A DNA stretch of 64,000 bases from the IMG/VR virus record IMGVR_UViG_3300022723_000262, positions 1 through 64,000 of that record; one strand, 5' to 3'. A model generated the notes under the pieces. The model did not search any database. It saw nothing but the letters and a program-made list of their open reading frames with translations, and was not told where the DNA came from. Source of the stretch: a virus. Below are positions 1 to 64,000 of the stretch, one piece after another (the stretch's first letter is position 1; each line of letters starts with the position of its first letter). Made by a program: the position numbers and the translations under genes.

Positions 1-57
1 ACTCGCCATCGAGCCCATCCCCCTGCCAAATCCACAACCGCCAACTCACCACTGACT

Positions 58-462
58 CTACCAGTCACTTCGCAACCAACGACCAGCCAAGCCGCCAAAC
101 TGGTACGCGCGCTGGCCGCGATCGACAGTCATCACCGACGTGCGACGCCGGAACGGACGGCTGCAACTGGAGCAATCGAAGTCGTCCTGGTCGGCAACGG
201 CCTGCTGAAAGGCTGTCGCCGACATGAGATTGTGGCACCGCTCGCATTCGACCATCTTTTCAGCCAGGAGGATTTCGCAATCCGCCAGGAGATCAAATAC
301 CGCGATCACCTGGTTCGAGTCGCTCCCCAGGTTGCAGGCGAAGTCTCCTGGCCGCAACGGCGCGGCGGTGAAGATCGTGGCCAATAGGCGGTCGAGCTGC
401 TCGACGACGTCATGCAAGTCGGGGTTCTCACTTGCAATGACTTCGGATTCTTGAAAGTACAT
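58..462 (-). CDS. Small zinc-ribbon protein of unknown function
   Basis: Last gene of the leftward defence operon. The protein (about 134 aa) has an acidic helical N-terminus and, in its C-terminal half, two CxxC knuckles (CERC and CSSC) about 30 residues apart, which would form one zinc ribbon. An in-frame ATG at 522 exists, but the ATG at 462 overlaps the upstream SAP-domain gene by only 35 bases and is preferred. The overlap suggests translational coupling and a joint role with that gene. I do not recognise the family. The zinc site hints at nucleic-acid or protein binding, which is inference only. Confidence 0.55.
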   Translation of the reverse strand: MYFQESEVIASENPDLHDVVEQLDRLLATIFTAAPLRPGDFACNLGSDSNQVIAVFDLLADCEILLAEKMVECERCHNLMSATAFQQAVADQDDFDCSSCSRPFRRRTSVMTVDRGQRAYQFGGLAGRWLRSDW

Positions 463-1483
463 ATCGCACCGTTGCTTCGCTATTCGGAGTCGGGAAATTG
501 ACGCGGTTTCGGAAGCCCACAACGATGACGTGGACCTCCGAGGTCAGGATGTGAACGTGCCCGTTGGTCGAGGCAGTCCAGTAGAAATTGCCCAGGTGCC
601 CGATGCCGGACTTGCGGACCGCACGCATCGCCGCGTCGATGGAAAGTTCTCCGAGCAACGGATCGGCCGGCGACGCGCTCTTGCCCTCGAAGCGACGTCC
701 CTGGAGCGTTCGGTAGTTGATGCCATGCGAACGGGTTTCGCCCGTTCCTGCCTCCTCAAGCTCGTGCAGCTTGGTGATGGGCGGCCGCAGGTCGACGACC
801 GTGAACATCGACCGATCGAGCCAACTTTCGATCAGCTCAAAAAACTCGTCGGCCACTTCGCCGTAGTCAATTCCCCGTGGCAGTTGGGAAATCTGCAGGA
901 AGGCGGTGTTCGCCACCAGGTCCCATTCAAACGCCACCAGGCTTCTCGTGACGCGATGGACGAAGGCCCGAAGCTCCACGTCGTCGCCTTCGTCAGTAAC
1001 GGCCGTGTCGTCGTAGTCGGAGTCGCGTTCCCACCAATCGCGCCGCTTGACCGCAGTGATTCTGAGCCGCTTCGAATCGTGCAGGATGGACGAGACTTTC
1101 ATCTTGTCGGGCAGGACAAGCGGCAGGCTGGCGTTCAAGTATTTCCCCATACGATGCTTCTTGAGCAGCTTGGCCACCCACGTTTCGTTCCGCCAGTCGG
1201 AAATCGACGACTGCGGGCCGTTGTAGAGGTAGACATGCTGCTTTCCCCACGGGATCACGTTGTCGAGAAACTGCACGATCTGGGGCATTGTCAGTGCCCC
1301 ATCTTCGAGGGCCCCTTCGATTCGTGTTCGAAGCACCTCCTTCGTTCCCGATTTTGCCAAGCCGACGCCGGCGAGGAAGTCGCCGATCTGCTCCTTCTTC
1401 AGAGCAATAAGATCGGTGACAATCAGGGCTTGCTCGTCCTCGGTGAACGAGAGCGAACCTCGCGTCTTTGTTTGCGTGGCCAT
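428..1483 (-). CDS. SAP-domain-like protein of the defence operon
   Basis: 351-aa protein. Residues about 28-60 (EQIGDFLAGVGLAKSG and following) fit the helix-turn-helix pattern of a SAP DNA-binding motif, with the Leu and Gly residues in the usual places. The remaining ~290 residues are acidic and mixed alpha/beta and match no family I can name. It sits 71 bases downstream of the ImmA-type peptidase gene and overlaps the zinc-ribbon gene, so it probably belongs to the same operon. A DNA-binding accessory factor of the restriction cluster is a reasonable guess. The SAP call rests on pattern only. Confidence 0.6.
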   Translation of the reverse strand: MATQTKTRGSLSFTEDEQALIVTDLIALKKEQIGDFLAGVGLAKSGTKEVLRTRIEGALEDGALTMPQIVQFLDNVIPWGKQHVYLYNGPQSSISDWRNETWVAKLLKKHRMGKYLNASLPLVLPDKMKVSSILHDSKRLRITAVKRRDWWERDSDYDDTAVTDEGDDVELRAFVHRVTRSLVAFEWDLVANTAFLQISQLPRGIDYGEVADEFFELIESWLDRSMFTVVDLRPPITKLHELEEAGTGETRSHGINYRTLQGRRFEGKSASPADPLLGELSIDAAMRAVRKSGIGHLGNFYWTASTNGHVHILTSEVHVIVVGFRNRVNFPTPNSEATVRYVLSRIRSHCK

Positions 1484-1554
1484 TCATTGGCCTCCTATTC
1501 TGGGGCGTGTCCGTTCGCTGAACAGTAAACGCCGGATGTAAAAAAATATGCCGT

Positions 1555-2322
1555 TCAGTCGAACAGCGTTCGTTCCTTCTTGCGAAGTAGAAGCTTCATT
1601 CCTTCGAGGCGAATTCGCATCGCATCCGGAGAAACCTGGAACGTCTCGGCCAACGGCCGGCTGACGTGTTCCAATAACATATTGTCTTCTGCATCGTCGC
1701 CCGACTTGAAACCGCCACGCCGCAGAACTTCAGCCGTCAAAATCTGTTGGCGCTTGGCCCGCAGGTCGTCGAGGTAGATCGGGTCCATGTTGCCGTACTG
1801 CTCGTGCCACGCGCGTTTTACCATGTCGCGCGGCATCAACAGGCAGGCGGCAAATTTGTTTGCTTGGAATTCCTTCGGATCACTTTGGCCGGCGCGAAAA
1901 ACGTGATCGGGGCGCGGCGCGCCGCCAGGCAGCAAGGTCCGCTCGCCGGCGCGGCGCAGATACAGGTGCCGGTGTAGTCGCCAGTGGCCCAATTCGTGCG
2001 CGAGCGTGAAATGGTAGCGCCCGCGCATCGAGGGAAAATCCTCGGGGACCAAGGTCTGGTCGATGACGATCTTCTTGTCGTTGAAGTAGATCGCCCCCAG
2101 CACGTCGCCTTCGGGAAACTCGGTCCGCAGGTCGCGCAGCTCGACGGCGATCTTAAGATACTCTTCGACGATGTCATCGATGGGGATCGGCGGCGCGGTG
2201 ATGACGCCATGTTCCCGGCCGTACTCGGCGAGCAACAGCGCAGCCTCGTCCTCGAATTCCTGCTCCTGCATGAAGCGCGGTTGCCGATCCGACTTGGAAA
2301 TCCGTCTCGCCATTGTCCTCAA
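1555..2322 (-). CDS. ImmA/IrrE family metallopeptidase
   Basis: 255-aa protein with the zinc-peptidase signature LAHELGHWRLH (HExxH) near residue 110, typical of the ImmA/IrrE (COG2856) family. Family members cleave XRE-type repressors, or activate after DNA damage. Its ATG lies inside the end of the XRE regulator gene (4-base overlap), the usual regulator-peptidase pairing. Here the pair sits at the 3' side of a type I restriction operon and could control its expression or act as a toxin/antitoxin-like switch. The catalytic motif is intact. The target is inferred from the neighbour. Confidence 0.88.
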   Translation of the reverse strand: MRTMARRISKSDRQPRFMQEQEFEDEAALLLAEYGREHGVITAPPIPIDDIVEEYLKIAVELRDLRTEFPEGDVLGAIYFNDKKIVIDQTLVPEDFPSMRGRYHFTLAHELGHWRLHRHLYLRRAGERTLLPGGAPRPDHVFRAGQSDPKEFQANKFAACLLMPRDMVKRAWHEQYGNMDPIYLDDLRAKRQQILTAEVLRRGGFKSGDDAEDNMLLEHVSRPLAETFQVSPDAMRIRLEGMKLLLRKKERTLFD

Positions 2323-2684
2323 TCTTCCTCCCTTTTTAAGCGTTCGGCTTCTTCCCGCAATCGTCGCATCTGGTCCGCCGTCATGCCCCGCACGGCGCGA
2401 AGCAGGTCGGGCACGTCGGTCGGCGATTCGTGAATGATCCCTGGCAAGTCCTCAGTTATTCGTCCCGCCAGCGCCGTCCATTCGTCCACACTCTCTTCGA
2501 GGATTTCGGCCATTCGCTTTACGCGGTCGGCGGTTGGCGGATCGACGTTCATCTGTTCGACCTGCGACAAGTACGTCGGGCTAATACCCACCATCTTAGC
2601 GAACTTTCTCAGGCTGTAACCCTTCTCAATCCGCTTCTCGCGGAGCACCTGGCCGAATTGTTTCTGCTGTTTGTTCTTGGACAT
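2319..2684 (-). CDS. XRE-family HTH transcriptional regulator
   Basis: 121-aa protein with an N-terminal Cro/cI-type helix-turn-helix: residues about 10-65 contain LREKRIEKGYSLRKFAKMVG and ISPTYLSQVE, the two classic helices. The C-terminus is acidic and Arg-rich. It begins one base after the HsdM-HsdS stop codon and overlaps the ImmA-type peptidase start by 4 bases, so all three are co-transcribed. It is probably the repressor or sensor of the operon, cleaved by its partner. The HTH is certain; the operator is not identified. Confidence 0.88.
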   Translation of the reverse strand: MSKNKQQKQFGQVLREKRIEKGYSLRKFAKMVGISPTYLSQVEQMNVDPPTADRVKRMAEILEESVDEWTALAGRITEDLPGIIHESPTDVPDLLRAVRGMTADQMRRLREEAERLKREED

Positions 2685-2685
2685 C

Positions 2686-4863
2686 TCAGTCCTCCACCTT
2701 GAACGTACGGTCCAGGATAGAGGGCAAAAGCGCGCTTAGTTCCGCATCCGACTCTTCACGTAATCGCGTTAGTTCCGTGAGCCGTCCGGTAGCGTTAGAC
2801 AACAGATCAGCAATGCGTGTTTGGTCCTCCGGCGAAGGCACTTTGATTGGTATAGCGAGAAAGGAATCCGGCTGAATCCTTCGTCGATCGCTGGTCCCAT
2901 ACGATCGCTCGTCACATGCCTGCCAAAACCAAGGCGTCTGCGTTATCCACGAGAACCATCTTGGAAGCACAATTTCAGTATTGATGACAAACACAGGAAA
3001 GTCGGAAGTCACGACGCACCCGTCTAATTCGGCTGGCACGATCCCCACGGAACCGTGCCTTGCCCACATATTGTTGTAGACAAGATCGTCGGTTGTAATG
3101 TGAAACATCCGCTTCGCCTTGATGTCTCCTCCGTCTTTGACCTCCCGCGCATATACACCCTTTCCCCACCATTTCACCCCGACGGTGCGATATTCGTGAC
3201 CGGCACGAACTTGGGTAGGCCGCTGGCATCGCTCAACGAAATCAGCAATCGTCTTTTGATTGCCTTCCACGTTTAAGCCCGCCAATAGCGTTTCAACCTC
3301 CGTGCAAAGTGATTCTGTCAGGGAATTCAGGCGGGCGCTCGTGTCTCGCAAACTTCCAATGATTGTCTCGGGGGGAACCCCCTCGAAACTCGGTGGTTTG
3401 CTTGGATTCGTGATGTCGAGATTAAAGCCAGATGACTTGACCGATGAAACATTCACCTTCCAAGCACGGTCATTAGTTTTGCGTTTGTTCCACCAACCCA
3501 AGCAGTCATCAAATTCACTCAGCAGCAGTGGCTTTGTCTTTGTGTAATTGCGTCTTCCCTCTGGCAGCGGCTGTTCGTAAAACCAGATGTTCTTGGTCGG
3601 GCCAGATCTGTCGAAGAAAAGGATGTTGGTGCGGATGGGCGTGTATGGTGAGAAGACACCATTTGGCAGCCGAACAATCGTGTGAAGATTGAATTCACTC
3701 AAAAGTTCTTCTTTGATTCGCGCGCACACGCCGTCCCCAAACAAGAATCCATCTGGTACGACGACAGCGGCGCGTCCTGGTTTCCCACCGTTGCGTTGCC
3801 CCCTCCTCAGTCTTCGCATGATGAGCTGCAGAAAAAGCAGAGCAGTTTCACTGGTCTGTTTGTCGGCGGGGAAATTCCCTCTAATGCCAGATTCCTCTTC
3901 TCCTCCAAACGGCGGATTTGTCAGGATGACGTCGACACGATCCTTTTCGCCAAGCTCGGTGATTTTTACCGCCAAGCTGTTTCCGTACTCGACAGCCGGC
4001 GCGTCCAGACCGTGCAGCAGCAGATTCATCTGCGCGAGCATGTACGGCAGCGGCTTGGCCTCGCCGCCAACAATGCTGCGCTCTTGGAGCACCTTGCGGT
4101 CCTGAGCCTTCGTGCATTGCTTTTCCAGGTGCGTGAAGGTCTCGGCCAAAAATCCTCCCGTGCCACAGGCAGGGTCGAGCACGACCTCGCCGAGCTGCGG
4201 ATCGGTCACCGCGACCATGAACTGGATGACGGGGCGCGGGGTGTAGAATTCGCCGGAGTCGCCGGCGGCGTCGCGCATCTCGCGGAGCATCGACTCGTAC
4301 AGCCGAGCAAGTGTGTGGATTTCTTCGGACGAATCAAAGTGGATGCCGTCGATGAGGTTGATCACGTCCCGCATCAGGTAACCGGAGATCATCCGGTTGT
4401 TTACGCCCTCGAAAACCGTGGCGATAACGTCCCGCCGGCGATCTCCATTTGTCGAACGCAGACCGCGCAAATGGGTCAGCAACCCCGGCCCACGCTTGCC
4501 GTCGGGACGAACCGCTTCTTCCTGGTTGACGAAGGCGATCAGTTCGTCGCCGGTGATGCCGTCCTTGTTCGCGCCCCAATCGCGCCAACGGTACGGGGCC
4601 TCGATGGCCGACTTGTACTTCTTGCCTGCAATGCCAGCGCGGGCCTCTTCCAGCTTTTCACGGTCGTCGAGGAACTTCAGGAACATAATCCAGGTGAGCA
4701 AGGGCAGGCGATCCAGGTCGCCATTGAGGCCCTTGTCCTTCCGCATGATGTCCCGTGCTGATTTGATGAGCGCTGACAATTGCTGTGCCGTTGTCTTGGG
4801 CTGTTCAGCCTTCTTGGGTTTCTTGGTCTTCTTCTTAGCCGTCTTGGCTTTCTTCTTGGCCAT
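2686..4863 (-). CDS. Type I restriction-modification methyltransferase fused to a specificity domain (HsdM-HsdS)
   Basis: 725-aa protein. The N-terminus is a Lys/Ala-rich tail, followed by the HsdM N-terminal helical domain and an N6-adenine methylase core with motif I DPACGTGGF (about 230-238) and motif IV NPPFGG (about 316-321). Residues about 490-725 resemble HsdS: one target-recognition domain followed by a coiled-coil segment (SPEDQTRIADLLSNATGRL). Only one recognition domain is present, so the holoenzyme may pair two copies and read a symmetric site, as known for half-HsdS systems. It modifies host DNA and provides specificity to HsdR, which lies upstream with two unknown genes in between. 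Confidence 0.9.
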   Translation of the reverse strand: MAKKKAKTAKKKTKKPKKAEQPKTTAQQLSALIKSARDIMRKDKGLNGDLDRLPLLTWIMFLKFLDDREKLEEARAGIAGKKYKSAIEAPYRWRDWGANKDGITGDELIAFVNQEEAVRPDGKRGPGLLTHLRGLRSTNGDRRRDVIATVFEGVNNRMISGYLMRDVINLIDGIHFDSSEEIHTLARLYESMLREMRDAAGDSGEFYTPRPVIQFMVAVTDPQLGEVVLDPACGTGGFLAETFTHLEKQCTKAQDRKVLQERSIVGGEAKPLPYMLAQMNLLLHGLDAPAVEYGNSLAVKITELGEKDRVDVILTNPPFGGEEESGIRGNFPADKQTSETALLFLQLIMRRLRRGQRNGGKPGRAAVVVPDGFLFGDGVCARIKEELLSEFNLHTIVRLPNGVFSPYTPIRTNILFFDRSGPTKNIWFYEQPLPEGRRNYTKTKPLLLSEFDDCLGWWNKRKTNDRAWKVNVSSVKSSGFNLDITNPSKPPSFEGVPPETIIGSLRDTSARLNSLTESLCTEVETLLAGLNVEGNQKTIADFVERCQRPTQVRAGHEYRTVGVKWWGKGVYAREVKDGGDIKAKRMFHITTDDLVYNNMWARHGSVGIVPAELDGCVVTSDFPVFVINTEIVLPRWFSWITQTPWFWQACDERSYGTSDRRRIQPDSFLAIPIKVPSPEDQTRIADLLSNATGRLTELTRLREESDAELSALLPSILDRTFKVED

Positions 4864-4872
4864 CGTGGTCTT

Positions 4873-5343
4873 TTATTCCTTAGGGGTCGCCGCTGGGGCG
4901 GTCGACGTTGTGGTTGTCGTGCTTGACGTGGTGCTTGCCAAATACACTGTTGTGCCAACTGCGAAACTGAATATCAGCGCGCCTGCCACAAGCAATCCAA
5001 TTGACCAGCCCCATCGCTTTCTGTTCTCAATCTCGGATGATTCCGACTTCAGGCATAATGCTGCAAAGAGCCCGAGTCCCAGGTTCAAGAAGATCGCCAA
5101 CAATGGATCGCAGATCATCCAGAACGAGTCGTACTTGACAAATTGGATAGAGGCGGCGGACGTGGAGATGCCGGCAAAACTGAGATTTATCAGGAACGAC
5201 CGATAGAACCCTTCGCTCTTGAAGAACGGCGGAAAGTACATCTCGCGATCTTCAGGAAGTACCCAGTCGCTGGACTGTTGTGCAAAGATCGCCGCTATCA
5301 GTGCAAGGATGACCAGCGAGACACAAATGGAAAACGTGATCAC
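4873..5343 (-). CDS. Membrane protein embedded in the type I R-M operon
   Basis: 156-aa protein with about four hydrophobic segments: residues 2-21, roughly 50-65, 78-96 and 111-133. It ends in a Thr/Ser/Ala-rich tail. It is spaced 1 base from the upstream 226-aa gene and 9 bases from hsdM-hsdS, so it belongs to the operon. Membrane proteins are not part of the classical R-M enzyme. In defence operons such proteins often serve as membrane-acting effectors, but no effector motif is visible and that role is inference. Confidence 0.72.
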   Translation of the reverse strand: MITFSICVSLVILALIAAIFAQQSSDWVLPEDREMYFPPFFKSEGFYRSFLINLSFAGISTSAASIQFVKYDSFWMICDPLLAIFLNLGLGLFAALCLKSESSEIENRKRWGWSIGLLVAGALIFSFAVGTTVYLASTTSSTTTTTSTAPAATPKE

Positions 5344-5344
5344 G

Positions 5345-6025
5345 TTATGCCCCTCCGCCTTGGCGTCGCATAAGGTCGCTGATGCGTCGCCATGATTCTT
5401 CGGTATTGGCTGACAATCGAGTGTTGAAGCCGATTGGAGTGGCGTAAGGGACGACCAGCTTGTTCTCTACGTGGCTAGTCGGGTCTTCATCGCCTACTCG
5501 CAGGTCGATAACGAAGATCTTACCGTTGGCCATTAACTCCCCCCGCACTTCGTCTGTCGTCACATACCCATCAGGTATGAAAAAAAGCCTTCCCTTTTTG
5601 CCTTCAGTCCACGGAAGGTTTCCAACTAGGTAGCGAAAGCTATCGGCCACGGCGGGAGGTTGCACTTCGGTCAGATCGAATAGACCAATCGAGTCACCAA
5701 CGTGAAATCCCGCGAGAAACAACTGATACGACGGTGTCGAGTTGATGCATTGCAGAATTCGGTTGAGGGGTCGGAACGTCGTTCGGATCTCTGGATCGGA
5801 AGAATGTCGCCATTCGACTGACGTGCCCGCGATCACGCGTGCGAGAAGCTGCCTTATCTCGTTGTCGGGAACGTTTGCACGCCGACCGTCATACTCGAGT
5901 GTGTAGCCTCGCCCGTCGTGAGAAATTACGAAGTCTCTCTCAGGCGCGGCATCCGGGTCTGGTGCAGGACGAGTATCTGGCAACAGCGTTACGTCCCTGG
6001 CGTGAAGTTCAAGTCGAATTGCCAT
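5345..6025 (-). CDS. Conserved-looking soluble protein between hsdR and hsdM
   Basis: 226-aa soluble protein with no transmembrane segment and no motif I recognise. The N-terminus (residues about 30-60) is beta-rich with alternating charged and aromatic residues; the middle has an SPxxxLF-like hydrophobic stretch. It is packed between HsdR (16 bases upstream) and the four-segment membrane protein (1 base downstream), an arrangement that implies a shared function. The two may form a sensor-membrane effector pair attached to the restriction system. I cannot assign a function. Confidence 0.68.
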   Translation of the reverse strand: MAIRLELHARDVTLLPDTRPAPDPDAAPERDFVISHDGRGYTLEYDGRRANVPDNEIRQLLARVIAGTSVEWRHSSDPEIRTTFRPLNRILQCINSTPSYQLFLAGFHVGDSIGLFDLTEVQPPAVADSFRYLVGNLPWTEGKKGRLFFIPDGYVTTDEVRGELMANGKIFVIDLRVGDEDPTSHVENKLVVPYATPIGFNTRLSANTEESWRRISDLMRRQGGGA

Positions 6026-6041
6026 GTCTCATCCGCTCCCG

Positions 6042-8402
6042 CTACGCTGCTGCGTAGAGTAATGTCTGAAGTTGAATCACTGCTTGCCGCAACTGCTCAA
6101 CACCGCCGAATCGGCCGGCGATCTCGATCACGTTGCCGTGGGCGCTGATCGGCGGAACCTCCAGCACGTCGGGAATGACGAACTGTGCCGTGCCATGTTC
6201 GGTGTACTTGTCGAGCAGCTCGTCGAGGATTTCCCGCGCGTCCGGCCCGAACTGATCGAAAAAGTCTTGCCGTTCGGTTCGAAGCCGCTGGGCCCGTTCG
6301 CGGCGCGTGCGAAGCGGAGCGTTGAACGCCAGGTGGCAGATCAGGTCGAGCGGGTCGGCGTCGGGCTGGTTGGCGGTCTCGGCCAGGTGGTCAAAGTCGA
6401 TGCCGCGTTCTTCCAGCCGTTCGATGATGTCGCTACGCCGCTCAGGATCAGCCCATTCGCCGCGCAGTTCGGCGGCGTTGCGGAAGAGCGTGCGAACCTT
6501 GTCGGCGGTGTAATCGGTAAATTGGACAACGCGGAGTTGGTTGCCGTCGGGATCGAGCTCGTAGACCAGGTGCGCCGCGATTTCAACCTGGCCGCCATCG
6601 TAGTAAAACTTGCGGCGAGGCTCGTCGGGCTCGTCTGGCGGCAACGGCTCGGGGCCTTCGTCCTCCAGCTCTTCTTCCGGCGTCACGACTGTTTCGTCGT
6701 CGACGGGCTCGCCTTCTTCGTCGATGGTCTGTTCCGTTTCGATGGTCGGATCGCCGTCGAACTCGGGATCGGCAAACAGCCGCGTCGCTGAGCCGGTGTA
6801 GTCCAGGATGCTAAAGAACAGCTTGCCGTAGTCGTCGCGCACCCGCGTGCCGCGCCCGATGATTTGCTTGAACTCGGTCATCGAGTTGATGACCCGCAGC
6901 AGCACGATGTTCTGTACGGTCGGCGCATCGACGCCGGTTGTCAGAAGCTGCGACGTGGTCAGGATGACGGGCGTGCGCCGTTCCAGATCCTGGAAGTTGC
7001 TGAGGTGTCCGCGCCCGATGGCGCCCTCGTCGGACGTGACGCGGCAAACATAGTCGGGATTGTCGCGGACCAGGTCAGCGTTGAGGTTGTTCAGCGCCCG
7101 CCGCATTTCGTCTGCGTGTTCTTGATCGACGCAGAAGACAATCGTCTTGGCGAAACGATCGGTGCGCCGCATGTACTCGGTCAAATGGTGGGCGACTGCT
7201 TCGGTCCTGGCCCGCAGCGAGACGATGCGTTCGAATTCGCCGGTGTGATATTCCTCGTCGGGAATCTCCCGCCCGTATCGGTCGAGATCGCCCTGGCTCG
7301 GCCGCCAGCCCGCGGCATCCCAGGTGGTGACGACGCGGTGGACGCGATACGGCGCGAGGAACCCGTCCTCGATGCCCTGCCGCAAACTGTAGGTGTAGAT
7401 GGGATCGCCGAAGTAGTTGTACGTGTCGGCGTTATCCTGGCGCCGCGGCGTTGCAGTCATGCCGATTTGGAACGCGGGCTGGAAGTAGTCCAGAATCTCT
7501 CGCCAGTTGCTGTCGTCGCGGGCGCTGCCGCGATGACATTCGTCCACGATGATCAAATCGAAAAAGTCGGGCGCGAATTCGCGGTAAAGTCCGGGGCGAT
7601 TGGCATCCCGCGCGATCGACTGGTAGATGGCGAAGTACATTTCGCGGCTTTGCACGGCTCGTCCGCCAGCGATCTTCCAGCGGGCATCGCCAAACGGCGC
7701 GAAGATCTTGGCCATCGGGTCGTCAACCAGAATGTTGCGATCCGCCAAGTACAGAATCCGCGGCCGGCGGTGCTCGCCCGTGCGATTCCATCTTGAGTTC
7801 CACAGCTTCCAGCAGATCTGGAAGGCAACGACGGTTTTTCCTGTGCCGGTCGCCATTGTGAGCAGGATGCGCGGATTGCCTTGGGCGACCGCCTGCACGG
7901 CGCGATTGATCGCGATCTCTTGATAGTAGCGTGGCGACTTGCCGCTGAGATGATAGGCCGGCGCCAGGAGGCGTTCGGCGGCTTCGGCCGTGAGCGACTG
8001 CTCGGTCGTAAGCCGCGTCCAAAGTTCCTCCGGCGTCGGAAACGCCGAGATATCCCGTTCGATCCCGGTCGTGTAGTCAAACTCAATGATGCCGTGGCCG
8101 TTCGTGGCATAGGCGAATTTGAGGCCGAGGATTTCGGCGTAGTCTTTGGCCTGCTGGAGACCCTCACCAGGCGTGGCGTAGGTCGGCTTGGCCTCGACAA
8201 CGGCGATGGGGAAGTCGGGGCGATAGCGGAGAATGTAGTCTGCCCGCTTGCCCGGTCGCCGCCGCCCACGCCGACCGGCGACGATGATCCGCCCGTCCGT
8301 AAACGTCACCTGCTCGTTGATTCGGTACGGATCGTTATCCCACCCGGCGGCTTGCAGCCGCGGGACAACGTATCGTCGGCAGGTGTCGGCTTCGTTGGGC
8401 AT
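6042..8402 (-). CDS. Type I restriction enzyme R subunit (HsdR, EcoEI-like)
   Basis: 786-aa restriction subunit. The N-terminus starts MPNEADTCRRYVVPRL, typical of EcoEI-type HsdR. A PD-(D/E)XK nuclease core follows (RADYILRY...VVEAK, about 53-72), then an SF2 translocase with Walker A ATGTGKT (about 184-190), DECH (about 287-290) and the Q/R-rich motif VI (IIGRGTRVRDDYGK). An acidic linker leads to the C-terminal HsdM-binding region. The enzyme pumps and cuts DNA lacking the cognate methylation. All catalytic motifs look intact. Its first 13 codons are partly duplicated upstream at 12166-12203. Confidence 0.93.
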   Translation of the reverse strand: MPNEADTCRRYVVPRLQAAGWDNDPYRINEQVTFTDGRIIVAGRRGRRRPGKRADYILRYRPDFPIAVVEAKPTYATPGEGLQQAKDYAEILGLKFAYATNGHGIIEFDYTTGIERDISAFPTPEELWTRLTTEQSLTAEAAERLLAPAYHLSGKSPRYYQEIAINRAVQAVAQGNPRILLTMATGTGKTVVAFQICWKLWNSRWNRTGEHRRPRILYLADRNILVDDPMAKIFAPFGDARWKIAGGRAVQSREMYFAIYQSIARDANRPGLYREFAPDFFDLIIVDECHRGSARDDSNWREILDYFQPAFQIGMTATPRRQDNADTYNYFGDPIYTYSLRQGIEDGFLAPYRVHRVVTTWDAAGWRPSQGDLDRYGREIPDEEYHTGEFERIVSLRARTEAVAHHLTEYMRRTDRFAKTIVFCVDQEHADEMRRALNNLNADLVRDNPDYVCRVTSDEGAIGRGHLSNFQDLERRTPVILTTSQLLTTGVDAPTVQNIVLLRVINSMTEFKQIIGRGTRVRDDYGKLFFSILDYTGSATRLFADPEFDGDPTIETEQTIDEEGEPVDDETVVTPEEELEDEGPEPLPPDEPDEPRRKFYYDGGQVEIAAHLVYELDPDGNQLRVVQFTDYTADKVRTLFRNAAELRGEWADPERRSDIIERLEERGIDFDHLAETANQPDADPLDLICHLAFNAPLRTRRERAQRLRTERQDFFDQFGPDAREILDELLDKYTEHGTAQFVIPDVLEVPPISAHGNVIEIAGRFGGVEQLRQAVIQLQTLLYAAA

Positions 8403-8407
8403 GGTTG

Positions 8408-11400
8408 CTACAAATCCAGGTCGTCGAGGAGATCATCGATCCCGCCAGAGTCGATGCTGCCGTTTGCCTCATCGCGGGTGATGATGAGCGTACCGTTCGG
8501 TCCGCCGCCGTCCTCGCGCGGCAAGATCCCGTTGGCCTTGTACCAGGCAAGCTTCTTCTCCCACCGCTTGCGGTAACTGGGAACGTGCAGCATGCCGCAA
8601 TGTTCCCAGTAGTAGTTCTTCCCGGACTCCATATCTTCGATCGTGAAGTCGGGGTATTTCGTGACGCCATCGATTGTCAGCGGGCGTTCGTAAAGCAGCT
8701 CAATCCCTCGGCGCGTGATATGATCTGCGATGATGACCTCCGACTTGGATCGGACCATTTCGCCGCTCGACGTCCGGTGGATGAGGCTCTCCTCAAACAT
8801 CCGCCCGTCGATGGTGATGGGCGATGGTGCGGCGAATAGATTGGTCAACCGCTGCGCGGTATCAGAGCGGTCATCGGACGAGTACTTGCGCAGCTCGGAT
8901 CGCGGGCCTTGGTGCAAGATCACGACGCGGTCTTTCTGTCGCGTGAGCGCCGTGTAAAGCATTTCGCGCGACAGCACTCGGCACGGGTTGGGCATGACCA
9001 GGAAGACCGTGCCGAACTCGCTGCCTTGGCATTTGTGGACCGTGAGCGCGTAGGCCAATTCCAGGATGGCACTGCCTTCTTCCGAGAAGTCCCGGCTCGT
9101 GTAGTCGTACTTGAATCGTGGCTGCGAAGAAAACTCGACCTCCAGCTTCCAGCGAAAGTCGGGCAGGCCGCGTTTCCAGAAGAACCCTTCGACCATGCCA
9201 ATTTCGCCGTTGGCGATGTACGGGCTGTCCTTTTCGGGAAAAACCTTGCGGTGCCGGTTCCACCATTGAGTCGGATCGGTGTTCACGACGTTGATCACCT
9301 TGTCGCCGTACACAATCTCTTCCGGCCCCATCGGCTTGGGGTACTTGCGGTTTCGCTGCTTGCGCGACTCGTCGATCATTTCTTGGCGAAACTGTTTGTG
9401 GATTTGCCGATTGAGATCAGGCGCGCCATGCGGCCCCGTTTTCACTGGCGACAGAATCTGCCAGCATTCGGCCGCCTCAGCTGCGCCGAAATTGAAGAAC
9501 CGCTTGTCATTCCACTCCGTGCCCCCGAGGATTCTGTCGAACCCCACGATGTCGTCGGGCCCGTCGAGCTTCAATTCCTCAACAAGAATGTTGATCACCT
9601 TGGCACGCAACTCGTCCGGTGAGTCCCACTGCTCGAAGCGGACGTGGTCGCTTTTGCCGGTGCGAACGACAGTGTCGAAGACCTCGTCCTCGCCCGGCGC
9701 GATCGGCGATCCGCTGAACCACTCTGCCAACTGAAGGTCCTCGCGATCCTGGCCGGCTTGGCGTCGTCGGATCGTCAACTCGGCGTAGCCGGGTCCGACG
9801 CGCGGGAATCGCTCTCGGCCTCCTTCGGGCTCAAGGTGATTCGTGACGTCGACAAACGGCCGGCCAGAACCGATCGGCGGAAGCTGGCGCGGATCGCCGA
9901 TCAAGATCAGACGATGCACCCCTTTCAACGCCTGAATCAGCGCAGCGAACATCTCCTCGGTCAGCATGGACGACTCATCGATGATGACGGTGCGAGCACC
10001 GGCCTCGGCCGGCTTGTCCGACAGCTTGTAGCGACCAGTCGAGGCGTCATACCGGTGCGGACTGAGAAACTGGGCGATCGTGTAGCCCTTCAGTTTCAGA
10101 TCCTGCGTCGATTGTTCCATTCGCACCCGCGCCTTGCCGGTTGGCGCGAGCAACAGGACGCCGCCTTTGGCAATGTCCTTTTGCGAACAAAGGACCGAAA
10201 GCAGCGTCGTCTTGCCGGTGCCTGCCGGACCAATCAGGACGGAAATGCGGGACTCGGCGAGTTCCTTCAGCGCCGCGGTTTTCTCCTCACGCGCCTTCTC
10301 TTCAAGCTCGTCGCTCCCCTTCGCCCCCTTCTTCTTCAGGTGTTCGTCCAGCAGGGCCCGCCAATCCGCATTAACTTCCAATCGCGTGCCGCCAACGCGT
10401 TTGGTGACGGCTGAACGAATGACTGCTCCCATGTCGGCGAGTCGGCCAAGCTGGAGCGCTGGCGCATCGTTGGCCATCGGCACTTCCACGACGGCGTCGT
10501 CAAAATCGTCTTTTGCCACGTCGATCAGGTCTGAGTCAACTTCGCAGCTAGGCTCAAGAGTCAACCCACGGATGCGCTCGACCACTTCGTCCTGTGGCAG
10601 GAGCGTGCAGCCATTGCCCGATGCATCCTCGAGGACTTTCACCGTGAGTCCACGGACCCGTCGAGCGTCGGTTCCGGCGTCCAGAGCGCTAGGCTCAGGA
10701 AGCGGATGTTCCTTCCGAATGACCTCGTCGGGAAACACGCCACGGTCGACGGTCCAAACGCTGATCGGAGCGTCCGTCAGTCGCGTGAGTTCGTACAAGA
10801 GATAAGGATTGGCGAGGATGCCCTTCTCGTCGACTTCAAATCCGGCCTTCTTGCGGCGGATCGGGTCGTACAGCGTCTCGGCTTGGGCTTTGGTAATCTC
10901 AAATCGGCTCAGCAATTCAAGTAGCGCCCGCTTCTCCGGCTTCAATCGACTCCACTTCTCACGCAGGGTCTTGCCAATGCCGCTGGCCAAGTGCGCTGGC
11001 AGGTGCTTCTTCGGCGCATCAAATACTTGATCAACCAGCGGCCACGGGTTTGCGTTCTCCCCCGCCTTCTCGGCAACGTCGTGCGCAACGAACGTGCCAA
11101 GTTTCAGCCCAAAAGCCCATAGCGCCGCACCCAAACCTGGACACGGGCCGCGCACCTTCCAGAGTTCGTCAAGCCGATGATCAATCCATTCGATGCACTG
11201 GTCCCACGGTCCAGGCAGTTTTTCTTTCGCTCGTCGCAATGATTCAGCACAAGCCAGCAGGCTGGCAATTGCGGCGTCGTGCGTCACCAATTGCGATACG
11301 TGAGAGAATTCAAGGCTGCGGTCGTCGGGCGAGAACGCCGCGATCTCGGCTGGATCGAAGTCAGAGTCGGTCTTGGCTAGCTCGATGGCAGCATGGTAAG

Positions 11401-12139
11401 GCAGCAGGAATCCGTCTTTGAAATCTGGGCGAATGGAATGTTGCACCATCAACTCCCAGAGCATCGACCGGAGCTTGCCATCGAGATCCTTCGTGTTGTA
11501 CCGGTACTCTTGGCACGGCGCGATGTGCTTCACACGCCCCACGCCGATTAAGATGCGACTGCGGCCCGCATCCTCGACGAAGGGGACCTGCTTCGCATAA
11601 AAGAAACACAAGGACTCATCGGCGACGATGTGAGCTCGGAAACAGTCCAGTAGTGCGGTGTGATTCCGATAGTCCTGTATCCACTGAGTTGGAAACCCGA
11701 GGTCAGGTTCGCGCTCCGGCTGCACGTCGATCGCGTATTCCTCTCCCAAGCCAGGCATGGCATCGGCGAGCATCCAAGCGAACGGGATTGCGGCGGCGGA
11801 GTATTTCGGATGTCGTAGCGGCGTCGGGACAAAATGCGCATGCGCGCAGTCTTCGCCCCGGTTGTACGGATGGTTCTTCATCTTCGTGAATTCGAACGGA
11901 GCCATGAAACTGACTCGTTCGTCCACGCAGCACGGCCACTGGTTTTCAGCGAGATCATTGATGGACTGGCTGGCCACCGCTTGCTCGGCCGCGTCGTCTC
12001 GCGACTGCCCGATACGTTTCAATCGCAGGCAGGAATCATTAAGATGGGGCTGTGCGCAAACCCGTCCGTCCCAGGCGGTATCGTGCCAAGGGACACGGAT
12101 CGAAATGTGGCGAAGCGGGTATGTCTCAGGCATGACCAT
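8408..12139 (-). CDS. Large RecD-like SF1 helicase with C-terminal nuclease-like domain
   Basis: 1,243-aa protein. Residues 1-600 hold no motif I can name. The SF1 helicase core follows with Walker A GPAGTGKT (about 637-644), motif II region VIIDESSML and the late RecD/UvrD motif HKCQGSEF...YTALTRQKDRVV. Residues about 1110-1180 (SKSEVIIADHITRRG, then YPDFTIED and YYWEHCG) fit a PD-(D/E)XK-like or Vsr-like nuclease in which the usual Lys is not obvious. It lies 5 bases upstream of hsdR in the operon. DNA unwinding coupled to cleavage during defence is likely; the nuclease call is tentative. Confidence 0.82.
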   Translation of the reverse strand: MVMPETYPLRHISIRVPWHDTAWDGRVCAQPHLNDSCLRLKRIGQSRDDAAEQAVASQSINDLAENQWPCCVDERVSFMAPFEFTKMKNHPYNRGEDCAHAHFVPTPLRHPKYSAAAIPFAWMLADAMPGLGEEYAIDVQPEREPDLGFPTQWIQDYRNHTALLDCFRAHIVADESLCFFYAKQVPFVEDAGRSRILIGVGRVKHIAPCQEYRYNTKDLDGKLRSMLWELMVQHSIRPDFKDGFLLPYHAAIELAKTDSDFDPAEIAAFSPDDRSLEFSHVSQLVTHDAAIASLLACAESLRRAKEKLPGPWDQCIEWIDHRLDELWKVRGPCPGLGAALWAFGLKLGTFVAHDVAEKAGENANPWPLVDQVFDAPKKHLPAHLASGIGKTLREKWSRLKPEKRALLELLSRFEITKAQAETLYDPIRRKKAGFEVDEKGILANPYLLYELTRLTDAPISVWTVDRGVFPDEVIRKEHPLPEPSALDAGTDARRVRGLTVKVLEDASGNGCTLLPQDEVVERIRGLTLEPSCEVDSDLIDVAKDDFDDAVVEVPMANDAPALQLGRLADMGAVIRSAVTKRVGGTRLEVNADWRALLDEHLKKKGAKGSDELEEKAREEKTAALKELAESRISVLIGPAGTGKTTLLSVLCSQKDIAKGGVLLLAPTGKARVRMEQSTQDLKLKGYTIAQFLSPHRYDASTGRYKLSDKPAEAGARTVIIDESSMLTEEMFAALIQALKGVHRLILIGDPRQLPPIGSGRPFVDVTNHLEPEGGRERFPRVGPGYAELTIRRRQAGQDREDLQLAEWFSGSPIAPGEDEVFDTVVRTGKSDHVRFEQWDSPDELRAKVINILVEELKLDGPDDIVGFDRILGGTEWNDKRFFNFGAAEAAECWQILSPVKTGPHGAPDLNRQIHKQFRQEMIDESRKQRNRKYPKPMGPEEIVYGDKVINVVNTDPTQWWNRHRKVFPEKDSPYIANGEIGMVEGFFWKRGLPDFRWKLEVEFSSQPRFKYDYTSRDFSEEGSAILELAYALTVHKCQGSEFGTVFLVMPNPCRVLSREMLYTALTRQKDRVVILHQGPRSELRKYSSDDRSDTAQRLTNLFAAPSPITIDGRMFEESLIHRTSSGEMVRSKSEVIIADHITRRGIELLYERPLTIDGVTKYPDFTIEDMESGKNYYWEHCGMLHVPSYRKRWEKKLAWYKANGILPREDGGGPNGTLIITRDEANGSIDSGGIDDLLDDLDL

Positions 12140-12165
12140 CGTCCATGTTTAGAAAACTGTGATGC

Positions 12166-12203
12166 ACAGCGTATCGTCTGCAGGCGTCAGCTTTGCTGGG
12201 CAT
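12166..12203 (-). pseudogene. Remnant of an hsdR 5' end
   Basis: An ATG at 12203 (minus) opens a short frame that reads MPSKADACRRYAV before diverging and stopping near 12126. This matches the start of the intact HsdR (MPNEADTCRRYVV). At DNA level 12166-12203 matches 8365-8402 at 32 of 38 positions. The remnant sits just upstream of the RecD-like gene, so the 3.7-kb helicase gene is bracketed by two copies of an hsdR start. This is best explained by insertion of that gene in front of hsdR, or by loss of another hsdR copy. Confidence 0.72.
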
Positions 12204-12206
12204 AAG

Positions 12207-12953
12207 TCACGTCTGATCGTCTGGTACATCGGCGTCACATTCATCAACGACGTCTGGTCCGCCCTTTGGAGAATTTGGACGCGGTCCGCAACGCAGGCAC
12301 TTCCCGTCCACGAACCACCAGGCATCAAGGCAGTATGCCCTCGCGATACTGTCTGTGGTGACTGACTTCGCAGCCTTCTGCGTTAAGAAGATGACCGGCG
12401 GCAGCCAGCCGTCCACAGCGACGTCATTCCTAAAATCTGCGATGAGTTGCGGCCGGTCATTTCGAACGAAGAAGTTTCTGTTCTTCATGCCTCTGGCCTT
12501 GTGGATGTGGCAGAGCATGTCAAGGACGATGATTCCCGCAAATCCGTCGTTATCATGCCTCTCGATCCTTCGGAGACTTTCAGGCGTCGCCAATACGATA
12601 TTGGAAAACGACTGAGGCAGTCTTAGCGTCGTAACTGCCACACGGGCTAACTGATCTTCTCGGAGCCACCGCTGGATGAGGACGGCGGCCATTTTCTTTG
12701 TCGCCGCGACGACGATCCATTGACTGCCCGGAGTCGCATCGTGCAGCGCGCGAATGACGTCGATTGTGCCACCCAACGGCTTGCAGTCCCCTACAAACAC
12801 ACCGACGTTGTTTGTGCCCAGGGTCCAGGCTGTTTCCGCATTCAGCTCAAACCACCCCAAACGATTCTCCTCGAGCCGGGTTATCCGTGGACCACGAATC
12901 CATGCATCCCGATAACGACTCGCCACGTTTCCCGGTAGCCGTTCGCTGCTCAT
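12207..12953 (-). CDS. Degenerate SF2-helicase-like protein of the defence operon
   Basis: About 248 aa from the ATG at 12953, which lies 8 bases after the stop of the YprA-type helicase. The middle keeps the cadence of an SF2 helicase: SQWIVVAATKKMAAVL (motif Ia-like), NIVLATPESLRRI (motif Ib-like) and AGIIVLDMLCHIHKARG where an active enzyme would have DExH. No Gly-Lys-Thr Walker A is present. It is therefore probably an inactive helicase fold acting as a partner or scaffold. The C-terminus has one CxxC and a Pro/Asp-rich tail. The fold assignment is from pattern only. Confidence 0.6.
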   Translation of the reverse strand: MSSERLPGNVASRYRDAWIRGPRITRLEENRLGWFELNAETAWTLGTNNVGVFVGDCKPLGGTIDVIRALHDATPGSQWIVVAATKKMAAVLIQRWLREDQLARVAVTTLRLPQSFSNIVLATPESLRRIERHDNDGFAGIIVLDMLCHIHKARGMKNRNFFVRNDRPQLIADFRNDVAVDGWLPPVIFLTQKAAKSVTTDSIARAYCLDAWWFVDGKCLRCGPRPNSPKGGPDVVDECDADVPDDQT

Positions 12954-12961
12954 CAATCCAC

Positions 12962-15379
12962 TCAGCTCAATTTGTGGCCGCAGTTTTTGCAAAATCTGTC
13001 GCCCTTAGTGATGTTGCTGTTGCAGGCGGGGCAGGTAGCAATCGCATCCGGAGCGAGCGTGGCTGCAGCATCGCTGCTTCGTTCTGTGACTTTTGGCTCC
13101 CCAACTGCCATCTCGTCATGAATCATCTGGAGAAGCTTCGTCGTAGCGTCCTTGCTAGCTGGCTCGTCTATCCGTGGATTGGCGATGCATCGAAAACATC
13201 CCGAATCTTCTTTGCAGTCGCATGTCTTCAATCTCTCCAAAGCCTTTTCGATCAAGACTTGAATCTTGTCGAAGGCCCCGGTCGTTAGGTCTACTCCGTC
13301 GTAGACACTGTCGTAGAGGTAGATCACAGCGTTGCCGTCTTTCAAGACTTCGCTGAAGGAAGAGAAGTCCTGAATGTCGCAGGGGCCGCTCACGGTGGGA
13401 AACAGGCTCGACAGCAACCGTTCGCACGACGTCAAGGCCGACGCCGCCTGGCGTGGCCCTACCGCCGCGACGGCATCGTCCCAAAGAGATTTGCGAATCA
13501 GCACCTGTGTGGCGACGGTTGGCAGTGTATGGGCTGGCATACCAGCGGAACCCTGCCATTGCTGAATGACATTACCTGATCGGTCTTTTTCCGCGACGGC
13601 GACGATGAATTCGGTTACATCAATATCAACGGTGGCAATTGTTAGATCTGGGTAGTCCGCCACCGAATTTCGTCGCTTGAGACGAATCTGCTTCTGAATG
13701 AACGGCGATGTCTCGTTCCATGAGTACTCGCGGTCGAGCCTCACAATTTTCTTCCCTTTGATCACGTCCTTTACCCGATACCCGACACCTCCGTGTCGGT
13801 AGATAGCATTTCGATATGCCTCGCGAAGCAAATGAAAATCATCGATTTCACCGATCTTCTCTGACCCACATTCAAGCGAGTACGACCCCTCGCCCATACT
13901 TCGAATATTGACCTCCGAATGTGGGTCGGATCGATAAAAGATGTCGTCATCAAGTGAACCGCTGGCACGAAGCTCGGCAACCGTCTTGATGGAATCGCCC
14001 AACGCTCCGAGGTGTAGCCTGTCGTCGACACCGCCGACCTCGCTCACTGCGCACGCGTAGTGACAATACACGACCCGACGGTTGGAGAGGTTAAGCGCGA
14101 GAGGCTCATTCTCTTTAGCGAATAGCTCGTCCGGATGATCCGCATAATACGAATCGATGGGCGTATCAGCCGGAACGAGAATAATCCCCCCTTCTTTTCC
14201 TGCTCGCGCAACGCGACCAGCGCGCTGCCAGAGACTCATCATGCTACTCGGAACCCCAACACAGACGACAACGTCAAGAGCGCCGATGTCGATCCCAAGC
14301 TCCAATGCGCTGGTGGAGAAGACCAAGCGAACCGACTTATCGCGTAGCCCTGCTTCGATTGCTTCACGTTCTTGCGCCGAAAGGCCAGCGCGATATACCT
14401 TGACGAACGGCAATTCGTCATCCTTAGATGAGAGCACACGGGCCATCATCCGTTCGGCGGCGAGACGGCTCGGGCAAAAAGCAAGGACGCTGAGGCCTTT
14501 CTTCGCAAGGCTGAGGGCGATCTTCCGTCCCAGGTCGTAAAAATGATCGTGGCCGCTAAGCATCCAGAACTTCTTACGCCCTTGAATGCTGCCATCCTTG
14601 TCTGGTCCTACCTCGTGAAACGGCAGACCAGTCAGTTTCTCTAGGTGTTCTCGCGGATCACGTATCGTGGCAGACGTGGCGACGAACGTCGGGTTCGAGC
14701 CGTGGATTTCGCAGATCTGTCGAAGCCTCCGAAGAATATAGGCGACATTGGTCCCAAAAATCCCGCGGTATTCGTGGCACTCGTCGATAATCGCGTAACG
14801 AAGATGCGCGAAAAAACGGGCCCATTTTGGGTCATGATGCTGCAAAATGCCGATGTGGAGCATGTCAGGATTAGTCAGGGCGACCTGTACCTGGTCTCGC
14901 ACGTCGTTCCTCACACCCTGCGGGGTCGAGCCATCGTATCGGCTGATCAAGTGAGGCCGAGAGGCGATTCTCTTCGAGATCGCATCTAGTTGCAGGGCGG
15001 TCTCTTTCAGTTTGGAAAACTGATCATTTGCGAGCGCCTTCTGCGGGTAAATAAACAAAGCGGTCGCGTCTCGGTCTCGCAGAAGTGCGTCGAACACGGG
15101 TGCCGAATAGATCAGCGACTTTCCGGACGACGTTTGTGTTGCAACAACGGTGTTGTTCCTAGAGAGGATCTGGCGAATTGCCAGCGCTTGGTGCTGGAAG
15201 AACCCGTCCGGAAACTCGTGTTCAAGCAGGTGGCGAAGGTCGTCGTGCAGGTCAATGTCTGAAACCGGAAGAAAGTGTCCTGCGGTCGGTCCGGTCGCGG
15301 GCGGATCATGGTGAACCGTAATGTCACCTTGCTCTGATAGCACTGTTGTAATGCGTGCGATCACTGATTCCGACGCCAT
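12962..15379 (-). CDS. YprA/MrfA-type DEAD/DEAH helicase with DUF1998-type C-terminus and zinc ribbon
   Basis: About 805 aa. Motifs in order: Walker A TQTSSGKS, DEAH-type IIDECHEYRG, then GVPSSMMSLWQRAGRVARAG (motif VI). A four-Cys cluster (CDCKEDSGCFRC) follows that is typical of DUF1998/MrfA helicases, and a C-terminal zinc ribbon (CPAC...CKNC). The frame is open from a TTG at 15427, but the ATG at 15379 is preceded at 8 bases by GGAGG and is chosen. Relatives repair DNA crosslinks (MrfA) or act in anti-phage systems (Druantia, DISARM). As first gene of the operon, it probably supplies the main dsDNA translocase. Confidence 0.85.
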   Translation of the reverse strand: MASESVIARITTVLSEQGDITVHHDPPATGPTAGHFLPVSDIDLHDDLRHLLEHEFPDGFFQHQALAIRQILSRNNTVVATQTSSGKSLIYSAPVFDALLRDRDATALFIYPQKALANDQFSKLKETALQLDAISKRIASRPHLISRYDGSTPQGVRNDVRDQVQVALTNPDMLHIGILQHHDPKWARFFAHLRYAIIDECHEYRGIFGTNVAYILRRLRQICEIHGSNPTFVATSATIRDPREHLEKLTGLPFHEVGPDKDGSIQGRKKFWMLSGHDHFYDLGRKIALSLAKKGLSVLAFCPSRLAAERMMARVLSSKDDELPFVKVYRAGLSAQEREAIEAGLRDKSVRLVFSTSALELGIDIGALDVVVCVGVPSSMMSLWQRAGRVARAGKEGGIILVPADTPIDSYYADHPDELFAKENEPLALNLSNRRVVYCHYACAVSEVGGVDDRLHLGALGDSIKTVAELRASGSLDDDIFYRSDPHSEVNIRSMGEGSYSLECGSEKIGEIDDFHLLREAYRNAIYRHGGVGYRVKDVIKGKKIVRLDREYSWNETSPFIQKQIRLKRRNSVADYPDLTIATVDIDVTEFIVAVAEKDRSGNVIQQWQGSAGMPAHTLPTVATQVLIRKSLWDDAVAAVGPRQAASALTSCERLLSSLFPTVSGPCDIQDFSSFSEVLKDGNAVIYLYDSVYDGVDLTTGAFDKIQVLIEKALERLKTCDCKEDSGCFRCIANPRIDEPASKDATTKLLQMIHDEMAVGEPKVTERSSDAAATLAPDAIATCPACNSNITKGDRFCKNCGHKLS

Positions 15380-15642
15380 CACCAATGCCTCCGGAAAGGG
15401 CACGGAACTGAATTGCACCCCCTTCAAGGTGGAGTGCGGACAGTGCAGCTGTTCGTGCCATGTTTATCAAACACCGAACATCTTATCCGACCGCAAGGTT
15501 ATGTCTATCCCCAGGGCAAGAAAAGTGCCGGTGATGCATGCAAGGCATTGCAATACAGCAACTTACAGAAGAAGCCTGGCGACGTATTCACTGCGGACAG
15601 GATGCCGGCGACGAGTGGAGTGATGACGTGCGTTGCTGCTCC
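15380..15642. other. Intergenic region upstream of the helicase operon
   Basis: About 260 bases without a convincing gene. Short frames exist on both strands but have no start signals or family resemblance. The promoter of the leftward operon is expected here; I could not fix a clear -35/-10 pair. A GACATAACC string near 15500 (minus) partly resembles the phage promoter motif but lacks the rest of it. Confidence 0.4.
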
Positions 15643-15815
15643 GGGCGGAGCAGTTTTTCGAGGATCGCGGGCTTGCCGGCGGTGACGCGGGGGGAGGAAG
15701 AGAAGCTCCTCCTGGATGTCGGGGGCGAGGAGCGCCAGGTTCAGGATCTGGGACCTATGGGACTGGGCGAGGTGGCCGGCGGGCCAGTTTCATCACGTCG
15801 GAAACTTCGCGGGTG
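15643..15815 (-). pseudogene. Decayed copy of the recombinase-linked HTH gene
   Basis: This stretch aligns with the interior of the intact gene at 17716-18120 (match region about 17793-17962). The minus strand still encodes DIQEELLFLP, as in the intact protein, but a one-base insertion in a G-run around 15690 shifts the frame, and the ends are missing. It is a relic of a second, related recombinase cassette. Together with the intact copy it brackets the TcmP-DUF5131 gene pair in the same orientation. Confidence 0.75.
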
Positions 15816-15831
15816 AAACGAAGCTACGGCA

Positions 15832-16734
15832 TCAGATCGTTTCGCCGGCGCCGAGAATGTGATCGGCGATCCTCGCTCCGGTCCGTTTCGGCGAAGCGAG
15901 CATGAGGTAGTAAAGGTGCCCGCGCCGTGTGTTGCGAATCAGTGCTGCCTTGGTGACGTGTCCGAACGCAGCTCGCAGCCGGCCCTGATACCACTTTACA
16001 AGGCGTTTGCCGGATTGCTCGATCTTCTCCTCCGCATCGCCGAAGAAAGTGCGAGTCGTGCGGTAAACAACGTCGAACCACTCTGGCGAACCGAAGTACT
16101 CGTCGAGCATGGCACGTCGCTGGTCCGTTATCTTCCCGGTATCGCGCGGCAGCAATCGCTGAATCGCCATACCGACGGGGAAATTCAGGAACACCTCAAT
16201 CGCTTCGGTTTGTCCGAGCAATTCCAACGTCCGCCAAGGGACTTGCATGCCGAACGGATCGAGGAACACCAGCGCCCGATTGCACCTCCAATCGACCTTC
16301 GGGTTGGCCACGACATTCTTCTGCAGATACCCGTTGCAGTCCTGCTGTCGAATGCGGATGGTCCGACTCTCACCGAATTGTTCCTTCAACGACTCGAGCT
16401 GAGCGACACGGGTTGGCGAGCGGTCAATAAAGACGTAGCCGGTGAAAGGGTGTTGGATGTTCAGCGCGACACGGGGAGAACCAGCGAGGAATTGCTGCTG
16501 TTCCTCTTGTGCCTGACCGAAGCTGGCGACGTCCACAAGTGGATTCGTTTTCGTGCGAGACTGGCCACGTTCTTTCTTCCGCACTTCGTGTTCGCCCGGA
16601 CCAGCGAAAGCATCGATGTAGTAGAACCCCTCACACCACTGCTGATCCTTCATGATCGTGGTGTAGGCACTCAAGTACTTTCCCAACCGATCGAGTTTGT
16701 CAGCGGCCCAAGGGCCAACTACGCTGTCTGCCAT
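15832..16734 (-). CDS. tcmP: Three-Cys-motif partner protein TcmP
   Basis: 300-aa protein with the TcmP hallmarks: an N-terminal VGPWAADKLDRLGKYLSAY segment, then CEGFYYIDAFAGPGEHE, which looks like a Rossmann-type methyltransferase motif I, and NPLVDVA. Members are found next to a three-Cys-motif protein, here the DUF5131 gene 13 bases upstream, so the pair is complete. No biochemical role is firmly known; SAM binding or nucleic-acid modification is suggested by the DAFAGPG loop. Neighbouring relics of a mobile element mark it as transferred cargo. Confidence 0.88.
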   Translation of the reverse strand: MADSVVGPWAADKLDRLGKYLSAYTTIMKDQQWCEGFYYIDAFAGPGEHEVRKKERGQSRTKTNPLVDVASFGQAQEEQQQFLAGSPRVALNIQHPFTGYVFIDRSPTRVAQLESLKEQFGESRTIRIRQQDCNGYLQKNVVANPKVDWRCNRALVFLDPFGMQVPWRTLELLGQTEAIEVFLNFPVGMAIQRLLPRDTGKITDQRRAMLDEYFGSPEWFDVVYRTTRTFFGDAEEKIEQSGKRLVKWYQGRLRAAFGHVTKAALIRNTRRGHLYYLMLASPKRTGARIADHILGAGETI

Positions 16735-16747
16735 GTCTGCCCGCGCC

Positions 16748-17575
16748 TTATGCGGTTTGTCGATTGGGTAGCGCCGGAGTCAACGGCCAGGAGTCAGCAA
16801 GGGAAGCAGCGAGTTGCTTCCGCGTTGCTACATCTGGGACGGCGCTACGAGTGACGCGCGGGAACTCATCGTAAGTGCGTCCGTCGAGTTCGCGTCCATT
16901 CTGGCTCTTGCGAACGCCTCCCCACTGCTTGAAGAAGAATGGCACCTTCGCCTTCCGGCACTGTCGCCGGATGTTCAATACCCACGACTTGTCCATCGGT
17001 CTGGCCCCAGCGCCGCTTTCACCGCCAACGATCACCCAGTTGATGCCAGTGAAGTCGACGTCGCCTAGATCTTCCAGGAGAGGTTCCACCGACAAGAATG
17101 CCATCGCCGGGTTCGTCTGGCGAAGATGGGCTATGCGAGGTACACCATGCCGTTGGTTTTCGACGCTAACGCCCCACCAGATATGTGGCAACTCGGCTGC
17201 GAAGCGAAGCTTGGTTGTGAGCAGGTCGCGCATTCGCTCGGAGCGTTTCGTGAGCACCTGATAGATGTGCCAGTCTGCCGTCGCCATCGTTCTGGCAACG
17301 AGTTCGATGTAGGCATCAGGCACGTCCTTGTGGAATAGGTCGCTCATCGAATTCACGAACACCATGCGCTGCTTCGACCACGTGATGGGTTCGGTCAGTT
17401 TCTCCGGCACCAGCCGCAGGTCGAAGCCCTGCTCGTAGGGATGGCCGGGCACGCCGCGAAATCGCTCGGCAAACGTCTCGGCGTAGCAGTGGGCGCAGCC
17501 GGGACTGATCTTGGTGCAGCCACGCACAGGGTTCCAGGTCGCGTCCGTCCATTCGATCTTGGAGTTCGCGCTCAT
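16748..17575 (-). CDS. DUF5131 / phage Gp37-Gp68 family three-Cys-motif protein
   Basis: 275-aa protein starting MSANSKIEWTDATWNPVRGC. The three-Cys motif is C-x6-C-x2-C (GCTKISPGCAHCYAE), a spaced variant of the radical-SAM [4Fe-4S] motif. The family (Gp37/Gp68, DUF5131) also contains VNSMSDLFHKDVP and the GGESGAGARPMDK segment seen here. It is probably an iron-sulfur enzyme acting with TcmP downstream. The start is supported by GGGAGGG 5 bases upstream and a promoter-like pair at 17602-17631. Reaction and substrate are unknown. Confidence 0.9.
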   Translation of the reverse strand: MSANSKIEWTDATWNPVRGCTKISPGCAHCYAETFAERFRGVPGHPYEQGFDLRLVPEKLTEPITWSKQRMVFVNSMSDLFHKDVPDAYIELVARTMATADWHIYQVLTKRSERMRDLLTTKLRFAAELPHIWWGVSVENQRHGVPRIAHLRQTNPAMAFLSVEPLLEDLGDVDFTGINWVIVGGESGAGARPMDKSWVLNIRRQCRKAKVPFFFKQWGGVRKSQNGRELDGRTYDEFPRVTRSAVPDVATRKQLAASLADSWPLTPALPNRQTA

Positions 17576-17601
17576 CGTGGCCCTCCCCGTGTGTTTCCGG
17601 A

Positions 17602-17631
17602 ATTGTAGTGTACAAATGTATCCATCGACAA
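17602..17631 (-). promoter_or_regulatory. Probable promoter of the DUF5131-tcmP pair
   Basis: On the minus strand TTGTCG and TACAAT are separated by 18 bases, close to the housekeeping-sigma consensus. The -10 element lies 26 bases upstream of the DUF5131 ATG, which has a strong ribosome-binding site. Seen by eye only. Confidence 0.45.
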
Positions 17632-17715
17632 GTGCCCGCCGCAGAATTGACCTTAATTTAATAGGTAACGACTTGCGGCAAATACTCCCAGATCAGTTTG
17701 TTCACCGCCGCAACC

Positions 17716-18120
17716 TCAAAGGCCGTTTTCCGACCGCAGCTTTGACCATATTACCCGCTGTTTCTCCCAGCAAATCTCGGCCGAGACGGGTCGCAGCATC
17801 TTCTCGTGGATGGCCGGCTTGCCCTTGGTGACGCGGGGCAGGAAAAGTAATTCCTCTTGGATGTCGAGGGCAAGTTGGGCCAGGGCCAGGATTTGTGACA
17901 TCCGTGGCTGGGTGACGTGGCTCAGGCGGGCCAATTCGGTCAGGTCGGAGACCTCGCCCGTCTGGAGCATCCGTTCCAGGCGGATGGCGACGGCGACAAG
18001 TCGCGAGATACGCGGGATACGGCCTGGTGTGACGGGCGACGCGTCCGACGGCTTGGTGGCGACGCGGCGGCGGCCGTGGGCTTCGCGGGAGAGTTGCAGT
18101 TTGCGTTTGACGGTGATCAT
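17716..18120 (-). CDS. Recombinase-linked HTH protein
   Basis: 134-aa basic protein. The centre reads DLTELARLSHVTQPRMSQILALAQLALD, a clear helix-turn-helix pattern. The start ATG overlaps the recombinase stop (ATGA), so it is translationally coupled to it. Proteins of this type accompany large serine recombinases in planctomycete elements; a role as DNA-binding accessory or directionality factor is inferred from position. A decayed paralogue lies at 15643-15815. It is the outermost phage gene on this side, so the integration boundary is probably in the 140 bases to its left. Confidence 0.72.
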   Translation of the reverse strand: MITVKRKLQLSREAHGRRRVATKPSDASPVTPGRIPRISRLVAVAIRLERMLQTGEVSDLTELARLSHVTQPRMSQILALAQLALDIQEELLFLPRVTKGKPAIHEKMLRPVSAEICWEKQRVIWSKLRSENGL

Positions 18121-19679
18121 GCGGCGTCCTCAATGTTCCCATCGGCCAGCGTCTTGATGGCCGACGGGTGGAATGAAATGGCGATGGTGTCGTCTGCGGG
18201 ATCGAACTCGACGCGGGCGACCAGCAGGGCCAGCACTTGGGCCTGCTCGCGCGAGCTGAGCGCATTCCAGACGTTGTCGAAGTCCGCGAACGCGGCGGCG
18301 ACATCGGATTCGTCGATGCGTTGGCGTTGAACTTCCGCAACCCGGTTCTTGATGCGTCCCAGGTCGAGTTCGGATCGGGCAATCCTTTCGTGCAGGTCGG
18401 CCATGCGGGCGGTCGTGGCGCTGCTCGGATCGTGTGTCACCGTCAGGCGTTTGATCTCAGCGTGATCGCGGCCGAGTTGTCTCTCGAGCTGCAGTTGCTG
18501 CGTGGCGAGCTCGGCCAGTTTGTCGTCCGAGGCGGACCGGGCTTGGCGTAGCACTTCGTCGCGCAGGCCAGAGTCGTGTGCGATACAGCGAATCTGGTCG
18601 ACGACGGCGGCTTCAATTTCGCCGGCGGGAAGCGACTTGGTCGGACAAGTCTTGTAGCCGCTTTTGATCGCCTTTGTGCATGTGTAGTAACGGTAGCGTT
18701 TCGACCCGCGACCCGTGAACGTGTGGACCATCGACTGATCGCACGCACTGCAATGCAACAGACCCTTGAGCAGGGCACCGTACTTGTTGATCAAATAGTT
18801 GCCTTGCCCGCGGCCGTGCTGTTGTAGCGTCGCCTGGACCTTTTCGAAGACGTCCGTGTCGATCAGTGCCTCGTGCTCGCCATCGTACACATTGGTCTTG
18901 TGCTTGATCTTGCCGATGTAGATGGGGTTGGTCAGCAACGCGTAAATCGAACACTTGTCGAACGGTCGGCCACCGCGGGCCATGCCCTTCTTCGTCGTCC
19001 AGGACTTGTTGCACCATCCGCGCCGCGTCACTTCTTCAACGACGGGCAACAGCGAGCCGAGTTCCAGGTACAGACTGAAGATCCGCCGCACCTGAACGGC
19101 CTCTTCGGCGTTGACCACAAGCTTGGGACTGGGGTTCGAACGGTCGACGTCGTATCCGAGCACGGGGATACCGCCCGCCCATTTTCCCTTCCGGCGCTGG
19201 GCGGCGATCTTGTCGCGGATGCGTTCGCCGATGATCTCGCGTTCGAATTGGGCGAACGACAACAGAATGTTCAGGGTCAACCGGCCCATTGAATGCGTGG
19301 TATTGAACTGTTGCGTGACCGACACGAATGACACGCCGTGCTTATCGAACGTCTCCATGATCCTGGCGAAGTCCAACAGTGAGCGGCTAAGTCGATCGAC
19401 CTTGTAGACGACTACGCAATCGATCTTGCCGGCCTCAATGTCGGCCATCAGGCGATTCAAGGCCGGCCGGTCCATGCTGCCGCCGGAGAAACCCCCGTCG
19501 TCGTAGTGTTCGGGCAGGCATTCCCATCCTTCGTGCTGCTGGCTGGCAATGAACGCTTCAGCCGACTCACGCTGAGCGTCGAGCGAGTTGAATTCCAGCT
19601 CAAGGCCTTCCTCGCACGACTTGCGGGTGTAGATCGCGCAGCGGATCGCCGGCGTCGTAGGTTTCTTTTTGCGGCTCAT
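18117..19679 (-). CDS. Large serine recombinase (integrase/resolvase family)
   Basis: 520 aa from the ATG at 19679, which overlaps the DUF2924 stop (ATGA); a longer open frame upstream is spurious because it runs through the DUF2924 gene in another frame. The N-terminal resolvase domain has CAIYTRKS with the catalytic Ser near residue 21, and KVDRLSRS. It is followed by a recombinase domain and a zinc ribbon (CSAC...CTKA...C), then a long coiled coil. Large serine recombinases integrate and excise phages at short att sites. This is probably the prophage integrase. Confidence 0.92.
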   Translation of the reverse strand: MSRKKKPTTPAIRCAIYTRKSCEEGLELEFNSLDAQRESAEAFIASQQHEGWECLPEHYDDGGFSGGSMDRPALNRLMADIEAGKIDCVVVYKVDRLSRSLLDFARIMETFDKHGVSFVSVTQQFNTTHSMGRLTLNILLSFAQFEREIIGERIRDKIAAQRRKGKWAGGIPVLGYDVDRSNPSPKLVVNAEEAVQVRRIFSLYLELGSLLPVVEEVTRRGWCNKSWTTKKGMARGGRPFDKCSIYALLTNPIYIGKIKHKTNVYDGEHEALIDTDVFEKVQATLQQHGRGQGNYLINKYGALLKGLLHCSACDQSMVHTFTGRGSKRYRYYTCTKAIKSGYKTCPTKSLPAGEIEAAVVDQIRCIAHDSGLRDEVLRQARSASDDKLAELATQQLQLERQLGRDHAEIKRLTVTHDPSSATTARMADLHERIARSELDLGRIKNRVAEVQRQRIDESDVAAAFADFDNVWNALSSREQAQVLALLVARVEFDPADDTIAISFHPSAIKTLADGNIEDAA

Positions 19680-20164
19680 TTGTCCCTCCATAGGCGAAAG
19701 AACAAGAAGCCGTTGACGTGCGAACCGGTGACCGCTTTGGCGATGGCCGACAGCGATCGATAACGCTTGCCTTGGAACTCGAATCCGTCGGCAATCACCA
19801 GCACGCGGATCGTCCGCCCTTTGTACTCGCGCTCGATCCAATTGCCGGGCGGTGGGAGGCGGGGATCGCGGCCGCTGTCCATCTTGATCGTTGACGGACG
19901 GGAGTCGGTGCTCTTGGCATTCTTCTCGCGCGGCGGCGTAACACGAATCTCGGCGTCGTTGGCCAGCTCTTCGGCTCGCTGTCGCGCTCGTTCCGATAGG
20001 CCACCTTCGGCATTGGCCTGCAAACGCCAGGCAATGCGACGGATCAAGTAACGCTTGTGCCGGCTCCGGCACTCTTGGCCAAAGAGCTGTTCGAAGCGCT
20101 TGGCGAGTTTGCTGACTGGCATCTTTTCGAGCCGAGCCACCTCGGCTGCCACAGTCTTTGTCAT
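19676..20164 (-). CDS. DUF2924 family protein
   Basis: 162-aa basic protein matching DUF2924: N-terminal VARLEKMPVSKLAKRFEQLFG, then RHKRYLIRRIAWRLQANAEGGLS and C-terminal REYKGRTIRVLVIADGFEFQGKRYRSLSAIA split by a variable linker. The family is routinely encoded directly upstream of serine recombinases, with overlapping start and stop codons on both sides here. The C-terminal half looks like a small DNA-binding module (as in RAMA-like domains). It probably assists recombination. Function is unproven. Confidence 0.88.
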   Translation of the reverse strand: MTKTVAAEVARLEKMPVSKLAKRFEQLFGQECRSRHKRYLIRRIAWRLQANAEGGLSERARQRAEELANDAEIRVTPPREKNAKSTDSRPSTIKMDSGRDPRLPPPGNWIEREYKGRTIRVLVIADGFEFQGKRYRSLSAIAKAVTGSHVNGFLFFRLWRDK

Positions 20165-20355
20165 GGCTGGTCTCCTTCGCCTCTGGTCGCTGCATTCGAT
20201 TCATCCGGTCGTTGATCGACGTCGTCCGCAGCGAGCGGTTGGGGTTCGTCATTGCCTTGCGATTTCCAGGTTCCCGCCCGTTCGGCACGCTGCCGAACGC
20301 GAAACAGTCCGCGGGCCAAGAGGGCGGCAAGACAACTTTCACGCGTTTCGTTCAT
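20161..20355 (-). CDS. Small hypothetical protein of the recombinase operon
   Basis: 64 aa, starting MNETRESCLAALLARGLFRV, with a charged, Gln/Asp-rich tail. The start overlaps the end of the upstream 83-aa gene and the stop overlaps the DUF2924 start (ATGA). That tight packing is the main evidence that it is real. No domain is recognised. Confidence 0.6.
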   Translation of the reverse strand: MNETRESCLAALLARGLFRVRQRAERAGTWKSQGNDEPQPLAADDVDQRPDESNAATRGEGDQP

Positions 20356-20590
20356 CGTTTACCTCGCAATCCGGGTCTCGCGCGACATTGGCGAGACCGT
20401 GTGACACAGAGAGCCTCGTTTCCGAGACAAGCTCAAGGCCTGTGCCAGGACTTCGCGAGACTTGGCCAACTTCGGCCAGTTGGGCGAGGTTTCGATGGCG
20501 AACGACGCCGAGTGCGAGGATCGCGGCCACTTGGCGACGGCGTTCATCGGGAGTCAGTTCGCTGACGACCCCAACAGAAAGAGACGGCAT
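20339..20590 (-). CDS. Small 'LTPDERRR' protein, first gene of the recombinase operon
   Basis: 83 aa. The motif LTPDERRRQVAAILALGVVRHR is one I associate with short planctomycete proteins encoded beside DUF2924 and recombinases. It is the promoter-proximal gene of the leftward integration operon; promoter motif A ends 48 bases upstream. The ribosome-binding site is weak. Its function is unknown; the Arg-rich helix could bind DNA. Confidence 0.62.
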   Translation of the reverse strand: MPSLSVGVVSELTPDERRRQVAAILALGVVRHRNLAQLAEVGQVSRSPGTGLELVSETRLSVSHGLANVARDPDCEVNDERNA

Positions 20591-20638
20591 GAGGGCGGCT
20601 CGTTACCAAGGGGAAAGAATCATGTGAACGCTCGATGC

Positions 20639-20684
20639 GTCCACCCCTGGGTTATGTATGCCGTTTGCGCGCGGCACTGCGCGC
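20639..20684 (-). promoter_or_regulatory. Phage composite promoter motif, copy A (integration operon)
   Basis: Read on the minus strand: GCGCGCAGT, ten unconserved bases, AACGGCATACATAAC, three unconserved bases, then GGGRNGRAC. CGCAGT and TACATA are 17 bases apart, as in a -35/-10 pair, with the GGG block about where transcription would start. Copies C (21591-21636) and B (41614-41659) match with no gaps. It points at the 83-aa gene of the recombinase operon, 48 bases downstream. Confidence 0.75.
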
Positions 20685-20689
20685 GGCAC
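20666..20689. repeat. Perfect 12-bp tandem duplication
   Basis: TGCGCGCGGCAC occurs twice head-to-tail (20666-20677 and 20678-20689). The junction creates the upstream element of promoter copy A, so the duplication may set or tune the promoter or add a second protein-binding site. Confidence 0.8.
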
Positions 20690-20714
20690 GCGCAATAAGA
20701 GACGCGAAGGACCG

Positions 20715-20751
20715 TCTGCGCAAAGGGATAGAAAATGTCCCCCTGCGCAGA
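20715..20751. promoter_or_regulatory. Inverted repeat in the divergent regulatory region
   Basis: TCTGCGCA (20715-20722) and TGCGCAGA (20744-20751) are perfect 8-bp inverted arms with a 21-bp spacer, between promoter A and the sigma-like gene. It could bind a dimeric regulator. No T-run follows, so a terminator is unlikely. Confidence 0.5.
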
Positions 20752-20805
20752 TCGCTGTTCACCCGTCCCGCGACTGCCGACCGGCAAGAAAACCCCGGTT
20801 TTTCA

Positions 20806-20846
20806 GATGCCACACGCTTTGTGGCATCGCCACACGAGTTGTGGCG
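20806..20846. promoter_or_regulatory. Two tandem dyad operators upstream of the sigma-like gene
   Basis: GATGCCACA-CGCTT-TGTGGCATC (20806-20828) and CGCCACA-CGAGT-TGTGGCG (20828-20846) are perfect palindromes with the same core GCCACA-N5-TGTGGC. Their centres are 20 bp apart, two helical turns. They lie 145 bases upstream of the sigma-like ATG and no T-run follows. The geometry fits cooperative binding of a dimeric repressor or activator that controls the sigma-like gene. The rest of 20591-20990 has no convincing gene. Confidence 0.72.
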
Positions 20847-20990
20847 CCCCGTCTCCGCCGAGAGGACAAAACCCGGCGGTCACGGCTCGCGTCTGTGTCG
20901 TTTCTGCGGCCATCCGGTGCGCCGCAGCACAGCCAATCTTCGCGTACCCGGTGAATCGCCCTGGGTGGCTGCCTCCGGCAGGAGGTAGTC

Positions 20991-21584
20991 ATGAACGAGG
21001 GGTCTTCCGGTAACGAAGTTCTCAACAAGTACGCCCGCACATTGATCCGCGTCAAGGCCAAGCAGCTTGTCCGGCGGCACGGTTTCAGTCGGTCGGATCA
21101 GCCGGACGTCGAGCAGGAATTGTCTTTGCACCTGCTGAGCCAGGCATCGCACTTCGATCCCGCCCGCGGGTCGCTCAACACGTTCGTCGCCAGCGTCGTC
21201 AACTCGGCGGTGGCAATGCTGGTCCGCGAACGGGAGCGGGTGAAGCGGAGTCCCGGCGAGGACGTCGAGGTCCAGTCCCTGGCCGAGAAAGTGGAACAGC
21301 CCGATGGGCCGCCCGCGCCGCTGTGGTCGATCATCTCGATCCTGGACCTCGAGCGTCGCACCGGTGGCGATTCACCGTCTGACATCGAGCTGTTCGAACT
21401 GACGGAAGGAGTCCGTGCCGCCATCGCGTCGATGCCGCCGGAGCTGCGCCGCGTCTGCCGCTCGTTGCAGAAGCGCACCCGAACCGACACCGAACGCGAC
21501 TTGAAGATTTCGCGCAGAAATCTCGACGCAGCTATCGACTTTATCCGTCAGCACTTGACGCGTGCTGGTCTCGCGAAAAGTTAG
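20991..21584 (+). CDS. Sigma-70-like protein (ECF-type architecture)
   Basis: 197 aa, with GGAGG 7 bases before the ATG. Residues about 30-90 fit sigma region 2: DQPDVEQELSLHLLSQ, then FDPARGSLNTFVASVVNSAVAMLVRERERVKR, the core-binding and -10-melting helices. Residues about 140-195 (RAAIASMPPELRRVC, then ERDLKISRRNLDAAIDFIRQHL) fit a divergent region 4. It lies between divergent copies A and C of the phage promoter motif, so it is a good candidate to read that motif. It could instead be a sigma-like regulator. No anti-sigma gene is visible next to it. Confidence 0.75.
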   Translation: MNEGSSGNEVLNKYARTLIRVKAKQLVRRHGFSRSDQPDVEQELSLHLLSQASHFDPARGSLNTFVASVVNSAVAMLVRERERVKRSPGEDVEVQSLAEKVEQPDGPPAPLWSIISILDLERRTGGDSPSDIELFELTEGVRAAIASMPPELRRVCRSLQKRTRTDTERDLKISRRNLDAAIDFIRQHLTRAGLAKS

Positions 21585-21590
21585 GCGGCC

Positions 21591-21636
21591 GCGCGCAGTG
21601 GGGCACGCCAACGGCATACATAACTACGGGAAGGAC
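21591..21636 (+). promoter_or_regulatory. Phage composite promoter motif, copy C (early operon)
   Basis: GCGCGCAGT (21591-21599), ten bases, AACGGCATACATAAC (21610-21624), three bases, GGGAAGGAC (21628-21636). It begins 6 bases after the sigma-like stop codon and points into the early/replication operon, whose first ATG is 28 bases downstream with AAGGAG in between. It matches copies A and B without gaps. Confidence 0.78.
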
Positions 21637-21664
21637 ACTCGAATCCACTTCCAAGGAGTGACCC

Positions 21665-21967
21665 ATGACCGTTGGCGTGTTCCGTTTTTCATTTTCACCC
21701 GAAGTCCCGATCTACGAAGTCGAGATGACGCTACAACTGGCGACCTTCGCCACCGAGGGTTTGTTCGGCGCGGCACGGGTGCGACTCGACTTCGGCTACC
21801 ACATCGATCTGAACCGTCGCGTGATCATCGCCGACGGCTCGAACGAAGTGGGCGCGACGGTCGTGCAGATTTTCGCTGGCCTGCTCCTGCGTGAATTCGG
21901 TGATGACTCGTTCCAGGTCGACCGCGTCGACTCGAATCCCACCCCGCCCTTGAAAGCCGCCGCGTGA
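21665..21967 (+). CDS. Hypothetical protein, first gene of the early operon
   Basis: 100 aa with AAGGAG before the ATG. It is beta-rich with alternating hydrophobic residues (FRFSFSPEVPIYEVEMTLQLATF) and no known motif. Its stop overlaps the next gene's GTG start (GTGA), so the two are coupled. As the first product from promoter copy C it may be an early takeover or regulatory protein, by position only. Confidence 0.68.
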   Translation: MTVGVFRFSFSPEVPIYEVEMTLQLATFATEGLFGAARVRLDFGYHIDLNRRVIIADGSNEVGATVVQIFAGLLLREFGDDSFQVDRVDSNPTPPLKAAA

Positions 21968-22227
21968 GTTCGTGGGGCTTGCCGATTCCCGTGGCGACTG
22001 CCACGCCTGGTTGGCTGGAGCACTGTCACATGAATACCGAACGCAGGAAGCGCACGTGCCTGAAGTGCAACCGGCTCTTCGATTCGGCCGGTCCCGGCAA
22101 CCGCATCTGCCGGCGCTGTCAGCAAGTGAACGACCGTCTGCCGCGATTCACCGAACAGCAGTTGCAGAAACAACGCGGCGTCAAGCGGCACAACGGCGAC
22201 ATCATCGAACCCGTCCTGGATGAATGA
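21964..22227 (+). CDS. Small zinc-ribbon protein
   Basis: 87 aa from a GTG at 21964 that overlaps the previous stop; an ATG at 22030 would give about 65 aa starting directly before the zinc site. CLKCNRLFDSAGPGNRICRRC supplies two CxxC knuckles of one zinc ribbon, followed by a basic tail. Phage proteins of this type bind nucleic acid or transcription machinery. Specific function unknown. Confidence 0.68.
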   Translation: MSSWGLPIPVATATPGWLEHCHMNTERRKRTCLKCNRLFDSAGPGNRICRRCQQVNDRLPRFTEQQLQKQRGVKRHNGDIIEPVLDE

Positions 22228-22244
22228 TGGTCGGAGCAAACCAC

Positions 22245-23285
22245 ATGACACAACTCGCACCCGCACCGCCGGACAAGAGCGTGCTGACGTTCTCGGCGCT
22301 GAACACGTTTCGCAACTGCCCGCGGAAGTACAAGCATCGCTATATCGACTGCCTGCGGCCGCGGGAGAAGCCCGATGCCCTGTCGTTCGGCAGCGTCGTG
22401 CATGGCGCGATCGAACTGTGGTATCGATCGGAGCCGAGCGAGAACCGCCTGTGGTCGGTGCTGGACTACCTCGATCAGCAGTTTCCGCTGCGGGTCGTCG
22501 ATGACGAACAGAAGGCGACGTGGAACCTGGCCCGCGCGATGTTCACAGGGTATGCCGGCCGTTACGCGACCGAAGACTTCGAGATCGTCGAGGTCGAATT
22601 GCCGTTCACCGGCGAGATCCGCAATCCCGATACCGGTCGGCCGAGCCAGACGTTCGTGATGGCCGGCAAGGCAGACGCCATCGTGAAGCGATCCGATGGC
22701 ATGTATCTGCTCGAGCACAAGACCGCGTCTTCGATCGACGCGAACTACCTCGACAAACTGTGGACCGACACTCAGATCGCGCTCTACAGCTTTTATCTGC
22801 GGCAGCTCGGCTATCCGATTGTGGGCGTGATCTACAACGTCCTCCTCAAGTCACGTCTAAAGCAGAAGGCGGGCGAGACGGAAGCTGAGTACGAAACGCG
22901 GCGCATGGAACTGGCGGCCAAGAACAAGAGCGGCCGTTCGACCGCCAAGCGTCAGATGCCGGAGTCGGACGAAGAGTTTCAGGCCCGTCTCGCCGAATGG
23001 TACGCCCGCCCTGACGCCTTCCACCGCGAGCACATTTATCTCTCTGAAGACCGCCTGGCCATGTTGCAGGAAGAGGTCTGGGAGATCACGCAGCAGTATC
23101 TTGACGCCCGCCGGCGCGGCAAATGGCTGCTCAACACTTCGAACTGCTTCTCGTACCAGCGCCCCTGCGAGTACCTGCCTTACTGCCAGTCCGGCTTCAA
23201 TCCGAACGTTGTCGACAACCTCTACGACATCTCACCTCCGCATGAGGAGCTGGCACCGGCCGATTCCGAAGCACCCGTTTTTTGA
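22245..23285 (+). CDS. RecB/Cas4-like PD-(D/E)XK exonuclease with Fe-S-type cysteines
   Basis: 346 aa from the ATG at 22245, which has GGAG upstream (an ATG at 22224 is also open). The start of the domain, TFSALNTFRNCPRKYKHRYID, and FGSVVHGAIEL are typical of AddB/RecB nuclease domains. The core is GKADAIVKRSDGMYLLEHKTAS (D...E-x-K). The late cysteines NCFSYQRPCEYLPYC with the early NCPRKY Cys fit a four-Cys Fe-S staple. It is probably the phage recombination exonuclease, working with the ATPase and DUF669 gene that follow. Confidence 0.87.
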   Translation: MTQLAPAPPDKSVLTFSALNTFRNCPRKYKHRYIDCLRPREKPDALSFGSVVHGAIELWYRSEPSENRLWSVLDYLDQQFPLRVVDDEQKATWNLARAMFTGYAGRYATEDFEIVEVELPFTGEIRNPDTGRPSQTFVMAGKADAIVKRSDGMYLLEHKTASSIDANYLDKLWTDTQIALYSFYLRQLGYPIVGVIYNVLLKSRLKQKAGETEAEYETRRMELAAKNKSGRSTAKRQMPESDEEFQARLAEWYARPDAFHREHIYLSEDRLAMLQEEVWEITQQYLDARRRGKWLLNTSNCFSYQRPCEYLPYCQSGFNPNVVDNLYDISPPHEELAPADSEAPVF

Positions 23286-23299
23286 CAAGGAGCACCCCC

Positions 23300-24088
23300 A
23301 TGACTTTGACGTTGCCCACACAACGCACCAAACCGATCACCGACCTCAGCAAACAGACCATCCTGCTGTATTCGGCGCCCAAGCTCGGCAAGTCCACGTT
23401 TGCGAGTCGTTTCCCCGAAGCCGTCTTCTTCGAGTGCGAGCCTGGCCTCAGCCACTTGGAAGTTTTCAAGGTGCCGACCTACACCTGGGACGATTTCCTG
23501 GCGGCGTGCAAGCTGGTCGCGCAGGGCAACCACCCGTTCAAGACGATCGTGATCGATACAGCGGACAATGCTTTCAAGTTCTGCAGCGAGCACGTCTGCG
23601 CGAAGCACAACATCGAATACGAAGGCGACATGGGGCACGGCAAGGGCTGGGCTCTGGTCAAGAATGAATGGCATCGCGTGCTTACACGGTTGGCCAGCCT
23701 GCCGTACGGTCTGGTTCTCATCTCGCACGCCCAGGACAAGACGATCGAGACGCGGACTGGCGAATACACCAAGACGCAGCCGAGCTTGCCGGATCGCGCT
23801 CGCGGCGTCGTGCTCGGCCTGGTTGACATCATCCTCTACGGCGACGCGATTCCGCGCAAGGACGCTGCCGGCAACGTCACGATCGATCGCGTCATGCGCA
23901 CCAAGCCGCATCCGACTTACGAAGCCGGTGACCGCACCGGTCGCCTGCCGGATGTCCTGCCCCTCGATTACGACGCCTTCGTGAAGGCATTCAATTCCGC
24001 TGCTCCCGGCTCGATTCCCGGCACCGGTGGCGCGGCGGAGCGTTCCAAGCAGCCGGGAAGCACCCAAAACGGAAAGGCTCAAAAATGA
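23300..24088 (+). CDS. Sak4-like AAA ATPase (phage recombinase family)
   Basis: About 262 aa from the ATG at 23300, with AAGGAG 8 bases before. Walker A is the variant YSAPKLGKSTFASRF near residue 20, Walker B is TIVIDTADNAF, and LVLISHAQDK is a sensor-like strand. This is a RecA-core ATPase of the phage nucleotide-binding family (Sak4/DUF-type), which promotes single-strand annealing with a cognate SSB. The next gene, DUF669, is the usual SSB-like partner. The C-terminal tail is Gly/Ser-rich and poorly conserved. Confidence 0.87.
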   Translation: MTLTLPTQRTKPITDLSKQTILLYSAPKLGKSTFASRFPEAVFFECEPGLSHLEVFKVPTYTWDDFLAACKLVAQGNHPFKTIVIDTADNAFKFCSEHVCAKHNIEYEGDMGHGKGWALVKNEWHRVLTRLASLPYGLVLISHAQDKTIETRTGEYTKTQPSLPDRARGVVLGLVDIILYGDAIPRKDAAGNVTIDRVMRTKPHPTYEAGDRTGRLPDVLPLDYDAFVKAFNSAAPGSIPGTGGAAERSKQPGSTQNGKAQK

Positions 24089-24549
24089 GCGAGTACGACG
24101 ATAGCTTTGCCCCCGACAACAGCGGCGTTGACCTCAGCGCGTTCGACGACGATTTTTCCTCGGCCGAAGCGCCCAGCTTCGACGAAGTCCCCGACGGCAA
24201 GTACCAGGCGCGGATCGATGAAGTGCGGTTGGACCGCAGCCAGAAGGGTGACCCGATGATCAAGTGGGACTTGATCGTGATCGCCGGGTCGCAAGCGGGC
24301 CGCCACATTTTCAAGAACTCGGTGATCACCCCGGCGGCGCTGCCGTTCGTGAAGGGCGACCTGAAGACCGTGGGCCTCGAGCTGGCCAAGTTCAGCGATC
24401 TTGCCGGTCGGCTTGAGGAACTGCTCGACGTGACGTTGGAGGTCACCAAGCGAACGCGCGGCGAGTACACAAACGTGTACTTCAACAAGCGGATTCAGAT
24501 CGCGGCGGATGCTGCCGGTCGACCGTCGGCCGACGAGACTCCGTTTTGA
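24085..24549 (+). CDS. DUF669 protein, probable phage single-strand DNA-binding protein
   Basis: 154 aa. The start overlaps the ATPase stop (ATGA). It has an acidic N-terminus, then the DUF669 pattern PDGKYQARIDEVRLDRSQKG and IKWDLIVIAGSQAGRHIFKN, and ends in DETPF. That acidic-Pro-Phe tip resembles the last residues of bacterial SSB, which recruit partner enzymes. With the nuclease and the ATPase it forms a recombination/replication module. SSB function is inferred from the tail, the beta-rich body and gene order. Confidence 0.83.
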   Translation: MSEYDDSFAPDNSGVDLSAFDDDFSSAEAPSFDEVPDGKYQARIDEVRLDRSQKGDPMIKWDLIVIAGSQAGRHIFKNSVITPAALPFVKGDLKTVGLELAKFSDLAGRLEELLDVTLEVTKRTRGEYTNVYFNKRIQIAADAAGRPSADETPF

Positions 24550-24595
24550 TCAGGGATGAAACCGGCACCAAAGCACTCCTGTGACCACGGGTGCG

Positions 24596-24708
24596 GCCGA
24601 GGCGGGATGGCGTGCCCTGCGGCAAACAACGATGCGGCATCGCCGGGTCCGCATCATGCCGGTGGGGAAAGACTCCCCGTGCCCGCCTCGGCTCTTTTTT
24701 GTTTTTTG
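24596..24708 (+). ncRNA. Structured RNA or attenuator with terminator-like 3' end
   Basis: An 11-bp outer stem pairs GCCGAGGCGGG (24596-24606) with CCCGCCTCGGC (24682-24692). Inside are three possible hairpins: TGCC-CTGC-GGCA, GATGCGG/CCGCATC with an 11-base loop, and GGGG-AAAGACT-CCCC. Two T-runs follow directly (about 24695-24707). The four-stem layout with a U-tail is too elaborate for a plain terminator and sits inside the early operon, between DUF669 and the ERCC4 nuclease. It could be an attenuator, a riboswitch or a small RNA. Confidence 0.6.
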
Positions 24709-24730
24709 CAATCACGGATGTGACGCCGGC

Positions 24731-25183
24731 ATGGACTTTCAAATCGTAATCGACTCGCGGGAGCAGGAACCATACTCGTTCGCCTGTCCGGTTGTCCGCG
24801 CCAAACTCGACGCGGGCGACTACTCGGTGTCGGGCCTCGAGCGCCGCGTCGCGGTTGAACGCAAGAGCCTGTCAGACTTCGTCCACACCGTGATCCACGA
24901 TGCGACTCGGTTTGCGGCCGAGTTGCAGAAGCTGGCTGGCATGGATACCGCCAGCATCGTGGTTGAAGCCAACCTGGACGACGTGCTGCGCGGCCACCAC
25001 GAGGATGTGCTGCGGTCCGTCGTTCCGCAGGCAGTCTTGGGCGCAGCGCTGCATATCGCACTGCATTGGGGCGTCCCTGTCTACTGGTGCGGCTCCCGCC
25101 AGGCTGCCTGCGCGTTCACGGATGCCTACCTTCGGATGTTCGTGCGGACGCTGGTCGCACAGGAAGGTGCTCGCGATGCCTGA
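24731..25183 (+). CDS. ERCC4-domain structure-specific nuclease
   Basis: 150 aa from the ATG at 24731. The ERCC4 nuclease core is visible: IVIDSREQEPYSF (residues 5-17), LDAGDYSVSGLE, then VAVERKSLSDFVHTV with the ERK catalytic triad. Relatives (XPF/Mus81 fold) cut branched DNA. It overlaps the RecD2-like helicase start by 8 bases, so both are coupled. A role in resolving replication or recombination intermediates is likely. All catalytic residues appear intact. Confidence 0.9.
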   Translation: MDFQIVIDSREQEPYSFACPVVRAKLDAGDYSVSGLERRVAVERKSLSDFVHTVIHDATRFAAELQKLAGMDTASIVVEANLDDVLRGHHEDVLRSVVPQAVLGAALHIALHWGVPVYWCGSRQAACAFTDAYLRMFVRTLVAQEGARDA

Positions 25184-27341
25184 CAAAATCAGCGGCACCG
25201 TTGATCGAACATATTTTACGAGCCCCAAGTTCTCGGCCGGCGTTCTCCTGGCCGACACCGGCGATCGCGTTCGGTTTCGAGGTCCGTTCTGTGTCAATGA
25301 AGGCGACCTGGTCACGCTAGTCGGCCGCTGGAAGGTCGACCCGAAGTACGGTCCGCAGTTCGCCGCCGACAGTCTCAGTTACGAATTGCCCAATAGCCCC
25401 GAGGGGTTGGTTCAGTACCTTGCCAAGCATCCGGCATTCGTAGGGATCGGAGAGGCGACGGCCCGCAAGATCGTGGCGCATGCCGCCAGCGCAGCGCATC
25501 TGGACCGCTTGATCCGTCAGGACATCGACGAGCTGCACCGGGAGCTGCGCATTCGCAAGTCCACGCTCGAGTCGCTCCGCGAAGCCTGGATTGCGCACAG
25601 TGCCGACAACGAGATTCGCTCGTACCTGGCCAGCTTCGGTCTGACCCATCATCAGATGGAGACGCTTCTGCAGACGTTCGGTAACTCGGTGGTCGGCGTG
25701 CTCCGTGCCGATCCGTATCAGCTGATCAGTTACGTAAAGGGCTACGGCTTCAAGAAGGTCGATAAGATCGCCCGCGCCATGGGCACGCCCAAGGACCACG
25801 CCGGACGAATCGAGGCTGGAGTGCTCTTTATCGTGAGCGATGAACTGTCCTCGGGTCACACATGGACAGCGGGTGCGGACCTGCTCGACAAGGCTAATGG
25901 CCTGCTACTGCTGGATACGCTCGATAGCCGCGACGTGATTCGGGCAGCCGCTGAGCGATTGCTGCAGGAGGGACAGTTGGTCGCGGACGGCAACGCCGTC
26001 ACGATGCCGTGGTGCCTGGAGACGGAACGGTTCATCCAATCCGTATTCGACCTGCAAGGTTGGGCAGAGCGTCCACTGGCCGGAATACGGCTGCAGCTGA
26101 CCGGACTGAAAGCCAAGCAAGCGGAAGCCTGTCGTGCTGCGCTGCGATACGGGATCGTCGTCATCTCCGGCGGTGCCGGTACCGGCAAGACCTATGTGTT
26201 GGCCCGACTGGCGAGGTCATTTCAAGACTCCCGGCTACGCGTTGCCCTTTGTTCTCCGACCGGCAAGGCGGCCAAGCGAATCGAGGAATCCCTCCGCGCT
26301 CAGGGACTCGATCTCGAAGCCAAGACAATTCACCGATTGCTGGAGTACGACGGACACGAGTTTCATCGGGAAAGCCTGTCGCAGCCGAGCGATGACGACG
26401 ATGACGCCGATCCCGGTTTCGATGTCGTGATCATCGATGAGGTCTCGATGGTGGATGTGCCGCTGATGGCTGAGTTGCTGCGGCGCATCGATTTCTCGCG
26501 AACGCGGTTGATTTTGGTCGGCGACCACAACCAGCTGCCGCCGGTCGGACCCGGCAACGTGCTGCGGGACGTGATCCAGCACAATCTGGTGCCGACCGTG
26601 ATTCTCGATGAAGTCGTCCGCCAGGCCGGTGTGCTCAAGACCAACAGCATGGCCGTGCTCTCTGGCGCAATCGCGCCGACAGCCGTGGACGATCCAGCGT
26701 GGTCGGTCGTCGACGTCTTCCAGGATCCTCAGCAGATCCAGGTCTATCTGCGTGAACTCGTCCTGCAGAAGATCCCCGATCGGCTGCGGTTGGACCCGAT
26801 CAACGACGTCCAGATCATCACCCCCACGCACATCGGCTCGCTCGGGACCAAAGCCATCAACCAAATGATGCAGCGACTGCTGCACGGCGAGGTTGCGCGA
26901 AAGTTCGCGGTTGCCGACAAGGTCATCCAAACCGTCAACGACTACGGCCTCGGTGTGATGAACGGCACGATCGGGCGTGTTGTCGAAATCGAGCCTGGAC
27001 CGGGCGGCGGATACTGGATCGACTTCGACGGCTCCGGCGTGCGGCACATCAAGGACGAACAGGTGCTCAACGTCCAGCTTGCCTACGCACTCACGGCACA
27101 CAAGGCCCAAGGCAGCGAGTTCCCTTGCGTCGTCGTGCTCTGCCACAAGTCGCACTTCTTCGCGGATCGCAACTGGATGTACACCGCCGTCACGCGGGCG
27201 GCACGGTATTGCATCCTGATGGGCGACCGCTGGGGCCTGCGCAACGCCGTCAAGAAGAACAACACGATTCGGCGGCGGACGTTTCTCAACCTGTGGGCAT
27301 CCGCCGCTGAACCGGCTTCGCCACTGGAGGTGCCCGCATGA
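25176..27341 (+). CDS. RecD2-like SF1 helicase
   Basis: About 721 aa from the ATG at 25176; the open frame extends upstream only in antiphase to the ERCC4 gene. The N-terminal half has the OB/HHH-like RecD2 region (HPAFVGIGEATARKIV). Then come Walker A GGAGTGKTYVLARL (about 330), motif II VVIIDEVSMVD, and ALTAHKAQGSEFPCVVV with AVTRAAR near the end. It is a 5'-3' DNA helicase for phage replication or recombination. The host-side RecD-like protein at 8408-12139 is a different family member. Confidence 0.92.
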   Translation: MPDKISGTVDRTYFTSPKFSAGVLLADTGDRVRFRGPFCVNEGDLVTLVGRWKVDPKYGPQFAADSLSYELPNSPEGLVQYLAKHPAFVGIGEATARKIVAHAASAAHLDRLIRQDIDELHRELRIRKSTLESLREAWIAHSADNEIRSYLASFGLTHHQMETLLQTFGNSVVGVLRADPYQLISYVKGYGFKKVDKIARAMGTPKDHAGRIEAGVLFIVSDELSSGHTWTAGADLLDKANGLLLLDTLDSRDVIRAAAERLLQEGQLVADGNAVTMPWCLETERFIQSVFDLQGWAERPLAGIRLQLTGLKAKQAEACRAALRYGIVVISGGAGTGKTYVLARLARSFQDSRLRVALCSPTGKAAKRIEESLRAQGLDLEAKTIHRLLEYDGHEFHRESLSQPSDDDDDADPGFDVVIIDEVSMVDVPLMAELLRRIDFSRTRLILVGDHNQLPPVGPGNVLRDVIQHNLVPTVILDEVVRQAGVLKTNSMAVLSGAIAPTAVDDPAWSVVDVFQDPQQIQVYLRELVLQKIPDRLRLDPINDVQIITPTHIGSLGTKAINQMMQRLLHGEVARKFAVADKVIQTVNDYGLGVMNGTIGRVVEIEPGPGGGYWIDFDGSGVRHIKDEQVLNVQLAYALTAHKAQGSEFPCVVVLCHKSHFFADRNWMYTAVTRAARYCILMGDRWGLRNAVKKNNTIRRRTFLNLWASAAEPASPLEVPA

Positions 27342-27604
27342 CACCTCAACCGCAAGCGAGCCACGATCCGGTCGCGCATCCTCGCCACTACACGTTCGGC
27401 GGCATCGAAGTGATCGATGCAATCGAAGCGTGGTGGCTGGGATTTCATCTGGGCAACGTCGTGAAATACGTCGCGCGGGCCGCCCACAAGGGAACCTATC
27501 TCGAAGACCTGCGGAAGGCTCGCTGGTACCTGGACCGGGAAATCGAGCGACGAACTGCTGAGCGACCACCAGTTACCGACACACCGCGGGAGATCGAAAC
27601 ATGA
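27338..27604 (+). CDS. DUF3310 protein
   Basis: 88 aa. HDPVAHPRHYTFGGIEVIDAIEAWWLGFHLGNVVKYVARAAHKG matches the DUF3310 pattern (NHPxHY...EviD...f..gNviKYv.Ra.kK), a small alpha-helical protein common in phages and related to nucleotide pyrophosphohydrolase-like folds. Starts and stops overlap the neighbours on both sides. Presumed role in nucleotide metabolism during replication. Confidence 0.88.
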   Translation: MTPQPQASHDPVAHPRHYTFGGIEVIDAIEAWWLGFHLGNVVKYVARAAHKGTYLEDLRKARWYLDREIERRTAERPPVTDTPREIET

Positions 27605-30177
27605 CCTCCGCGGCATCCGTCGATCTCCATCTGATTCATGCCAACGCGCCGGGCGGAGTGCGCGATAGCCCCCAGTGGGTCGCATGGAAATACATCGAGC
27701 GGGACGGCAAGCCGACCAAGTCGCCGATCAACCCGCACACGGGCGAATTCGCCAGTTCGACGGACGCATCCACCTGGGGAACATTCGACGAAGCAATTGC
27801 CGCCTGCAGCCAGGACTCTGGTCTCGCTGGCGTGGGATTCGTGTTCACTGCCGACGACCCGTATTGCGGTGTCGATCTGGACGATTGTCGCGATCCCGAA
27901 AGCGGCCAGCTCAAGGACTGGGCGCAGGAGATCGTGCAAGAGCTCGCCAGCTACACCGAGGTCAGCCCGTCGGGCACCGGCGTCAAAGTGTTCGTGCAAG
28001 CGACGAAACTGGGATCGCGCTGTCGCAAAGCCTATCACGACGGCGAGGTCGAGATTTACGATCGCGACCGGTTCTTCACGGTCACCGGGGAGCGGCTCAG
28101 CGACACGCCTGTCAGCATTGAGGAGCGGCAAGCGCAGCTCGATGCACTCTACCTGGCGGTCTTCGGCGACGATGGCCACGCTGATGGACCGTCGGTTCCG
28201 TCGGGAACGCCGGGTCCGAAGCCCAGCAACAACGGTCACGTCCATCTCGACGACAACGAAATCGTCGAGCTTGCGTCAAACCAACGACGCAGCGGAGCGA
28301 AGTTCGCGGCGCTCTGGTCGGGCGACTGGAACTCCCATTTCAATTCCGCCAGCGAGGCGGACTCGTCGGTCGTGTTCACGTTGGCGTTCTACACGAAGGA
28401 TGCCGCGCAGATTGACCGGCTGTTCCGCAGCTCGGGACTGATGCGTCCGAAGTGGGACGAGGTGCATGGCGAGCAGACCTATGGCCAGATGACGGTCGCC
28501 AAGGCACTGGGCAAGGTCACGAAGCAGTACAAGCCAAAGGGCAAACGGAAGCGACCAACGGCCCCGCCGCCAACAAAGCCTGACTTGCCTTCGATCGTCA
28601 TCGACGACAAGCAGCTTAGCGACCTCACCGACCAGGCCTTGACCGCAATTATTCAGTCGAACAAGCCGCCCGTCGTGTTCGTGCGGGCGGGAGCGGTGGC
28701 TCGCGTCGTCCGCGACGAGAATAGCGTGCCCAAAGTGGAGACCTTCGACCGCGTGCGAATGCGATGTCGCCTGGCGGAGGTTGCCAACTTCTTCACGCTC
28801 CGCAAGGGCGAAGGAGGTTGCTACGAGCAGGTCGGCACCAATCCACCGCTCTCACTCGCGGAGAACGTGTTGGCCCAGACGACCTGGAACCTGCCGCCGC
28901 TGGCCGGCATCGCCCGCGCGCCGATTCTGCGCCACGACGGCACCATCTGTACACAGCCCGGCTACGATCCGGTTTCGCGATTGATGTACTGCCCCGATCC
29001 GGGCCTCGTGCTCACGCCGATTCCAGAGTATCCCGACAGTAACGAAGTCCAGGCATGCGTCGATATTCTGCTCGACGTGATCAGCGACTTTCCCTTCGCC
29101 GACGATCCGAGCCGTGCCAATGCGCTGGCCATATTGTTTTCGTTGCTTATGCGGCCGGTGATCACAGGGCACGTGCCGCTGGCGATCATCGATGCTCCCA
29201 TGCAGGGAACCGGTAAGACGCTGCTAGTCACCGCTCTGGGGACCATCGCCGTAGGCAACGTATCGTCCGAGTCGATTCCGTCGAAAGAGAATGACGACGA
29301 ATGGCGGAAGAAGATCACATCGATCCTGCTCGCCGCCTCGCCATTTGTGCTGTTGGATAACATTCCGGACAACACGACGATCGACTCGCCCTCGCTAGCC
29401 GCAGCGCTCACGACCGAGGAATGGTCTGATCGTCTTCTGGGTCGCAACAACGCCATCCGCCTGCCGTCGCGCGTCATCTGGGCCGCTACGGGTAATAACC
29501 TGCGGGTCGCTGGCGACATGCCGCGCCGCAGTTACAGCATCCGACTGGATGCTAATGCCGAACGCCCTTGGGAGCGGACTGGTTTCAAGATCAAAGGGCT
29601 CGAACGCCATGTCCGAGCCAATCGCGGTGATCTGCTTTCGGCAGCACTCACAATCGTGAGAGCGTGGTACACGAACGGTAAGCCTCAAGCGTCCGTTCCC
29701 GCGCTTGGCAGCTTCGACGAATGGGCCGAGATCATTGGGAGCGTCTTGGCGTTCGCTGGAATCGACGGTTTCCTTGGCAACCTTGCCCAGACACAGCTCG
29801 TGCAGGATGAGGATACGCAGCAGTGGAGCGCCTTCTTTGAAGCCTGGTGGGAGGAGTTCAACACCCTGCCGGTGGTCGTCGACGAGCTCTGCAAACGTCT
29901 CATCGAGGAGGGTGTACAAGGCGAAGGGACGGCGCGCGCAGTGCCCGATGCGCTCCTTGTACATCTCGATGTACACGGTGCGCGCGCGGGCGCACTGCGT
30001 CGCTCGCTGGGACGGCATCTCTCGCGACTCACTGGTCGCATCTTCAACGGCCACAAGTTGTTGGACGCAGGACGCGATACGAGTCGCAAAGTTCGACGCT
30101 GGAAACTTGCGGGGTTAGTAACCCCGGACGCCAATCCTAACCCGGCGCTTAACCCCGGTCAGAAAGGTTTGTGGTAG
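27601..30177 (+). CDS. Primase-helicase replication protein
   Basis: 858 aa. The N-terminal ~180 residues fit a primase-polymerase fold: VGFVFTADDPYCGVDLDDCRDP gives the metal-binding Asp pair, and YTEVSPSGTGVKVFV and EVEIYDRDRFFTVTGERL complete the core. A helicase/NTPase domain follows, with Walker A IDAPMQGTGKT (about 531) and LLDNIPDN as Walker B. This is the phage replication initiator or primase. The gene's 3' end carries part of a cluster of GGGGTTA/TAACCCC repeats that continues downstream and may be its origin. Confidence 0.87.
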   Translation: MTSAASVDLHLIHANAPGGVRDSPQWVAWKYIERDGKPTKSPINPHTGEFASSTDASTWGTFDEAIAACSQDSGLAGVGFVFTADDPYCGVDLDDCRDPESGQLKDWAQEIVQELASYTEVSPSGTGVKVFVQATKLGSRCRKAYHDGEVEIYDRDRFFTVTGERLSDTPVSIEERQAQLDALYLAVFGDDGHADGPSVPSGTPGPKPSNNGHVHLDDNEIVELASNQRRSGAKFAALWSGDWNSHFNSASEADSSVVFTLAFYTKDAAQIDRLFRSSGLMRPKWDEVHGEQTYGQMTVAKALGKVTKQYKPKGKRKRPTAPPPTKPDLPSIVIDDKQLSDLTDQALTAIIQSNKPPVVFVRAGAVARVVRDENSVPKVETFDRVRMRCRLAEVANFFTLRKGEGGCYEQVGTNPPLSLAENVLAQTTWNLPPLAGIARAPILRHDGTICTQPGYDPVSRLMYCPDPGLVLTPIPEYPDSNEVQACVDILLDVISDFPFADDPSRANALAILFSLLMRPVITGHVPLAIIDAPMQGTGKTLLVTALGTIAVGNVSSESIPSKENDDEWRKKITSILLAASPFVLLDNIPDNTTIDSPSLAAALTTEEWSDRLLGRNNAIRLPSRVIWAATGNNLRVAGDMPRRSYSIRLDANAERPWERTGFKIKGLERHVRANRGDLLSAALTIVRAWYTNGKPQASVPALGSFDEWAEIIGSVLAFAGIDGFLGNLAQTQLVQDEDTQQWSAFFEAWWEEFNTLPVVVDELCKRLIEEGVQGEGTARAVPDALLVHLDVHGARAGALRRSLGRHLSRLTGRIFNGHKLLDAGRDTSRKVRRWKLAGLVTPDANPNPALNPGQKGLW

Positions 30178-30330
30178 CAACATGTTGCGAAAATCACCGG
30201 GGTTTTGCGGGTTATTTCGCCCCTATGCTTACACGTACGCGAGATGTACGCACATAGAAAAGCGCGTACACGTACATCAGCGCTATACAAGTAGCGGGAA
30301 AATAACCCGAAAAACCCCCTTAACCCCGCA
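30111..30330. other. Candidate replication origin downstream of the primase gene
   Basis: A 19-bp inverted repeat (GGGGTTTTGCGGGTTATTT at 30199-30217; its complement at 30300-30318, 18 of 19 matching) flanks 82 bases rich in GTAC/CGTACA strings. More GGGGTT/AACCCC units lie at 30111-30125 (GGGGTTAGTAACCCC), 30149-30156 and 30320-30327. Iterons beside an initiator gene and a hairpin-capable pair are typical of phage origins. The AT-rich step expected in an origin is modest. Confidence 0.55.
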
Positions 30331-30656
30331 ACGGCTGTTTGGGATCAGACACGCCGGATCTCGCGCGGGAACCCTCTCGCCCACCTCCGCGTCACGTTGG
30401 GCCACGTCGCGAGACTCGCTTCCCACCGCCACGACGATCCCACTTCGCCACCGGTCGCGACACGCGGCCACCCGTTGGCCCACGGCACGTCTGCCAAAGT
30501 GGCAGAGCCAAAGACCAGTCGCCAACGGGGCAATGGTTCCTTCCCGGCGAAAACTCACAGGAGAGGCCCGCGGGAACAGTCGCCAACCATCACAGAGTTT
30601 GTTTTCCAAGTCCGAAAACTCGTCCCGGACATAACCCACGACACGCGTCCATCCCC
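30331..30656. other. Non-coding leader after the origin candidate
   Basis: About 325 bases with overlapping short frames on both strands but no start signal, domain or codon pattern that supports a gene. It probably carries leader sequence for the next operon; AAAGGA before the ATG at 30671 is the only clear signal. Confidence 0.4.
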
Positions 30657-30670
30657 AAAGGACCAAACCC

Positions 30671-30904
30671 ATGACATCTCACCCGAGCCATAACCGCTGG
30701 AACGACATGGTGGTGCCGGCAGCCAAGGGACTCGAACGGTTCTTCTGGAACCTGGCCTGGTTTGCTGTGATCGTCGTCCTGCTTTTCGGCGGGCCATGCC
30801 TGAACCGCTCAACACAACATGGAGGTCGAAATGACGAGCAGCGCCGCGTTGATTCTGCCGGACAGCCGGATCTGCAATACGAGACCGAAGGCGGGGAACG
30901 ATGA
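30671..30904 (+). CDS. Small single-pass membrane protein
   Basis: 77 aa, with AAAGGA 8 bases upstream of the ATG. One transmembrane helix is visible (FFWNLAWFAVIVVLLFG, residues about 24-42). The tail is hydrophilic and overlaps the next gene by 74 bases in another frame. No family recognised. The long overlap means the real C-terminus could be shorter. Confidence 0.55.
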   Translation: MTSHPSHNRWNDMVVPAAKGLERFFWNLAWFAVIVVLLFGGPCLNRSTQHGGRNDEQRRVDSAGQPDLQYETEGGER

Positions 30905-31055
30905 CCTGTGCGACGGTTGCTCATGGCGTCTGTTAACTCGCCATCCCACGATTCGCCCGTTCACTCTCGACCCCATCGAACTACCACCGTCAGGCAACGA
31001 AGCCAACGGTTTACAAGCGATTGCCATTCGCATTTTGGAGGAGGACTGCCGATGA
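30831..31055 (+). CDS. Small Cys-rich protein preceding the ParB-methyltransferase
   Basis: 74 aa from the ATG at 30831, with GGAGG 8 bases before. The N-terminus reads MTSSAALILPDSRICN, and DLCDGC supplies a metal-site-like pair. Its stop overlaps the methyltransferase ATG (ATGA) and supports it being translated and coupled. Function unknown. Confidence 0.55.
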   Translation: MTSSAALILPDSRICNTRPKAGNDDLCDGCSWRLLTRHPTIRPFTLDPIELPPSGNEANGLQAIAIRILEEDCR

Positions 31056-32458
31056 AGATCGAACTGAAAAACATCACAGACATCAAACCGTATCCGAACA
31101 ACCCTCGATTGAACGACGATGCGGTCGACGCGGTCGTGGCATCGATCCGCGAGTTCGGTTTCCGCCAGCCGATCGTGGTCGATACAGAGCTCGTGATCGT
31201 CTGCGGGCACACGCGGTACAAGGCCGCGCTGAAGCTCGGCTTGAAGAAGGTGCCGGTTCACATCGCCAGGGACTTGACGCCTGAGCAGATCAAGGCGTAT
31301 CGGATCGCAGATAACAAGACGGCCGAGCTCGCCGAGTGGAATTACGACCTGTTGCCGATCGAGCTCGGCGAACTGCAGTCGTGTGAGTATGACTTGTCGC
31401 TCCTCGGCTTCGACCAGGATGAACTCGCGAAGTTGCTCGATCCAGGAGTCAGCGAAGGGCTGACCGATCCGGACGACGTGCCGGAGCCGCCCGACGAAGC
31501 GATTACTCAACTCGGCGACCTATGGATTCTCGGTGATCACCGTTTGCTCTGCGCCGACAGCAGCAAACCGGAAGACGTGGATCGGTTGCTCGACGGAGCG
31601 GCAATCCATCTTGTGAATACCGATCCTCCCTACAATGTCCGCGTGGAGCCACGCTCCAACAACGCCATCGCCGCAGGCCTCAGTTCATTTTCGAATGATG
31701 CGGCGGCCAAGAAGTTGAAGGCTGGCCAGGGCAACGCCTCATTCGACGTCGCTCGTGCCAAGAAGAAGTCCGGCAACGAGCATCACCAGAAGTTCGATCT
31801 GGCTCGCCATCCCGAAAAAGCCAAGCCGACGCAAAAGAAGATGCGGGCCAAGGACCGGCCGCTGGCGAACGACTTCGTGAGCGATGAAGAGTTTGACCGG
31901 TTGTTGATGGCGTGGTTCGGCAACATCGCCCGCGTGCTGTTGCCGGGACATGGATTCTATGTGTGGGGCGGGTATGCCAACGTCGCGAATTATCCGCCTG
32001 TGTTCAAGCGATGTGCCATGTATTTCTCGCAGGCGGTGATCTGGCACAAGATGCATCCCGTGCTGACACGCAAAGACTTCATGGGCGACCACGAGTGGTG
32101 TTTCTACGGCTGGCGCGAGGGTGCGGCGCATCGATTCTTCGGGCCGAACAACGTGCCCGACGTGTGGTCGATCAAGAAGGTCAACCCACAGTCAATGGTC
32201 CACTTGACGGAGAAGCCTGTCGAGTTGGCTGTGCGTGCGATCCAGTACTCGTCGCTCGCCGGCGACAACGTGCTCGATCTCTTCGGTGGCAGTGGTTCGA
32301 CGTTGATTGCGTGCGAGCAGACCGGCCGAAAAGCGTTCTTGATGGAACTCGATCCCTTGTACGCGGATGTCATTTGCGAGCGATTCCTCAAGTTCTCCGG
32401 TGTCGATCCCATTCGAGAAAGTGATGGTGCACGATGGTCATCCTTGAAGAGCGCGTAA
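31052..32458 (+). CDS. ParB-like domain fused to a DNA methyltransferase
   Basis: 468 aa. GGAGGAGG precedes the ATG; longer in-frame starts lack one. Residues 1-95 are a ParB/Srx nuclease-like domain (NPRLNDDAVDAVVASIREFGF, VCGHTRYKAALKLG). Residues about 185-430 are a beta-class methyltransferase: NTDPPYNV (motif IV, about 188) precedes DLFGGSGSTLIACEQTGRK (motif I, about 408). It probably modifies phage DNA to evade restriction, or affects gene expression. The ParB part may add recognition. Confidence 0.9.
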   Translation: MKIELKNITDIKPYPNNPRLNDDAVDAVVASIREFGFRQPIVVDTELVIVCGHTRYKAALKLGLKKVPVHIARDLTPEQIKAYRIADNKTAELAEWNYDLLPIELGELQSCEYDLSLLGFDQDELAKLLDPGVSEGLTDPDDVPEPPDEAITQLGDLWILGDHRLLCADSSKPEDVDRLLDGAAIHLVNTDPPYNVRVEPRSNNAIAAGLSSFSNDAAAKKLKAGQGNASFDVARAKKKSGNEHHQKFDLARHPEKAKPTQKKMRAKDRPLANDFVSDEEFDRLLMAWFGNIARVLLPGHGFYVWGGYANVANYPPVFKRCAMYFSQAVIWHKMHPVLTRKDFMGDHEWCFYGWREGAAHRFFGPNNVPDVWSIKKVNPQSMVHLTEKPVELAVRAIQYSSLAGDNVLDLFGGSGSTLIACEQTGRKAFLMELDPLYADVICERFLKFSGVDPIRESDGARWSSLKSA

Positions 32459-33030
32459 AGCGATGCCGCCTATGCAGGCGCGAGTTGCCATTGTGCGACT
32501 TCCATCGCTCGCGACCAAACGTGTTGTCGTCACGATGCAAGAAGTGCCACGGTCTGGCCATTCGCACATGTCGTGTCTGCAACCGACGGTTCATCGGCAA
32601 GTCAAGCCGCAAGGCATGTTCACGTCTGTGCAGCGAGCTGATGCGTGCCCCGACGTTTCTACTTTGTGCAGAGTGCGGTCAACTATTCGGCCCGGTTGAT
32701 CGTCTCGACCGTCGCTACTGTTCAAGGACCTGCAAGAATGCCGCGGCGTCCACAGGCAGAAGAACATTTCGCCGGACGTTGTCCAAAGCCCGAAGTGCTC
32801 AAAGCTTGCTTCGTTACCACGTGTTGGCTGGAAACATCGTTCGCCCGACGACCTGCGAAGAATGCGGTGCCACCAATCGGCAAATCGAGGGCGCGCACTT
32901 CAACTATGACGAGCCGTTGCGAGTTCGCTGGCTGTGCGTTTCGTGTCATCGACGATGGGATAAGCGCGAGCCCAAGAATGCTACCTACGTGGTCACTTCT
33001 CCGCTCGGGAACGAGGTAGCTGAACAATGA
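32434..33030 (+). CDS. Multi-zinc-knuckle, HNH-like protein
   Basis: 198 aa with at least four Cys pairs: CRLC...CKKC, CRVC, CAEC...CSRTC and CEECGATNRQIEGAHFNYDEPLRVRWLCVSCHRRWD. The last block, C-x2-C...H...C-x2-C-H, resembles a treble-clef/HNH zinc-finger nuclease of phages. It starts 25 bases before the methyltransferase stop and ends overlapping the DUF1937 start. A DNA-binding or homing/packaging nuclease role is plausible. Confidence 0.72.
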   Translation: MVILEERVKRCRLCRRELPLCDFHRSRPNVLSSRCKKCHGLAIRTCRVCNRRFIGKSSRKACSRLCSELMRAPTFLLCAECGQLFGPVDRLDRRYCSRTCKNAAASTGRRTFRRTLSKARSAQSLLRYHVLAGNIVRPTTCEECGATNRQIEGAHFNYDEPLRVRWLCVSCHRRWDKREPKNATYVVTSPLGNEVAEQ

Positions 33031-33380
33031 TGTACCTAGCCAGCCCGTACACGCATCCCGACCCGGCCGTTCGTGCCGCCCGCTTTCGAGCGACGTGCCA
33101 GGTGGCCGCGAAGCTGATCCGAGAAGGCTGCGTCGTCTTCGCGCCGATCGCGCACAGCCACCCGATGACCGAGTTCGGTTTGCCAGCCGATTGGCAATTC
33201 TGGGAACGATACGACATCGAGTTTCTGCGTCGGTGCAATGAACTGGTCGTGCTCAAGCTGGACGGGTGGCGGGAGAGTCGCGGCGTGCAGGCCGAGATCG
33301 ATTTGGCGTTGGAGATGGATTTGCCGATCCGTTACTTGGATGCGACGTGGGCAATCGAATCAACGGAGGCAACCGCGTGA
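33027..33380 (+). CDS. DUF1937 family protein
   Basis: 117 aa. MYLASPYTHPDPAVRAARF, IAHSHPMTEFGLPADWQFWERYD and VVLKLDGWRESRGVQAEI match DUF1937/nucleoside deoxyribosyltransferase-like phage proteins with a Rossmann-like fold. Likely nucleotide metabolism. Last gene of the rightward early operon; only 8 bases separate it from the convergent leftward accessory block, and no terminator hairpin is visible there. Confidence 0.85.
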   Translation: MMYLASPYTHPDPAVRAARFRATCQVAAKLIREGCVVFAPIAHSHPMTEFGLPADWQFWERYDIEFLRRCNELVVLKLDGWRESRGVQAEIDLALEMDLPIRYLDATWAIESTEATA

Positions 33381-33388
33381 GAGATGAG

Positions 33389-34309
33389 TTACGAGGGATC
33401 GCCGCCAACGATCTCGAATTGATCGGGCGGCGACACCAACATCAACGTGCGGCCGTTGTCCCAGGCAACGTCGATCTGATGCCAGATCCCCTTGGCATCA
33501 TCGTAGCGTCGGACAGCAACGACGGTTCCGATCTGGCCGGGCTGAATAGGGTCAGGATCTTCTTGCATGGCGACGAGACGTATGCGTTGGCCGGCACGTG
33601 GAACCTCCGTCGTTGCGTTACTGTGGACTCGGCCTTTGGCTTCCAAGTGTTCGAAGTCCGGGAAGTCGCGGATCGGAGTCAGGAACTCTTCGCCGAACCA
33701 ATCTTTGCAGCGTCCAACGATGCCAGCCAGATGCTGATTCCATTGCCCGACCGTCTCGGCCAATGCGGCAATGTCCCGACGTTCCCAAAATCCTCCCTCA
33801 TCCTTCACCTCGGCGAGCAGGTTCATCTGGCGAGCATGGTCCAGCAGCCGAATGACCGTGAGGTGGCCTTGCAGGAAGTTCTGGATTCCGCCGTCCGCTG
33901 GATTCGAGGCGTACTGCGTCTTGCAGAAAGATTCCCAATGCCAACCGTCGAGGCGCGTGGAGACCGTCTTGCCGGCAAAGTTGATCGTGGTGGGATAACG
34001 GCAGAGCCCAATATTCGCAGCCTCGCAGCCGGGACCGGGCCACGAGGTGAACGCGATGACGTGACTAGGTCGCGCCTGTGCGTACCCCGTTTCGTTCTTG
34101 ATCCAATGCGTGGCCTGGACCAGCAGCCATTTGATGTCTTCGTCTTCCACATCTTCGAAGCGGAGCGCGTCGCCGGTCAGTTCGATAACGTCGCCAACTT
34201 CCGCAAATGGCAGGTCCAACGCCTTCTGACGAAGCTGATCCACGAGCAGACGGGCACCTTCGGCTCTCGGCGTGTCCGCGTGCAGAGAGTAGTGAATCGT
34301 CAATCCCAT
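33389..34309 (-). CDS. Accessory protein with C-terminal DUF4314-like domain
   Basis: 306 aa, AAAAGGA before the ATG. Residues about 1-230 are unknown. The C-terminus (about 235-300) reads GQRIRLVAMQEDPDPIQPG, then GTVVAVRRYDDAKGIWHQIDVAWDNGRTLML, a good match to DUF4314, a small beta-barrel often found in phages and conjugative elements. It is the last gene of the leftward accessory block. The N-terminal domain has a WPGPGCEAANIG loop of unknown meaning. Confidence 0.72.
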   Translation of the reverse strand: MGLTIHYSLHADTPRAEGARLLVDQLRQKALDLPFAEVGDVIELTGDALRFEDVEDEDIKWLLVQATHWIKNETGYAQARPSHVIAFTSWPGPGCEAANIGLCRYPTTINFAGKTVSTRLDGWHWESFCKTQYASNPADGGIQNFLQGHLTVIRLLDHARQMNLLAEVKDEGGFWERRDIAALAETVGQWNQHLAGIVGRCKDWFGEEFLTPIRDFPDFEHLEAKGRVHSNATTEVPRAGQRIRLVAMQEDPDPIQPGQIGTVVAVRRYDDAKGIWHQIDVAWDNGRTLMLVSPPDQFEIVGGDPS

Positions 34310-34321
34310 GTCCGTGTCCTT

Positions 34322-34552
34322 TTAACGTCGCTCGCGGGCAACCATCTCGTGGTGCCATTTCCACAGGTCGATTTCGTCGTCAGTTGCCGGGCGAACCGTG
34401 CGAATCTCAATCGGCACGTCCTTACCGAGTCGCTCGCGCAAGTCGGCGTACAGGTCATACAGCGCAGGCTGCCCGAGTCGGCGCGCCTCGCTTTCGGATT
34501 CGGCGTCCACCAAAACGTATCGGGCGAGCGTGGCGACAAGGTAGGTGGTCAT
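34322..34552 (-). CDS. Small acidic hypothetical protein
   Basis: 76 aa, GAAAGGAA before the ATG. N-terminal strand TYLVATLARYVLVDAESESEARRLG looks like a DpnD/PcfM-like beta-alpha module, a weak resemblance. A variant of the accessory leader motif lies 41 bases upstream (34593-34615). Function unknown. Confidence 0.62.
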   Translation of the reverse strand: MTTYLVATLARYVLVDAESESEARRLGQPALYDLYADLRERLGKDVPIEIRTVRPATDDEIDLWKWHHEMVARERR

Positions 34553-34592
34553 GGCGGGTTCCTTTCGTTGTTGGTTTTCAAACGCCCTACCT

Positions 34593-34615
34593 GTGACAGA
34601 GAGCCATTATTTCCG
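34593..34615 (-). promoter_or_regulatory. Accessory-block leader motif, divergent third copy
   Basis: Minus strand reads CGGAA-N5-GGCTC-TCTGTCAC, against CGGAA-N5-GGCTC-ATGTGTGAC at 36604-36627 and 37775-37798. It lies 41 bases before the ATG of the 76-aa gene, a distance similar to the other two. Confidence 0.5.
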
Positions 34616-34714
34616 CCAAAGATCAATAGGCGTGGAGCGCGTTGGCGGCACGGCGCGACGTTTGCGCCGTGTCGCGTCCGGCGGACGTGCTTGGCCAGCG
34701 GGCCAACCAACGAG

Positions 34715-34736
34715 AAAACGCCCCACGTGGGGGCGT
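34715..34736 (-). terminator. Rho-independent terminator of the accessory subunit
   Basis: On the minus strand ACGCCCC-CACGT-GGGGCGT is a 7-bp stem with a 5-base loop followed by TTTTC. It sits 24 bases after the stop of the 176-aa gene, so it ends the upper part of the leftward block; the lower genes have their own leader motif. Confidence 0.65.
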
Positions 34737-34759
34737 GTGGGGCGACGTCGTGGCGAACG

Positions 34760-35290
34760 TTACGGTTGCTCGCCCGTTTCGTTGACCAAGACGGCCATGT
34801 CGTCGCACCAAGCGGCCTGTTTGGTGAACCATTCGGCTTGCTTGGCATCGTCGGTTGCCTCGGCGGCTTCGCGCCAAATCGCGGCGGCCCGACGCCAGTT
34901 GCACTCCCGCTGTGCCTCTTCGGCCTCGCGGGCCAGGCGGTCGCCGGTGACGTGCTCCAGCGCGTGGTACTCGGCCATCGCGTCCTCGTAGAAGAACCGC
35001 GACGTCGGGAATATGCGGCGGTGCCGAACAGTGAGGCAGCCGCGTTCCTTCATGAAGGCGACCGCTACCGACACCTGCGTGCAGGGAACGTCGGGAGCGG
35101 CCTCCCAAAGCACGCCGGTTGTTACGCCCTGGCCGGCGTGCTCTTCGATAAAGTGCGCCACCGCCTTGTAGGACGCAATCGAACAGCGGTGGCTGTACGT
35201 GCCGCCGTCGGGTTTCGCTACGGTGCGAACCAGGTGTCCCAGTTCGACCGTGAACGTTTGGCGCTGGTCAACGGGTTGCGTGCGAGTCAT
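34760..35290 (-). CDS. Hypothetical accessory protein
   Basis: 176 aa, GGAGGG before the ATG. The middle (VTTGVLWEAAPDVPCTQVSVAVAFMKERGCLTVRHRR) has winged-helix rhythm: helices followed by a beta-wing. The C-terminal half is helical and Ala/Trp/Glu-rich (AEEAQRECNWRRAAAIWREAA). Followed by a terminator. DNA-binding is a guess; no family named. Confidence 0.65.
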   Translation of the reverse strand: MTRTQPVDQRQTFTVELGHLVRTVAKPDGGTYSHRCSIASYKAVAHFIEEHAGQGVTTGVLWEAAPDVPCTQVSVAVAFMKERGCLTVRHRRIFPTSRFFYEDAMAEYHALEHVTGDRLAREAEEAQRECNWRRAAAIWREAAEATDDAKQAEWFTKQAAWCDDMAVLVNETGEQP

Positions 35291-35293
35291 CGG

Positions 35294-35497
35294 TTATCCC
35301 TCCACGCGGCTGCGCAGCCGTTGAGCCGACCGGATCGTGATGTGTCGGCCAGTCCTTTCGTTCACGGCGACGATCGTCGTGCGGTAACGCCCGCCGAACG
35401 TCGAAGTCTCCTTCAGGTCCAGCACGCGAACGGTGGTCAGGCTGCCGGAGACTTTGGCGCGGTAGCGCCCGCCAACTTCGATGTCTTTCAGTTTCAT
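35294..35497 (-). CDS. Small beta-rich protein
   Basis: 67 aa with a good ribosome-binding site (AAAGGA). MKLKDIEVGGRYRAKVSGSLTTVRVLDL is a small SH3-like or KOW-like strand pattern. It ends 3 bases before the next gene, in the same operon. Unknown function. Confidence 0.62.
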   Translation of the reverse strand: MKLKDIEVGGRYRAKVSGSLTTVRVLDLKETSTFGGRYRTTIVAVNERTGRHITIRSAQRLRSRVEG

Positions 35498-35569
35498 GGC
35501 GTTGTCCTTTCGTGGTTGAGAAATGAAAACGGCCGCCGTTGCCGGCGGCCTGTTCGGATCGAGTTGCGT

Positions 35570-35944
35570 TTAGCCGTTGGCAGCGAACTTGCCGCGTTCG
35601 GTCTTCTTGAAGCGGGCGTCGTTTCCCTTGGTGTTGATCTCCCGCAGAATGGCGCTGTACAGCGTCGCGTGCGGCGTCTTGCCTCCTGGGCTCGTCCAAA
35701 GGTTCTTGGCGGCCATCGCTTCGACCAGTTCCTTGGCGTTCATCGCCTGCTTCGTGTCGGTCAGCACCTTGGCCGCCGCGTCGATGGCGCTCAGCTTCTT
35801 GTCCTTCGCCTCGCCGTTGCCGCTGGCGGCCTTGGTCTTGGGCGAAGCCTTCTTCTTGGGCGCGGCCTTCTTGGTGGCGGCCTTCGCGCCCGAGGCCTTC
35901 TTCGCGGTCGTCGCCTTCTTCGTCGTGGTCTTCTTGGTTGCCAT
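35570..35944 (-). CDS. HARE-HTH protein with histone H1-like lysine-rich N-terminus
   Basis: 124 aa from the ATG at 35944 (GAGGAG upstream; an earlier ATG at 35992 is unlikely). Residues 1-50 are repeats of KK/AK/TK (ATKKTTTKKATTAKKASG), as in bacterial histone-like tails. Residues 52-124 match a HARE-HTH winged helix: DAAAKVLTDTKQAMNAKELVEAMAAKNLW, then TLYSAILREI and FKKTERGKFAANG. Planctomycete chromosomes encode such H1-like proteins. Here it is phage-borne, perhaps coating or silencing DNA. Confidence 0.82.
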   Translation of the reverse strand: MATKKTTTKKATTAKKASGAKAATKKAAPKKKASPKTKAASGNGEAKDKKLSAIDAAAKVLTDTKQAMNAKELVEAMAAKNLWTSPGGKTPHATLYSAILREINTKGNDARFKKTERGKFAANG

Positions 35945-36040
35945 GATCTGGCTCCTCATGAAAAACGGTCGCGATGGTTGGGCTGCCATCATCAGGCGGC
36001 GGGTACCACCCGCCGCGACGCCCGCGTGGGCGTTTCGGCT

Positions 36041-36310
36041 TTAGTGGGCGGCGTCCCAGGCCCGCTTGGTCCCGTAGCAAAGCTGCTGGCCTTCGCAGAT
36101 ATAGACCACCTGGTCTGCCTCGACGTCTCCGTCGTCGTTCGGGTCGTCATCGTCGGCTTCGTCGTTGATCTCCTGACCCGACGCCAAGCCGAAGATGTCG
36201 TTCTCGAAGGGCCAGTTGCTCTGCGTCATCAGTCGCACTTCGGCGTCGCCGCCGAGCTCGTCGCGGTAGTCTTCCAGTCGTTCGATCAATTCGTCGATGG
36301 TCATGGTCAA
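36041..36310 (-). CDS. Small acidic phage protein
   Basis: 89 aa, AAAGGAG before the ATG. TIDELIERLEDYRDELGGDAEVRLMTQSNWPFE resembles proteins seen in phage and mobile-element gene blocks. An Asp-rich run follows. Unknown function. Downstream (35990-36040) two GC-rich hairpins may end the transcript but have no T-run. Confidence 0.66.
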   Translation of the reverse strand: MTMTIDELIERLEDYRDELGGDAEVRLMTQSNWPFENDIFGLASGQEINDEADDDDPNDDGDVEADQVVYICEGQQLCYGTKRAWDAAH

Positions 36311-36331
36311 GGCTCCTTTCGTGGTGGGTGG

Positions 36332-36559
36332 TTACTCTTCGGTGCCGTCGAGGAAGGCGACGATCGCCGAGAGCCGGTTGTTGACTTCGTTCACGCTGCC
36401 GACGTCGGCCCAGTTGATCGGGTGCTCGTCGTTGCCGGGCGCGGGCAGGTCAAACAGCAACTCGCGGATGCGTTCGACCAAGTCTTGCGCGACCAGGTGG
36501 GCGTTCTCGTAGGCGGCCTCGGCGGTCAGGTTCGGCTTCTTCTTTCGGTTGGCGTTCAT
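36332..36559 (-). CDS. Small hypothetical protein of the accessory block
   Basis: 75 aa starting MNANRKKKPNLTAEAAYENAHLV, mostly helical. GGAG lies 7 bases upstream of the ATG. The leader motif at 36604-36627 is 44 bases upstream. The first four residues (MNAN) are the same as in the amidoligase gene, which has the same leader, suggesting a duplicated expression cassette. Confidence 0.62.
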   Translation of the reverse strand: MNANRKKKPNLTAEAAYENAHLVAQDLVERIRELLFDLPAPGNDEHPINWADVGSVNEVNNRLSAIVAFLDGTEE

Positions 36560-36603
36560 GCGTATTCTCCGTTTGGTTGGCGTTCGGGATTTGCGTTACG
36601 ACA

Positions 36604-36627
36604 GTCACACATGAGCCAGGAATTCCG
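36604..36627 (-). promoter_or_regulatory. Accessory leader motif, copy 1
   Basis: Minus strand CGGAA-N5-GGCTC-ATGTGTGAC, identical at 23 of 24 bases to 37775-37798. Similar sequence continues upstream on the minus strand. Both precede a gene starting ATGAACGCCAAC. Interpretable as a promoter/operator; a clean -35/-10 pair is not evident. Confidence 0.65.
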
Positions 36628-36838
36628 ACACACAGCAAGCGCTGTCGGGGAACATTCCGCCGGAATTCAGCAGGTTTTTGCTGCTGTCAAACGGGGCAAG
36701 GTTGGCGCGGGTTGGCCCCCGTTGGCCGCGTGTCGCGACGGGGCTGGCAAATGGCCAAGAGAATCGCCAGCCGTTAACGAAATACGCCACGCGGCCGCGC
36801 GGGCGACTACGTGGCGTTTGTTGGCGAAGGCTTCCGCG

Positions 36839-37711
36839 TTAAGCGGCGCTGCGGCTGGTCCCGTCGTACTTGCGGGCCATTTCGATCAGCTTCGTCTTGA
36901 TCGCCTTGAGGTCGGGCGTAGCGTTCTCGCCCGTGAGTTGCCCGTAGACCTTGTCGCGAAGCGCTCCCTTGTACCAGCCTTTGGTCCATCCCAGCCGGTA
37001 GAAGAGTCGGTTGAGTTCCGTCTCGCCTTCGCCCGCGCCCGGTCGATCCCAGCAGCTTCGCGTCCCTTCGCGCTTCGTGTATTCCCAATCCGAGCGACGC
37101 TTCGTGTTGAGCGCGAGCTCTACCAATCCCAGGCACATCATCAGGTACCCGGCGACCTTGATCTTGTTCAAAGTTCCTGCGAACGCTCTGAATTCGATTC
37201 GATTCTTCCCGCGGGCCAGGTGCGTGAGGTTCAACATGTGGTAGCGGTCGGCTTCGCAGCGTGCCTTCGCGCTGTCGTGGTTGCCGTAGTTCTTGATCGT
37301 CTTGCTGTAGCGGTTCTGTTCGCGGCGTCGCGTGCCCGTGCTGGCGTAGATCGCCTGTTCGTGGTTCCCGACCAAGGAGACCAATCGAGCGAGCGCTGCG
37401 GCATCGCCATCGAAGGTACATGTTACGTGGAGGCCTGTTGTGAAATTCACTCGGCCCCCGCGGGCGTTGATCGCGTCGATCGCGGCGAGCACCTGTTGCA
37501 AGCCTTCATATCCGCGAAGCTTCGGGCTTACGAATTCACATCCCTTGCGTCCGGGCGCCAACGTTTGAATCGAGCTGTCTCGTTCCGCCTTCCAACCTTC
37601 GGGCAGCCAGGGAACCTGCACTCCGTGGTGGTACGAGCCGATCGGCGTGGTGTCGTTGGCCGGCAAGGTGCATTCGAACTCGAGGCCCCAAAAGATGGCG
37701 TTGGCGTTCAT
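36839..37711 (-). CDS. Putative amidoligase (Amidoligase_2 family)
   Basis: 290 aa from the ATG at 37711 (AAAGGA 10 bases before); the longer frame to 37783 starts in the leader motif. The family's order is visible: FWGLEFECTLP at the start, KAERDSSIQTL, GCEFVSPKLRG, then FTTGLHVTCTFDGDAAAL and NRIEFRAFAGTLNKIK. These are the COOH-NH2 ligase (glutamine-synthetase-like) signatures. Such enzymes make amide bonds on peptides or proteins. In a phage accessory block it could tag a host or phage protein. Confidence 0.82.
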   Translation of the reverse strand: MNANAIFWGLEFECTLPANDTTPIGSYHHGVQVPWLPEGWKAERDSSIQTLAPGRKGCEFVSPKLRGYEGLQQVLAAIDAINARGGRVNFTTGLHVTCTFDGDAAALARLVSLVGNHEQAIYASTGTRRREQNRYSKTIKNYGNHDSAKARCEADRYHMLNLTHLARGKNRIEFRAFAGTLNKIKVAGYLMMCLGLVELALNTKRRSDWEYTKREGTRSCWDRPGAGEGETELNRLFYRLGWTKGWYKGALRDKVYGQLTGENATPDLKAIKTKLIEMARKYDGTSRSAA

Positions 37712-37774
37712 CGTGCGGTCGTCCTTTCTTGGCGTTGGTTTGTGTTGTCGGGCGAGGCGTCGTTCGCTTCGCGA

Positions 37775-37798
37775 GTCACACATGAGCCAGGAGTTCCG
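37775..37798 (-). promoter_or_regulatory. Accessory leader motif, copy 2
   Basis: Minus strand CGGAA-N5-GGCTC-ATGTGTGAC, 63 bases upstream of the amidoligase ATG. See copy 1 at 36604-36627. The ATG inside the motif opens a longer frame that is not the real start. Confidence 0.65.
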
Positions 37799-37989
37799 CA
37801 GAACCTCAAGCCAGGAAAAGCAGCTTTCTGCCGAGATTTCGCATGTTTTTTGGGGCGGCCACGGGTGGCCCCGTTTGGCCCCACGTCGCGTCGCAAAACC
37901 GGGCCAACAAGGAGGCGAACTTCGCCCAAAGCCGCCCCAGTTCGCGCCGTGTTTCGCCAGTGGCCGAGCGGGGCCGAAGGGGGGCGCGG

Positions 37990-38199
37990 ATGAGTGCAGA
38001 CAACGCCCCGGTGGACCCGAATCGGCTCACGCCAGAGCAAGCCGCCAAACTGCTGTCGGCCGCCGCCAAGGTGCGCGTCCCCGTGAAACAGATCACTGCT
38101 GACCTCGAGGCTGGCGTGCCGACGAATCCGGACGGCACGCTCAACCTCGTGCAATACTGCGCTTGGTTACTGAAAGAGATGGGACGACGTGGCGAGTGA
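37990..38199 (+). CDS. Small protein preceding the terminase (possible small terminase or linker)
   Basis: 69 aa, GGGGGG before the ATG. LTPEQAAKLLSAAAKVRVPVKQITADLEAGVP has a short HTH-like pattern. It overlaps the large terminase start by 11 bases. By position it could be the small terminase, but it is shorter than usual for that role. Confidence 0.55.
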   Translation: MSADNAPVDPNRLTPEQAAKLLSAAAKVRVPVKQITADLEAGVPTNPDGTLNLVQYCAWLLKEMGRRGE

Positions 38200-40459
38200 T
38201 CCCCGAAAGCTACGACCAAGCGAACTATGCCGCTTGTTGAACTCGACGTCGCTGGGCGAAGTGATCAACGAGCGGCAATTGCATCGCCATCGCACGCGGG
38301 CCGGCATGCGGATCGGCGACGGGCGTTACGTGGACCTGTTGCGCTACGTCGCGTGGTTGATTGAGATTCGCCACACACCGCGCCCGGAACCGGAAGGCGA
38401 TCCGTATGAGAAGCTGAAGGAACGGGCTCGCGCTCGCAATGTCGCGCTGGCTATCGCCGGTCGTGACATTGGCGAGTTGCCGGAGGTCGTAAACGCCGAC
38501 CGGAAGACTCGGGCCGCGACCGACTTTCAATTCTTCTGCGAGTCGTATTTCCCGCTGACGTTTCACCTGCCGTGGTCGCCCGATCACTTGAAGGTCGTCG
38601 CCAAGATCGAACAGGCGGTGCTGCGGGGCGGTCTGTTCGCGATGGCGATGCCTCGCGGCTCGGGCAAGACAACCATCTGTGAATGCGCCTGCATCTGGGC
38701 GGTGCTCAACGGCCATCGCGAGTTCGTCTGTCTGATCGGATCGGACGAAGGCCATGCGATGGACATGCTCGACTCGATCAAGATGGAACTTGACGGTAAC
38801 GACCTGCTGCTCGAGGACTATCCGGAAGTCGTCTATCCGATTCAATGCCTCGACGGGATCGCCAACCGCTGTAACGGTCAGCTCTACAAGGGCGAGCGGA
38901 CGCACATCGGCTGGACTGCTCGCGAGATCGTGCTGCCAACGATGCCGGGGAGCGTCGCGAGTGCGGCGATCATCAAGGTCGCCGGCATCACCGGGCGCAT
39001 TCGCGGGATGAAATACAAGCGGTCCGACGGGCACACGGTTCGTCCGTCGCTTGTGGTGCTCGACGATCCGCAAACGGACGAATCTGCTCGATCGCTCTCA
39101 CAATGCGCAACGCGCGAAGGCATTCTGGCTGGGGCGATTCTTGGCCTGGCCGGCCCCGGCAAGAAGATCTCCGGCATCATGCCTTGTACCGTCATCCGTC
39201 CAGGCGACATGGCCGACAACATCCTCTCGCGTGAGCGACACCCGGAATGGAATGGCGAGCGAACCAAGATGGTCTACTCGTTTCCCAGCGACGAAAAACT
39301 CTGGCAGCGCTACGGCGAGCTCCGCGCCGAGAGCCTTCGCGCCCACGGCGACATCCGTCTCGCCACGGAGTTCTATGTTGCCCATCGTGGAGCGATGGAT
39401 GCCGACGCGGAGATCGCTTGGCCCGAGCGGTTTAACCATGACGAGGAATCGGCAATCCAACACGCCATGAATCTCAAGCTACAGGACGAGGCTGCCTTCT
39501 TCGCCGAGTACCAGAACGAGCCGCTACCGACGGACGCCGCAACCGACGACGAGTTGACGCCCGATCAGATCGCCGGGAAGACAAACCGTATGCAACGTCG
39601 TGTCATTCCCATCGGATGCAACCATGTGACGATGTTCGTTGACGTCCAGGCCAACCTGCTGTTCTTCGTCGTGGCGGCATGGGAGGACGACTTCACAGGT
39701 TATGTCGTGGACTACGGGGCGTTTCCCGATCAGAAGCGCCCCTTCTTTACGCTTCGCGACGCACGCAACACACTCACACGGGTGACCAAAGCGAGCGGCC
39801 TCGAAGGATCGATCTATGCAGGCCTGGAGCACGTGACGGAGGAGTATCTCGGTCGCGAGTGGAAACGCGACGACGGTGCGATGCTGCGGATCGAACGGTG
39901 TCTGGTCGACGCCAACTGGGGTTCTTCAACGGACGTCGTTTACCAGTTCTGCCGACAGTCGGCACACGCAAGTGTGATCATGCCGAGTCACGGTCGTTTC
40001 GTCGGGGCATCCAGTCAACCGTTCTCAGAATACAAACGAAAACCGGGCGATCGTCTGGGGCACAACTGGCGGATGCCGAACGTGCATGGCAAACGGGCCG
40101 TGCGTCACGTGGTTTACGACACCAACTACTGGAAGTCATTCGTCCATGCTCGCCTGGCGGTCACGATGGGTGATCGCGGATGTCTGTCCTTGTTTGGCGA
40201 CAGTCCCGATCAGCATCGGTTGTTTGCGGAGCACCTTTCGGCCGAATACCGCGTCAAGACGGAAGGGCGTGGCCGGACCGTAGACGAGTGGAAGATGCGA
40301 CCCGAGCGAGGCGACAACCACTGGTTCGATTGCCTGGTCGGCTGCAGCGTGGCTGCCTCCATCCAGGGCGTGGTGCTCGCCGGAACGGGTAGCGTCCCGC
40401 CACCACCCGTTCGCGAGCGAATCAGCTTCGCCGAAATGCAGCGGAGGCGCCGTGGATGA
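38189..40459 (+). CDS. Phage terminase large subunit
   Basis: 756 aa from a GTG that overlaps the preceding gene. An N-terminal HTH-like region (GEVINERQLHRHRTRAGMRIGDGR) precedes the ATPase with Walker A AMPRGSGKTT (about 154-163) and Walker B LVVLDDPQTDE (about 287). The C-terminal nuclease starts at TMFVDVQANLLFFVVAAW (about 480). The enzyme packages DNA into proheads. The N-terminal HTH may recognise the packaging site and compensate for a missing small subunit. Confidence 0.9.
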   Translation: MASDPRKLRPSELCRLLNSTSLGEVINERQLHRHRTRAGMRIGDGRYVDLLRYVAWLIEIRHTPRPEPEGDPYEKLKERARARNVALAIAGRDIGELPEVVNADRKTRAATDFQFFCESYFPLTFHLPWSPDHLKVVAKIEQAVLRGGLFAMAMPRGSGKTTICECACIWAVLNGHREFVCLIGSDEGHAMDMLDSIKMELDGNDLLLEDYPEVVYPIQCLDGIANRCNGQLYKGERTHIGWTAREIVLPTMPGSVASAAIIKVAGITGRIRGMKYKRSDGHTVRPSLVVLDDPQTDESARSLSQCATREGILAGAILGLAGPGKKISGIMPCTVIRPGDMADNILSRERHPEWNGERTKMVYSFPSDEKLWQRYGELRAESLRAHGDIRLATEFYVAHRGAMDADAEIAWPERFNHDEESAIQHAMNLKLQDEAAFFAEYQNEPLPTDAATDDELTPDQIAGKTNRMQRRVIPIGCNHVTMFVDVQANLLFFVVAAWEDDFTGYVVDYGAFPDQKRPFFTLRDARNTLTRVTKASGLEGSIYAGLEHVTEEYLGREWKRDDGAMLRIERCLVDANWGSSTDVVYQFCRQSAHASVIMPSHGRFVGASSQPFSEYKRKPGDRLGHNWRMPNVHGKRAVRHVVYDTNYWKSFVHARLAVTMGDRGCLSLFGDSPDQHRLFAEHLSAEYRVKTEGRGRTVDEWKMRPERGDNHWFDCLVGCSVAASIQGVVLAGTGSVPPPPVRERISFAEMQRRRRG

Positions 40460-40650
40460 AGCAATCCAAGCCTTCTCGCTCGGAACGCGGAATCTGCTGT
40501 CCGCAATGTGGTTGCCGGCACTTCGATACCACGCACACGGAGCCGCTTCGCGACGGGCGTATCCGACGCCGCAAGACATGCCGCCACTGCGGTCGAAAAG
40601 TCGTGACTCACGAGGTCACGCAGGTTGGTTCGCCGAACAAATCCGACTAA
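40456..40650 (+). CDS. Small zinc-ribbon protein after terminase
   Basis: 64 aa; ATG overlaps the terminase stop (ATGA). CPQCGCRHFDTTHTEPLRDGRIRRRKTCRHCGRKVVTHE is very like the N-terminal zinc ribbon of NrdR and phage zinc-finger proteins. Transcription or DNA-binding role likely. It ends 8 bases from the convergent peptidase gene. Confidence 0.75.
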   Translation: MKQSKPSRSERGICCPQCGCRHFDTTHTEPLRDGRIRRRKTCRHCGRKVVTHEVTQVGSPNKSD

Positions 40651-40657
40651 CTGTAGC

Positions 40658-41482
40658 TCATACTTGCTTTGCTCGCGCGATTGCAATAACGGTGCGCAGA
40701 CGATTGATGACAGTGTCTGTGCTGTCACCAAACAGATCGGCTCGGACAGGTGGAAGCTCAACTGACGTTTGAAGGCCGCTTGTGAACAGGCGATATGTTT
40801 CCGCACGAACCGCATCGACGTGTATTTGTGGCAGGAGTGCGATCCTCACAGAAGGATGGCCATGCGACCGGTTCATGCATTCCGCGTCGCATTCGTCCCA
40901 GTCGACCTTCTTCTTCCCGCGCATCCAGTCTTCAAAGAGATTAGCAAACAACTCCGACGACGCGTGCCGCCACGGCAGTATGGCGTCTGCAGCGTCTGAA
41001 TCCGACTCGATCGGCCGATTGCTCGTACGGTCGGTTCGGGAACCGCCCGACTCTCGCACGGTGAGCCGGTAGAAGCGGGAGAACCAGCGAAAGGAAAAGC
41101 CAATCTCCTGATCGCCACCCGACCAGGTGCGGTCTACGTGATGGCCCCACTCGTGATACAGGATGAATTCACCCGGTGCGACGAGAAACGGAGGAGGCGG
41201 CGGCTCCATCCCCAGCGCACGCATATCTCGCATTACCTCGCCGCTAAAAGCGCCTTCTGGATGCACGTATCTGCCGCCTGCATGTGTGATGCCACTTCGG
41301 TTTCCGCTCCGAGTCTTAACCACGACGCACGTCGGGTCATGGAAACCTCGCTCGGCAAGGCGCCTGAGCCCTCGCTTCAAGCCGGGCGAAATGCGCTCTC
41401 CGTAAGACTGGACCCGAAAGCCGTGAATTGTGACCACGGAGGAGAGGTCACGATCGCTTGTCGTGGAGGGATCGGCGTCCAT
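40658..41482 (-). CDS. Zinc metallopeptidase-like protein (HEXXH), antisense moron
   Basis: About 274 aa from the ATG at 41482 (the frame extends to 41524). FILYHEWGHHVDRTW carries the HExxH zinc-peptidase motif near residue 110, and SSELFANLFEDWM provides a downstream Glu as possible third ligand. No signal peptide is visible. It is the only leftward gene among the rightward late genes, lying between terminase and portal, so it probably has its own promoter and is an accessory (moron) gene. Substrate unknown; it could act on host proteins or in lysogenic conversion. Confidence 0.72.
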   Translation of the reverse strand: MDADPSTTSDRDLSSVVTIHGFRVQSYGERISPGLKRGLRRLAERGFHDPTCVVVKTRSGNRSGITHAGGRYVHPEGAFSGEVMRDMRALGMEPPPPPFLVAPGEFILYHEWGHHVDRTWSGGDQEIGFSFRWFSRFYRLTVRESGGSRTDRTSNRPIESDSDAADAILPWRHASSELFANLFEDWMRGKKKVDWDECDAECMNRSHGHPSVRIALLPQIHVDAVRAETYRLFTSGLQTSVELPPVRADLFGDSTDTVINRLRTVIAIARAKQV

Positions 41483-41613
41483 CGTAAGCCTTCGGCGAGC
41501 AATGACGGTTGACTGTCGTCGCATGGTACATCCCGAGGTTGATCCAGCAAAGATTCAACCTCCGAGAACCTCATTGCTAGATGTAGCACGATTTCGGGAA
41601 ATCTTCGCCGCCA

Positions 41614-41659
41614 GCGCGCAGTCCGACCTCTAAACGGCATACATAACCAAGGGACGAAC
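41614..41659 (+). promoter_or_regulatory. Phage composite promoter motif, copy B (late operon)
   Basis: GCGCGCAGT (41614-41622), ten bases, AACGGCATACATAAC (41633-41647), three bases, GGGACGAAC (41651-41659). It points into the head gene cluster; the first candidate start is the ATG at 41733 (a GTG at 41676 is also open). Matches copies A and C without gaps, 20 kb away. Confidence 0.78.
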
Positions 41660-41732
41660 AGTCCAGCGCGCGTGCGTGAATTCTCGCCGCGTGGCCTCTC
41701 GGCCGGATGGGCTGTCCCCTGGAATCCATGCC

Positions 41733-41930
41733 ATGCCCGACGATCTCAAAGACAAGATTCGCGAGAACGCCGAAGGACCGGCCAAAGCGGCTGGTGACGC
41801 AGGCAGCGTCGAGCAGCACAAGCTGACCGACCAGATCGAGGCGGACAAGTATCTGGCCTCGAAAGAGGCCGCGAAGTCCAAGAGTCGTGGATTGCGATTT
41901 AACAAGCTCGTACCTCCGGGAATCGACTGA
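41733..41930 (+). CDS. Small head protein in the gpW position
   Basis: 65 aa, highly charged and Lys/Ala-rich (DKIRENAEGPAKAAGDAGSVEQHKLTDQIEADKYL). It lies directly before portal, where lambda-type phages encode the head-tail joining protein gpW of similar size. Sequence similarity is not evident and there is no good ribosome-binding site. A GTG at 41676 is an alternative start. Confidence 0.5.
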   Translation: MPDDLKDKIRENAEGPAKAAGDAGSVEQHKLTDQIEADKYLASKEAAKSKSRGLRFNKLVPPGID

Positions 41931-41931
41931 C

Positions 41932-43416
41932 GTGTGGAACTGGCTCGCCAAGATGCTTCGCCCATCCCCGGTGAACACCGATGGTCGGTTCCTGCGCCGG
42001 CGGCTGCTTCGTGCCCGATACGATGCGGCTGCCACCACGGTGGACAACCGGCGGCATTGGGCCAACGCGGATGGGCTGAGCGCCAACGCGGCCAACAGTC
42101 CCGATGTTCGCTCCACGCTCCGCAACCGGGCGCGCTACGAGGTGGCCAACAACAGCTACGCCCGAGGCATCGTCCTCACACTGGCCAACGATGTCGTGGG
42201 AACCGGTCCGCGATTGCAGATGCTAACGCCGGATGCGGAAGCCAACCGACTGGTCGAACGAGAGTTTGCCAGCTGGGCATCGGCCGTAAGCCTCCCCGAA
42301 AAACTCCGCACGATGCGTATGGCGCGAGCTAGTGATGGTGAGGCTTTCGCCATCCTCACCAGCAACGAAGGATCGCCTGCGCCGATCAACCTCGACCTGC
42401 GACTCGTTGAAGCGGAACAGGTCTGCACGCCGGACCTATCTCCCAATCAACTCAATGCGGTCGACGGAATTGTCTTCGACGCCTTTGGCAATCCGGTGAC
42501 CTATCACGTCCTCAAGGAACATCCGGGCAGCGACCGGTTCGTGGTGAACAGTCTGTCGTATGACCCGTATCCCGCTGCTGGCGTGATTCACTACTTCCGC
42601 TGCGATCGGCCGGGCCAGGCGCGTGGTATTCCCGACATCACGCCCGCGCTGCCACTGTTCGCACAACTGCGTCGTTTTACGCTCGCCGTGCTGGCCGCCG
42701 CCGAGACGGCCGCCGACTTCGCCGGCATTCTCTACACCGACGCACCTGCCGGTGGAGAAGCCGATGCTGCCGAACCGTTCGAACCGATCGAGCTCGAGAA
42801 ACGGGCCCTCTTGACCATGCCGGGCGGCTGGAAGATGGCCCAAATGCATGCGGAGCAACCGTCGACCGGGTACACGGAGTTCAAAAAGGAAATCCTCAAC
42901 GAGATCGCCCGTTGCTTGAACATGCCGTTCAACGTGGCTGCCGGAAATTCCTCTGGATACAACTACGCCTCCGGTCGCCTCGATCATCAGACGTACTTCA
43001 AATCCATCCGCGTCGAGCAGCAACACATCGCCGCGGTCGTGCTGGATCGCATCCTCGCTGCTTGGCTCGACGAGGCGGTCCTGGTGGAAGGATTCCTGCC
43101 GGCCAGTCTGCGAACTCTCGACGCGGACTTTTCACACCAATGGATGTTCGATGGTCACGAGCATGTCGATCCTGCCAAGGAAGCCAACGCGCAGGCGACA
43201 CGGCTGGCCAACCACACGACCACGCTGGCCACGGAATACGCACGGCAGGGGCGTGACTGGGAAGCCGAACTACGGCAGCGAGCCAAGGAACGCCAGCTCA
43301 TGACCGAACTCGGCCTGTCCCCGGCCGAGTCGATCCCCGCGGGCAACGTAACGGACTCCGAACCCGAGGAAGACGATGTCGAAATCGACGACGAAAAACT
43401 CGCCGAAGCCGCTTGA
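41932..43416 (+). CDS. Phage portal protein (lambda family)
   Basis: 494 aa from a GTG directly after the previous stop. Family features include LRNRARYEVANNSYARGIVLTLANDVVGTGPRLQML near residues 60-95, HYFRCDRPGQARGIPDITPAL and CLNMPFNVAAGNSSGYNYASGRLDHQ, typical of lambda-type portals. It forms the dodecameric DNA gateway at one capsid vertex. The C-terminus overlaps the protease-capsid start by 41 bases. Confidence 0.92.
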   Translation: MWNWLAKMLRPSPVNTDGRFLRRRLLRARYDAAATTVDNRRHWANADGLSANAANSPDVRSTLRNRARYEVANNSYARGIVLTLANDVVGTGPRLQMLTPDAEANRLVEREFASWASAVSLPEKLRTMRMARASDGEAFAILTSNEGSPAPINLDLRLVEAEQVCTPDLSPNQLNAVDGIVFDAFGNPVTYHVLKEHPGSDRFVVNSLSYDPYPAAGVIHYFRCDRPGQARGIPDITPALPLFAQLRRFTLAVLAAAETAADFAGILYTDAPAGGEADAAEPFEPIELEKRALLTMPGGWKMAQMHAEQPSTGYTEFKKEILNEIARCLNMPFNVAAGNSSGYNYASGRLDHQTYFKSIRVEQQHIAAVVLDRILAAWLDEAVLVEGFLPASLRTLDADFSHQWMFDGHEHVDPAKEANAQATRLANHTTTLATEYARQGRDWEAELRQRAKERQLMTELGLSPAESIPAGNVTDSEPEEDDVEIDDEKLAEAA

Positions 43417-45478
43417 CCAGGTTCCCAAGCGGCTCTGGATTCAAAGCGACGATGCCGGTGGCATTCACCTTGAGGCCGCAGTACCGGTCGAAGGTGACAA
43501 GCCGCCACTGCGACGTTTCGCGATGACAGCCTACACGGGCGGCGCGATGCAGCTTTCCGGCTGGCGGTATCCGGTTGTCGTCGATTTGGCGGGCCTGCGT
43601 GTGCCCAAGAAGTCGCGGCCAATTCTCAAGGATCACGACGGCGGACAGATCGTCGGCCACACCAGCGAAATCGGTGCAACCGAACGAACGCTCGAAGTGA
43701 GCGGCGTCATCTCGGGCACGGGAGCGACCGCGCAGGAGATCATCACCACCAGCGAAAACGGTTTTCCTTGGCAGGCATCGCTGGGAGCGACGGCCGACAA
43801 GGTCGTGTTCATCACGGAAGGAAAAACTGCGACGGCCAATGGCCGCGAGTTTACCGGTCCCCTCTACATCGCCCGCAAGGCCACGCTGGGCGAAATCAGC
43901 TTCGTCGCGCTCGGAGCCGACGACGACACCTGGGCGCACGTTGCGGCTGGGGCCGGTGGAGAACAGAACCAGGAGGTAAGCACGATGGAATTCGAACAAT
44001 GGGCCGCTGACAACAACCTGCCAATCGACGAGATGGATGACAAGCACGTCGCCAGTCTCAAGGCAATGTTCGCAAAGCAGCAGGCCACGCCGCCTCCCGC
44101 TCCACCCGTTCCTCCCCCGGCGCCCCCGGTCGGCAAGAACGACCCGCCGCTTGATCCGGTTGCGGAAATGCGGGCAGCTGCGGCCGCCGAGGCGAAGCGG
44201 ATCGCCGCGGTGCGCAAAGTCTGCAACAACGAGTTTCCCGACATCGAGGCTCAGGCCATCGAAGAGGGCTGGGACGAAGCCAAGACGGAACTGGCCGTGT
44301 TGCGTGCCACGCGCCCCAAAGCGCCGGCGATCCACGCGACGCCGGCCGTGCCGAGCGCCCGCGTGCTGGAAGCGGCTGCTTTTCTGTCGCTCAACTTCGA
44401 CGAGAACCAACTCGCTCGGCAGTACGGCGAACAGACGATGGAAGCCGCGTATCCGATGCGCAAGATCGGGCTGCGAGAGCTGGTTGCCGAGTGTGCTCGG
44501 CTGGAAGGTCACACTGTACCGCGTGTGTTCGGCGATGGAACTGGGACGATCCAAGCCGGTTTTTCCACGGTCAGTCTGCCGGGCATCTTGGAAAACGTCA
44601 TGAACAAGACGCTGCTGGCCGCCTACGAGTCGACGGCTATCGCGGCGTTCGACCTCTGTTCGGTCGGTTCCGTGAGCGACTTCAAGGAAGTCAGCCGCTA
44701 CCGGCTGCTGGGGACCGGTGGCTTCGAACGAGTCGCGCCGGACGGCGAACTGAAGCACGGCAAGCTGAGCGAGCAGAAGTACACGAACAAGGCCGAGACC
44801 TACGGCCAGATCGTGTTCCTGACGCGCGAGGCGATCATCAACGACGATCTCAGTGCGTTCATGGAAGTGCCCACGCAGATGGGTCGCGAGGGGGCACAAC
44901 TGGTCGACGAGCTGTTCTTCTCGCTGCTGTTGTCGAACCCGAACAGCTTCTTCAGTGCTGGCAACGGCAACTACCTAGATGGAGCAACGACCGCGTTCGG
45001 CCCCGACTCGCTGACCACGGCCAAGACCCAGTTCCGCAAACAGAAGGCTGGACCGGGAACGAACCCCAAGGACCAAAAGCCGATCAACATTCGGCCTGAG
45101 TCGCTGGTGGTTCCGGTCGAGCTCGAAACTGACGCCGAACTGTTGATGGGCTCGGCCCAGTTGATGATCGACGCTTCGGGCACGAAGACGAAGATCCCCG
45201 TCGACAACCCCCACCGCAACAAGTACCGCGTGATCTCCGCGCCGCACTTGTCGGACACGTACTTCAGCGGTGCCAGCGGCAAGGCATGGTATCTGTTCGC
45301 CAACCCGAACGTCATCTCGGCGTTCGAGATCGTGTTCCTGAACGGACGTCGCACGCCGGTGATCGAGCGGGTGGAAACACCGCCCAACAACATGGGCATG
45401 GGCTTCCGTGGCTACCTCGATGTGGGCGTCAAGGAACAGGACCCGCGCGGCGCGCTTAAGGTCAAGGGCGAAGCGTAA
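43376..45478 (+). CDS. Prohead protease fused to major capsid protein
   Basis: 700 aa. Residues 1-200 fit a prohead protease: HDGGQIVGHTSEIG, GFPWQASLGA, LYIARKATLGEISFVALGADD. A scaffold-like linker (about 204-300, with a Pro-rich stretch) follows, and the C-terminal ~330 residues resemble Mu gpT-type capsid proteins (FKEVSRYRLLGTGGFERVAPDGELKHG, VELETDAELLMGSAQ). A Shine-Dalgarno and internal ATG at 43985 lie exactly between protease and scaffold, so a shorter scaffold-capsid product (497 aa) is likely made as well. Confidence 0.87.
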   Translation: MSKSTTKNSPKPLDQVPKRLWIQSDDAGGIHLEAAVPVEGDKPPLRRFAMTAYTGGAMQLSGWRYPVVVDLAGLRVPKKSRPILKDHDGGQIVGHTSEIGATERTLEVSGVISGTGATAQEIITTSENGFPWQASLGATADKVVFITEGKTATANGREFTGPLYIARKATLGEISFVALGADDDTWAHVAAGAGGEQNQEVSTMEFEQWAADNNLPIDEMDDKHVASLKAMFAKQQATPPPAPPVPPPAPPVGKNDPPLDPVAEMRAAAAAEAKRIAAVRKVCNNEFPDIEAQAIEEGWDEAKTELAVLRATRPKAPAIHATPAVPSARVLEAAAFLSLNFDENQLARQYGEQTMEAAYPMRKIGLRELVAECARLEGHTVPRVFGDGTGTIQAGFSTVSLPGILENVMNKTLLAAYESTAIAAFDLCSVGSVSDFKEVSRYRLLGTGGFERVAPDGELKHGKLSEQKYTNKAETYGQIVFLTREAIINDDLSAFMEVPTQMGREGAQLVDELFFSLLLSNPNSFFSAGNGNYLDGATTAFGPDSLTTAKTQFRKQKAGPGTNPKDQKPINIRPESLVVPVELETDAELLMGSAQLMIDASGTKTKIPVDNPHRNKYRVISAPHLSDTYFSGASGKAWYLFANPNVISAFEIVFLNGRRTPVIERVETPPNNMGMGFRGYLDVGVKEQDPRGALKVKGEA
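43971..43987 (+). promoter_or_regulatory. Internal ribosome-binding site and start inside the protease-capsid gene
   Basis: AGGAGG then ATG 8 bases later, in frame at codon 204. The downstream product begins MEFEQWAADNNLPIDEMDD and would contain scaffold and capsid but no protease. This resembles the nested lambda C/Nu3 arrangement. Confidence 0.7.
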
Positions 45479-45540
45479 GCAACCCTGGCCGTTCGTAGCT
45501 CAGGCACAACTCGACAGTTAACTCCGAGAGAGGAAAACCA

Positions 45541-45882
45541 ATGGCTCAAGCTCAATTCATTCAGGAAGGCGATGCCATCGACTACACGCCTGGTGCCGAT
45601 GTGGCCGCCGGCGAAGTTGTGGTGCTCAGTGACCTAGTCGGCGTCACCAAACTCGACATCAAGGCCAACGTGCTGGGAGCGCTCGCCGTCAAAGGCGTGT
45701 TCGACGTCGCGAAGGAAGGCGGCGCAGGCGTCACGTTCGCCATCGGTGACAAGGTGTACTGGGACGACACGAACGATGTCGCCGTGGCCACCGACGGTGC
45801 CGGCGCCAACAAGCTGATGGGCAAGGCGGTCCTGGCCGCGGCCGACGCAGATACGACGGTTCGCGTTCGGCTGAGCCAGTAG
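45541..45882 (+). CDS. DUF2190 head decoration-like protein
   Basis: 113 aa. QFIQEGDAIDYTPGADVAAGEVVVLSDLVGV and KVYWDDTNDVAVATD match DUF2190, a small beta-rich capsid protein found after the major capsid gene in lambdoid and Mu-like phages. AGAGAGGA precedes the ATG. Confidence 0.87.
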   Translation: MAQAQFIQEGDAIDYTPGADVAAGEVVVLSDLVGVTKLDIKANVLGALAVKGVFDVAKEGGAGVTFAIGDKVYWDDTNDVAVATDGAGANKLMGKAVLAAADADTTVRVRLSQ

Positions 45883-45893
45883 GAGGCCCGCTT

Positions 45894-46277
45894 TTGACCA
45901 ACCTGTTGCAAATCGGCGCCTCGTGGCTGGCGGACCAGATGAAGACGCATGCGTCCATCGACGTCACCTACGAGCGCGGCGCGGAGCAGGTGCCGGTCAA
46001 GGCGACGGTTGGCAAGACGGAATTCGAGATCGACGACGGATCGGGAGTAATTGAGCGATTTCAGTCGCGCGACTACCTGATCCACGCGGCGGACCTGGTG
46101 CTTGGTGGCGTCGAAACGCTGCCTGTCGCGGGTGACCTGATCCGCGAAACGCAAGGAACAAAGACGTTTGTTTACGAAGTCATGGCACCGGGAGACGAGC
46201 CGCATTACCGCTACTCCGATCCCTTCCGCAAACTCCTGAGGATTCACTCGAAGCATGTGGCGACACAAGGTCCTTAA
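45894..46277 (+). CDS. Head-tail joining-type protein
   Basis: 127 aa, probable TTG start (GGAGG 10 bases before). DQMKTHASIDVTYERGAEQVPVKATVGKTEFE and RFQSRDYLIHAADLVL resemble small structural proteins placed between capsid and tail genes. Assignment is by size, position and beta-rich character. It overlaps the next gene by 23 bases. Confidence 0.65.
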   Translation: MTNLLQIGASWLADQMKTHASIDVTYERGAEQVPVKATVGKTEFEIDDGSGVIERFQSRDYLIHAADLVLGGVETLPVAGDLIRETQGTKTFVYEVMAPGDEPHYRYSDPFRKLLRIHSKHVATQGP

Positions 46278-46821
46278 CATTCTCGTTCTGGCAACTGCGA
46301 TGATCGCGGTCGGATCGGCGCTCCAGGCGCAGGACATGATGGAGTTGCCCGTCGAGGTGCGAAAGTGGTTTCGCAATCCGGACGGGTCGTGCGTGCAATG
46401 CTCGATCGGCATGTGCGGCACTTGGAACAACGTGCCTGCCGCCACGACGCTGTTGTGGGACACCGATTATGGCAAGGCAATTCGAGGTGGTTCGTGGCCC
46501 AGCCGGGTTGCGGACTACTGTAGCGACCGAGGTATCCGTGCCTTCAACGTGACGGGCGACTCGACGTTTGAGTGGATGGAGTGGGCGGCCAAGACCGGTC
46601 GCTTCGCCGCCATCGGAGCGGGTACCCGGCACTTCCAGACCGAGTACGGCCGCGATCGCCCCGCGGGCCTCTGGTACGTCTGCAACAACAACTCGCCGCA
46701 TCGGATCGACGAGTACACGAACGACGGCTATCGCCGTCTGCATTTGGCCAGCGGAAAGTGGGTCGTGATTCTCGACGGTCCCGCACCGCCGCCTCCGCCT
46801 CGCTACGTCCGCTGGTGGTAA
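46255..46821 (+). CDS. Exported Cys-rich protein in the structural cluster
   Basis: 188 aa with a Sec signal peptide (residues 1-26, ...AMIAVGSALQAQD; cleavage likely after LQA). The mature N-terminus has CVQCSIGMC and GGSWPSRVADYC; the end is Pro-rich. An exported protein is unexpected between head and tail genes, so it may act on the host envelope. No catalytic pattern is certain; the GTWNN/GGSWP environment loosely recalls hydrolases. Confidence 0.7.
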   Translation: MWRHKVLNILVLATAMIAVGSALQAQDMMELPVEVRKWFRNPDGSCVQCSIGMCGTWNNVPAATTLLWDTDYGKAIRGGSWPSRVADYCSDRGIRAFNVTGDSTFEWMEWAAKTGRFAAIGAGTRHFQTEYGRDRPAGLWYVCNNNSPHRIDEYTNDGYRRLHLASGKWVVILDGPAPPPPPRYVRWW

Positions 46822-46854
46822 CCACCTCATTTTGTGTCAAAGGAGTAACACGAC

Positions 46855-47796
46855 ATGGTTTCGCGAATGGCAAGCTGCCTGCTGCTACTGACGCTGACCG
46901 CGCCCACGCTCGCGCAAGATTTGAAGGACGTGCCGCACGTCGCCGAACAGGAGATTCTGCGACGCGGCAACTTCGTCGAACGGATCGACGGCTACCGCAA
47001 CGATGTGACCGACCTGATCGCCGAGGCGCTGCGCCCGCCGGCGGACGACTCGCACAAGTGGTTCATCACGGTCATTACGACCCGCAATTGCCGGTACTGC
47101 GAATCGCTCAAGCGTGACTTCGCCACGTCGGCCAACCTGCGGCCGTTCGTCGACCCGGAAGACCACACCAACAGTTGGGCACACTTCAACGTGTTCTCGA
47201 TCGACGACCAAACGCAGGCCTGGCGTTGGGAAGGGATTCAACTGGCAGGCTACCCGACGCTGCTGATCCAACCGCCACGCGACAACCGGTACGGCGATCC
47301 GAAGACGGTCGTCCTGCAAAAGACGGGCTACGACGGGGACTCGCAGAAACTGGCGTCGTCCATTCGCGACACGATCACCCGGTATGTGGCAAGGTTCCCG
47401 CAACAGCCTCGGCAACGTGGGATCGGCCAGCAGACCGAACCAGCCGAACAGCAGTCGCGAGGCTACGATCCCCCTTTTTCGCCGCCCCCGCGCGTGGAGC
47501 CGACGCCTTACGCTCCGCAACCTCAGTTCCCGTTCGACTATCCGCCGGTGCCCCAGCCGGCCCCGCAGCCGACCATCAATCCGCTGAGCCTATTGGCGGC
47601 TCTGCTGGGATCGACGTTGGGCTCCGGCGGCATGACGAACCTGTTGCTGCTAGTGCTGGCGGGCTTCGCGGGGATTCGGACGTTTCGGAAGGCGACGGGC
47701 CAGAAACTGCTGCTGGACGACAACGCTTATCAAAACATCGTCGACGCGATCAAGAAGCTGATCGGGGCGACGACGCCTCCGACTCCCGGCGCGTAG
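46855..47796 (+). CDS. Exported thioredoxin-fold protein with C-terminal membrane anchor
   Basis: 313 aa. Signal peptide at residues 1-20 (MASCLLLLTLTAPTLAQ). A thioredoxin-like domain has WFITVITTRNCRYCESLK with the CxxC near residue 80 and GYPTLLIQP as the cis-Pro loop. A Pro/Gln-rich linker (about 185-240) is followed by a hydrophobic helix (MTNLLLLVLAGFAGIRTF). It probably acts on disulfides in the envelope or in phage structural proteins. Its position beside another exported Cys protein suggests a substrate pair. Confidence 0.78.
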   Translation: MVSRMASCLLLLTLTAPTLAQDLKDVPHVAEQEILRRGNFVERIDGYRNDVTDLIAEALRPPADDSHKWFITVITTRNCRYCESLKRDFATSANLRPFVDPEDHTNSWAHFNVFSIDDQTQAWRWEGIQLAGYPTLLIQPPRDNRYGDPKTVVLQKTGYDGDSQKLASSIRDTITRYVARFPQQPRQRGIGQQTEPAEQQSRGYDPPFSPPPRVEPTPYAPQPQFPFDYPPVPQPAPQPTINPLSLLAALLGSTLGSGGMTNLLLLVLAGFAGIRTFRKATGQKLLLDDNAYQNIVDAIKKLIGATTPPTPGA

Positions 47797-47849
47797 GTTG
47801 GCGGATCAAGCGGTTTTTCCAGCGACTGGGAGGAGTGATTGAAGGATGG

Positions 47850-47981
47850 ATGCAATGGGCGGCGTTGACGCCGCGAGTACTCATGATCGTGGAAATCGCT
47901 TGCCCGGCTGTGGCCGTTCTGTTGGCGGCCATCTGGGCTCGCAGAATGTGGGTTTCAACCAGGAAGGACGAACGACGATGA
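47850..47981 (+). CDS. Very small membrane protein
   Basis: 43 aa; one hydrophobic helix (VLMIVEIACPAVAVLLAAIW) then a basic tail. Its stop overlaps the next ATG (ATGA), and GGAGTGATTGAAGG precedes it. A holin-like role is possible from size and topology only. Confidence 0.45.
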   Translation: MQWAALTPRVLMIVEIACPAVAVLLAAIWARRMWVSTRKDERR

Positions 47982-48268
47982 AACGATTCGCTCTGTGTGT
48001 CGCTGCCGTGTTGATGATCGGACTTGGAATGAGCGGCCAGGAGACGCGGGCCGACGACGATCTGCAGTTCGCGACGCCGGCGGTGACCGAGGCCGGAACG
48101 GCGGCCGCCTGTGATGCGGGCACGTGCCAGACGACCAGGTTCGCGCGTACCGGTGTCGCTTACCACCGCAGCCGACGACCGATCGCACGCTGGTTCCAGG
48201 AGCATCGCCCGGTCCGACGGGTGTTGCGCGGGGCCGTGCGGCTCTTCGGCCGTCGCTGTTGCCACTGA
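47978..48268 (+). CDS. Small exported basic protein
   Basis: 96 aa from the ATG at 47978 (AGGAAGGA upstream). Signal peptide: KRFALCVAAVLMIGLGMSG, residues 2-20. Mature part has a Cys pair (CDAGTC) and a strongly basic Arg-rich C-terminus ending RRCCH. Planctomycete genomes encode many such exported basic peptides. Function unknown. Confidence 0.62.
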   Translation: MKRFALCVAAVLMIGLGMSGQETRADDDLQFATPAVTEAGTAAACDAGTCQTTRFARTGVAYHRSRRPIARWFQEHRPVRRVLRGAVRLFGRRCCH

Positions 48269-48289
48269 GACCACGCGAAGCAAGAGACC

Positions 48290-48727
48290 ATGCCGCAAGC
48301 CGACATCATCGACGTAGCCGACGCGATCGTGACGGAGTTGAACGCGATGTCGTTCAGCCAGCCGTTCACGGCCGCGCGCGGATACCTGCCGACGTTCGAC
48401 TTGCAGGACATGGACGAATTGAAGGTGACCGTGGTGCCCAAGGAGGACGACGGCAAGCTCGATACCCGCAACCAATCGACGCACGACTACGCCGTCGATA
48501 TCGGCATCCAGAAGAAACCGCCTGCCATCGAGAACGCGAACCTCGATCCTCTGATGCTGCTGACTCAGGAGATTGCAGACCACTTTCTGTTCGGGAAGCA
48601 GGCGGCCGGCGCGACGTTGATCGCGCCGACCGTCCGCATCCTGTACCTGCAGGAGCACCTGCAAAAGCTACGTCAATTCACGAGCGTTTTGACGCTCACG
48701 TTTCGAGGCTGGCGACAAGCGGCCTGA
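48290..48727 (+). CDS. Tail completion/terminator-like protein
   Basis: 145 aa. It starts PQADIIDVADAIVTELNAMSFSQPF and has a mixed alpha/beta pattern like small tail-terminator proteins (gpU-type) encoded before the tail tube. Assigned by size and order rather than a motif. Confidence 0.58.
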   Translation: MPQADIIDVADAIVTELNAMSFSQPFTAARGYLPTFDLQDMDELKVTVVPKEDDGKLDTRNQSTHDYAVDIGIQKKPPAIENANLDPLMLLTQEIADHFLFGKQAAGATLIAPTVRILYLQEHLQKLRQFTSVLTLTFRGWRQAA

Positions 48728-48820
48728 CCTGGAGGTTTTTCATTTGGGCCATGCCTCTCACCGACGTTGTTATTCAACGTCCACAGACTGAGAACCTGGC
48801 CGTAGGAGGTCATTGAAAAC

Positions 48821-49288
48821 ATGCCACTCACCGAAGCCCCTGTCGTCGGCAAGGACTGCAAGTTGTATCTCAACAGCGCGACGCACGCCACGCCGACGTG
48901 GACCGAAGTCAAAAGCGCCATCAACGTGTCGGCCAACCTGGGCAAAGGCGAAGCCGATGTTTCCGCCCGCTTCAGCGGTTGGAAGCTGACCAAGGGCGCG
49001 CTCAAGGAATTGGAGATCAGCTTCACGTACCGGCACAAGAGCGGCGTTGATGCGGTCTTCGATGCGCTGCTCGACGCCTACATCAACGACACGCCGCTCG
49101 AGTTCGCCGTGATGGACGCGGCGATCACCGAGAGCGGTGCCCAGGGTCCGCGAGCTTTTTGCGAGATCCTGTCGCTGAACCTGACGCAGGAACTGGAAAA
49201 CGCCGCCGAATACGAGCTCACGGTGAAGCCCACCTACCACGAAGAGGCCGGATCGCTGGTCGAGCCCGACTGGTACGAAGTCCCGTAA
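48821..49288 (+). CDS. Major tail tube protein
   Basis: 155 aa. VVGKDCKLYLNSATHATPTWTEVKSAINVSANLGKGEADVSARFSGWK is typical of TP901-1-type tail tube proteins, followed by the ELEISFTYRH beta strands and ELENAAEYELTVKPTY. GGAGG precedes the ATG. Forms the tail tube around the tape measure protein. Its presence with a long tape measure points to a siphovirus-like tail. Confidence 0.8.
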   Translation: MPLTEAPVVGKDCKLYLNSATHATPTWTEVKSAINVSANLGKGEADVSARFSGWKLTKGALKELEISFTYRHKSGVDAVFDALLDAYINDTPLEFAVMDAAITESGAQGPRAFCEILSLNLTQELENAAEYELTVKPTYHEEAGSLVEPDWYEVP

Positions 49289-49317
49289 TCGAGTTTTCAC
49301 CACAACGCGCAATATAG

Positions 49318-49518
49318 ATGTGTGCCATGCCTGACGACCAAGCACGCCTGGATGCCCTGCGAAAGGGCATAACCGCAGCCAAAGACGAAGGTTACGTCAC
49401 CATTCGTGTGGCTGACCTCCGCTGGCTGCTGGATCAGGTCGAAAACCGTGATTCCGACGCACGGCCGCCGAGCCTTTACGAACTCGAAGGAGACATTGAT
49501 GACCCCGAGCACGACTGA
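49318..49518 (+). CDS. Small protein between tail tube and tail chaperone
   Basis: 66 aa, acidic C-terminus (SLYELEGDIDDPEHD). QARLDALRKGITAAKDEGYVTIRVADLRWLLDQVE is helical. It overlaps the next gene by 20 bases. No family known. A second ATG at 49327 is an alternative start. Confidence 0.55.
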   Translation: MCAMPDDQARLDALRKGITAAKDEGYVTIRVADLRWLLDQVENRDSDARPPSLYELEGDIDDPEHD

Positions 49519-50035
49519 TGCCGCCATCTGGACGGACGCCGAGAACCGCACCTGGTCGACCGCCATCTCGGTCAACGCCATCCGCCGCGTGAAAGAGCTG
49601 GTCGGCGTCAACCTGCTGGAAGTGTTCGACGGCGAACTGCTCGCGCGGCTGGCGGACGATCCGGTGCTCTTGGTCAACACGCTCTACGCCATCTGCAAGC
49701 CCCAGGCCGACGAACGCGGCGTCAGCGACGAAGTCTTCGGCGAACTGCTCATCGGCGATCGGATCGAAGAAGCCACGACGGCGCTGGTGCGGGGGATTAA
49801 CGATTTTTTCCCGAAGGACCGCCGGGCGGTCCTGGACAGACTGTGGGCGGCGACCAAACGGACGCGGACGGAAGCGATCCAGATGGCAACGGAAAAGCTG
49901 GACTCGCCGCTAGTCGTGCAGGCGATCACGGGAGCGATTCAGAAGGCGAGCGACGAGATCGACCAACGGCTGCGGAGCTATGGCGATACGTCTGGGAGCT
50001 CGCCGGAATCCTTGGCGTCGAGCCAGGTCCCCTGA
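49499..50035 (+). CDS. Tail assembly chaperone, zero-frame product
   Basis: 178 aa. ENRTWSTAISVNAIRRVKELVGVNLLEVFDGELLARLADDP is the usual start of tail-assembly chaperones of this phage type. A T TTT TTC heptamer in the zero frame (49804-49810) fits a -1 frameshift signal. The longer product would carry the downstream frame at 49811-50274. Position between tail tube and tape measure is canonical. Confidence 0.75.
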   Translation: MTPSTTDAAIWTDAENRTWSTAISVNAIRRVKELVGVNLLEVFDGELLARLADDPVLLVNTLYAICKPQADERGVSDEVFGELLIGDRIEEATTALVRGINDFFPKDRRAVLDRLWAATKRTRTEAIQMATEKLDSPLVVQAITGAIQKASDEIDQRLRSYGDTSGSSPESLASSQVP

Positions 50036-50274
50036 CGCTGCGTGAACTCGTCTGGATGTACCGAGCCCGTCGCAGCGAGCGGTGGTCGCACACATCCAAC
50101 GTGATGGCGCTGGTCGCCAACTGTCACCGCGACCCGAAGCGAGTCCGGCGTCCGTTCGACATGGTCGATTTCCTGCCGGCGGACCTGCGACACACAGTGC
50201 GTCGCGCAACAGGGATTCGTCTGACGCCCACGACGCTACGAATGCTCAAACCACTGTTCGACAAGAAGGTCTGA
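49811..50274 (+). CDS. Tail chaperone -1 frame partner
   Basis: No stop occurs in the -1 frame from 49810 to 50274. From about 49970 it reads AELWRYVWELAGILGVEPG, then LTLRELVWMYRARRSERWSHTSNV, the conserved part of this second protein. No start codon with a ribosome-binding site precedes that part; the first ATG in frame (50056) is already inside it. A -1 shift from the chaperone gene is therefore the simplest route; the segment 49811-49960 is low-complexity, so the shift could also happen later. Confidence 0.6.
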
Positions 50275-50277
50275 TCG

Positions 50278-50808
50278 ATGCCCCAACCGTTCGCCATCAC
50301 CATGCGAATGAAAGACGTGTTCTTCGACCGGGCGGCGGTCAAGAACCGCATGACGAAGGCGAACTGTAAGGCACTCTCCAAGGCCGGCGCGTTTATCCGG
50401 CGTCGGGCGCGCTCGAGCCTCCGTCGTCGCAAGAAGCCATCGCCACCGGGTCAGCCGCCGAGCGTTCACACCAACGATCGCGTCGCCACACTGAAGAACA
50501 TTCTCTTCGCCTACGATCCGCATAGCGAGTCGCTTGTCGTTGGGCCGGTGAAGTTGAATCAAAAGGCACTTCTCGGCCCGCAGCTCGCTGGTGCCACCGT
50601 TCCGCAGATTCACGAGTTCGGCGCGCGGGTCAAGATCCGCGAGGTCAAGGTCGGTAGGGGCTGGCGAACTGGCAAACGCCGTGTGCGTCCAGGCCAACCC
50701 GTTCGCGTGCGCGCGGCGGTCTACGCCGAACGACCTTTCATGGGACCGGCCCTGGAAGCGGAAAAAGACCATATTCCCGACGCTTGGTCCGGCGGCGTGG
50801 GAGGGTAG
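50278..50808 (+). CDS. HK97-gp10-like tail component
   Basis: 176 aa, basic. FFDRAAVKNRMTKANCKALSKAGAFIRRRARSSLRRRKKPSPPGQPP and AERPFMGPALEAEKDHIP resemble HK97 gp10-type head-tail or tail proteins (central GPxxxG loop). Located directly before the tape measure gene. Confidence 0.68.
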   Translation: MPQPFAITMRMKDVFFDRAAVKNRMTKANCKALSKAGAFIRRRARSSLRRRKKPSPPGQPPSVHTNDRVATLKNILFAYDPHSESLVVGPVKLNQKALLGPQLAGATVPQIHEFGARVKIREVKVGRGWRTGKRRVRPGQPVRVRAAVYAERPFMGPALEAEKDHIPDAWSGGVGG

Positions 50809-50811
50809 CCC

Positions 50812-53800
50812 ATGGCCGGAAGAGAGGTACGTGCTGGAAAAGCGTTCGTCGAGATCGCGCTGCGCGATCGTCTCGAAGCCGGCCTGAAGCGAATCTCTGC
50901 ACGGCTTCGCGGTTTCGCCGCCGGCGTGGGAGCGATCGGCCGACCGTTGCTCGCATTGGGAGCTGGACTCGGCGCGCCTTTGGCGCTCGCCACTGGCGTT
51001 TTCGCTGGATTCGACGACCAGATGCGGTTGGTGAAGGCCGTCACCCAGGCGACCGACGACGAGTTCGCTCGGCTGCGGACGACGGCGCAGGAGCTCGGCC
51101 GCACGACCAGCTTCACGTCCGCACAGGTCGCGGGGTTGATGACCGAACTGGGGCGGGCCGGTTTCAATCCGGATCAGATCGACCGCATGACGGCCAGCGT
51201 GCTCGACCTCGCCAAGGCGACCGGAACCGACGCGACCTTGGCGTCGGGCATCATGGCCGCATCCATTCGCCAGTTCTCGCTCGACGCAGGCGACGCCGGT
51301 CGTGTGGCCGACGCGCTGACGGTGGCGGCCAACAAGAGCTTCAACACGCTCGAATCGCTGGGTGAGGCGCTCACTTACGCCGGCCCGGTGGCCAGCGATT
51401 TCAACATGTCGATCGAGGACACGCTCGCTCTGCTGGGTGCGCTCGGCAATGTCGGTATTCAGGGGAGCAATGCAGGAACGGCGCTGCGGCGGCTGCTGAC
51501 GCTCAGCGGTGCCGAAGCCGAGAAACTGAAGGAGATCTTCGGCGTCAGTTTCGTGGACATGCGCGGCAACGCGCGGCCGCTGGTCGATGTGCTGGACGAA
51601 GTGAACCAAGCCACCAAGGATCTGGGAACTGCGGCCCGCGCGCAGAAGTTCAACGAGGCCTTCGGTCTGTTGGGCATCACCGGCGCTTCCGCCCTCAGCA
51701 AGAACGCCGTCAACGTCCGTGAACTGCGGGATGCGCTCGCCAACGCCAACGGCGTCGCCGCGCGGACGCATAAGGAGATGGAATCCGGACTGGGAGGCAC
51801 CTTCCGCCGCATCCTTTCGGCCGCCGAGGGCGTTGCCATCGCGATCGGTGATGCGCTTGCTCCGGCGCTGCAACGTCTGGAGCCGATCGTCACGACCGTC
51901 CTGGGAAGCATCACCAAATGGATCGGCGAACATAAGACCCTCGTCACGGTCGTCGCGGCCAGCGTAGCCGCCATCGCCGGGATCGGCGGTGTATTGGTGG
52001 CGATCGCGGGCGCAGCGAGTTTGGCAGCCTTCGCGGTGAGTGGTGCGGCCACGGTATGGAGCATCGCCACGGGAGCGCTCGCAGCGATCGGAACTGTGAT
52101 TGGTGCGATCGTTTCGCCGATCGGACTGCTGGTCGCGGGGGTTGTCGCTGCCGGAGCGGCATTCCTGTACTTCAGCGGCGTCGGCGGCAAAGTGATCCGC
52201 TGGCTTCAGACGCGGTTCGGAGAACTCGTCGGTTTCGTCACGAAGGTCGCTGGTGATATCGGCGACGCCCTCATGGCCGGAGACATGAAGCGTGCTGCGA
52301 CCATTTTGTGGGATGCGATCAAGGTCGCGTTCGCCCGCGGCGTCGAGGAAGTGTCCGCGTTGTGGAAAGCGGTCCAGGCGTCGGCACAACAGGCGTGGGC
52401 TGGCGTCCGTGCGGCAGCGGGTCGGGTGATTTCGTGGTTTGCAAGCGCCTGGGCCACGGTTCGGTCGTCACTCGCGGCGCTTGGGCAAACGGCCGGCGCG
52501 GCGTTTCAAGCGGTCACCGGCATGGTGGGATCGGCGATCCGCACAGCAATTCAGTTTGTCCAAAGTCTCCCTGTTCGCTTCGTCGAAGCGCTGCGACGCG
52601 TCCCGTCCATCGCTGCCTCGGTGTTCTCCACACTTGGCGGGATCGTGCGTCAGGCGATTTCTGTAGCCACCAGCGCAGTTGAATGGTTGCCGGCGATCAT
52701 GGCGTCAGCCATCGCTGCCATACCGCAGCTTATAGGGACAATGTTTCGAGGCATCGCTCGCGCGGTGAGTGCCCTGGCTGAATTGGTCCCGACGCCACTA
52801 CGCAACTTCGTGCAGGCGGGAGCGGGAGTCGTATCGGAGGTCGGATCGCTGTTTGGCCGCTTTGCTTCGGTGGTAGGTGCCGTTCTTACACCTATCGCGA
52901 CGGTCGCCCGCACGGCGTTTCGTGGCGTGGTGAATGCGGCGTCGTTCGTGTTTTCTGCGATCAAGGCAATCGTCACACCGATCGCTACTGTCTTGGCGGG
53001 CGCGTTCAGACTTGGAGTTGCCATCGCCGCCAATATCATCGGCGGACTCGTGATGATCGTGGCCCGCGTGGCCTCGACGATCTTGAGCATCTGGTCTTCC
53101 GTCATCGGAACAGTCGGGCAGATCGTGTCGCGACTCGTTCGCGTCGTCTCAACAGTCGCCAGCCGAGTGGTGCAGATCGCTTCCCGCACCGCATCGTTGT
53201 TTGCTGGACCCTTCGCTGGGCTTGTCACGGCGATCGGCGACTTTTTCAGTGCGGCAGTGGAGCTGGGCGGGACGATCCTAAGCAACTTGGTGGCGATCGC
53301 CTCACAAGTGGGCTCCGCGATTCTGGCAGCGCTGGCACGGCCGCTGGAAGCACTGCGGAGCGTATGGCAGCGGGTGACCGAGACGGCCCGCGCGGCGTGG
53401 AGCGGATTGACGTCTCTCGCCACCGGTGTGGCCAACGCAATCGGCAACGCGTTTTCGACCGTTGCCAACGTCGTGCGGACGGCGTTCGGAAACGTCTGGC
53501 AATTCCTGGCGGCGAGTGCGTCGCAGGTCGTCGCCTTCTTCGGACGGGCGATGTCGGCGGTTGGACAGGCGGGTGCAGCCGTCGCCAACGGCTTCGCAGC
53601 TACGTTCACGCAGATGAAGAACGCGACGCTTGAAACATTCTCGGCGATAGGGACGGCATTGGCCGAGGGCGACTTCGCGCTGGCCGCTGAAATCGCCTGG
53701 GCGTCGATCAAGTTGGCCTTCGCGCAGGGAATGGCGTGGGTCACTAACGCCTGGACGGAGTTCTCGACCGGCCTGGCGATGATCTTTGACGGAGTCATCA

Positions 53801-54459
53801 CGTCTATCCGCCAAGTCTGGAACAACATCAGCACCTGGATCGCCCGCCAAATGTTGAAGCTGGTCGGCATGATCCACTCCGCCGTGGCGAAGCTGGCCGA
53901 GATCGATCCAACCGGTCTGTCCGACAAGCTGGCAGCGGCGCTCGACTTCGATGTCGAAGGGACGATCCGCATCCTGGAAGAGGACAGCCAGCGGTTCAAT
54001 CAAGGCATCGAACAGGCCAAGTCCGCGCGGGACGACGAGCGGGTTCGCGCCATGCAGCAGCAACTGGCCGAAACCGACAAGCGGCTGGCTGAACTGCGTG
54101 AAGCGCGACGGCAGGCTTTGGCCAAGGCTGACGCACTTGCTGAGGACGATACCAAGTCTCCGCTGGCCGGCGCGATTGCGGAACTGGAAAAGACGCTCGC
54201 CGACGCGACCAACATGGACAAGCTGTTCGACGCGAACGCGGCTCAGTCGCAACTACCCCTGGCGTTCGGCGGCATGCCCAAGCTCGGCGGCAGCGCGGGC
54301 CTGGCGGGAACTTTCAATGCGGCGATTGCCGGCATGCTCGGGCGCTCCGGCGACGATCCGGGAGAGCGGACCGCCGACGCCGTGGAATCGATGGACGAAA
54401 AGCTCACCGACATCCGGGATGAACTGAAAGACCGCCCGGTTCTTGCGTTCGACACGTAA
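50812..54459 (+). CDS. Phage tail tape measure protein (TP901 family)
   Basis: 1,215 aa. The TP901 core is visible at residues about 60-280 (FDDQMRLVKAVTQATDDEFARLRTTAQELGRTTSFTSAQVAGLM; IQGSNAGTALRRLL). Long hydrophobic and amphipathic segments of Val/Ala/Ser (about 370-960) follow, probably lipid-contacting at genome entry. The C-terminal coiled coil ends in a Leu/Ser-rich segment. Length sets tail length, about 180 nm at the usual 1.5 angstrom per residue. Confidence 0.93.
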   Translation: MAGREVRAGKAFVEIALRDRLEAGLKRISARLRGFAAGVGAIGRPLLALGAGLGAPLALATGVFAGFDDQMRLVKAVTQATDDEFARLRTTAQELGRTTSFTSAQVAGLMTELGRAGFNPDQIDRMTASVLDLAKATGTDATLASGIMAASIRQFSLDAGDAGRVADALTVAANKSFNTLESLGEALTYAGPVASDFNMSIEDTLALLGALGNVGIQGSNAGTALRRLLTLSGAEAEKLKEIFGVSFVDMRGNARPLVDVLDEVNQATKDLGTAARAQKFNEAFGLLGITGASALSKNAVNVRELRDALANANGVAARTHKEMESGLGGTFRRILSAAEGVAIAIGDALAPALQRLEPIVTTVLGSITKWIGEHKTLVTVVAASVAAIAGIGGVLVAIAGAASLAAFAVSGAATVWSIATGALAAIGTVIGAIVSPIGLLVAGVVAAGAAFLYFSGVGGKVIRWLQTRFGELVGFVTKVAGDIGDALMAGDMKRAATILWDAIKVAFARGVEEVSALWKAVQASAQQAWAGVRAAAGRVISWFASAWATVRSSLAALGQTAGAAFQAVTGMVGSAIRTAIQFVQSLPVRFVEALRRVPSIAASVFSTLGGIVRQAISVATSAVEWLPAIMASAIAAIPQLIGTMFRGIARAVSALAELVPTPLRNFVQAGAGVVSEVGSLFGRFASVVGAVLTPIATVARTAFRGVVNAASFVFSAIKAIVTPIATVLAGAFRLGVAIAANIIGGLVMIVARVASTILSIWSSVIGTVGQIVSRLVRVVSTVASRVVQIASRTASLFAGPFAGLVTAIGDFFSAAVELGGTILSNLVAIASQVGSAILAALARPLEALRSVWQRVTETARAAWSGLTSLATGVANAIGNAFSTVANVVRTAFGNVWQFLAASASQVVAFFGRAMSAVGQAGAAVANGFAATFTQMKNATLETFSAIGTALAEGDFALAAEIAWASIKLAFAQGMAWVTNAWTEFSTGLAMIFDGVITSIRQVWNNISTWIARQMLKLVGMIHSAVAKLAEIDPTGLSDKLAAALDFDVEGTIRILEEDSQRFNQGIEQAKSARDDERVRAMQQQLAETDKRLAELREARRQALAKADALAEDDTKSPLAGAIAELEKTLADATNMDKLFDANAAQSQLPLAFGGMPKLGGSAGLAGTFNAAIAGMLGRSGDDPGERTADAVESMDEKLTDIRDELKDRPVLAFDT

Positions 54460-54470
54460 CCAGGACACAG

Positions 54471-55340
54471 ATGGCCATCACCGTTTATGAAAAGTTCGGC
54501 TCGCCCGATGGGCGATTCGTGAATCCGGTTGACGGTGCCGGTTCGGCCTTCACTTACACCTACGTCGTCCTGGGCACCAACAACGTCACGCTGGCTACCA
54601 GCGCCGTGGCCACGGCTGCGCCCCTGGTCTATCTCGCCAACGACGGGCAACTACTCATTCGGCAGGAATTCATCCCCAAGGTCACCGGGCCCGGCTCCTG
54701 GGACATCGACGTCCGCTACGGCACCGAAGACGATCGAAAGTCCCACGAGATTCCTGAAGCAGGATTCTGGCGATTCTCGTTCGATACGACCGGCGGCACG
54801 CACAAGGTGACGCAGTCGCTGGAGACGATTCACCGCGTCGAAGCCGATCCGGCCGACCCCGCTCCCGATCTGAAACAGGCCATCGGATGGGACGGCAAGA
54901 AGGTCAACGGCGTCGAGATTGTCGTGCCAAAGCTCGAGTTCTCGATTACGGCCTATTACGACCCCGCGTCGGTGACGACCGCTTACATGAAGACGCTGGC
55001 CCGCAACACCGGTCGCACCAACAGCGCCGCCTGGCTGGGCTTTGATCCGGGAGAAGTGTTGTACATGGGCTCGACCGGCGATGGCGACGTGCCGCTGGTG
55101 AGTGGCGCTCGCGTGAAGCCGATCCCGCTCGTCCACAAGTTCGCCGCCAGCGAGAACGTGGTCAATCTGGCCGTGGGCGACATGACCGTGCCGAGCAAGA
55201 ACGGGTTCGACTACCTGTGGGTCCGCTACAAGCAGATCGAATCGGCCGACGCCACGAACATTGTGCCCAAGCCGGTGCATGCCTACGTCGAGCGAGTGTA
55301 CGAGAAAGTCAATTTCGCCACTTTGCTGGGAGTCAGTTGA
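54471..55340 (+). CDS. Distal tail or baseplate protein
   Basis: 289 aa. Begins MAITVYEKFGSPDGRFVNPVDG with beta-rich segments (FTYTYVVLGTNN, AWLGFDPGEVLYMGSTGDGDVP). It lies between the tape measure and the first Ser/Pro-rich protein, where distal tail proteins are found. No motif confirms this. Confidence 0.6.
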   Translation: MAITVYEKFGSPDGRFVNPVDGAGSAFTYTYVVLGTNNVTLATSAVATAAPLVYLANDGQLLIRQEFIPKVTGPGSWDIDVRYGTEDDRKSHEIPEAGFWRFSFDTTGGTHKVTQSLETIHRVEADPADPAPDLKQAIGWDGKKVNGVEIVVPKLEFSITAYYDPASVTTAYMKTLARNTGRTNSAAWLGFDPGEVLYMGSTGDGDVPLVSGARVKPIPLVHKFAASENVVNLAVGDMTVPSKNGFDYLWVRYKQIESADATNIVPKPVHAYVERVYEKVNFATLLGVS

Positions 55341-55343
55341 GCG

Positions 55344-57218
55344 ATGGCCAGGAAGGTAACCGCCGGTCAGCCGTTTCGGCCCAGCGCCCGCGAGTGGAAC
55401 ACGCTCGTGGACGCGGCCCGCGCGCTGGAGACCGGCGAGCTGGACCAGGAGTTCGACGTCGATCTGCCCGAGCTGTCGCAGACGAAGATCCTGGTCAAGA
55501 ACGAGACTGGCTATCCGCTGCCGCTGTTCTCCATCCTCGCGTTGGGTGAACCGTGGAAGACGCCCGACGAGGACCTGCCCCAGTTCAAACGGCAGATCGT
55601 CTTTCGTGGTGTGACGCCCGAGAAATACGAATGCCACGAGCCGAAGCATCCTTACGTCATCTTGCTCGAGCCGCTACAGCCCAACGGCATCGGTGAAGCG
55701 GTCTTGGCCGGCGTGGCGATCACACAGGTCAACATAATCCGCGAGCTCGATCCCTTCGCCGAGGTCGTCGAAGGCAACACGACGTCGCTGCGGAGTGCGC
55801 CTCATGGGCGCACTCGCATTGTGTGGAAACCACCCGGCACCGGCGTGAAGTGGTGCGTGGTGCGGATCAGCGATCGCCCGCGCTTTGCGGTGTTCGAGCT
55901 GCCGACGACCAAGTGGAAGACGGGCGACGCGTCGGCCTATCCGCCGGAACCCGATGGCTGGGCCAAGATGCCCGGCTGCAAACCGGTATTCTACTTCGCG
56001 GACGGTTACACCTACGTTGCGGACGGCAACGAGGATCCGGAGACGATCTGGCACCAGGTCGGCTACCCGCCGAAGCAGCGTGATGACGTCATCGCGCTGC
56101 ACACGAGCACGGGGCTGTGGCCTGCGAAATTCGGCGACAAGGACTGGGCCTGGTGTTTCTGGAACGACCACGAATGCCGCTGGCAGATCCTGGCGTCCTA
56201 TGAAGACCACTGGCGTTTCCAGTTGCTCGAGCCGCTGCCGCGCTGCGGTTCGGCACTGGCCAAGCTCGTCCTGTACGACGGTGTCTACTGTCCGGTCGAC
56301 CTGACGTTCACAGTCGTCGACTCGATCGGCATCCTGTGGCCGGAAGAAGCGGACAACGGCAGCAGCGGCGGACCCGTCGTGATCCCGGCGGGCACGTACG
56401 GTTTTGCCAAGCGGTTTGCCGACAGCGAGGCGTGGGAAGTCCTCGCGCTGGGCGAAGGGTGCTGTCCGAAGTCGAGCAGCAGTAGCGGGTCGTCGTCCTC
56501 CCCATCGTCGCCATCATCGTCCCCGTCTTCTTCGCCTTCGTCCTCGCCGAGTAGCAAGCCGTCCTCACCCAGCAGCAAACCCTCGTCTCCCAGCAGCCCA
56601 TCGCCGCCAAGCAGCCGGCCGCCGTCGTCCGCGCCGAGCAGCAAGCCATCTTCGGCTCCCAGCAGTCAGCCGTCCTCCGCTCCCAGCAGCGAACCATCCG
56701 AGACGCCGCCGTCGCCATCGTCGGCACCTTCCGATCAACCCTCCTCGCAACAATCCGAATCGCCGGCATCGAAGTCGCCCAAGTCGAAGGCCTCCTCGAT
56801 GCAGTCGGAAAAGAGCACGGCCATCGTGCCGGCCAGCTGGTCGCCAACCGCTTACACCGCGCTCTTCATCCACGAGATGCCCGAGGTGCGGTTCGACGAC
56901 GTCGTGACCGCAACCGTGACGGACGACGAGACGCTGATCTCAATTGATCCGCGGTTCCTTGAGGTGTGCGAACCGGGAAGCGTTCAGGTTTGTGGCTGCG
57001 TGCCGGACCTGCCGATTCCGGTGGGTGCTGTCGTGGAGAACGACGCCGTTCGCGTGCGATTGGGAGCCAGGGGCGACAACGAAAGCGTGAACCTGGTGAT
57101 CCGTCTCACCGGCATCCGTAAGGGATTCGGTTCGCAGCGATTCCCCAACCGAACCGATGAACAGTTCCTCGCCAACGAAGCATTCATCCGTAGCGCGTAT
57201 CCGGGAGGCAACGAATGA
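55344..57218 (+). CDS. Baseplate-like protein with long Ser/Pro-rich tract
   Basis: 624 aa. Residues 1-365 are folded (RPSAREWNTLVDAARALE, SIGILWPEEADNGSSGGPVVIPAGTYGFAKRF), followed by about 120 residues of Ser/Pro runs (SSSPSSPSSSPSSS; KPSSPSSKPSS) and a C-terminal structured domain (VQVCGCVPDLPIPVGAVVEND). The folded parts resemble tail or fibre adaptor proteins. The Ser-rich stretch is predicted disordered and could be glycosylated, given the glycosyltransferase cluster downstream. Confidence 0.75.
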   Translation: MARKVTAGQPFRPSAREWNTLVDAARALETGELDQEFDVDLPELSQTKILVKNETGYPLPLFSILALGEPWKTPDEDLPQFKRQIVFRGVTPEKYECHEPKHPYVILLEPLQPNGIGEAVLAGVAITQVNIIRELDPFAEVVEGNTTSLRSAPHGRTRIVWKPPGTGVKWCVVRISDRPRFAVFELPTTKWKTGDASAYPPEPDGWAKMPGCKPVFYFADGYTYVADGNEDPETIWHQVGYPPKQRDDVIALHTSTGLWPAKFGDKDWAWCFWNDHECRWQILASYEDHWRFQLLEPLPRCGSALAKLVLYDGVYCPVDLTFTVVDSIGILWPEEADNGSSGGPVVIPAGTYGFAKRFADSEAWEVLALGEGCCPKSSSSSGSSSSPSSPSSSPSSSPSSSPSSKPSSPSSKPSSPSSPSPPSSRPPSSAPSSKPSSAPSSQPSSAPSSEPSETPPSPSSAPSDQPSSQQSESPASKSPKSKASSMQSEKSTAIVPASWSPTAYTALFIHEMPEVRFDDVVTATVTDDETLISIDPRFLEVCEPGSVQVCGCVPDLPIPVGAVVENDAVRVRLGARGDNESVNLVIRLTGIRKGFGSQRFPNRTDEQFLANEAFIRSAYPGGNE

Positions 57219-59899
57219 GTTCCTCATCGGTCGTCTTCGGATCGAGTAAATCGTTCTCCAGTGTCAGCGAATCGTCTCGATCGTCGCCCAGTTCATCGAG
57301 CGATTCGTCCGAGAGCAGCTCGGTGCTAGGTTCGAAGAGCAGCCCAAGCAGCAGTCGACGCAGTTCCGAATCAAGCAGTCCCGTGTCGTCTGGACCGTCG
57401 TCCGGCAGCCGATTGCGTTCGAGCGGATCTTCCGATAGCTCTTCCAAGAGTTCGCCCAGCAGTTCGGATCGCAGCAGTTCGCGCCGGAGTTCATCGGGAT
57501 CATCAGACAGCAAGTCGTCGGAATCGCGAAGTTCCGCGTCAACGTCGTCGGTTCATTCTTCGTCCCAGTCCTCTAAATCGAAAGGCAGCGGGTCGTCACC
57601 AACATCATTACCATCGTCCGAGAGTCACTCATCGAAGAGTGAAGGATCGCAGTCTTCCAGCGGTTCCCAATCCAAGTCGTCAAGCGGCAGCCCGTCCGGT
57701 TCGTCGCTCAGCGCGTCGAGTGATTCGCAATCTTCACATGGACCGTCGAGCGACTCGACTGGCTCCTCCAGCCTCCTGAGTCCGTCGTCCCAGCCCAGTG
57801 GATCGTCACCGCCCAGTGATACGTCCAGCCTTGCATCGCCAGCCTCGTCATCTCCCGCTTCGCCTCTTTCTTCAGCGCCGTCGAGCAAAGCATCGAGCGG
57901 CAAAAGCCCGGCGTCATCTCCAAGCGTTCAGTCGTCGCTGCCTTCGGGCGAGTCGTCCGATGCTAGCCTGATTTCATCCGGCTCAAAGAGCGGAGTCAGC
58001 AGCGCGAGCGCCGAGAGCGTTAGTACGTCACCCGTTAGCGGCCAGAGCAGCGGCGATAGCGTGGATAGTGCCTCGCCAACGTCGTCTACCACGAAGAGCA
58101 GCGCGCCGTCCGCGGGTTCAAGTCCGGCTGCTAGTTCGGCATCGCAGGAGTCGGGCAGCCCGACTTCGAGCGAAGCCGTTCCTTCCAGCGGAAGCCAACA
58201 ATCACCTTCGGCACAATCAGGAAGCTCTGGCGCTTCGGTGAGTCCGGCGGCTTCGTCCGAACCGAGCGCGGTCTTGTCGAGCGCGCCGAGCCAATCCACT
58301 CCTTCGTCAGCGGCACCCAGCAGCGCGCCCTCAACTGCATCGAGTGACACTCCACCCAGTTCTCCGTCGGCTGCATCCGGCAGCGGCGTACCGCAGTCCA
58401 GCACGAGTCCGACTTCAGAATCGCCAACGTCAGGTTCGGTGGCATCCGATTCGCCATTGTCCGGCAGCCCAGGTGACTCGGCGAGTGCCCTCGCAAGCTC
58501 TCAGCCTTCCGCACCGCCGAGCAGCGAGGTTCCGTCCCTGCCGAGCATCTCGCCGACGTCGATACCTGGAAGCAGCCTAGCGTCGCCACCGTCCGGCAGT
58601 CCAACGTCCGTCTCAGCAGCGTCGGATTCGCCAACGTCAGGTTCGCCGACGTCAGGTTCGCCGACGTCAGGCAGTCCAGGTGACTCGACGAGTCCCATCG
58701 CGAGTTCGCAGCCTTCCGCGCCGTCGACCAGCGGCACACCGTCCACGCCGAGCACGTCGCCGACATCGGCACCCGGAAGCAGCCCGACATCACCAACGTC
58801 TGGTCAGCCAAGTTCCGGGTCAACTGCGACGCCGTCATCCACCACTGGTCCATCAAGCGTGGTTACGCCTTCGTTATCCCCCGTCTCTGTGCCATCGGCT
58901 GCTTCCACAAGTCCACCAGGATCGCAGCTGCCATCGTCCACAACCTCGGGCGCACCGAGCGGTACGAGCACGACTGAAAGCTCCGTTGACGTTCCGCCGC
59001 CGCCCAGCGGATCGCCGCCACCGTTTCCGAGCTTCTCGCCTGGATCGGTTGGCTCGGCAGGATCTGGTGCCTCGGCTGAATCACCATCCCCGACGAGCCC
59101 CGGTCCGTCGCCTGTGCCATCGCCGACATCGCAGCCCAGCACGCCAGCTCCATCCAGCGGCGCACCGGTCAGTCCGGGTCCGTCGCCAGGTTCCTTCGTG
59201 CCCGGCAGCAGCGGCGACGGATCGTTGACTCCTCCCAGCGAGACGCAGTCGGAGATTTCGCAGACGCCTCCTCCCGGTCCCAGTGGCAACAGCACGCCGC
59301 CACCGCCGACAAGCGGTTCGCCGGCCAGCACGCCGAGCACTGTCGGACCGTCGAGCGACGCACCGCAGCCCAGTCCCGTTCCCGGTAGCAGTGAACCAGG
59401 ACCCGTTTCGGGAACGCCGAGCGAAACGACGTCCACGACTTCGCAGTCGCCTCCACCGCCGCCGCCCGCTTCGAGCGGAACGCCGCCGCCTCCTCCACCA
59501 CTGCCAACGAGCGAGTCGCCGCAGCCAAGTGCGCCGAGCACGCCTAGCGTTCCTGGACCGGCGTCGAGCGAGGTTCCGCCACCGCCTCCTCCGGGCAGCA
59601 GTGACCCCGGACCTGGTTCGCCTGAGCCGCCTCCCACCAGCGAAACGCAATCGGAAACACCGCCGCCACCGGACCCGAGTGACACAAGCAATCCGCCGCC
59701 ACCTCCTCCACCACCACCGCCGCCGGCGAGTACGGAGTCGCCCATCCCGTTATCGGAAGAGCCGTTCTCCGAAACACCGTTGTCCGAAACGCCGCTTTCC
59801 GAGGAGCCCTATTCCGAACCGCCGATTTCCGACGAGCCGTTTTCCGAAGAACCGCCACCGCTGGAGCCACCCATCTCTGACGAGAGCATCGTGCCATGA
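57215..59899 (+). CDS. Very long Ser/Pro/Thr-rich low-complexity protein
   Basis: 894 aa, almost entirely low-complexity. It starts Ser-dominated with Lys/Arg/Asp, passes to SPTSGSPTSGSP-type repeats in the middle and ends in PPPPPPPPP and SEEPFSETPLSETPLSEEP. It overlaps the preceding stop codon (ATGA), so it is the second of a pair. It would behave as a long mucin-like linker or fibre. No enzyme domain is visible. Length is likely variable because of the DNA repeats. Confidence 0.75.
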   Translation: MSSSSVVFGSSKSFSSVSESSRSSPSSSSDSSESSSVLGSKSSPSSSRRSSESSSPVSSGPSSGSRLRSSGSSDSSSKSSPSSSDRSSSRRSSSGSSDSKSSESRSSASTSSVHSSSQSSKSKGSGSSPTSLPSSESHSSKSEGSQSSSGSQSKSSSGSPSGSSLSASSDSQSSHGPSSDSTGSSSLLSPSSQPSGSSPPSDTSSLASPASSSPASPLSSAPSSKASSGKSPASSPSVQSSLPSGESSDASLISSGSKSGVSSASAESVSTSPVSGQSSGDSVDSASPTSSTTKSSAPSAGSSPAASSASQESGSPTSSEAVPSSGSQQSPSAQSGSSGASVSPAASSEPSAVLSSAPSQSTPSSAAPSSAPSTASSDTPPSSPSAASGSGVPQSSTSPTSESPTSGSVASDSPLSGSPGDSASALASSQPSAPPSSEVPSLPSISPTSIPGSSLASPPSGSPTSVSAASDSPTSGSPTSGSPTSGSPGDSTSPIASSQPSAPSTSGTPSTPSTSPTSAPGSSPTSPTSGQPSSGSTATPSSTTGPSSVVTPSLSPVSVPSAASTSPPGSQLPSSTTSGAPSGTSTTESSVDVPPPPSGSPPPFPSFSPGSVGSAGSGASAESPSPTSPGPSPVPSPTSQPSTPAPSSGAPVSPGPSPGSFVPGSSGDGSLTPPSETQSEISQTPPPGPSGNSTPPPPTSGSPASTPSTVGPSSDAPQPSPVPGSSEPGPVSGTPSETTSTTSQSPPPPPPASSGTPPPPPPLPTSESPQPSAPSTPSVPGPASSEVPPPPPPGSSDPGPGSPEPPPTSETQSETPPPPDPSDTSNPPPPPPPPPPPASTESPIPLSEEPFSETPLSETPLSEEPYSEPPISDEPFSEEPPPLEPPISDESIVP
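58628..58672. repeat. Three 15-bp tandem units in the Ser-rich gene
   Basis: Units TCGCCAACGTCAGGT, TCGCCGACGTCAGGT and TCGCCGACGTCAGGC encode SPTSG three times. A site of possible repeat-number variation. Confidence 0.75.
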
Positions 59900-60204
59900 A
59901 CGCAGTCCATGAAAACCTGACAGGCCGAGTCGGAGTCGGCACACACCTGCATCGTTTGCTGGCCGCGTGGGGTTTCACGCCGACCGAGGGTTGCTTCTGC
60001 GAAGACCGCGTGGCCGAGATGGACCGCCAGGGACCGCGGTGGTGCAGTGAGAACATCGACTTGATTGTCGGGTGGCTCGTGCAGGAGGCTCTCGACTGCC
60101 AGGCGCTCGGCGTGCTCGCTCGTATCGTTCCTGGTCCAACTCGCGTTGCCGTGCGCCGGCTCGTTGTGCATGCCATCGCGCTGGCCGAAGGAGGAAGCGA
60201 ATGA
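59896..60204 (+). CDS. Small conserved protein
   Basis: 102 aa. WGFTPTEGCFCEDRVAEMDRQGPRWCSENIDLIVGWL looks like a conserved Cys-containing motif I have seen in short planctomycete phage proteins before glycosyltransferases. Start and stop overlap both neighbours. Function unknown. Confidence 0.65.
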   Translation: MNAVHENLTGRVGVGTHLHRLLAAWGFTPTEGCFCEDRVAEMDRQGPRWCSENIDLIVGWLVQEALDCQALGVLARIVPGPTRVAVRRLVVHAIALAEGGSE

Positions 60205-61142
60205 AAAAGCTGATCCTCCGCGCCAACTTGTGTCCGGGCGACATCCTGACGATGACCGCCGCCGTGGAATCGCTGCACCTGACGTATCCGGGCGAGTACC
60301 AAACCGACGTTCGCACGCCGGCCCTTGAAATCTGGCAGCACAACCCACGGATTTTCAAGGTGGACGATGACGATCCCGAAGCCCAGAAGATGGATCTGCA
60401 CTATCCGTCGATCAATCGCAGCAACCAGGAACACATTCCGTTTCTCGGTGGCTACACCGACGACCTGGCTCACAAGATCGAGCGTCCGTTGACGCTCAAG
60501 GTTAATCACCCCTGCCTTTACCTGAGCGACGACGAGAAGACCTGGATCGATCAGGTGCGCCACCATTTCACCGATGGCCGGAAGATTCCTTTCTGGCTCG
60601 TGAACGCCGGCATCAAGAGCGACTACACCGCCAAGGCCTGGTCCGTTGAGTACTACCAGGAAGTCGTGTCGCGCACGCTCGGCCGCATCCAGTGGGTGCA
60701 AGTGGGCGCGAAGGAACACGACCATCCTTCGCTGAACGGTGCGATAAACATGGTCGGCAAGACTGACCATCGACAGTTGATCCGACTGGCGTGGCACGCC
60801 CAGGGCGGACTCGGCCCCGTCACGTACTTGCAGCATTTGTGCGCGGCGTGGGAGAAGCCATACATCTGCCTGTTAGGCGGCCGCGAGCCGGTCACGTGGA
60901 CGCAATATCCGCTCCAGCACACGCTGCACACGATCGGCATGTTTTCGTGCTGTCGGACGTCGGCGTGCTGGAAGTCTCGCATCGTTCCCGCCGGCGACGC
61001 CTCGACGAAAGACCAGAGTCTGTGCCAATGGCCGGTGCTTGGTCTCGCGCGGCCGGTCGCCCGCTGCATGGCCGCCATTCGTCCCGATGAAGTTATCGCT
61101 CTGCTCGAAAGGATTCTCGTATGCCAGCAACACGCACAATGA
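60201..61142 (+). CDS. Family 9-like glycosyltransferase
   Basis: 313 aa from the ATG at 60201 (overlaps the previous stop). KKLILRANLCPGDILTMTAAVESLH is the opening of GT9-like (heptosyltransferase/ADP-heptose) enzymes, with CxxGDxLMxTP variation; FWLVNAGIKSDYTAKAWSVEYYQEVV and HAQGGLGPVTYLQHLCAAWEKPYI mark the acceptor and donor sites. It likely adds sugar to a phage or host glycan. Confidence 0.8.
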   Translation: MKKLILRANLCPGDILTMTAAVESLHLTYPGEYQTDVRTPALEIWQHNPRIFKVDDDDPEAQKMDLHYPSINRSNQEHIPFLGGYTDDLAHKIERPLTLKVNHPCLYLSDDEKTWIDQVRHHFTDGRKIPFWLVNAGIKSDYTAKAWSVEYYQEVVSRTLGRIQWVQVGAKEHDHPSLNGAINMVGKTDHRQLIRLAWHAQGGLGPVTYLQHLCAAWEKPYICLLGGREPVTWTQYPLQHTLHTIGMFSCCRTSACWKSRIVPAGDASTKDQSLCQWPVLGLARPVARCMAAIRPDEVIALLERILVCQQHAQ

Positions 61143-61909
61143 CTCCGCTGCCTCCCGGCGGCGTCTGCCACGCCCGATCCGCGCGCCGCGACCGGCTGCA
61201 GCGGCTGATGAAGGAATTGAAGGAACCGTTCCGCGTCCACCGCAAGCAATGGGAATACGCGCTCGTGGTCGAAGCCCTGGAAGCGGCTGACCTGGTTGGC
61301 CCCGGCAAGCGCGGACTTGGTTTCGGCGTCGGCGTCGAGCCGCTCGTCGCCTACTTCGCCGCGCGCGGCTGCAAGATCGTGGCAACCGACCTCGAGCACG
61401 GTTGGTACGAGAACTCGTTCGCCCGACTCAACGAGCGTCGGATTTGCCCCCCGGATCGCTTCGCCAAGCTGGTGACGATGCGGCACGTCGACATGAACTG
61501 GATTCCGCATGATCTTACCGACTTCGACTTCTGCTGGTCGTGCTGCTCGATGGATCATCTCGGTTCAATACGGCTGGGAAAGCGGTTCGTGTACCACTCG
61601 CTGCTCTGCCTTAAGCCTGGCGGCGTCGCGGTCCACTCAGGCGAATTCAACCTGCAGTCGCATTGGCACACGGTCGACTACGAAGGCACGGTGCTATGGA
61701 CTCGCTACGACGTCGACGAAACGCTCGCCTACCTGCGCGAGCGCGGACACGACGCACCGTTCGATTGGACCACCGGTCACGACGCCGAAGACCAGATCGC
61801 AAACCAGGGGGACGGCGTCCACGTCCGCCTGATGATCGGAGAACTGTTAGCCACGTCCTTCGGACTCGTGATACGGAAAGGAGAGATGCCGGATGGAACT
61901 GACGAATGA
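61121..61909 (+). CDS. SAM-dependent methyltransferase-like protein
   Basis: 262 aa; AAAGGA precedes the ATG and it overlaps the previous stop. RGLGFGVGVEPLVAYFAARGCKIVATDLE is a Rossmann-type motif I (GxGxxP...ATD), and DFCWSCCSMDHLGSIRLGKRFVY follows. In a glycan cluster it probably methylates a sugar. Substrate unknown. Confidence 0.78.
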   Translation: MPATRTMTPLPPGGVCHARSARRDRLQRLMKELKEPFRVHRKQWEYALVVEALEAADLVGPGKRGLGFGVGVEPLVAYFAARGCKIVATDLEHGWYENSFARLNERRICPPDRFAKLVTMRHVDMNWIPHDLTDFDFCWSCCSMDHLGSIRLGKRFVYHSLLCLKPGGVAVHSGEFNLQSHWHTVDYEGTVLWTRYDVDETLAYLRERGHDAPFDWTTGHDAEDQIANQGDGVHVRLMIGELLATSFGLVIRKGEMPDGTDE

Positions 61910-63059
61910 AACCGCTGCTCACCTCGTGAACGAAGCGATCCCAACGTTGCGCGACGGACCCGAGGAACCCAAAGACGGTCGCGGCATCGTGATGTCGGCC
62001 GGTGGTGTGAAGTACCAGATCAACGCCTGGGTGTGCATCCGCATGTTGCGGCGGCTCGGCTGCGAGCTGCCCATTCAGTGCTGGTTTCTCGGCGACACCG
62101 AACGCAACCGGGCGTGGGAGCAGGTGGTCGCGCCATACGGCGTCGAGTGCGTGGACGCCTACCAAGTCCGCGAGCGGCACCCACACGCGCGGCTGCACGG
62201 CTGGGAATCCAAGCCTTACGTCATCCAGCATTCGCCGTTCGCCGAGGTCCTGTTCTTGGACGCCGACAACGTGCCGGTGCGCGACCCGACGTTCCTGTTC
62301 GAGACGCCCGAATACCGCGAAGCGGGCACGATCTTCTGGCCTGACTTCGGACGGCTGGGACCGGAGCGACTAGCGTGGCGAGTGTTCGGCGAGATTCCGT
62401 TTCGCGATGAACCTGAGGTCGAGAGCGGACAGATTGTGGTCGACAAACGCCGCTGCTGGAAGGCACTGGAGCTTTGTCACTGGTACATGCAAAACTCCAA
62501 CAACTTCTACTTCTTCCACGTGCATGGCGACAAGGAAGTGTTCCACCTGGCGTGGCGGAAGCTCGAGCAGCCATACGCCATACCGCAGCGCGGCATCGAC
62601 GCGTTGCCCGGCGTGATGTGCCAGCACGACTTCGAGGGCAACCGCATCTTTCAGCATCGCAACATGCGGAAGTGGACGTTCTATGAGAACCCGCAAACGA
62701 ACGGGTTTCTGTACGAGAACGAATGCCGGGAGTACATCAACGAGTTAAAGCATCTCTGGTCGCCGGCGGCAGACGAGCCAGCCACAGCTGACGATGCGGC
62801 CGCACTATCGCGACTCGACGGCAAGATGTTTGAGTATCACCGCGTCGGCTACGACCACCGCACGGTCCGCCTGCGGCGCGACGGCATCTTCGGGGAGGGT
62901 GCGGCCTCGTGCGAGTACTACTGGACGATCCGCGATGGCGTGATGATCGTCGCCGGCGAAAACGGCAGCCGCACAATGGAACTGCGGCTCGCCAAACACG
63001 GAATCTGGGAAGGACAATGGCTCAACCACGAGAAGATGCCGGTACTGCTCGTCCCCTGA
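61893..63059 (+). CDS. Mannosyltransferase-like glycosyltransferase (GT8/GT71-type fold)
   Basis: 388 aa. FAEVLFLDADNVPVRDPTFLF holds the D-x-D metal-binding motif, followed by GTIFWPDFGRLG and VESGQIVVDKRRCW, as in eukaryote-like MNN/alpha-mannosyltransferases (PF11051-like). It overlaps the upstream stop codon. It may decorate the Ser/Thr-rich proteins upstream, an inference from context. Confidence 0.82.
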   Translation: MELTNETAAHLVNEAIPTLRDGPEEPKDGRGIVMSAGGVKYQINAWVCIRMLRRLGCELPIQCWFLGDTERNRAWEQVVAPYGVECVDAYQVRERHPHARLHGWESKPYVIQHSPFAEVLFLDADNVPVRDPTFLFETPEYREAGTIFWPDFGRLGPERLAWRVFGEIPFRDEPEVESGQIVVDKRRCWKALELCHWYMQNSNNFYFFHVHGDKEVFHLAWRKLEQPYAIPQRGIDALPGVMCQHDFEGNRIFQHRNMRKWTFYENPQTNGFLYENECREYINELKHLWSPAADEPATADDAAALSRLDGKMFEYHRVGYDHRTVRLRRDGIFGEGAASCEYYWTIRDGVMIVAGENGSRTMELRLAKHGIWEGQWLNHEKMPVLLVP

Positions 63060-63775
63060 CGCTGCGAGTGCTGGGCAACATCGATCACTTCCGCGGCTCA
63101 ACGCTCGCGTCGATGCTGGACAGCATCGGCGGCAGCGTGAGCGATCGCGGCCGCGTTGCCATCGCGTGGCTCCCGCGCGGTGAATCGCCCCCGGACGAAC
63201 CTTGCATCAATCGCGCTGCGGACGCGGACAAGCATCGACTGAGTGACCACTTCTTTCGCGTCTTCCGTTATCCGCTAGGTGTCGATCCGCGGGACTACTC
63301 CGGCGAGATTGTGCAGAAGTCGCTGCGAAACGGTGGCCACGACGGCCAGGTCGTGCGTAGCCCTATCCCAAACCCCATCTCGGATGCCGTCTACCAGCAC
63401 CTAATTGCCAACCACACCAGCGGCAATCGAATCATCGACCTTCGCGTCCCGTTCATCGGCGGCATGTCACCGGTCTGCTGGATCAAGTGCCGACCAACGG
63501 AGAAACGATTCGCCGCCCAATCCGAGTGGGCACGGCTTGCGACGCCGGCCGAACTGTTCAGCCACGCCGAGCAACAGTTGCTCACGCGATTCTGTGAGGG
63601 GGTTCATCTCGACTACGGCGAGCTGGACGTGCTCCGTGACGTGCAGAGCGACTCGATTTACGTCGTCGACGTCAACCCGACGCCGTACCCGCTGACCATA
63701 GGCATCGAACCCAGCGAATGGACGCGGGCCGTCCGGGCGATGGCTGAGCGGTTTAAGGAGGTTTTCCTGTCGTGA
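63017..63775 (+). CDS. ATP-grasp-like protein
   Basis: 252 aa from the ATG at 63017 (GGAAGGA 5 bases before). The C-terminus GVHLDYGELDVLRDVQSDSIYVVDVNPTP fits an ATP-grasp metal-binding end (D..N motif), with HRLSDHFFRVFRYPL upstream. It lies between two glycosyltransferases, so it may activate or ligate a substituent. Assignment is moderate. Confidence 0.62.
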   Translation: MAQPREDAGTARPLTLRVLGNIDHFRGSTLASMLDSIGGSVSDRGRVAIAWLPRGESPPDEPCINRAADADKHRLSDHFFRVFRYPLGVDPRDYSGEIVQKSLRNGGHDGQVVRSPIPNPISDAVYQHLIANHTSGNRIIDLRVPFIGGMSPVCWIKCRPTEKRFAAQSEWARLATPAELFSHAEQQLLTRFCEGVHLDYGELDVLRDVQSDSIYVVDVNPTPYPLTIGIEPSEWTRAVRAMAERFKEVFLS

Positions 63776-64000
63776 GCATGCTCGCTGTGACCATCGGAGT
63801 CGGCCGCTGTGCCTCGCTGGCCATCGAGGCCGCCAATCGCTGCCGCAATCTCACTGGCTTGGACGTCGTGATCGTGAACGAGGCCCACCAACGCCGTTAC
63901 CGCGTGGCCGAACCGCACCACCTGAAGTTCCACCTGTTCGACATCCTGCCCGACGTAGATCGACTGTTGTATTTCGACGCCGACCTGTGGTTTGTCGCCG
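63772..64000 (+). CDS. Glycosyltransferase, incomplete at the window edge
   Basis: Starts at a GTG (63772) overlapping the previous stop, with AAGGAGG 10 bases before; an ATG at 63778 is also in frame. The visible part reads MLAVTIGVGRCASLAIEAANR and LPDVDRLLYFDADLWFVA with the D-x-D motif of GT-A enzymes. It runs off the window, so length and class are open. Confidence 0.75.
   Translation, partial: MSMLAVTIGVGRCASLAIEAANRCRNLTGLDVVIVNEAHQRRYRVAEPHHLKFHLFDILPDVDRLLYFDADLWFVA

Follow-up and report, generated by a model that had tools for sequence, protein, structure and literature searches.

Three copies of a 46-bp motif in a 64,000-nucleotide stretch of viral DNA (the window; positions 1 to 64,000 of IMG/VR record IMGVR_UViG_3300022723_000262) are very probably promoters, read by the host RNA polymerase when it carries an ECF-like sigma factor that the phage itself encodes (20991-21584), as judged from sequence comparison. 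The copies themselves, the homology of the sigma factor, a conserved gene layout and the covariation of site and sigma are computational results and are presented in turn.

Three copies of a 46-bp motif point into three operons

The initial annotation had reported gap-free copies at 20639-20684 (minus strand), 21591-21636 (plus) and 41614-41659 (plus), and all three are present with 0 mismatches at 32 specified positions. By chance none would be expected, as 100 dinucleotide shuffles gave 0 matches. The whole-record search that the annotation had proposed, run on the 65.5-kb virus record with a 15-bp core and ≤1 mismatch, returned the three known copies only, and the reversed pattern, used as a control, had no match in that record. 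Copy 1 consists of GCGCGCAGT (20684-20676), AACGGCATACATAAC (20665-20651) and GGG (20647-20645). Copy 2 begins 7 bp past the sigma stop codon and has its -35 box at about 21593-21599, its -10 region at 21613-21622 (TACATA at 21617-21622) and GGG at 21628-21630. In copy 3, the -35 box lies at about 41616-41622, TACATA at 41640-41645 and GGG at 41651-41653. Copies 1 and 3 are intergenic.

The claim that each copy points into an operon on its own strand also held. Copy 1, the predicted sigma-dependent promoter of the integration operon, faces genes for a DUF2924 protein (19676-20164, minus; PF11149, E=8e-43) and a large serine integrase (18117-19680, minus; phrog_95, PF00239, PF07508, PF13408). 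Copy 2, the predicted promoter of the early operon, faces replication and recombination genes (21665-30177, plus), comprising small ORFs, an exonuclease (22224), Sak4 (23282), SSB (24085), a RecD-like helicase (24900) and a primase (27601). Copy 3, predicted to serve the late operon (41887-54459, plus), precedes the portal (41887), capsid/protease (43376), decoration (45541) and tape measure (50812) genes, so that tail genes lie downstream of it in addition to portal and capsid; a small ORF starts near 41734, between copy 3 and the portal gene. The terminase large subunit gene (38189-40459, plus) is expected on the early transcript because it lies upstream of copy 3. Besides the motif match, these assignments draw on an integrase-upstream site in 12 further phages, in either orientation (copy 1), on a post-sigma site conserved in relatives (copy 2), and on a conserved post-terminase site that covaries with sigma (copy 3).

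Inverted copies, long and nearly identical, lie on both sides of the sigma gene (82% identity over 49 bp), as would also be the case if the copies were recombination or packaging sites, or recent duplications, with no regulatory role. We regard this as extremely improbable, since the 10-bp spacer and the 3-bp gap vary among copies whose boxes are invariant, and since position and orientation track the operons across phages of wholly different sequence.

Several neighboring features were recorded. The integrase ORF itself extends to 20342, and its true start was placed near 19,680 by inference from the homologue in relative G013; an N-terminal extension was rejected because it would overlap the DUF2924 gene. 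The leftward operon also holds, downstream of the integrase, a DUF5131 gene (phrog_2045) and after it a 300-aa gene with neither a Pfam nor a PHROG match (15832-17575, minus). At 35977-36040 on the minus strand, Rfam identifies a type II hammerhead ribozyme (RF02276; E=3.3e-8, 51.7 bits where the gathering score is 37), which is antisense to a large plus-strand ORF (33266-37993, 1575 aa), which has no PHROG match.

The window encodes an ECF-like sigma factor

Between copies 1 and 2 lies a gene (20991-21584, plus) that the initial annotation had not mentioned. Pfam, PHROG, TIGR02937 and fold evidence identify its 197-aa product as an ECF-like sigma factor, which we propose as the reader of the three promoters. 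It scores 26.8 bits with Pfam Sigma70_r2 (cut-off 24) and falls in phrog_1740, a PHROG of sigma factors. Across a family alignment of 37 members, the sigma70-ECF superfamily model TIGR02937 matches 37/37 at E<0.05 (best 3e-18); the window protein reaches 36.2 with this model, below the curated cut-off of 42.9. Pfam finds region 2 in 34 of the 37 and region 4 models in 15-16, region 4 of the window protein being visible only via alignment and profile, and region 3 is absent from the Pfam families listed for the sigma relatives. Regions 2 and 4 without region 3 and the N-terminal region 1.1, in about 200 aa, is the architecture of ECF (group IV) sigma factors, and the window protein agrees with it. 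When solved structures were searched with a profile of the family, ECF sigma factors ranked first. The AlphaFold model (mean pLDDT 82.9) consists of two helical domains with a linker of lower confidence between them. Its matches are sigma subunits in RNA polymerase complexes, at whole-chain TM-scores that are low (about 0.3-0.4), as expected if the orientation between the two domains is uncertain.

ECF genes usually, not universally, have an autoregulated promoter of the same type and an adjacent gene for a cognate anti-sigma factor. Among the neighboring genes inspected, none stood out as an anti-sigma gene. No motif copy stands in front of the sigma gene on its strand in the record, which holds 3 copies in total. 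For want of such a same-type autoregulatory promoter we call the protein ECF-like and assign it to no named ECF group, and its gene is presumably held off by something else.

Gene layout is kept in Planctomycetota relatives

When only the sigma protein was used to scan phage records and viral contigs, no relatives came up, because the sigma gene diverges fast, and an exact-motif scan of viral contigs gave one further phage, L084. With the terminase and the exonuclease as baits in place of sigma, we found hundreds of terminase relatives in viral contigs and others in bacterial genomes, nearly all of them labelled Planctomycetota, with a few MAGs labelled otherwise. In profile searches the sigma gene immediately precedes the early genes at most exonuclease loci, as it does in 26 of 31 assembled contigs, and prophage-carrying genomes have sigma homologues upstream of the terminase on the same strand. 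The layout kept in Planctomycetota relatives is thus a sigma gene before the early genes, with sites after sigma, after the terminase and often before the integrase.

Some loci carry additional genes near sigma. Two sigma-like genes are adjacent in L108 (7070-8378, in tandem) and in L101 (7872-9348, on opposite strands). Sigma is preceded in G029 (7117-10121), G002 (2922-5451) and G039 (16961-19229) by a pair of adjacent same-strand genes, each of about 340-450 aa; the G029 pair comes after an ORF with a zinc-protease-like HExxH motif.

Sites differ between phages and match the sigma factor within one phage

In each phage we compared two regions, one following sigma (D) and one following the terminase (T). 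Within most phages D and T share a gapped motif, which differs from phage to phage: the window type is GCGCGCAG...CGGCATAnnTAAC, and other types are CGTCA...CCGGGTAnnTCTACAG, GCCAGTTTG...GAGTAGTTCAAG, GGACATCTCG...TGCATATGTAACC and GGGACGTCG...TTGCATAGnTAGT. Over 43 phages, including those without a visible site pair, the mean self score was 21.3 against 12.9 for swapped partners (permutation p=5e-5; the best of 20,000 permutations reached 15.6). A clear pair is seen in about 27 of the 43. The automatic comparison gave no convincing pair in the other 16, among them TBK1r, SV_7m_r and K23_9, and only G002, G029 and G044 of these were recovered by box-level scans or inspection; the sites of G031 and G038 were registered by hand.

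The late site lies about 13-20 kb from the sigma gene and nevertheless follows it. Among the 27 clear-pair phages, T-site similarity correlates with sigma similarity when the terminase is held constant (partial Mantel r=0.64, p=2e-4, a test that does not fully remove shared ancestry), as against 0.18 for the terminase with sigma held constant. Controlling for terminase, portal, capsid, Sak4 or integrase leaves a partial r of 0.59-0.66 for sigma, and 0.03-0.19 for those proteins. These phages were selected for a clear D/T match, a selection that does not itself create a T-to-sigma relation. Natural swaps agree with these results. G038 and G039 have 96% identical terminases, 22% identical sigma factors and unrelated late sites. 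The terminase and portal proteins of G029 are 95-97% identical to those of the window and its sigma 43%; its late site, GCGGACAG...GAGCATAAGTAAC, is of the GGACAG type, and identity to the window is 35-50% around this site against about 90% in the following coding sequence.

The covariation bears on whether the sites might instead bind some other phage regulator, a repressor or an activator, as operators that overlap ordinary promoters. A common regulator would likewise place one motif at three operon starts, and candidate operators of another kind do exist upstream of sigma. Yet the motif is asymmetric, is always aimed at the operon and carries a pair of boxes spaced as in promoters; its variation goes with that of sigma and not with that of any other protein tested, and no conserved non-sigma regulator was recognised beside the sites among the genes tested. 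We consider such operators unlikely and favor promoters that the phage sigma would read.

Anatomy of the predicted promoter

Registering the 27 phages on the -10 core gave a gap-free alignment. Agreement within phages reaches 85-100% in two blocks, columns -19 to -13 and 1 to 10, drops to 19-26% in spacer columns -7 to -5 and rises again to 59-93% in columns 13-18, where transcription would begin. TA at columns 5-6 is near-universal, mostly with T at column 9. The sites thus have two elements at near-constant spacing in an orientation set by the downstream operon, as sigma-70-type promoters do. The initial annotation had placed a conserved GGG block at the presumed start. Its position stands up in the relatives, in which columns +13 to +18 after the core agree 59-93% within a phage and 35-55% between phages; its letters do not, since they differ in other phages.

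In the window, the GCGC(G)CAG box would be the -35 element, touched by sigma region 4, and the (CG)GCATAnnTA box an extended -10 element, touched by region 2, with the GGG block about at the transcription start. For the -35 box of the T site, the correlation is 0.52 with region 4 given region 2 and 0.11 with region 2 given region 4. The -10 box tracks both about equally (region 4, 0.47; region 2, 0.51), and the D-site -35 box correlates with both regions (region 2, 0.34). The mapping of domain to box is therefore clean only for the late-site -35 box.

Integrase sites and host chromosomes

A site upstream of the integrase was found in 13 phages (the window, L084, L343, G005, G029, G014, G019, G036, G039, G043, G048, R. 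rubra and R. obstinata), in each case on the strand of the integrase and under both gene orders. Two are weaker: the G005 site scores only at the null maximum, though its -10 core matches at 10/12 positions, and that of R. obstinata has 3 mismatches. The L084 site, a leftward copy upstream of sigma, is putative, with the integrase presumed to lie on another part of the contig. Several other contigs end too near the integrase for this site to be judged. In some phages a further site precedes other genes.

Copies in the host chromosome away from operon starts had been named as evidence against the promoter reading. In cultured lysogens of relatives, perfect copies occur at prophage positions only. 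The motif of the C3 prophage of R. rubra, searched in the 8.5-Mb genome with ≤1 mismatch, has three matches, one each before the integrase, after sigma and after the terminase. Two other site types have perfect matches in R. obstinata, A. aestuarii, CA13 and R. rubra contig C2, and these lie at paired prophage positions. Weaker matches, with 1-3 mismatches, are scattered elsewhere in the chromosomes; many lie near other prophages, and only a part of these matches was traced. A promoter element shared upstream of phage operons and absent elsewhere is expected of a phage sigma that controls phage development, and it is the pattern seen here.

Planctomycetes have many ECF sigma factors (a first-look profile search gave 46-145 candidate places per genome), and the sites could in principle be promoters of a host alternative sigma, the phage sigma acting otherwise, for example on host genes. 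However, a host factor would favor one site type per host, and the R. rubra prophages on two contigs, C2 and C3, differ in site type, the sites of each being matched to its own sigma; we judge a host sigma to be very unlikely. As the initial annotation had favored, the sites are best read as one element-specific promoter that serves integration, early and late operons alike; the comparative tests back this reading.

Candidate control of the sigma gene

Upstream of the sigma gene we identified two palindromes, GCCACA-N5-TGTGGC, 20 bp apart (20809-20845), which are candidate operators and are conserved in L084, G002, G013 and L343. The palindromes of G039, G046 and G048 differ (TTTTGGGAATTTCCCAAAA). 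No repressor gene for the twin palindromes was found, nor was any sigma-70-type promoter around the sigma gene.

The sigma mRNA is predicted to start with a structured leader (20850-20993) that contains a conserved GAGAGGACAAAACCCGGCGGTC-like block, a stem-loop and a Shine-Dalgarno hairpin. The stem-loop (20893-20932, plus) has 12 pairs, 7 of them changed on both sides, and its covariation score was reached in 0/500 shuffles. RNA folds place the second hairpin at 20966-20991 (plus), where it would sequester the Shine-Dalgarno sequence of sigma (AGGAGG); a hairpin over the ribosome-binding site is found in most relatives examined. Leader structure lies upstream of sigma in L084, L343, G002, G003, G005, G029, G032, G041 and others, and it has no Rfam match. 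Palindromes and leader together suggest that sigma may be subject to repression plus control at the RNA level.

Discussion

From these patterns we infer binding, transcription starts, the direction of control and the order of events, as follows. Host core polymerase, once joined by the phage sigma, would start transcription at the three sites, and production of this one protein would turn on the integrase operon from copy 1, the early operon from copy 2 and the late operon from copy 3. The sigma gene itself would be held off by something other than the motif, for which the twin palindromes and the structured leader hiding the ribosome-binding site are candidates. More tentatively, and as a possibility that we rate somewhat below even, the temperate planctomycete phages of this large family may run their whole programme of integration/excision, replication and virion assembly from one sigma gated by an operator pair and an RNA leader. 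The family would then diversify by joint swapping or retuning of sigma and promoter, which may stop co-resident prophages, such as those of R. rubra contigs C2 and C3, from activating each other.

In the literature searched, mostly of free access, we found no paper on this phage family or its promoters. If the model is true, it would describe a control circuit in phages whose host phylum yielded, in that literature, no account of phage transcription control. It would also offer a natural set of matched sigma/promoter pairs, with about ten sequence types among 27 phages, from whose co-variation a recognition code could be read and directly tested. Such pairs could serve as independent gene switches, and the idea that promoter specificity diverges among prophages of the same cell to avoid cross-activation would become testable.

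Phage-encoded sigma factors with dedicated promoters are already known from 7-11 and phiEco32, from PBSX (Xpf) and from SigN. New would be that a single sigma serves integrase, early and late operons alike in a temperate family, and that so many natural sigma/promoter pairs exist. Compared by description, Xpf is like the window protein a prophage sigma-like factor, in its case of the defective PBSX of B. subtilis (PMC4243946). It drives the late operon of PBSX and is not known to drive others, and in this and in its host phylum it differs.

Phages 7-11 and phiEco32 encode the sigma factors SaPh711_gp47 and phi32_gp36; the promoters of 7-11 are bipartite (GTAAtg-16-aCTA), and between the two phages promoter positions are conserved whereas promoter sequences and sigmas differ (PMC8948821). 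The likeness is that a phage sigma redirects host RNA polymerase to few phage promoters, as we propose for the window. However, those phages are lytic, and they use their sigma for middle and late genes and leave early genes to the host sigma-70. In contrast, the window family carries integrases and has sites also before the integrase and early operons, and the present comparison spans dozens of phages rather than two.

SigN (ZpdN) is the sigma of pBS32, a plasmid/cryptic prophage of Bacillus subtilis (PMC6751061). It resembles the window sigma as we picture it in being element-encoded, in having a regulon largely within the element and in starting the programme upon its derepression. SigN switches on its own gene and has promoters that mostly bypass structural genes, whereas the window sigma gene has no motif copy in front of it and the window structural operon does have a site.

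Follow-up and report, generated by a model that had tools for sequence, protein, structure and literature searches.

What a phage-encoded, sigma-like protein does when its gene lies between two divergent copies of a short motif is the question raised by this locus. The window (the whole 64,000-nucleotide stretch that was analysed) comes from a 65.5-kb virus record, an incomplete viral contig that may therefore lack additional promoters. The initial annotation, made from the sequence alone, held that a 197-aa protein with sigma-like segments might act at three motif copies and coordinate integration, early and late operons. The explanation that best fits the results described below, to which we assign a probability of about 0.88, is that the protein is an alternative sigma factor that would direct the host core RNA polymerase to three phage promoters and, thus, switch on three operons.

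The open reading frame (ORF) at 20991-21584 (plus strand, ATG start) encodes a phage sigma factor of the sigma-70 family, with a two-domain, ECF-like organization. It matches the Pfam model Sigma70_r2 (PF04542; E 4.3e-6, 26.8 bits against a cut-off of 24), and its residues 18-189 match the PHROG family phrog_1740, 'RNA polymerase sigma factor' (E 7.8e-9). Sigma70_r2, which represents the core- and -10-binding region, is present in 31 of 34 relatives. Pfam makes no region 4 call in the window protein itself, while the r4 and r4_2 models match 22 and 18 of these relatives, respectively. TIGR02937 (sigma70-ECF) matches 34/34 family members at E<0.1, but the window protein scores 36.2 bits, under the model cut-off of 42.9, and it is therefore termed ECF-like here rather than filed as ECF. 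Its architecture (197 aa, two helical domains) is that of ECF factors, which possess regions 2 and 4 only and are about 160-200 aa long. Its associated promoter blocks, GCGCAGT at -35 and CGGCATACATAAC at -10, differ from the GGAAC-type -35 and CGT-type -10 of ECF promoters, and a GGAC-type -35 is seen in some sigma clades of this family and in phage WO. No anti-sigma gene was recognised among the neighbours of the sigma gene, several of which have no assigned function.

An AF2 model built with the 34 relatives as input (pLDDT 81.8) contains two confident helical domains, residues 13-86 (sigma2) and 131-191 (sigma4), joined by a weak linker. The top Foldseek matches in the PDB were mostly sigma subunits of RNA polymerase complexes; global TM values were low (about 0.3), probably owing to flexible placement of the two domains. 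A family profile searched against PDB sequences likewise led to sigma factors, while a phmmer search with the single protein had returned only spurious cyanovirin matches. The region 2-like and region 4-like segments of the initial annotation, and the sigma-like structure that it proposed to look for, are thus borne out by the domain matches, by region 4 in the relatives, and by the modelled helices and their PDB matches.

The motif itself proved to be larger than first described. The window contains exactly three copies of the 15-mer GTTATGTATGCCGTT, at 20651 (+), 21610 (-) and 41633 (-), and their alignment revealed, at a distance of 10 bp, a further conserved block that the initial annotation did not contain. 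The full element, GCGCAGT-N11-ACGGCATACATAA (on the opposite strand, GCGCGCAGT-N10-AACGGCATACATAAC), is present in three exact copies, and a relaxed form, GCGCANT-N11-ACGGCATACATAA, gives three zero-mismatch matches against 0 expected from 100 shuffles. Site A (20652-20682, minus strand) faces left, into the integration module. Site C (21593-21623, plus strand) lies 8 bp past the sigma stop codon and points rightward into a recombination/replication operon, and site B (41616-41646, plus strand) lies 86 bp upstream of a 65-aa ORF that is followed by the portal gene of the late operon. Read in the promoter direction, A and C face away from the sigma gene, which is therefore transcribed from neither of these two outward-facing, promoter-like elements. 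Apart from sigma, no convincing gene was found in the interval from A to C of the window. Both the placement of the sigma ORF between two motif copies and the guess that the motif serves integration, recombination/replication and late structural operons consequently stand.

Leftward of site A, on the minus strand, an 83-aa ORF without a family match (20342-20590) is the first gene, and the operon further comprises a DUF2924 protein (19676-20164; PF11149, E 8e-43), a large serine recombinase/integrase, or LSR (18117-19676; Resolvase, Recombinase and Zn_ribbon_recom domains, phrog_95 integrase), and a small recombinase-associated protein (17716-18120; phrog_14161). The plus-strand operon downstream of site C begins with a 100-aa ORF (21665-21967), followed by a zinc-ribbon-like ORF, a PD-(D/E)XK exonuclease (22224-23285; phrog_1218, PF12705), a Sak4-like AAA_24 annealing/recombination ATPase (23282-24088; phrog_124, PF13479) and a DUF669/ssDNA-binding protein (24085-24549; PF05037, phrog_7778). 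The large terminase gene (38189-40459, plus strand; phrog_38/phrog_15) is the last big plus-strand gene before site B. Beyond site B, also on the plus strand, come the 65-aa ORF (41733-41930), which has homologues at the same place in relatives, the portal protein (41932-43416; phrog_21, E 2e-67), a head maturation protease/major head protein (43376-45478; phrog_4523) and a head decoration protein (45541-45882; phrog_122).

Used as a query against IMG/VR and genome contigs, the sigma protein gave no matches; because it is too divergent for direct search, neighbouring genes were used as anchors. A scan with the motif pattern yielded a close relative, L004, in which the sigma protein is 84% identical and sites A and C are both conserved; a loose pattern match in L006, inside coding sequence and with the wrong spacing, was judged to be due to chance. 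Anchoring on the AAA_24 gene recovered 50 viral loci, and a profile search placed a sigma homologue immediately upstream of the exonuclease gene in almost every locus that extends to this position. Screening of species genomes contributed 29 further loci, all of them from Planctomycetota (Pirellula, Phycisphaerae and others), which points to this phylum as the host of the phage.

The layout of the window is kept in relatives from IMG/VR and from Planctomycetota genomes. Longer contig stretches were fetched before sites were assigned to genes, and promoter-oriented sites were found ahead of the integration module, the exo-AAA24-SSB genes and the late65-portal pair in about 20 records, while a reversed-pattern control gave 0 matches. 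Site A of the relatives, a clade-matched copy ahead of DUF2924/LSR, lies mostly about 300 bp upstream of DUF2924, with the module in either orientation; site C lies at the end of the sigma gene; and site B occupies the equivalent position, a short distance ahead of the late65-portal pair, in 13 related records, in most cases 17-20 kb from C. Of the records whose contigs extend far enough, most contain clade-matched copies of A and B; in L016/G012, site C is present and sites A and B were not found in the 30-kb contig. Longest-common-word and mismatch scans confined to sequence upstream and downstream of sigma missed most clades, since many A sites lie kilobases from the sigma gene and some C sites fall within its 3' end.

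L009 carries two tandem sigma paralogues in one phage (6793-7536 and 7619-8254), with a C site after the second only. Record G031 (L091-L093) contains two late modules on one contig, with B sites at 21456 and 35282 that belong to different sigma clades, which suggests two co-resident prophages with different sigma systems. A fourth motif copy occurs in two clades (G014, 5906+; G031, 39951+; G013, 20864-; G023, 21908+), where it lies antisense inside a large ORF between ParB-methylase and terminase.

Across clades the motif varies in sequence while its layout remains constant. At site C, the two blocks read GCGCAGT..CGGCATACATAAC in the window and L004, CGGACAG..CGGCATAGGTAAC in L007/L008/L016, CCGTCA..CGGGTATTCCAACAGATAG in the L015 group, CGCCAGT..GAGTAGTTCAAG in the L018 group, GGGACGTCGT..TTGCATAGCTAG in the L012/L017 group (inside the sigma gene's 3' end) and CGTCCG..GTGTAACCCTACAGATAG in L045. 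The co-occurrence of gene and motif that had been proposed as a check extends to 37 loci with a recognisable C motif, whose identity tracks sigma and not the neighbouring genes. Despite their different sequences, the C sites of these loci align without gaps and with constant geometry, and among 21 dereplicated loci a single G in the -10 block never varies and one A reaches 95% conservation.

The specificity of the element follows the sigma protein at A, B and C, independent of flanking genes. If sigma reads the motif, both must change together even where neighbouring genes do not, and Mantel tests were applied on this rationale. At site C, motif distance correlated with sigma distance (r 0.86; partial r 0.85 given exonuclease and AAA_24, p=0.0002), and the partial correlation with the flanking proteins was -0.10 once sigma was included. 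As site C adjoins the sigma gene, the test was repeated for site B, many kilobases away, where the correlation was 0.88 and, given portal, 0.89 (p=0.0002, dereplicated set), with portal itself at -0.04. Site A gave comparable values (r 0.86; partial r 0.85 given LSR, p=0.0002). Co-variation at site C alone could be explained by linkage to the adjoining sigma gene, an objection that sites A and B answer in statistical terms only.

Individual comparisons illustrate this pattern. G011 and G013 have portal proteins that are 97% identical, sigma proteins that are 20% identical and B motifs that are 16% alike; for G003 and the window the corresponding values are 97%, 40% and 48%. In held-out new Planctomycetota genomes, every sigma protein that shared over 50% identity with a known clade was accompanied by the C motif of that clade, which matched at 21-25 of 25 positions (random windows: mean 12.6, 95th percentile 15) and kept its place relative to the sigma end. 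For sigma proteins under about 45% identity to known clades (e.g., L105, L109, L123, L128), a partner motif could not be established. Sigma regions 2 and 4 themselves co-vary (r=0.88), so that putative matches of region 4 to the -35 block and of region 2 to the -10 block are not separately assignable.

Co-variation alone cannot separate sigma from a tightly linked factor, and the motif might instead be an operator or activator site of another phage regulator that is co-inherited with the sigma gene, while sigma acts elsewhere. Operator-like dyads and a likely repressor near the sigma gene would suit such an arrangement. It is nevertheless unlikely, as sigma is the only convincing gene between A and C in the window, and the motif is asymmetric, with a fixed two-block spacing rather than dyad symmetry, and is oriented with the downstream operon. 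Furthermore, when nine other phage proteins were tried as predictors of the motif, none of the eight that could be tested had a positive partial correlation given sigma, the ninth having too few members.

A promoter-like position and geometry would also be expected if the motifs were ordinary promoters of a host sigma factor, with the phage sigma being incidental, and Planctomycetota themselves encode numerous sigma factors. However, among phages that share a host phylum the motif tracks the phage sigma, the two late modules of a single contig bear different motifs, and a consensus scan of positions 20560-21700 detected no sigma-70 consensus promoter, which together make a host-sigma origin very improbable. 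Scarcely credible is the proposal that the serine recombinase encoded next door uses the copies as recombination sites, with the A/C pair, inverted around sigma in the window, serving to flip the sigma gene: LSR identity does not predict site A given sigma (partial r 0.09), all copies have the same orientation in L022, G003 and G025, copies also stand ahead of late genes many kilobases off, and no inverted form was seen.

A distant homologue of the sigma protein was detected by tblastn in Wolbachia phage WO (WOSOC_0031; 23% identity, E 1e-12), and the WOVitA1 homologue (gwv_1123 in KX522565) is annotated as a sigma-70 factor and is followed by an 'AAA24' gene. A sigma-70 subunit was noted in the WO replication module by Kent et al. 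(PMC3173496), and, according to a 2020 review, the targets of Wolbachia sigma factors remain to be determined (PMC7397232); no description of the WO elements reported below, or of a promoter for the WO sigma, was found in the searched literature. In six WO records, the sequence that follows the sigma stop codon is repeated, in divergent orientation, at the opposite flank of the gene, with scores above most random controls. Clade-specific sites thereby flank sigma in these six records, and a further copy lies elsewhere in several of them. The wMel element, GGACGAATT..CGTACATATATA, is found in three places: ahead of a leftward operon of methylase, terminase and portal genes, downstream of sigma, and ahead of an operon with VrlC-like and tail genes. 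In L097, WO sites with equivalents in wMel lie at 19445 (-), 20493 (+) and 26111 (+). WOVitA1 has three element copies as well, and WOVitA2/sr1WO has a related but different version. Phage WO thus resembles the window in its homologous sigma, in the AAA24-type gene after it (WOVitA1) and in its pair of outward-facing bipartite elements. The operons differ, being head and baseplate/tail operons in WO, whereas those of the window include integration.

The sigma gene appears to be under controls of its own. Two tandem, operator-like 17-bp dyads, GCCACA-N5-TGTGGC, lie upstream of it at 20806-20846 with 20-bp spacing and are conserved in L004 (2164 and 2184) and L016 (5465 and 5485). Paired dyads are also found upstream of sigma in L014 (7428 and 7535); the dyad sequence is clade-specific, and other clades have different pairs. 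No repressor gene was identified for these dyads. A hairpin, CTGCCTCC-GGCA-GGAGGTAG (20965-20992, plus strand), buries the Shine-Dalgarno sequence of the sigma gene. A GGAGG Shine-Dalgarno sequence paired with CCTCC in a hairpin precedes the sigma start in the window, L004, L007, L008, L016, L010, L012, L014, L015, L105, L110 and L122. When 151 GGAGG-led ORF starts in phage records were examined, CCTCC stood just upstream in 7, six of which were sigma genes (two of the six being duplicate entries of one locus). The ribosome-binding-site-burying hairpin is thus characteristically, and almost uniquely among GGAGG-led starts, a feature of the sigma gene in several clades. The dyads and the hairpin suggest that sigma is tightly silenced in the lysogen.

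These observations are consistent with a scheme in which the phage sigma would bind the host core RNA polymerase, and the sigma-loaded polymerase would go to sites A, B and C by way of the clade-specific -35 (CGCAGT here) and -10 (CGGCATACATAAC here) blocks; that sigma recognises these promoters directly is very likely. Site A would then serve integration/excision, site C recombination and replication, and site B virion structure. The sigma gene lies behind none of the three and is most likely transcribed from its own host-type promoter, which in a lysogen would be silenced by a putative repressor at the two tandem operators, with the hairpin over the ribosome-binding site further damping translation. 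Induction would free sigma, whereupon the lytic programme would presumably start. Because sigma and all three promoters change together across dozens of related phages and in WO, sigma is very probably the lytic master switch of the phage. We give even odds to the broader idea that sigma and promoter constitute an exchangeable transcriptional identity: phages whose genes are otherwise almost the same would swap sigma, with all three unlinked promoters rewritten to match, and many mutually orthogonal specificities would exist in one family, an arrangement that might keep co-resident prophages from triggering one another; phage WO would be run by this system too, with specificities of its own.

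PBSX Xpf, SPO1 gp28 and T4 gp55 are phage-encoded, sigma-like factors by which phage operons are switched on; they differ from the window sigma in phage type and promoter sequence. Sigma factors of this kind with few conserved promoters are already known, as is a host sigma factor that drives a prophage integrase. Phages phiEco32 and 7-11 have sigma factors with few well-conserved promoters (PMC4331800). Like the window phage, they combine their own sigma with a few conserved promoters ahead of operons (middle/late ones in their case), and their promoters, too, were found via pairwise comparison of intergenic regions (PMC4331800). In contrast, 7-11 is lytic (PMC4331800), whereas the window phage is temperate; phiEco32 and 7-11 encode an anti-sigma factor, whereas no anti-sigma gene was seen in the window phage; 7-11 has phage promoters upstream of its sigma gene, where the window has outward sites on either side; and the window regulon, unlike theirs, includes the integration module. 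In Staphylococcus, the alternative sigma factor sigma-H drives prophage int (PMC2869324), so that an alternative sigma and a prophage integrase gene are common to both cases, sigma-H being host-encoded and the window sigma phage-encoded.

As far as the searched literature shows, the temperate-phage family, the three-operon regulon with outward sites around sigma, the concerted re-specification of unlinked promoters and the extension to WO are new. A temperate phage family of Planctomycetota, a phylum on whose phages little was found in that literature, gains a concrete candidate master regulator with predicted targets, and the family amounts to a natural library in which sigma-promoter pairs differ in specificity. 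Candidate targets for the extra Wolbachia sigma factors might provide a handle on the entry of phage WO into lytic growth. Moreover, three distant promoters that change in concert with the sigma gene present an unusual, dissectable case of regulatory co-evolution.

Other features of these phages lie outside the three operons. A defence cluster to the left of the integrase gene (2686-17575 in the window) comprises type I restriction-modification, a PDC-S68 helicase, an MrfA-like helicase and a PDC-M41A/B pair. A 1575-aa ORF (33266-37993) has no PHROG match; its counterparts in relatives occupy the same position and differ widely in length. Several kilobases downstream of sigma, many relatives carry long imperfect palindromes, TGCGCCGGGTTGCGC...CATGCGCGTACGCGCATGG (L025, 14549-14637; L029, 15918-16005; L044, 15192-15290), which are possibly an origin or a structured RNA.
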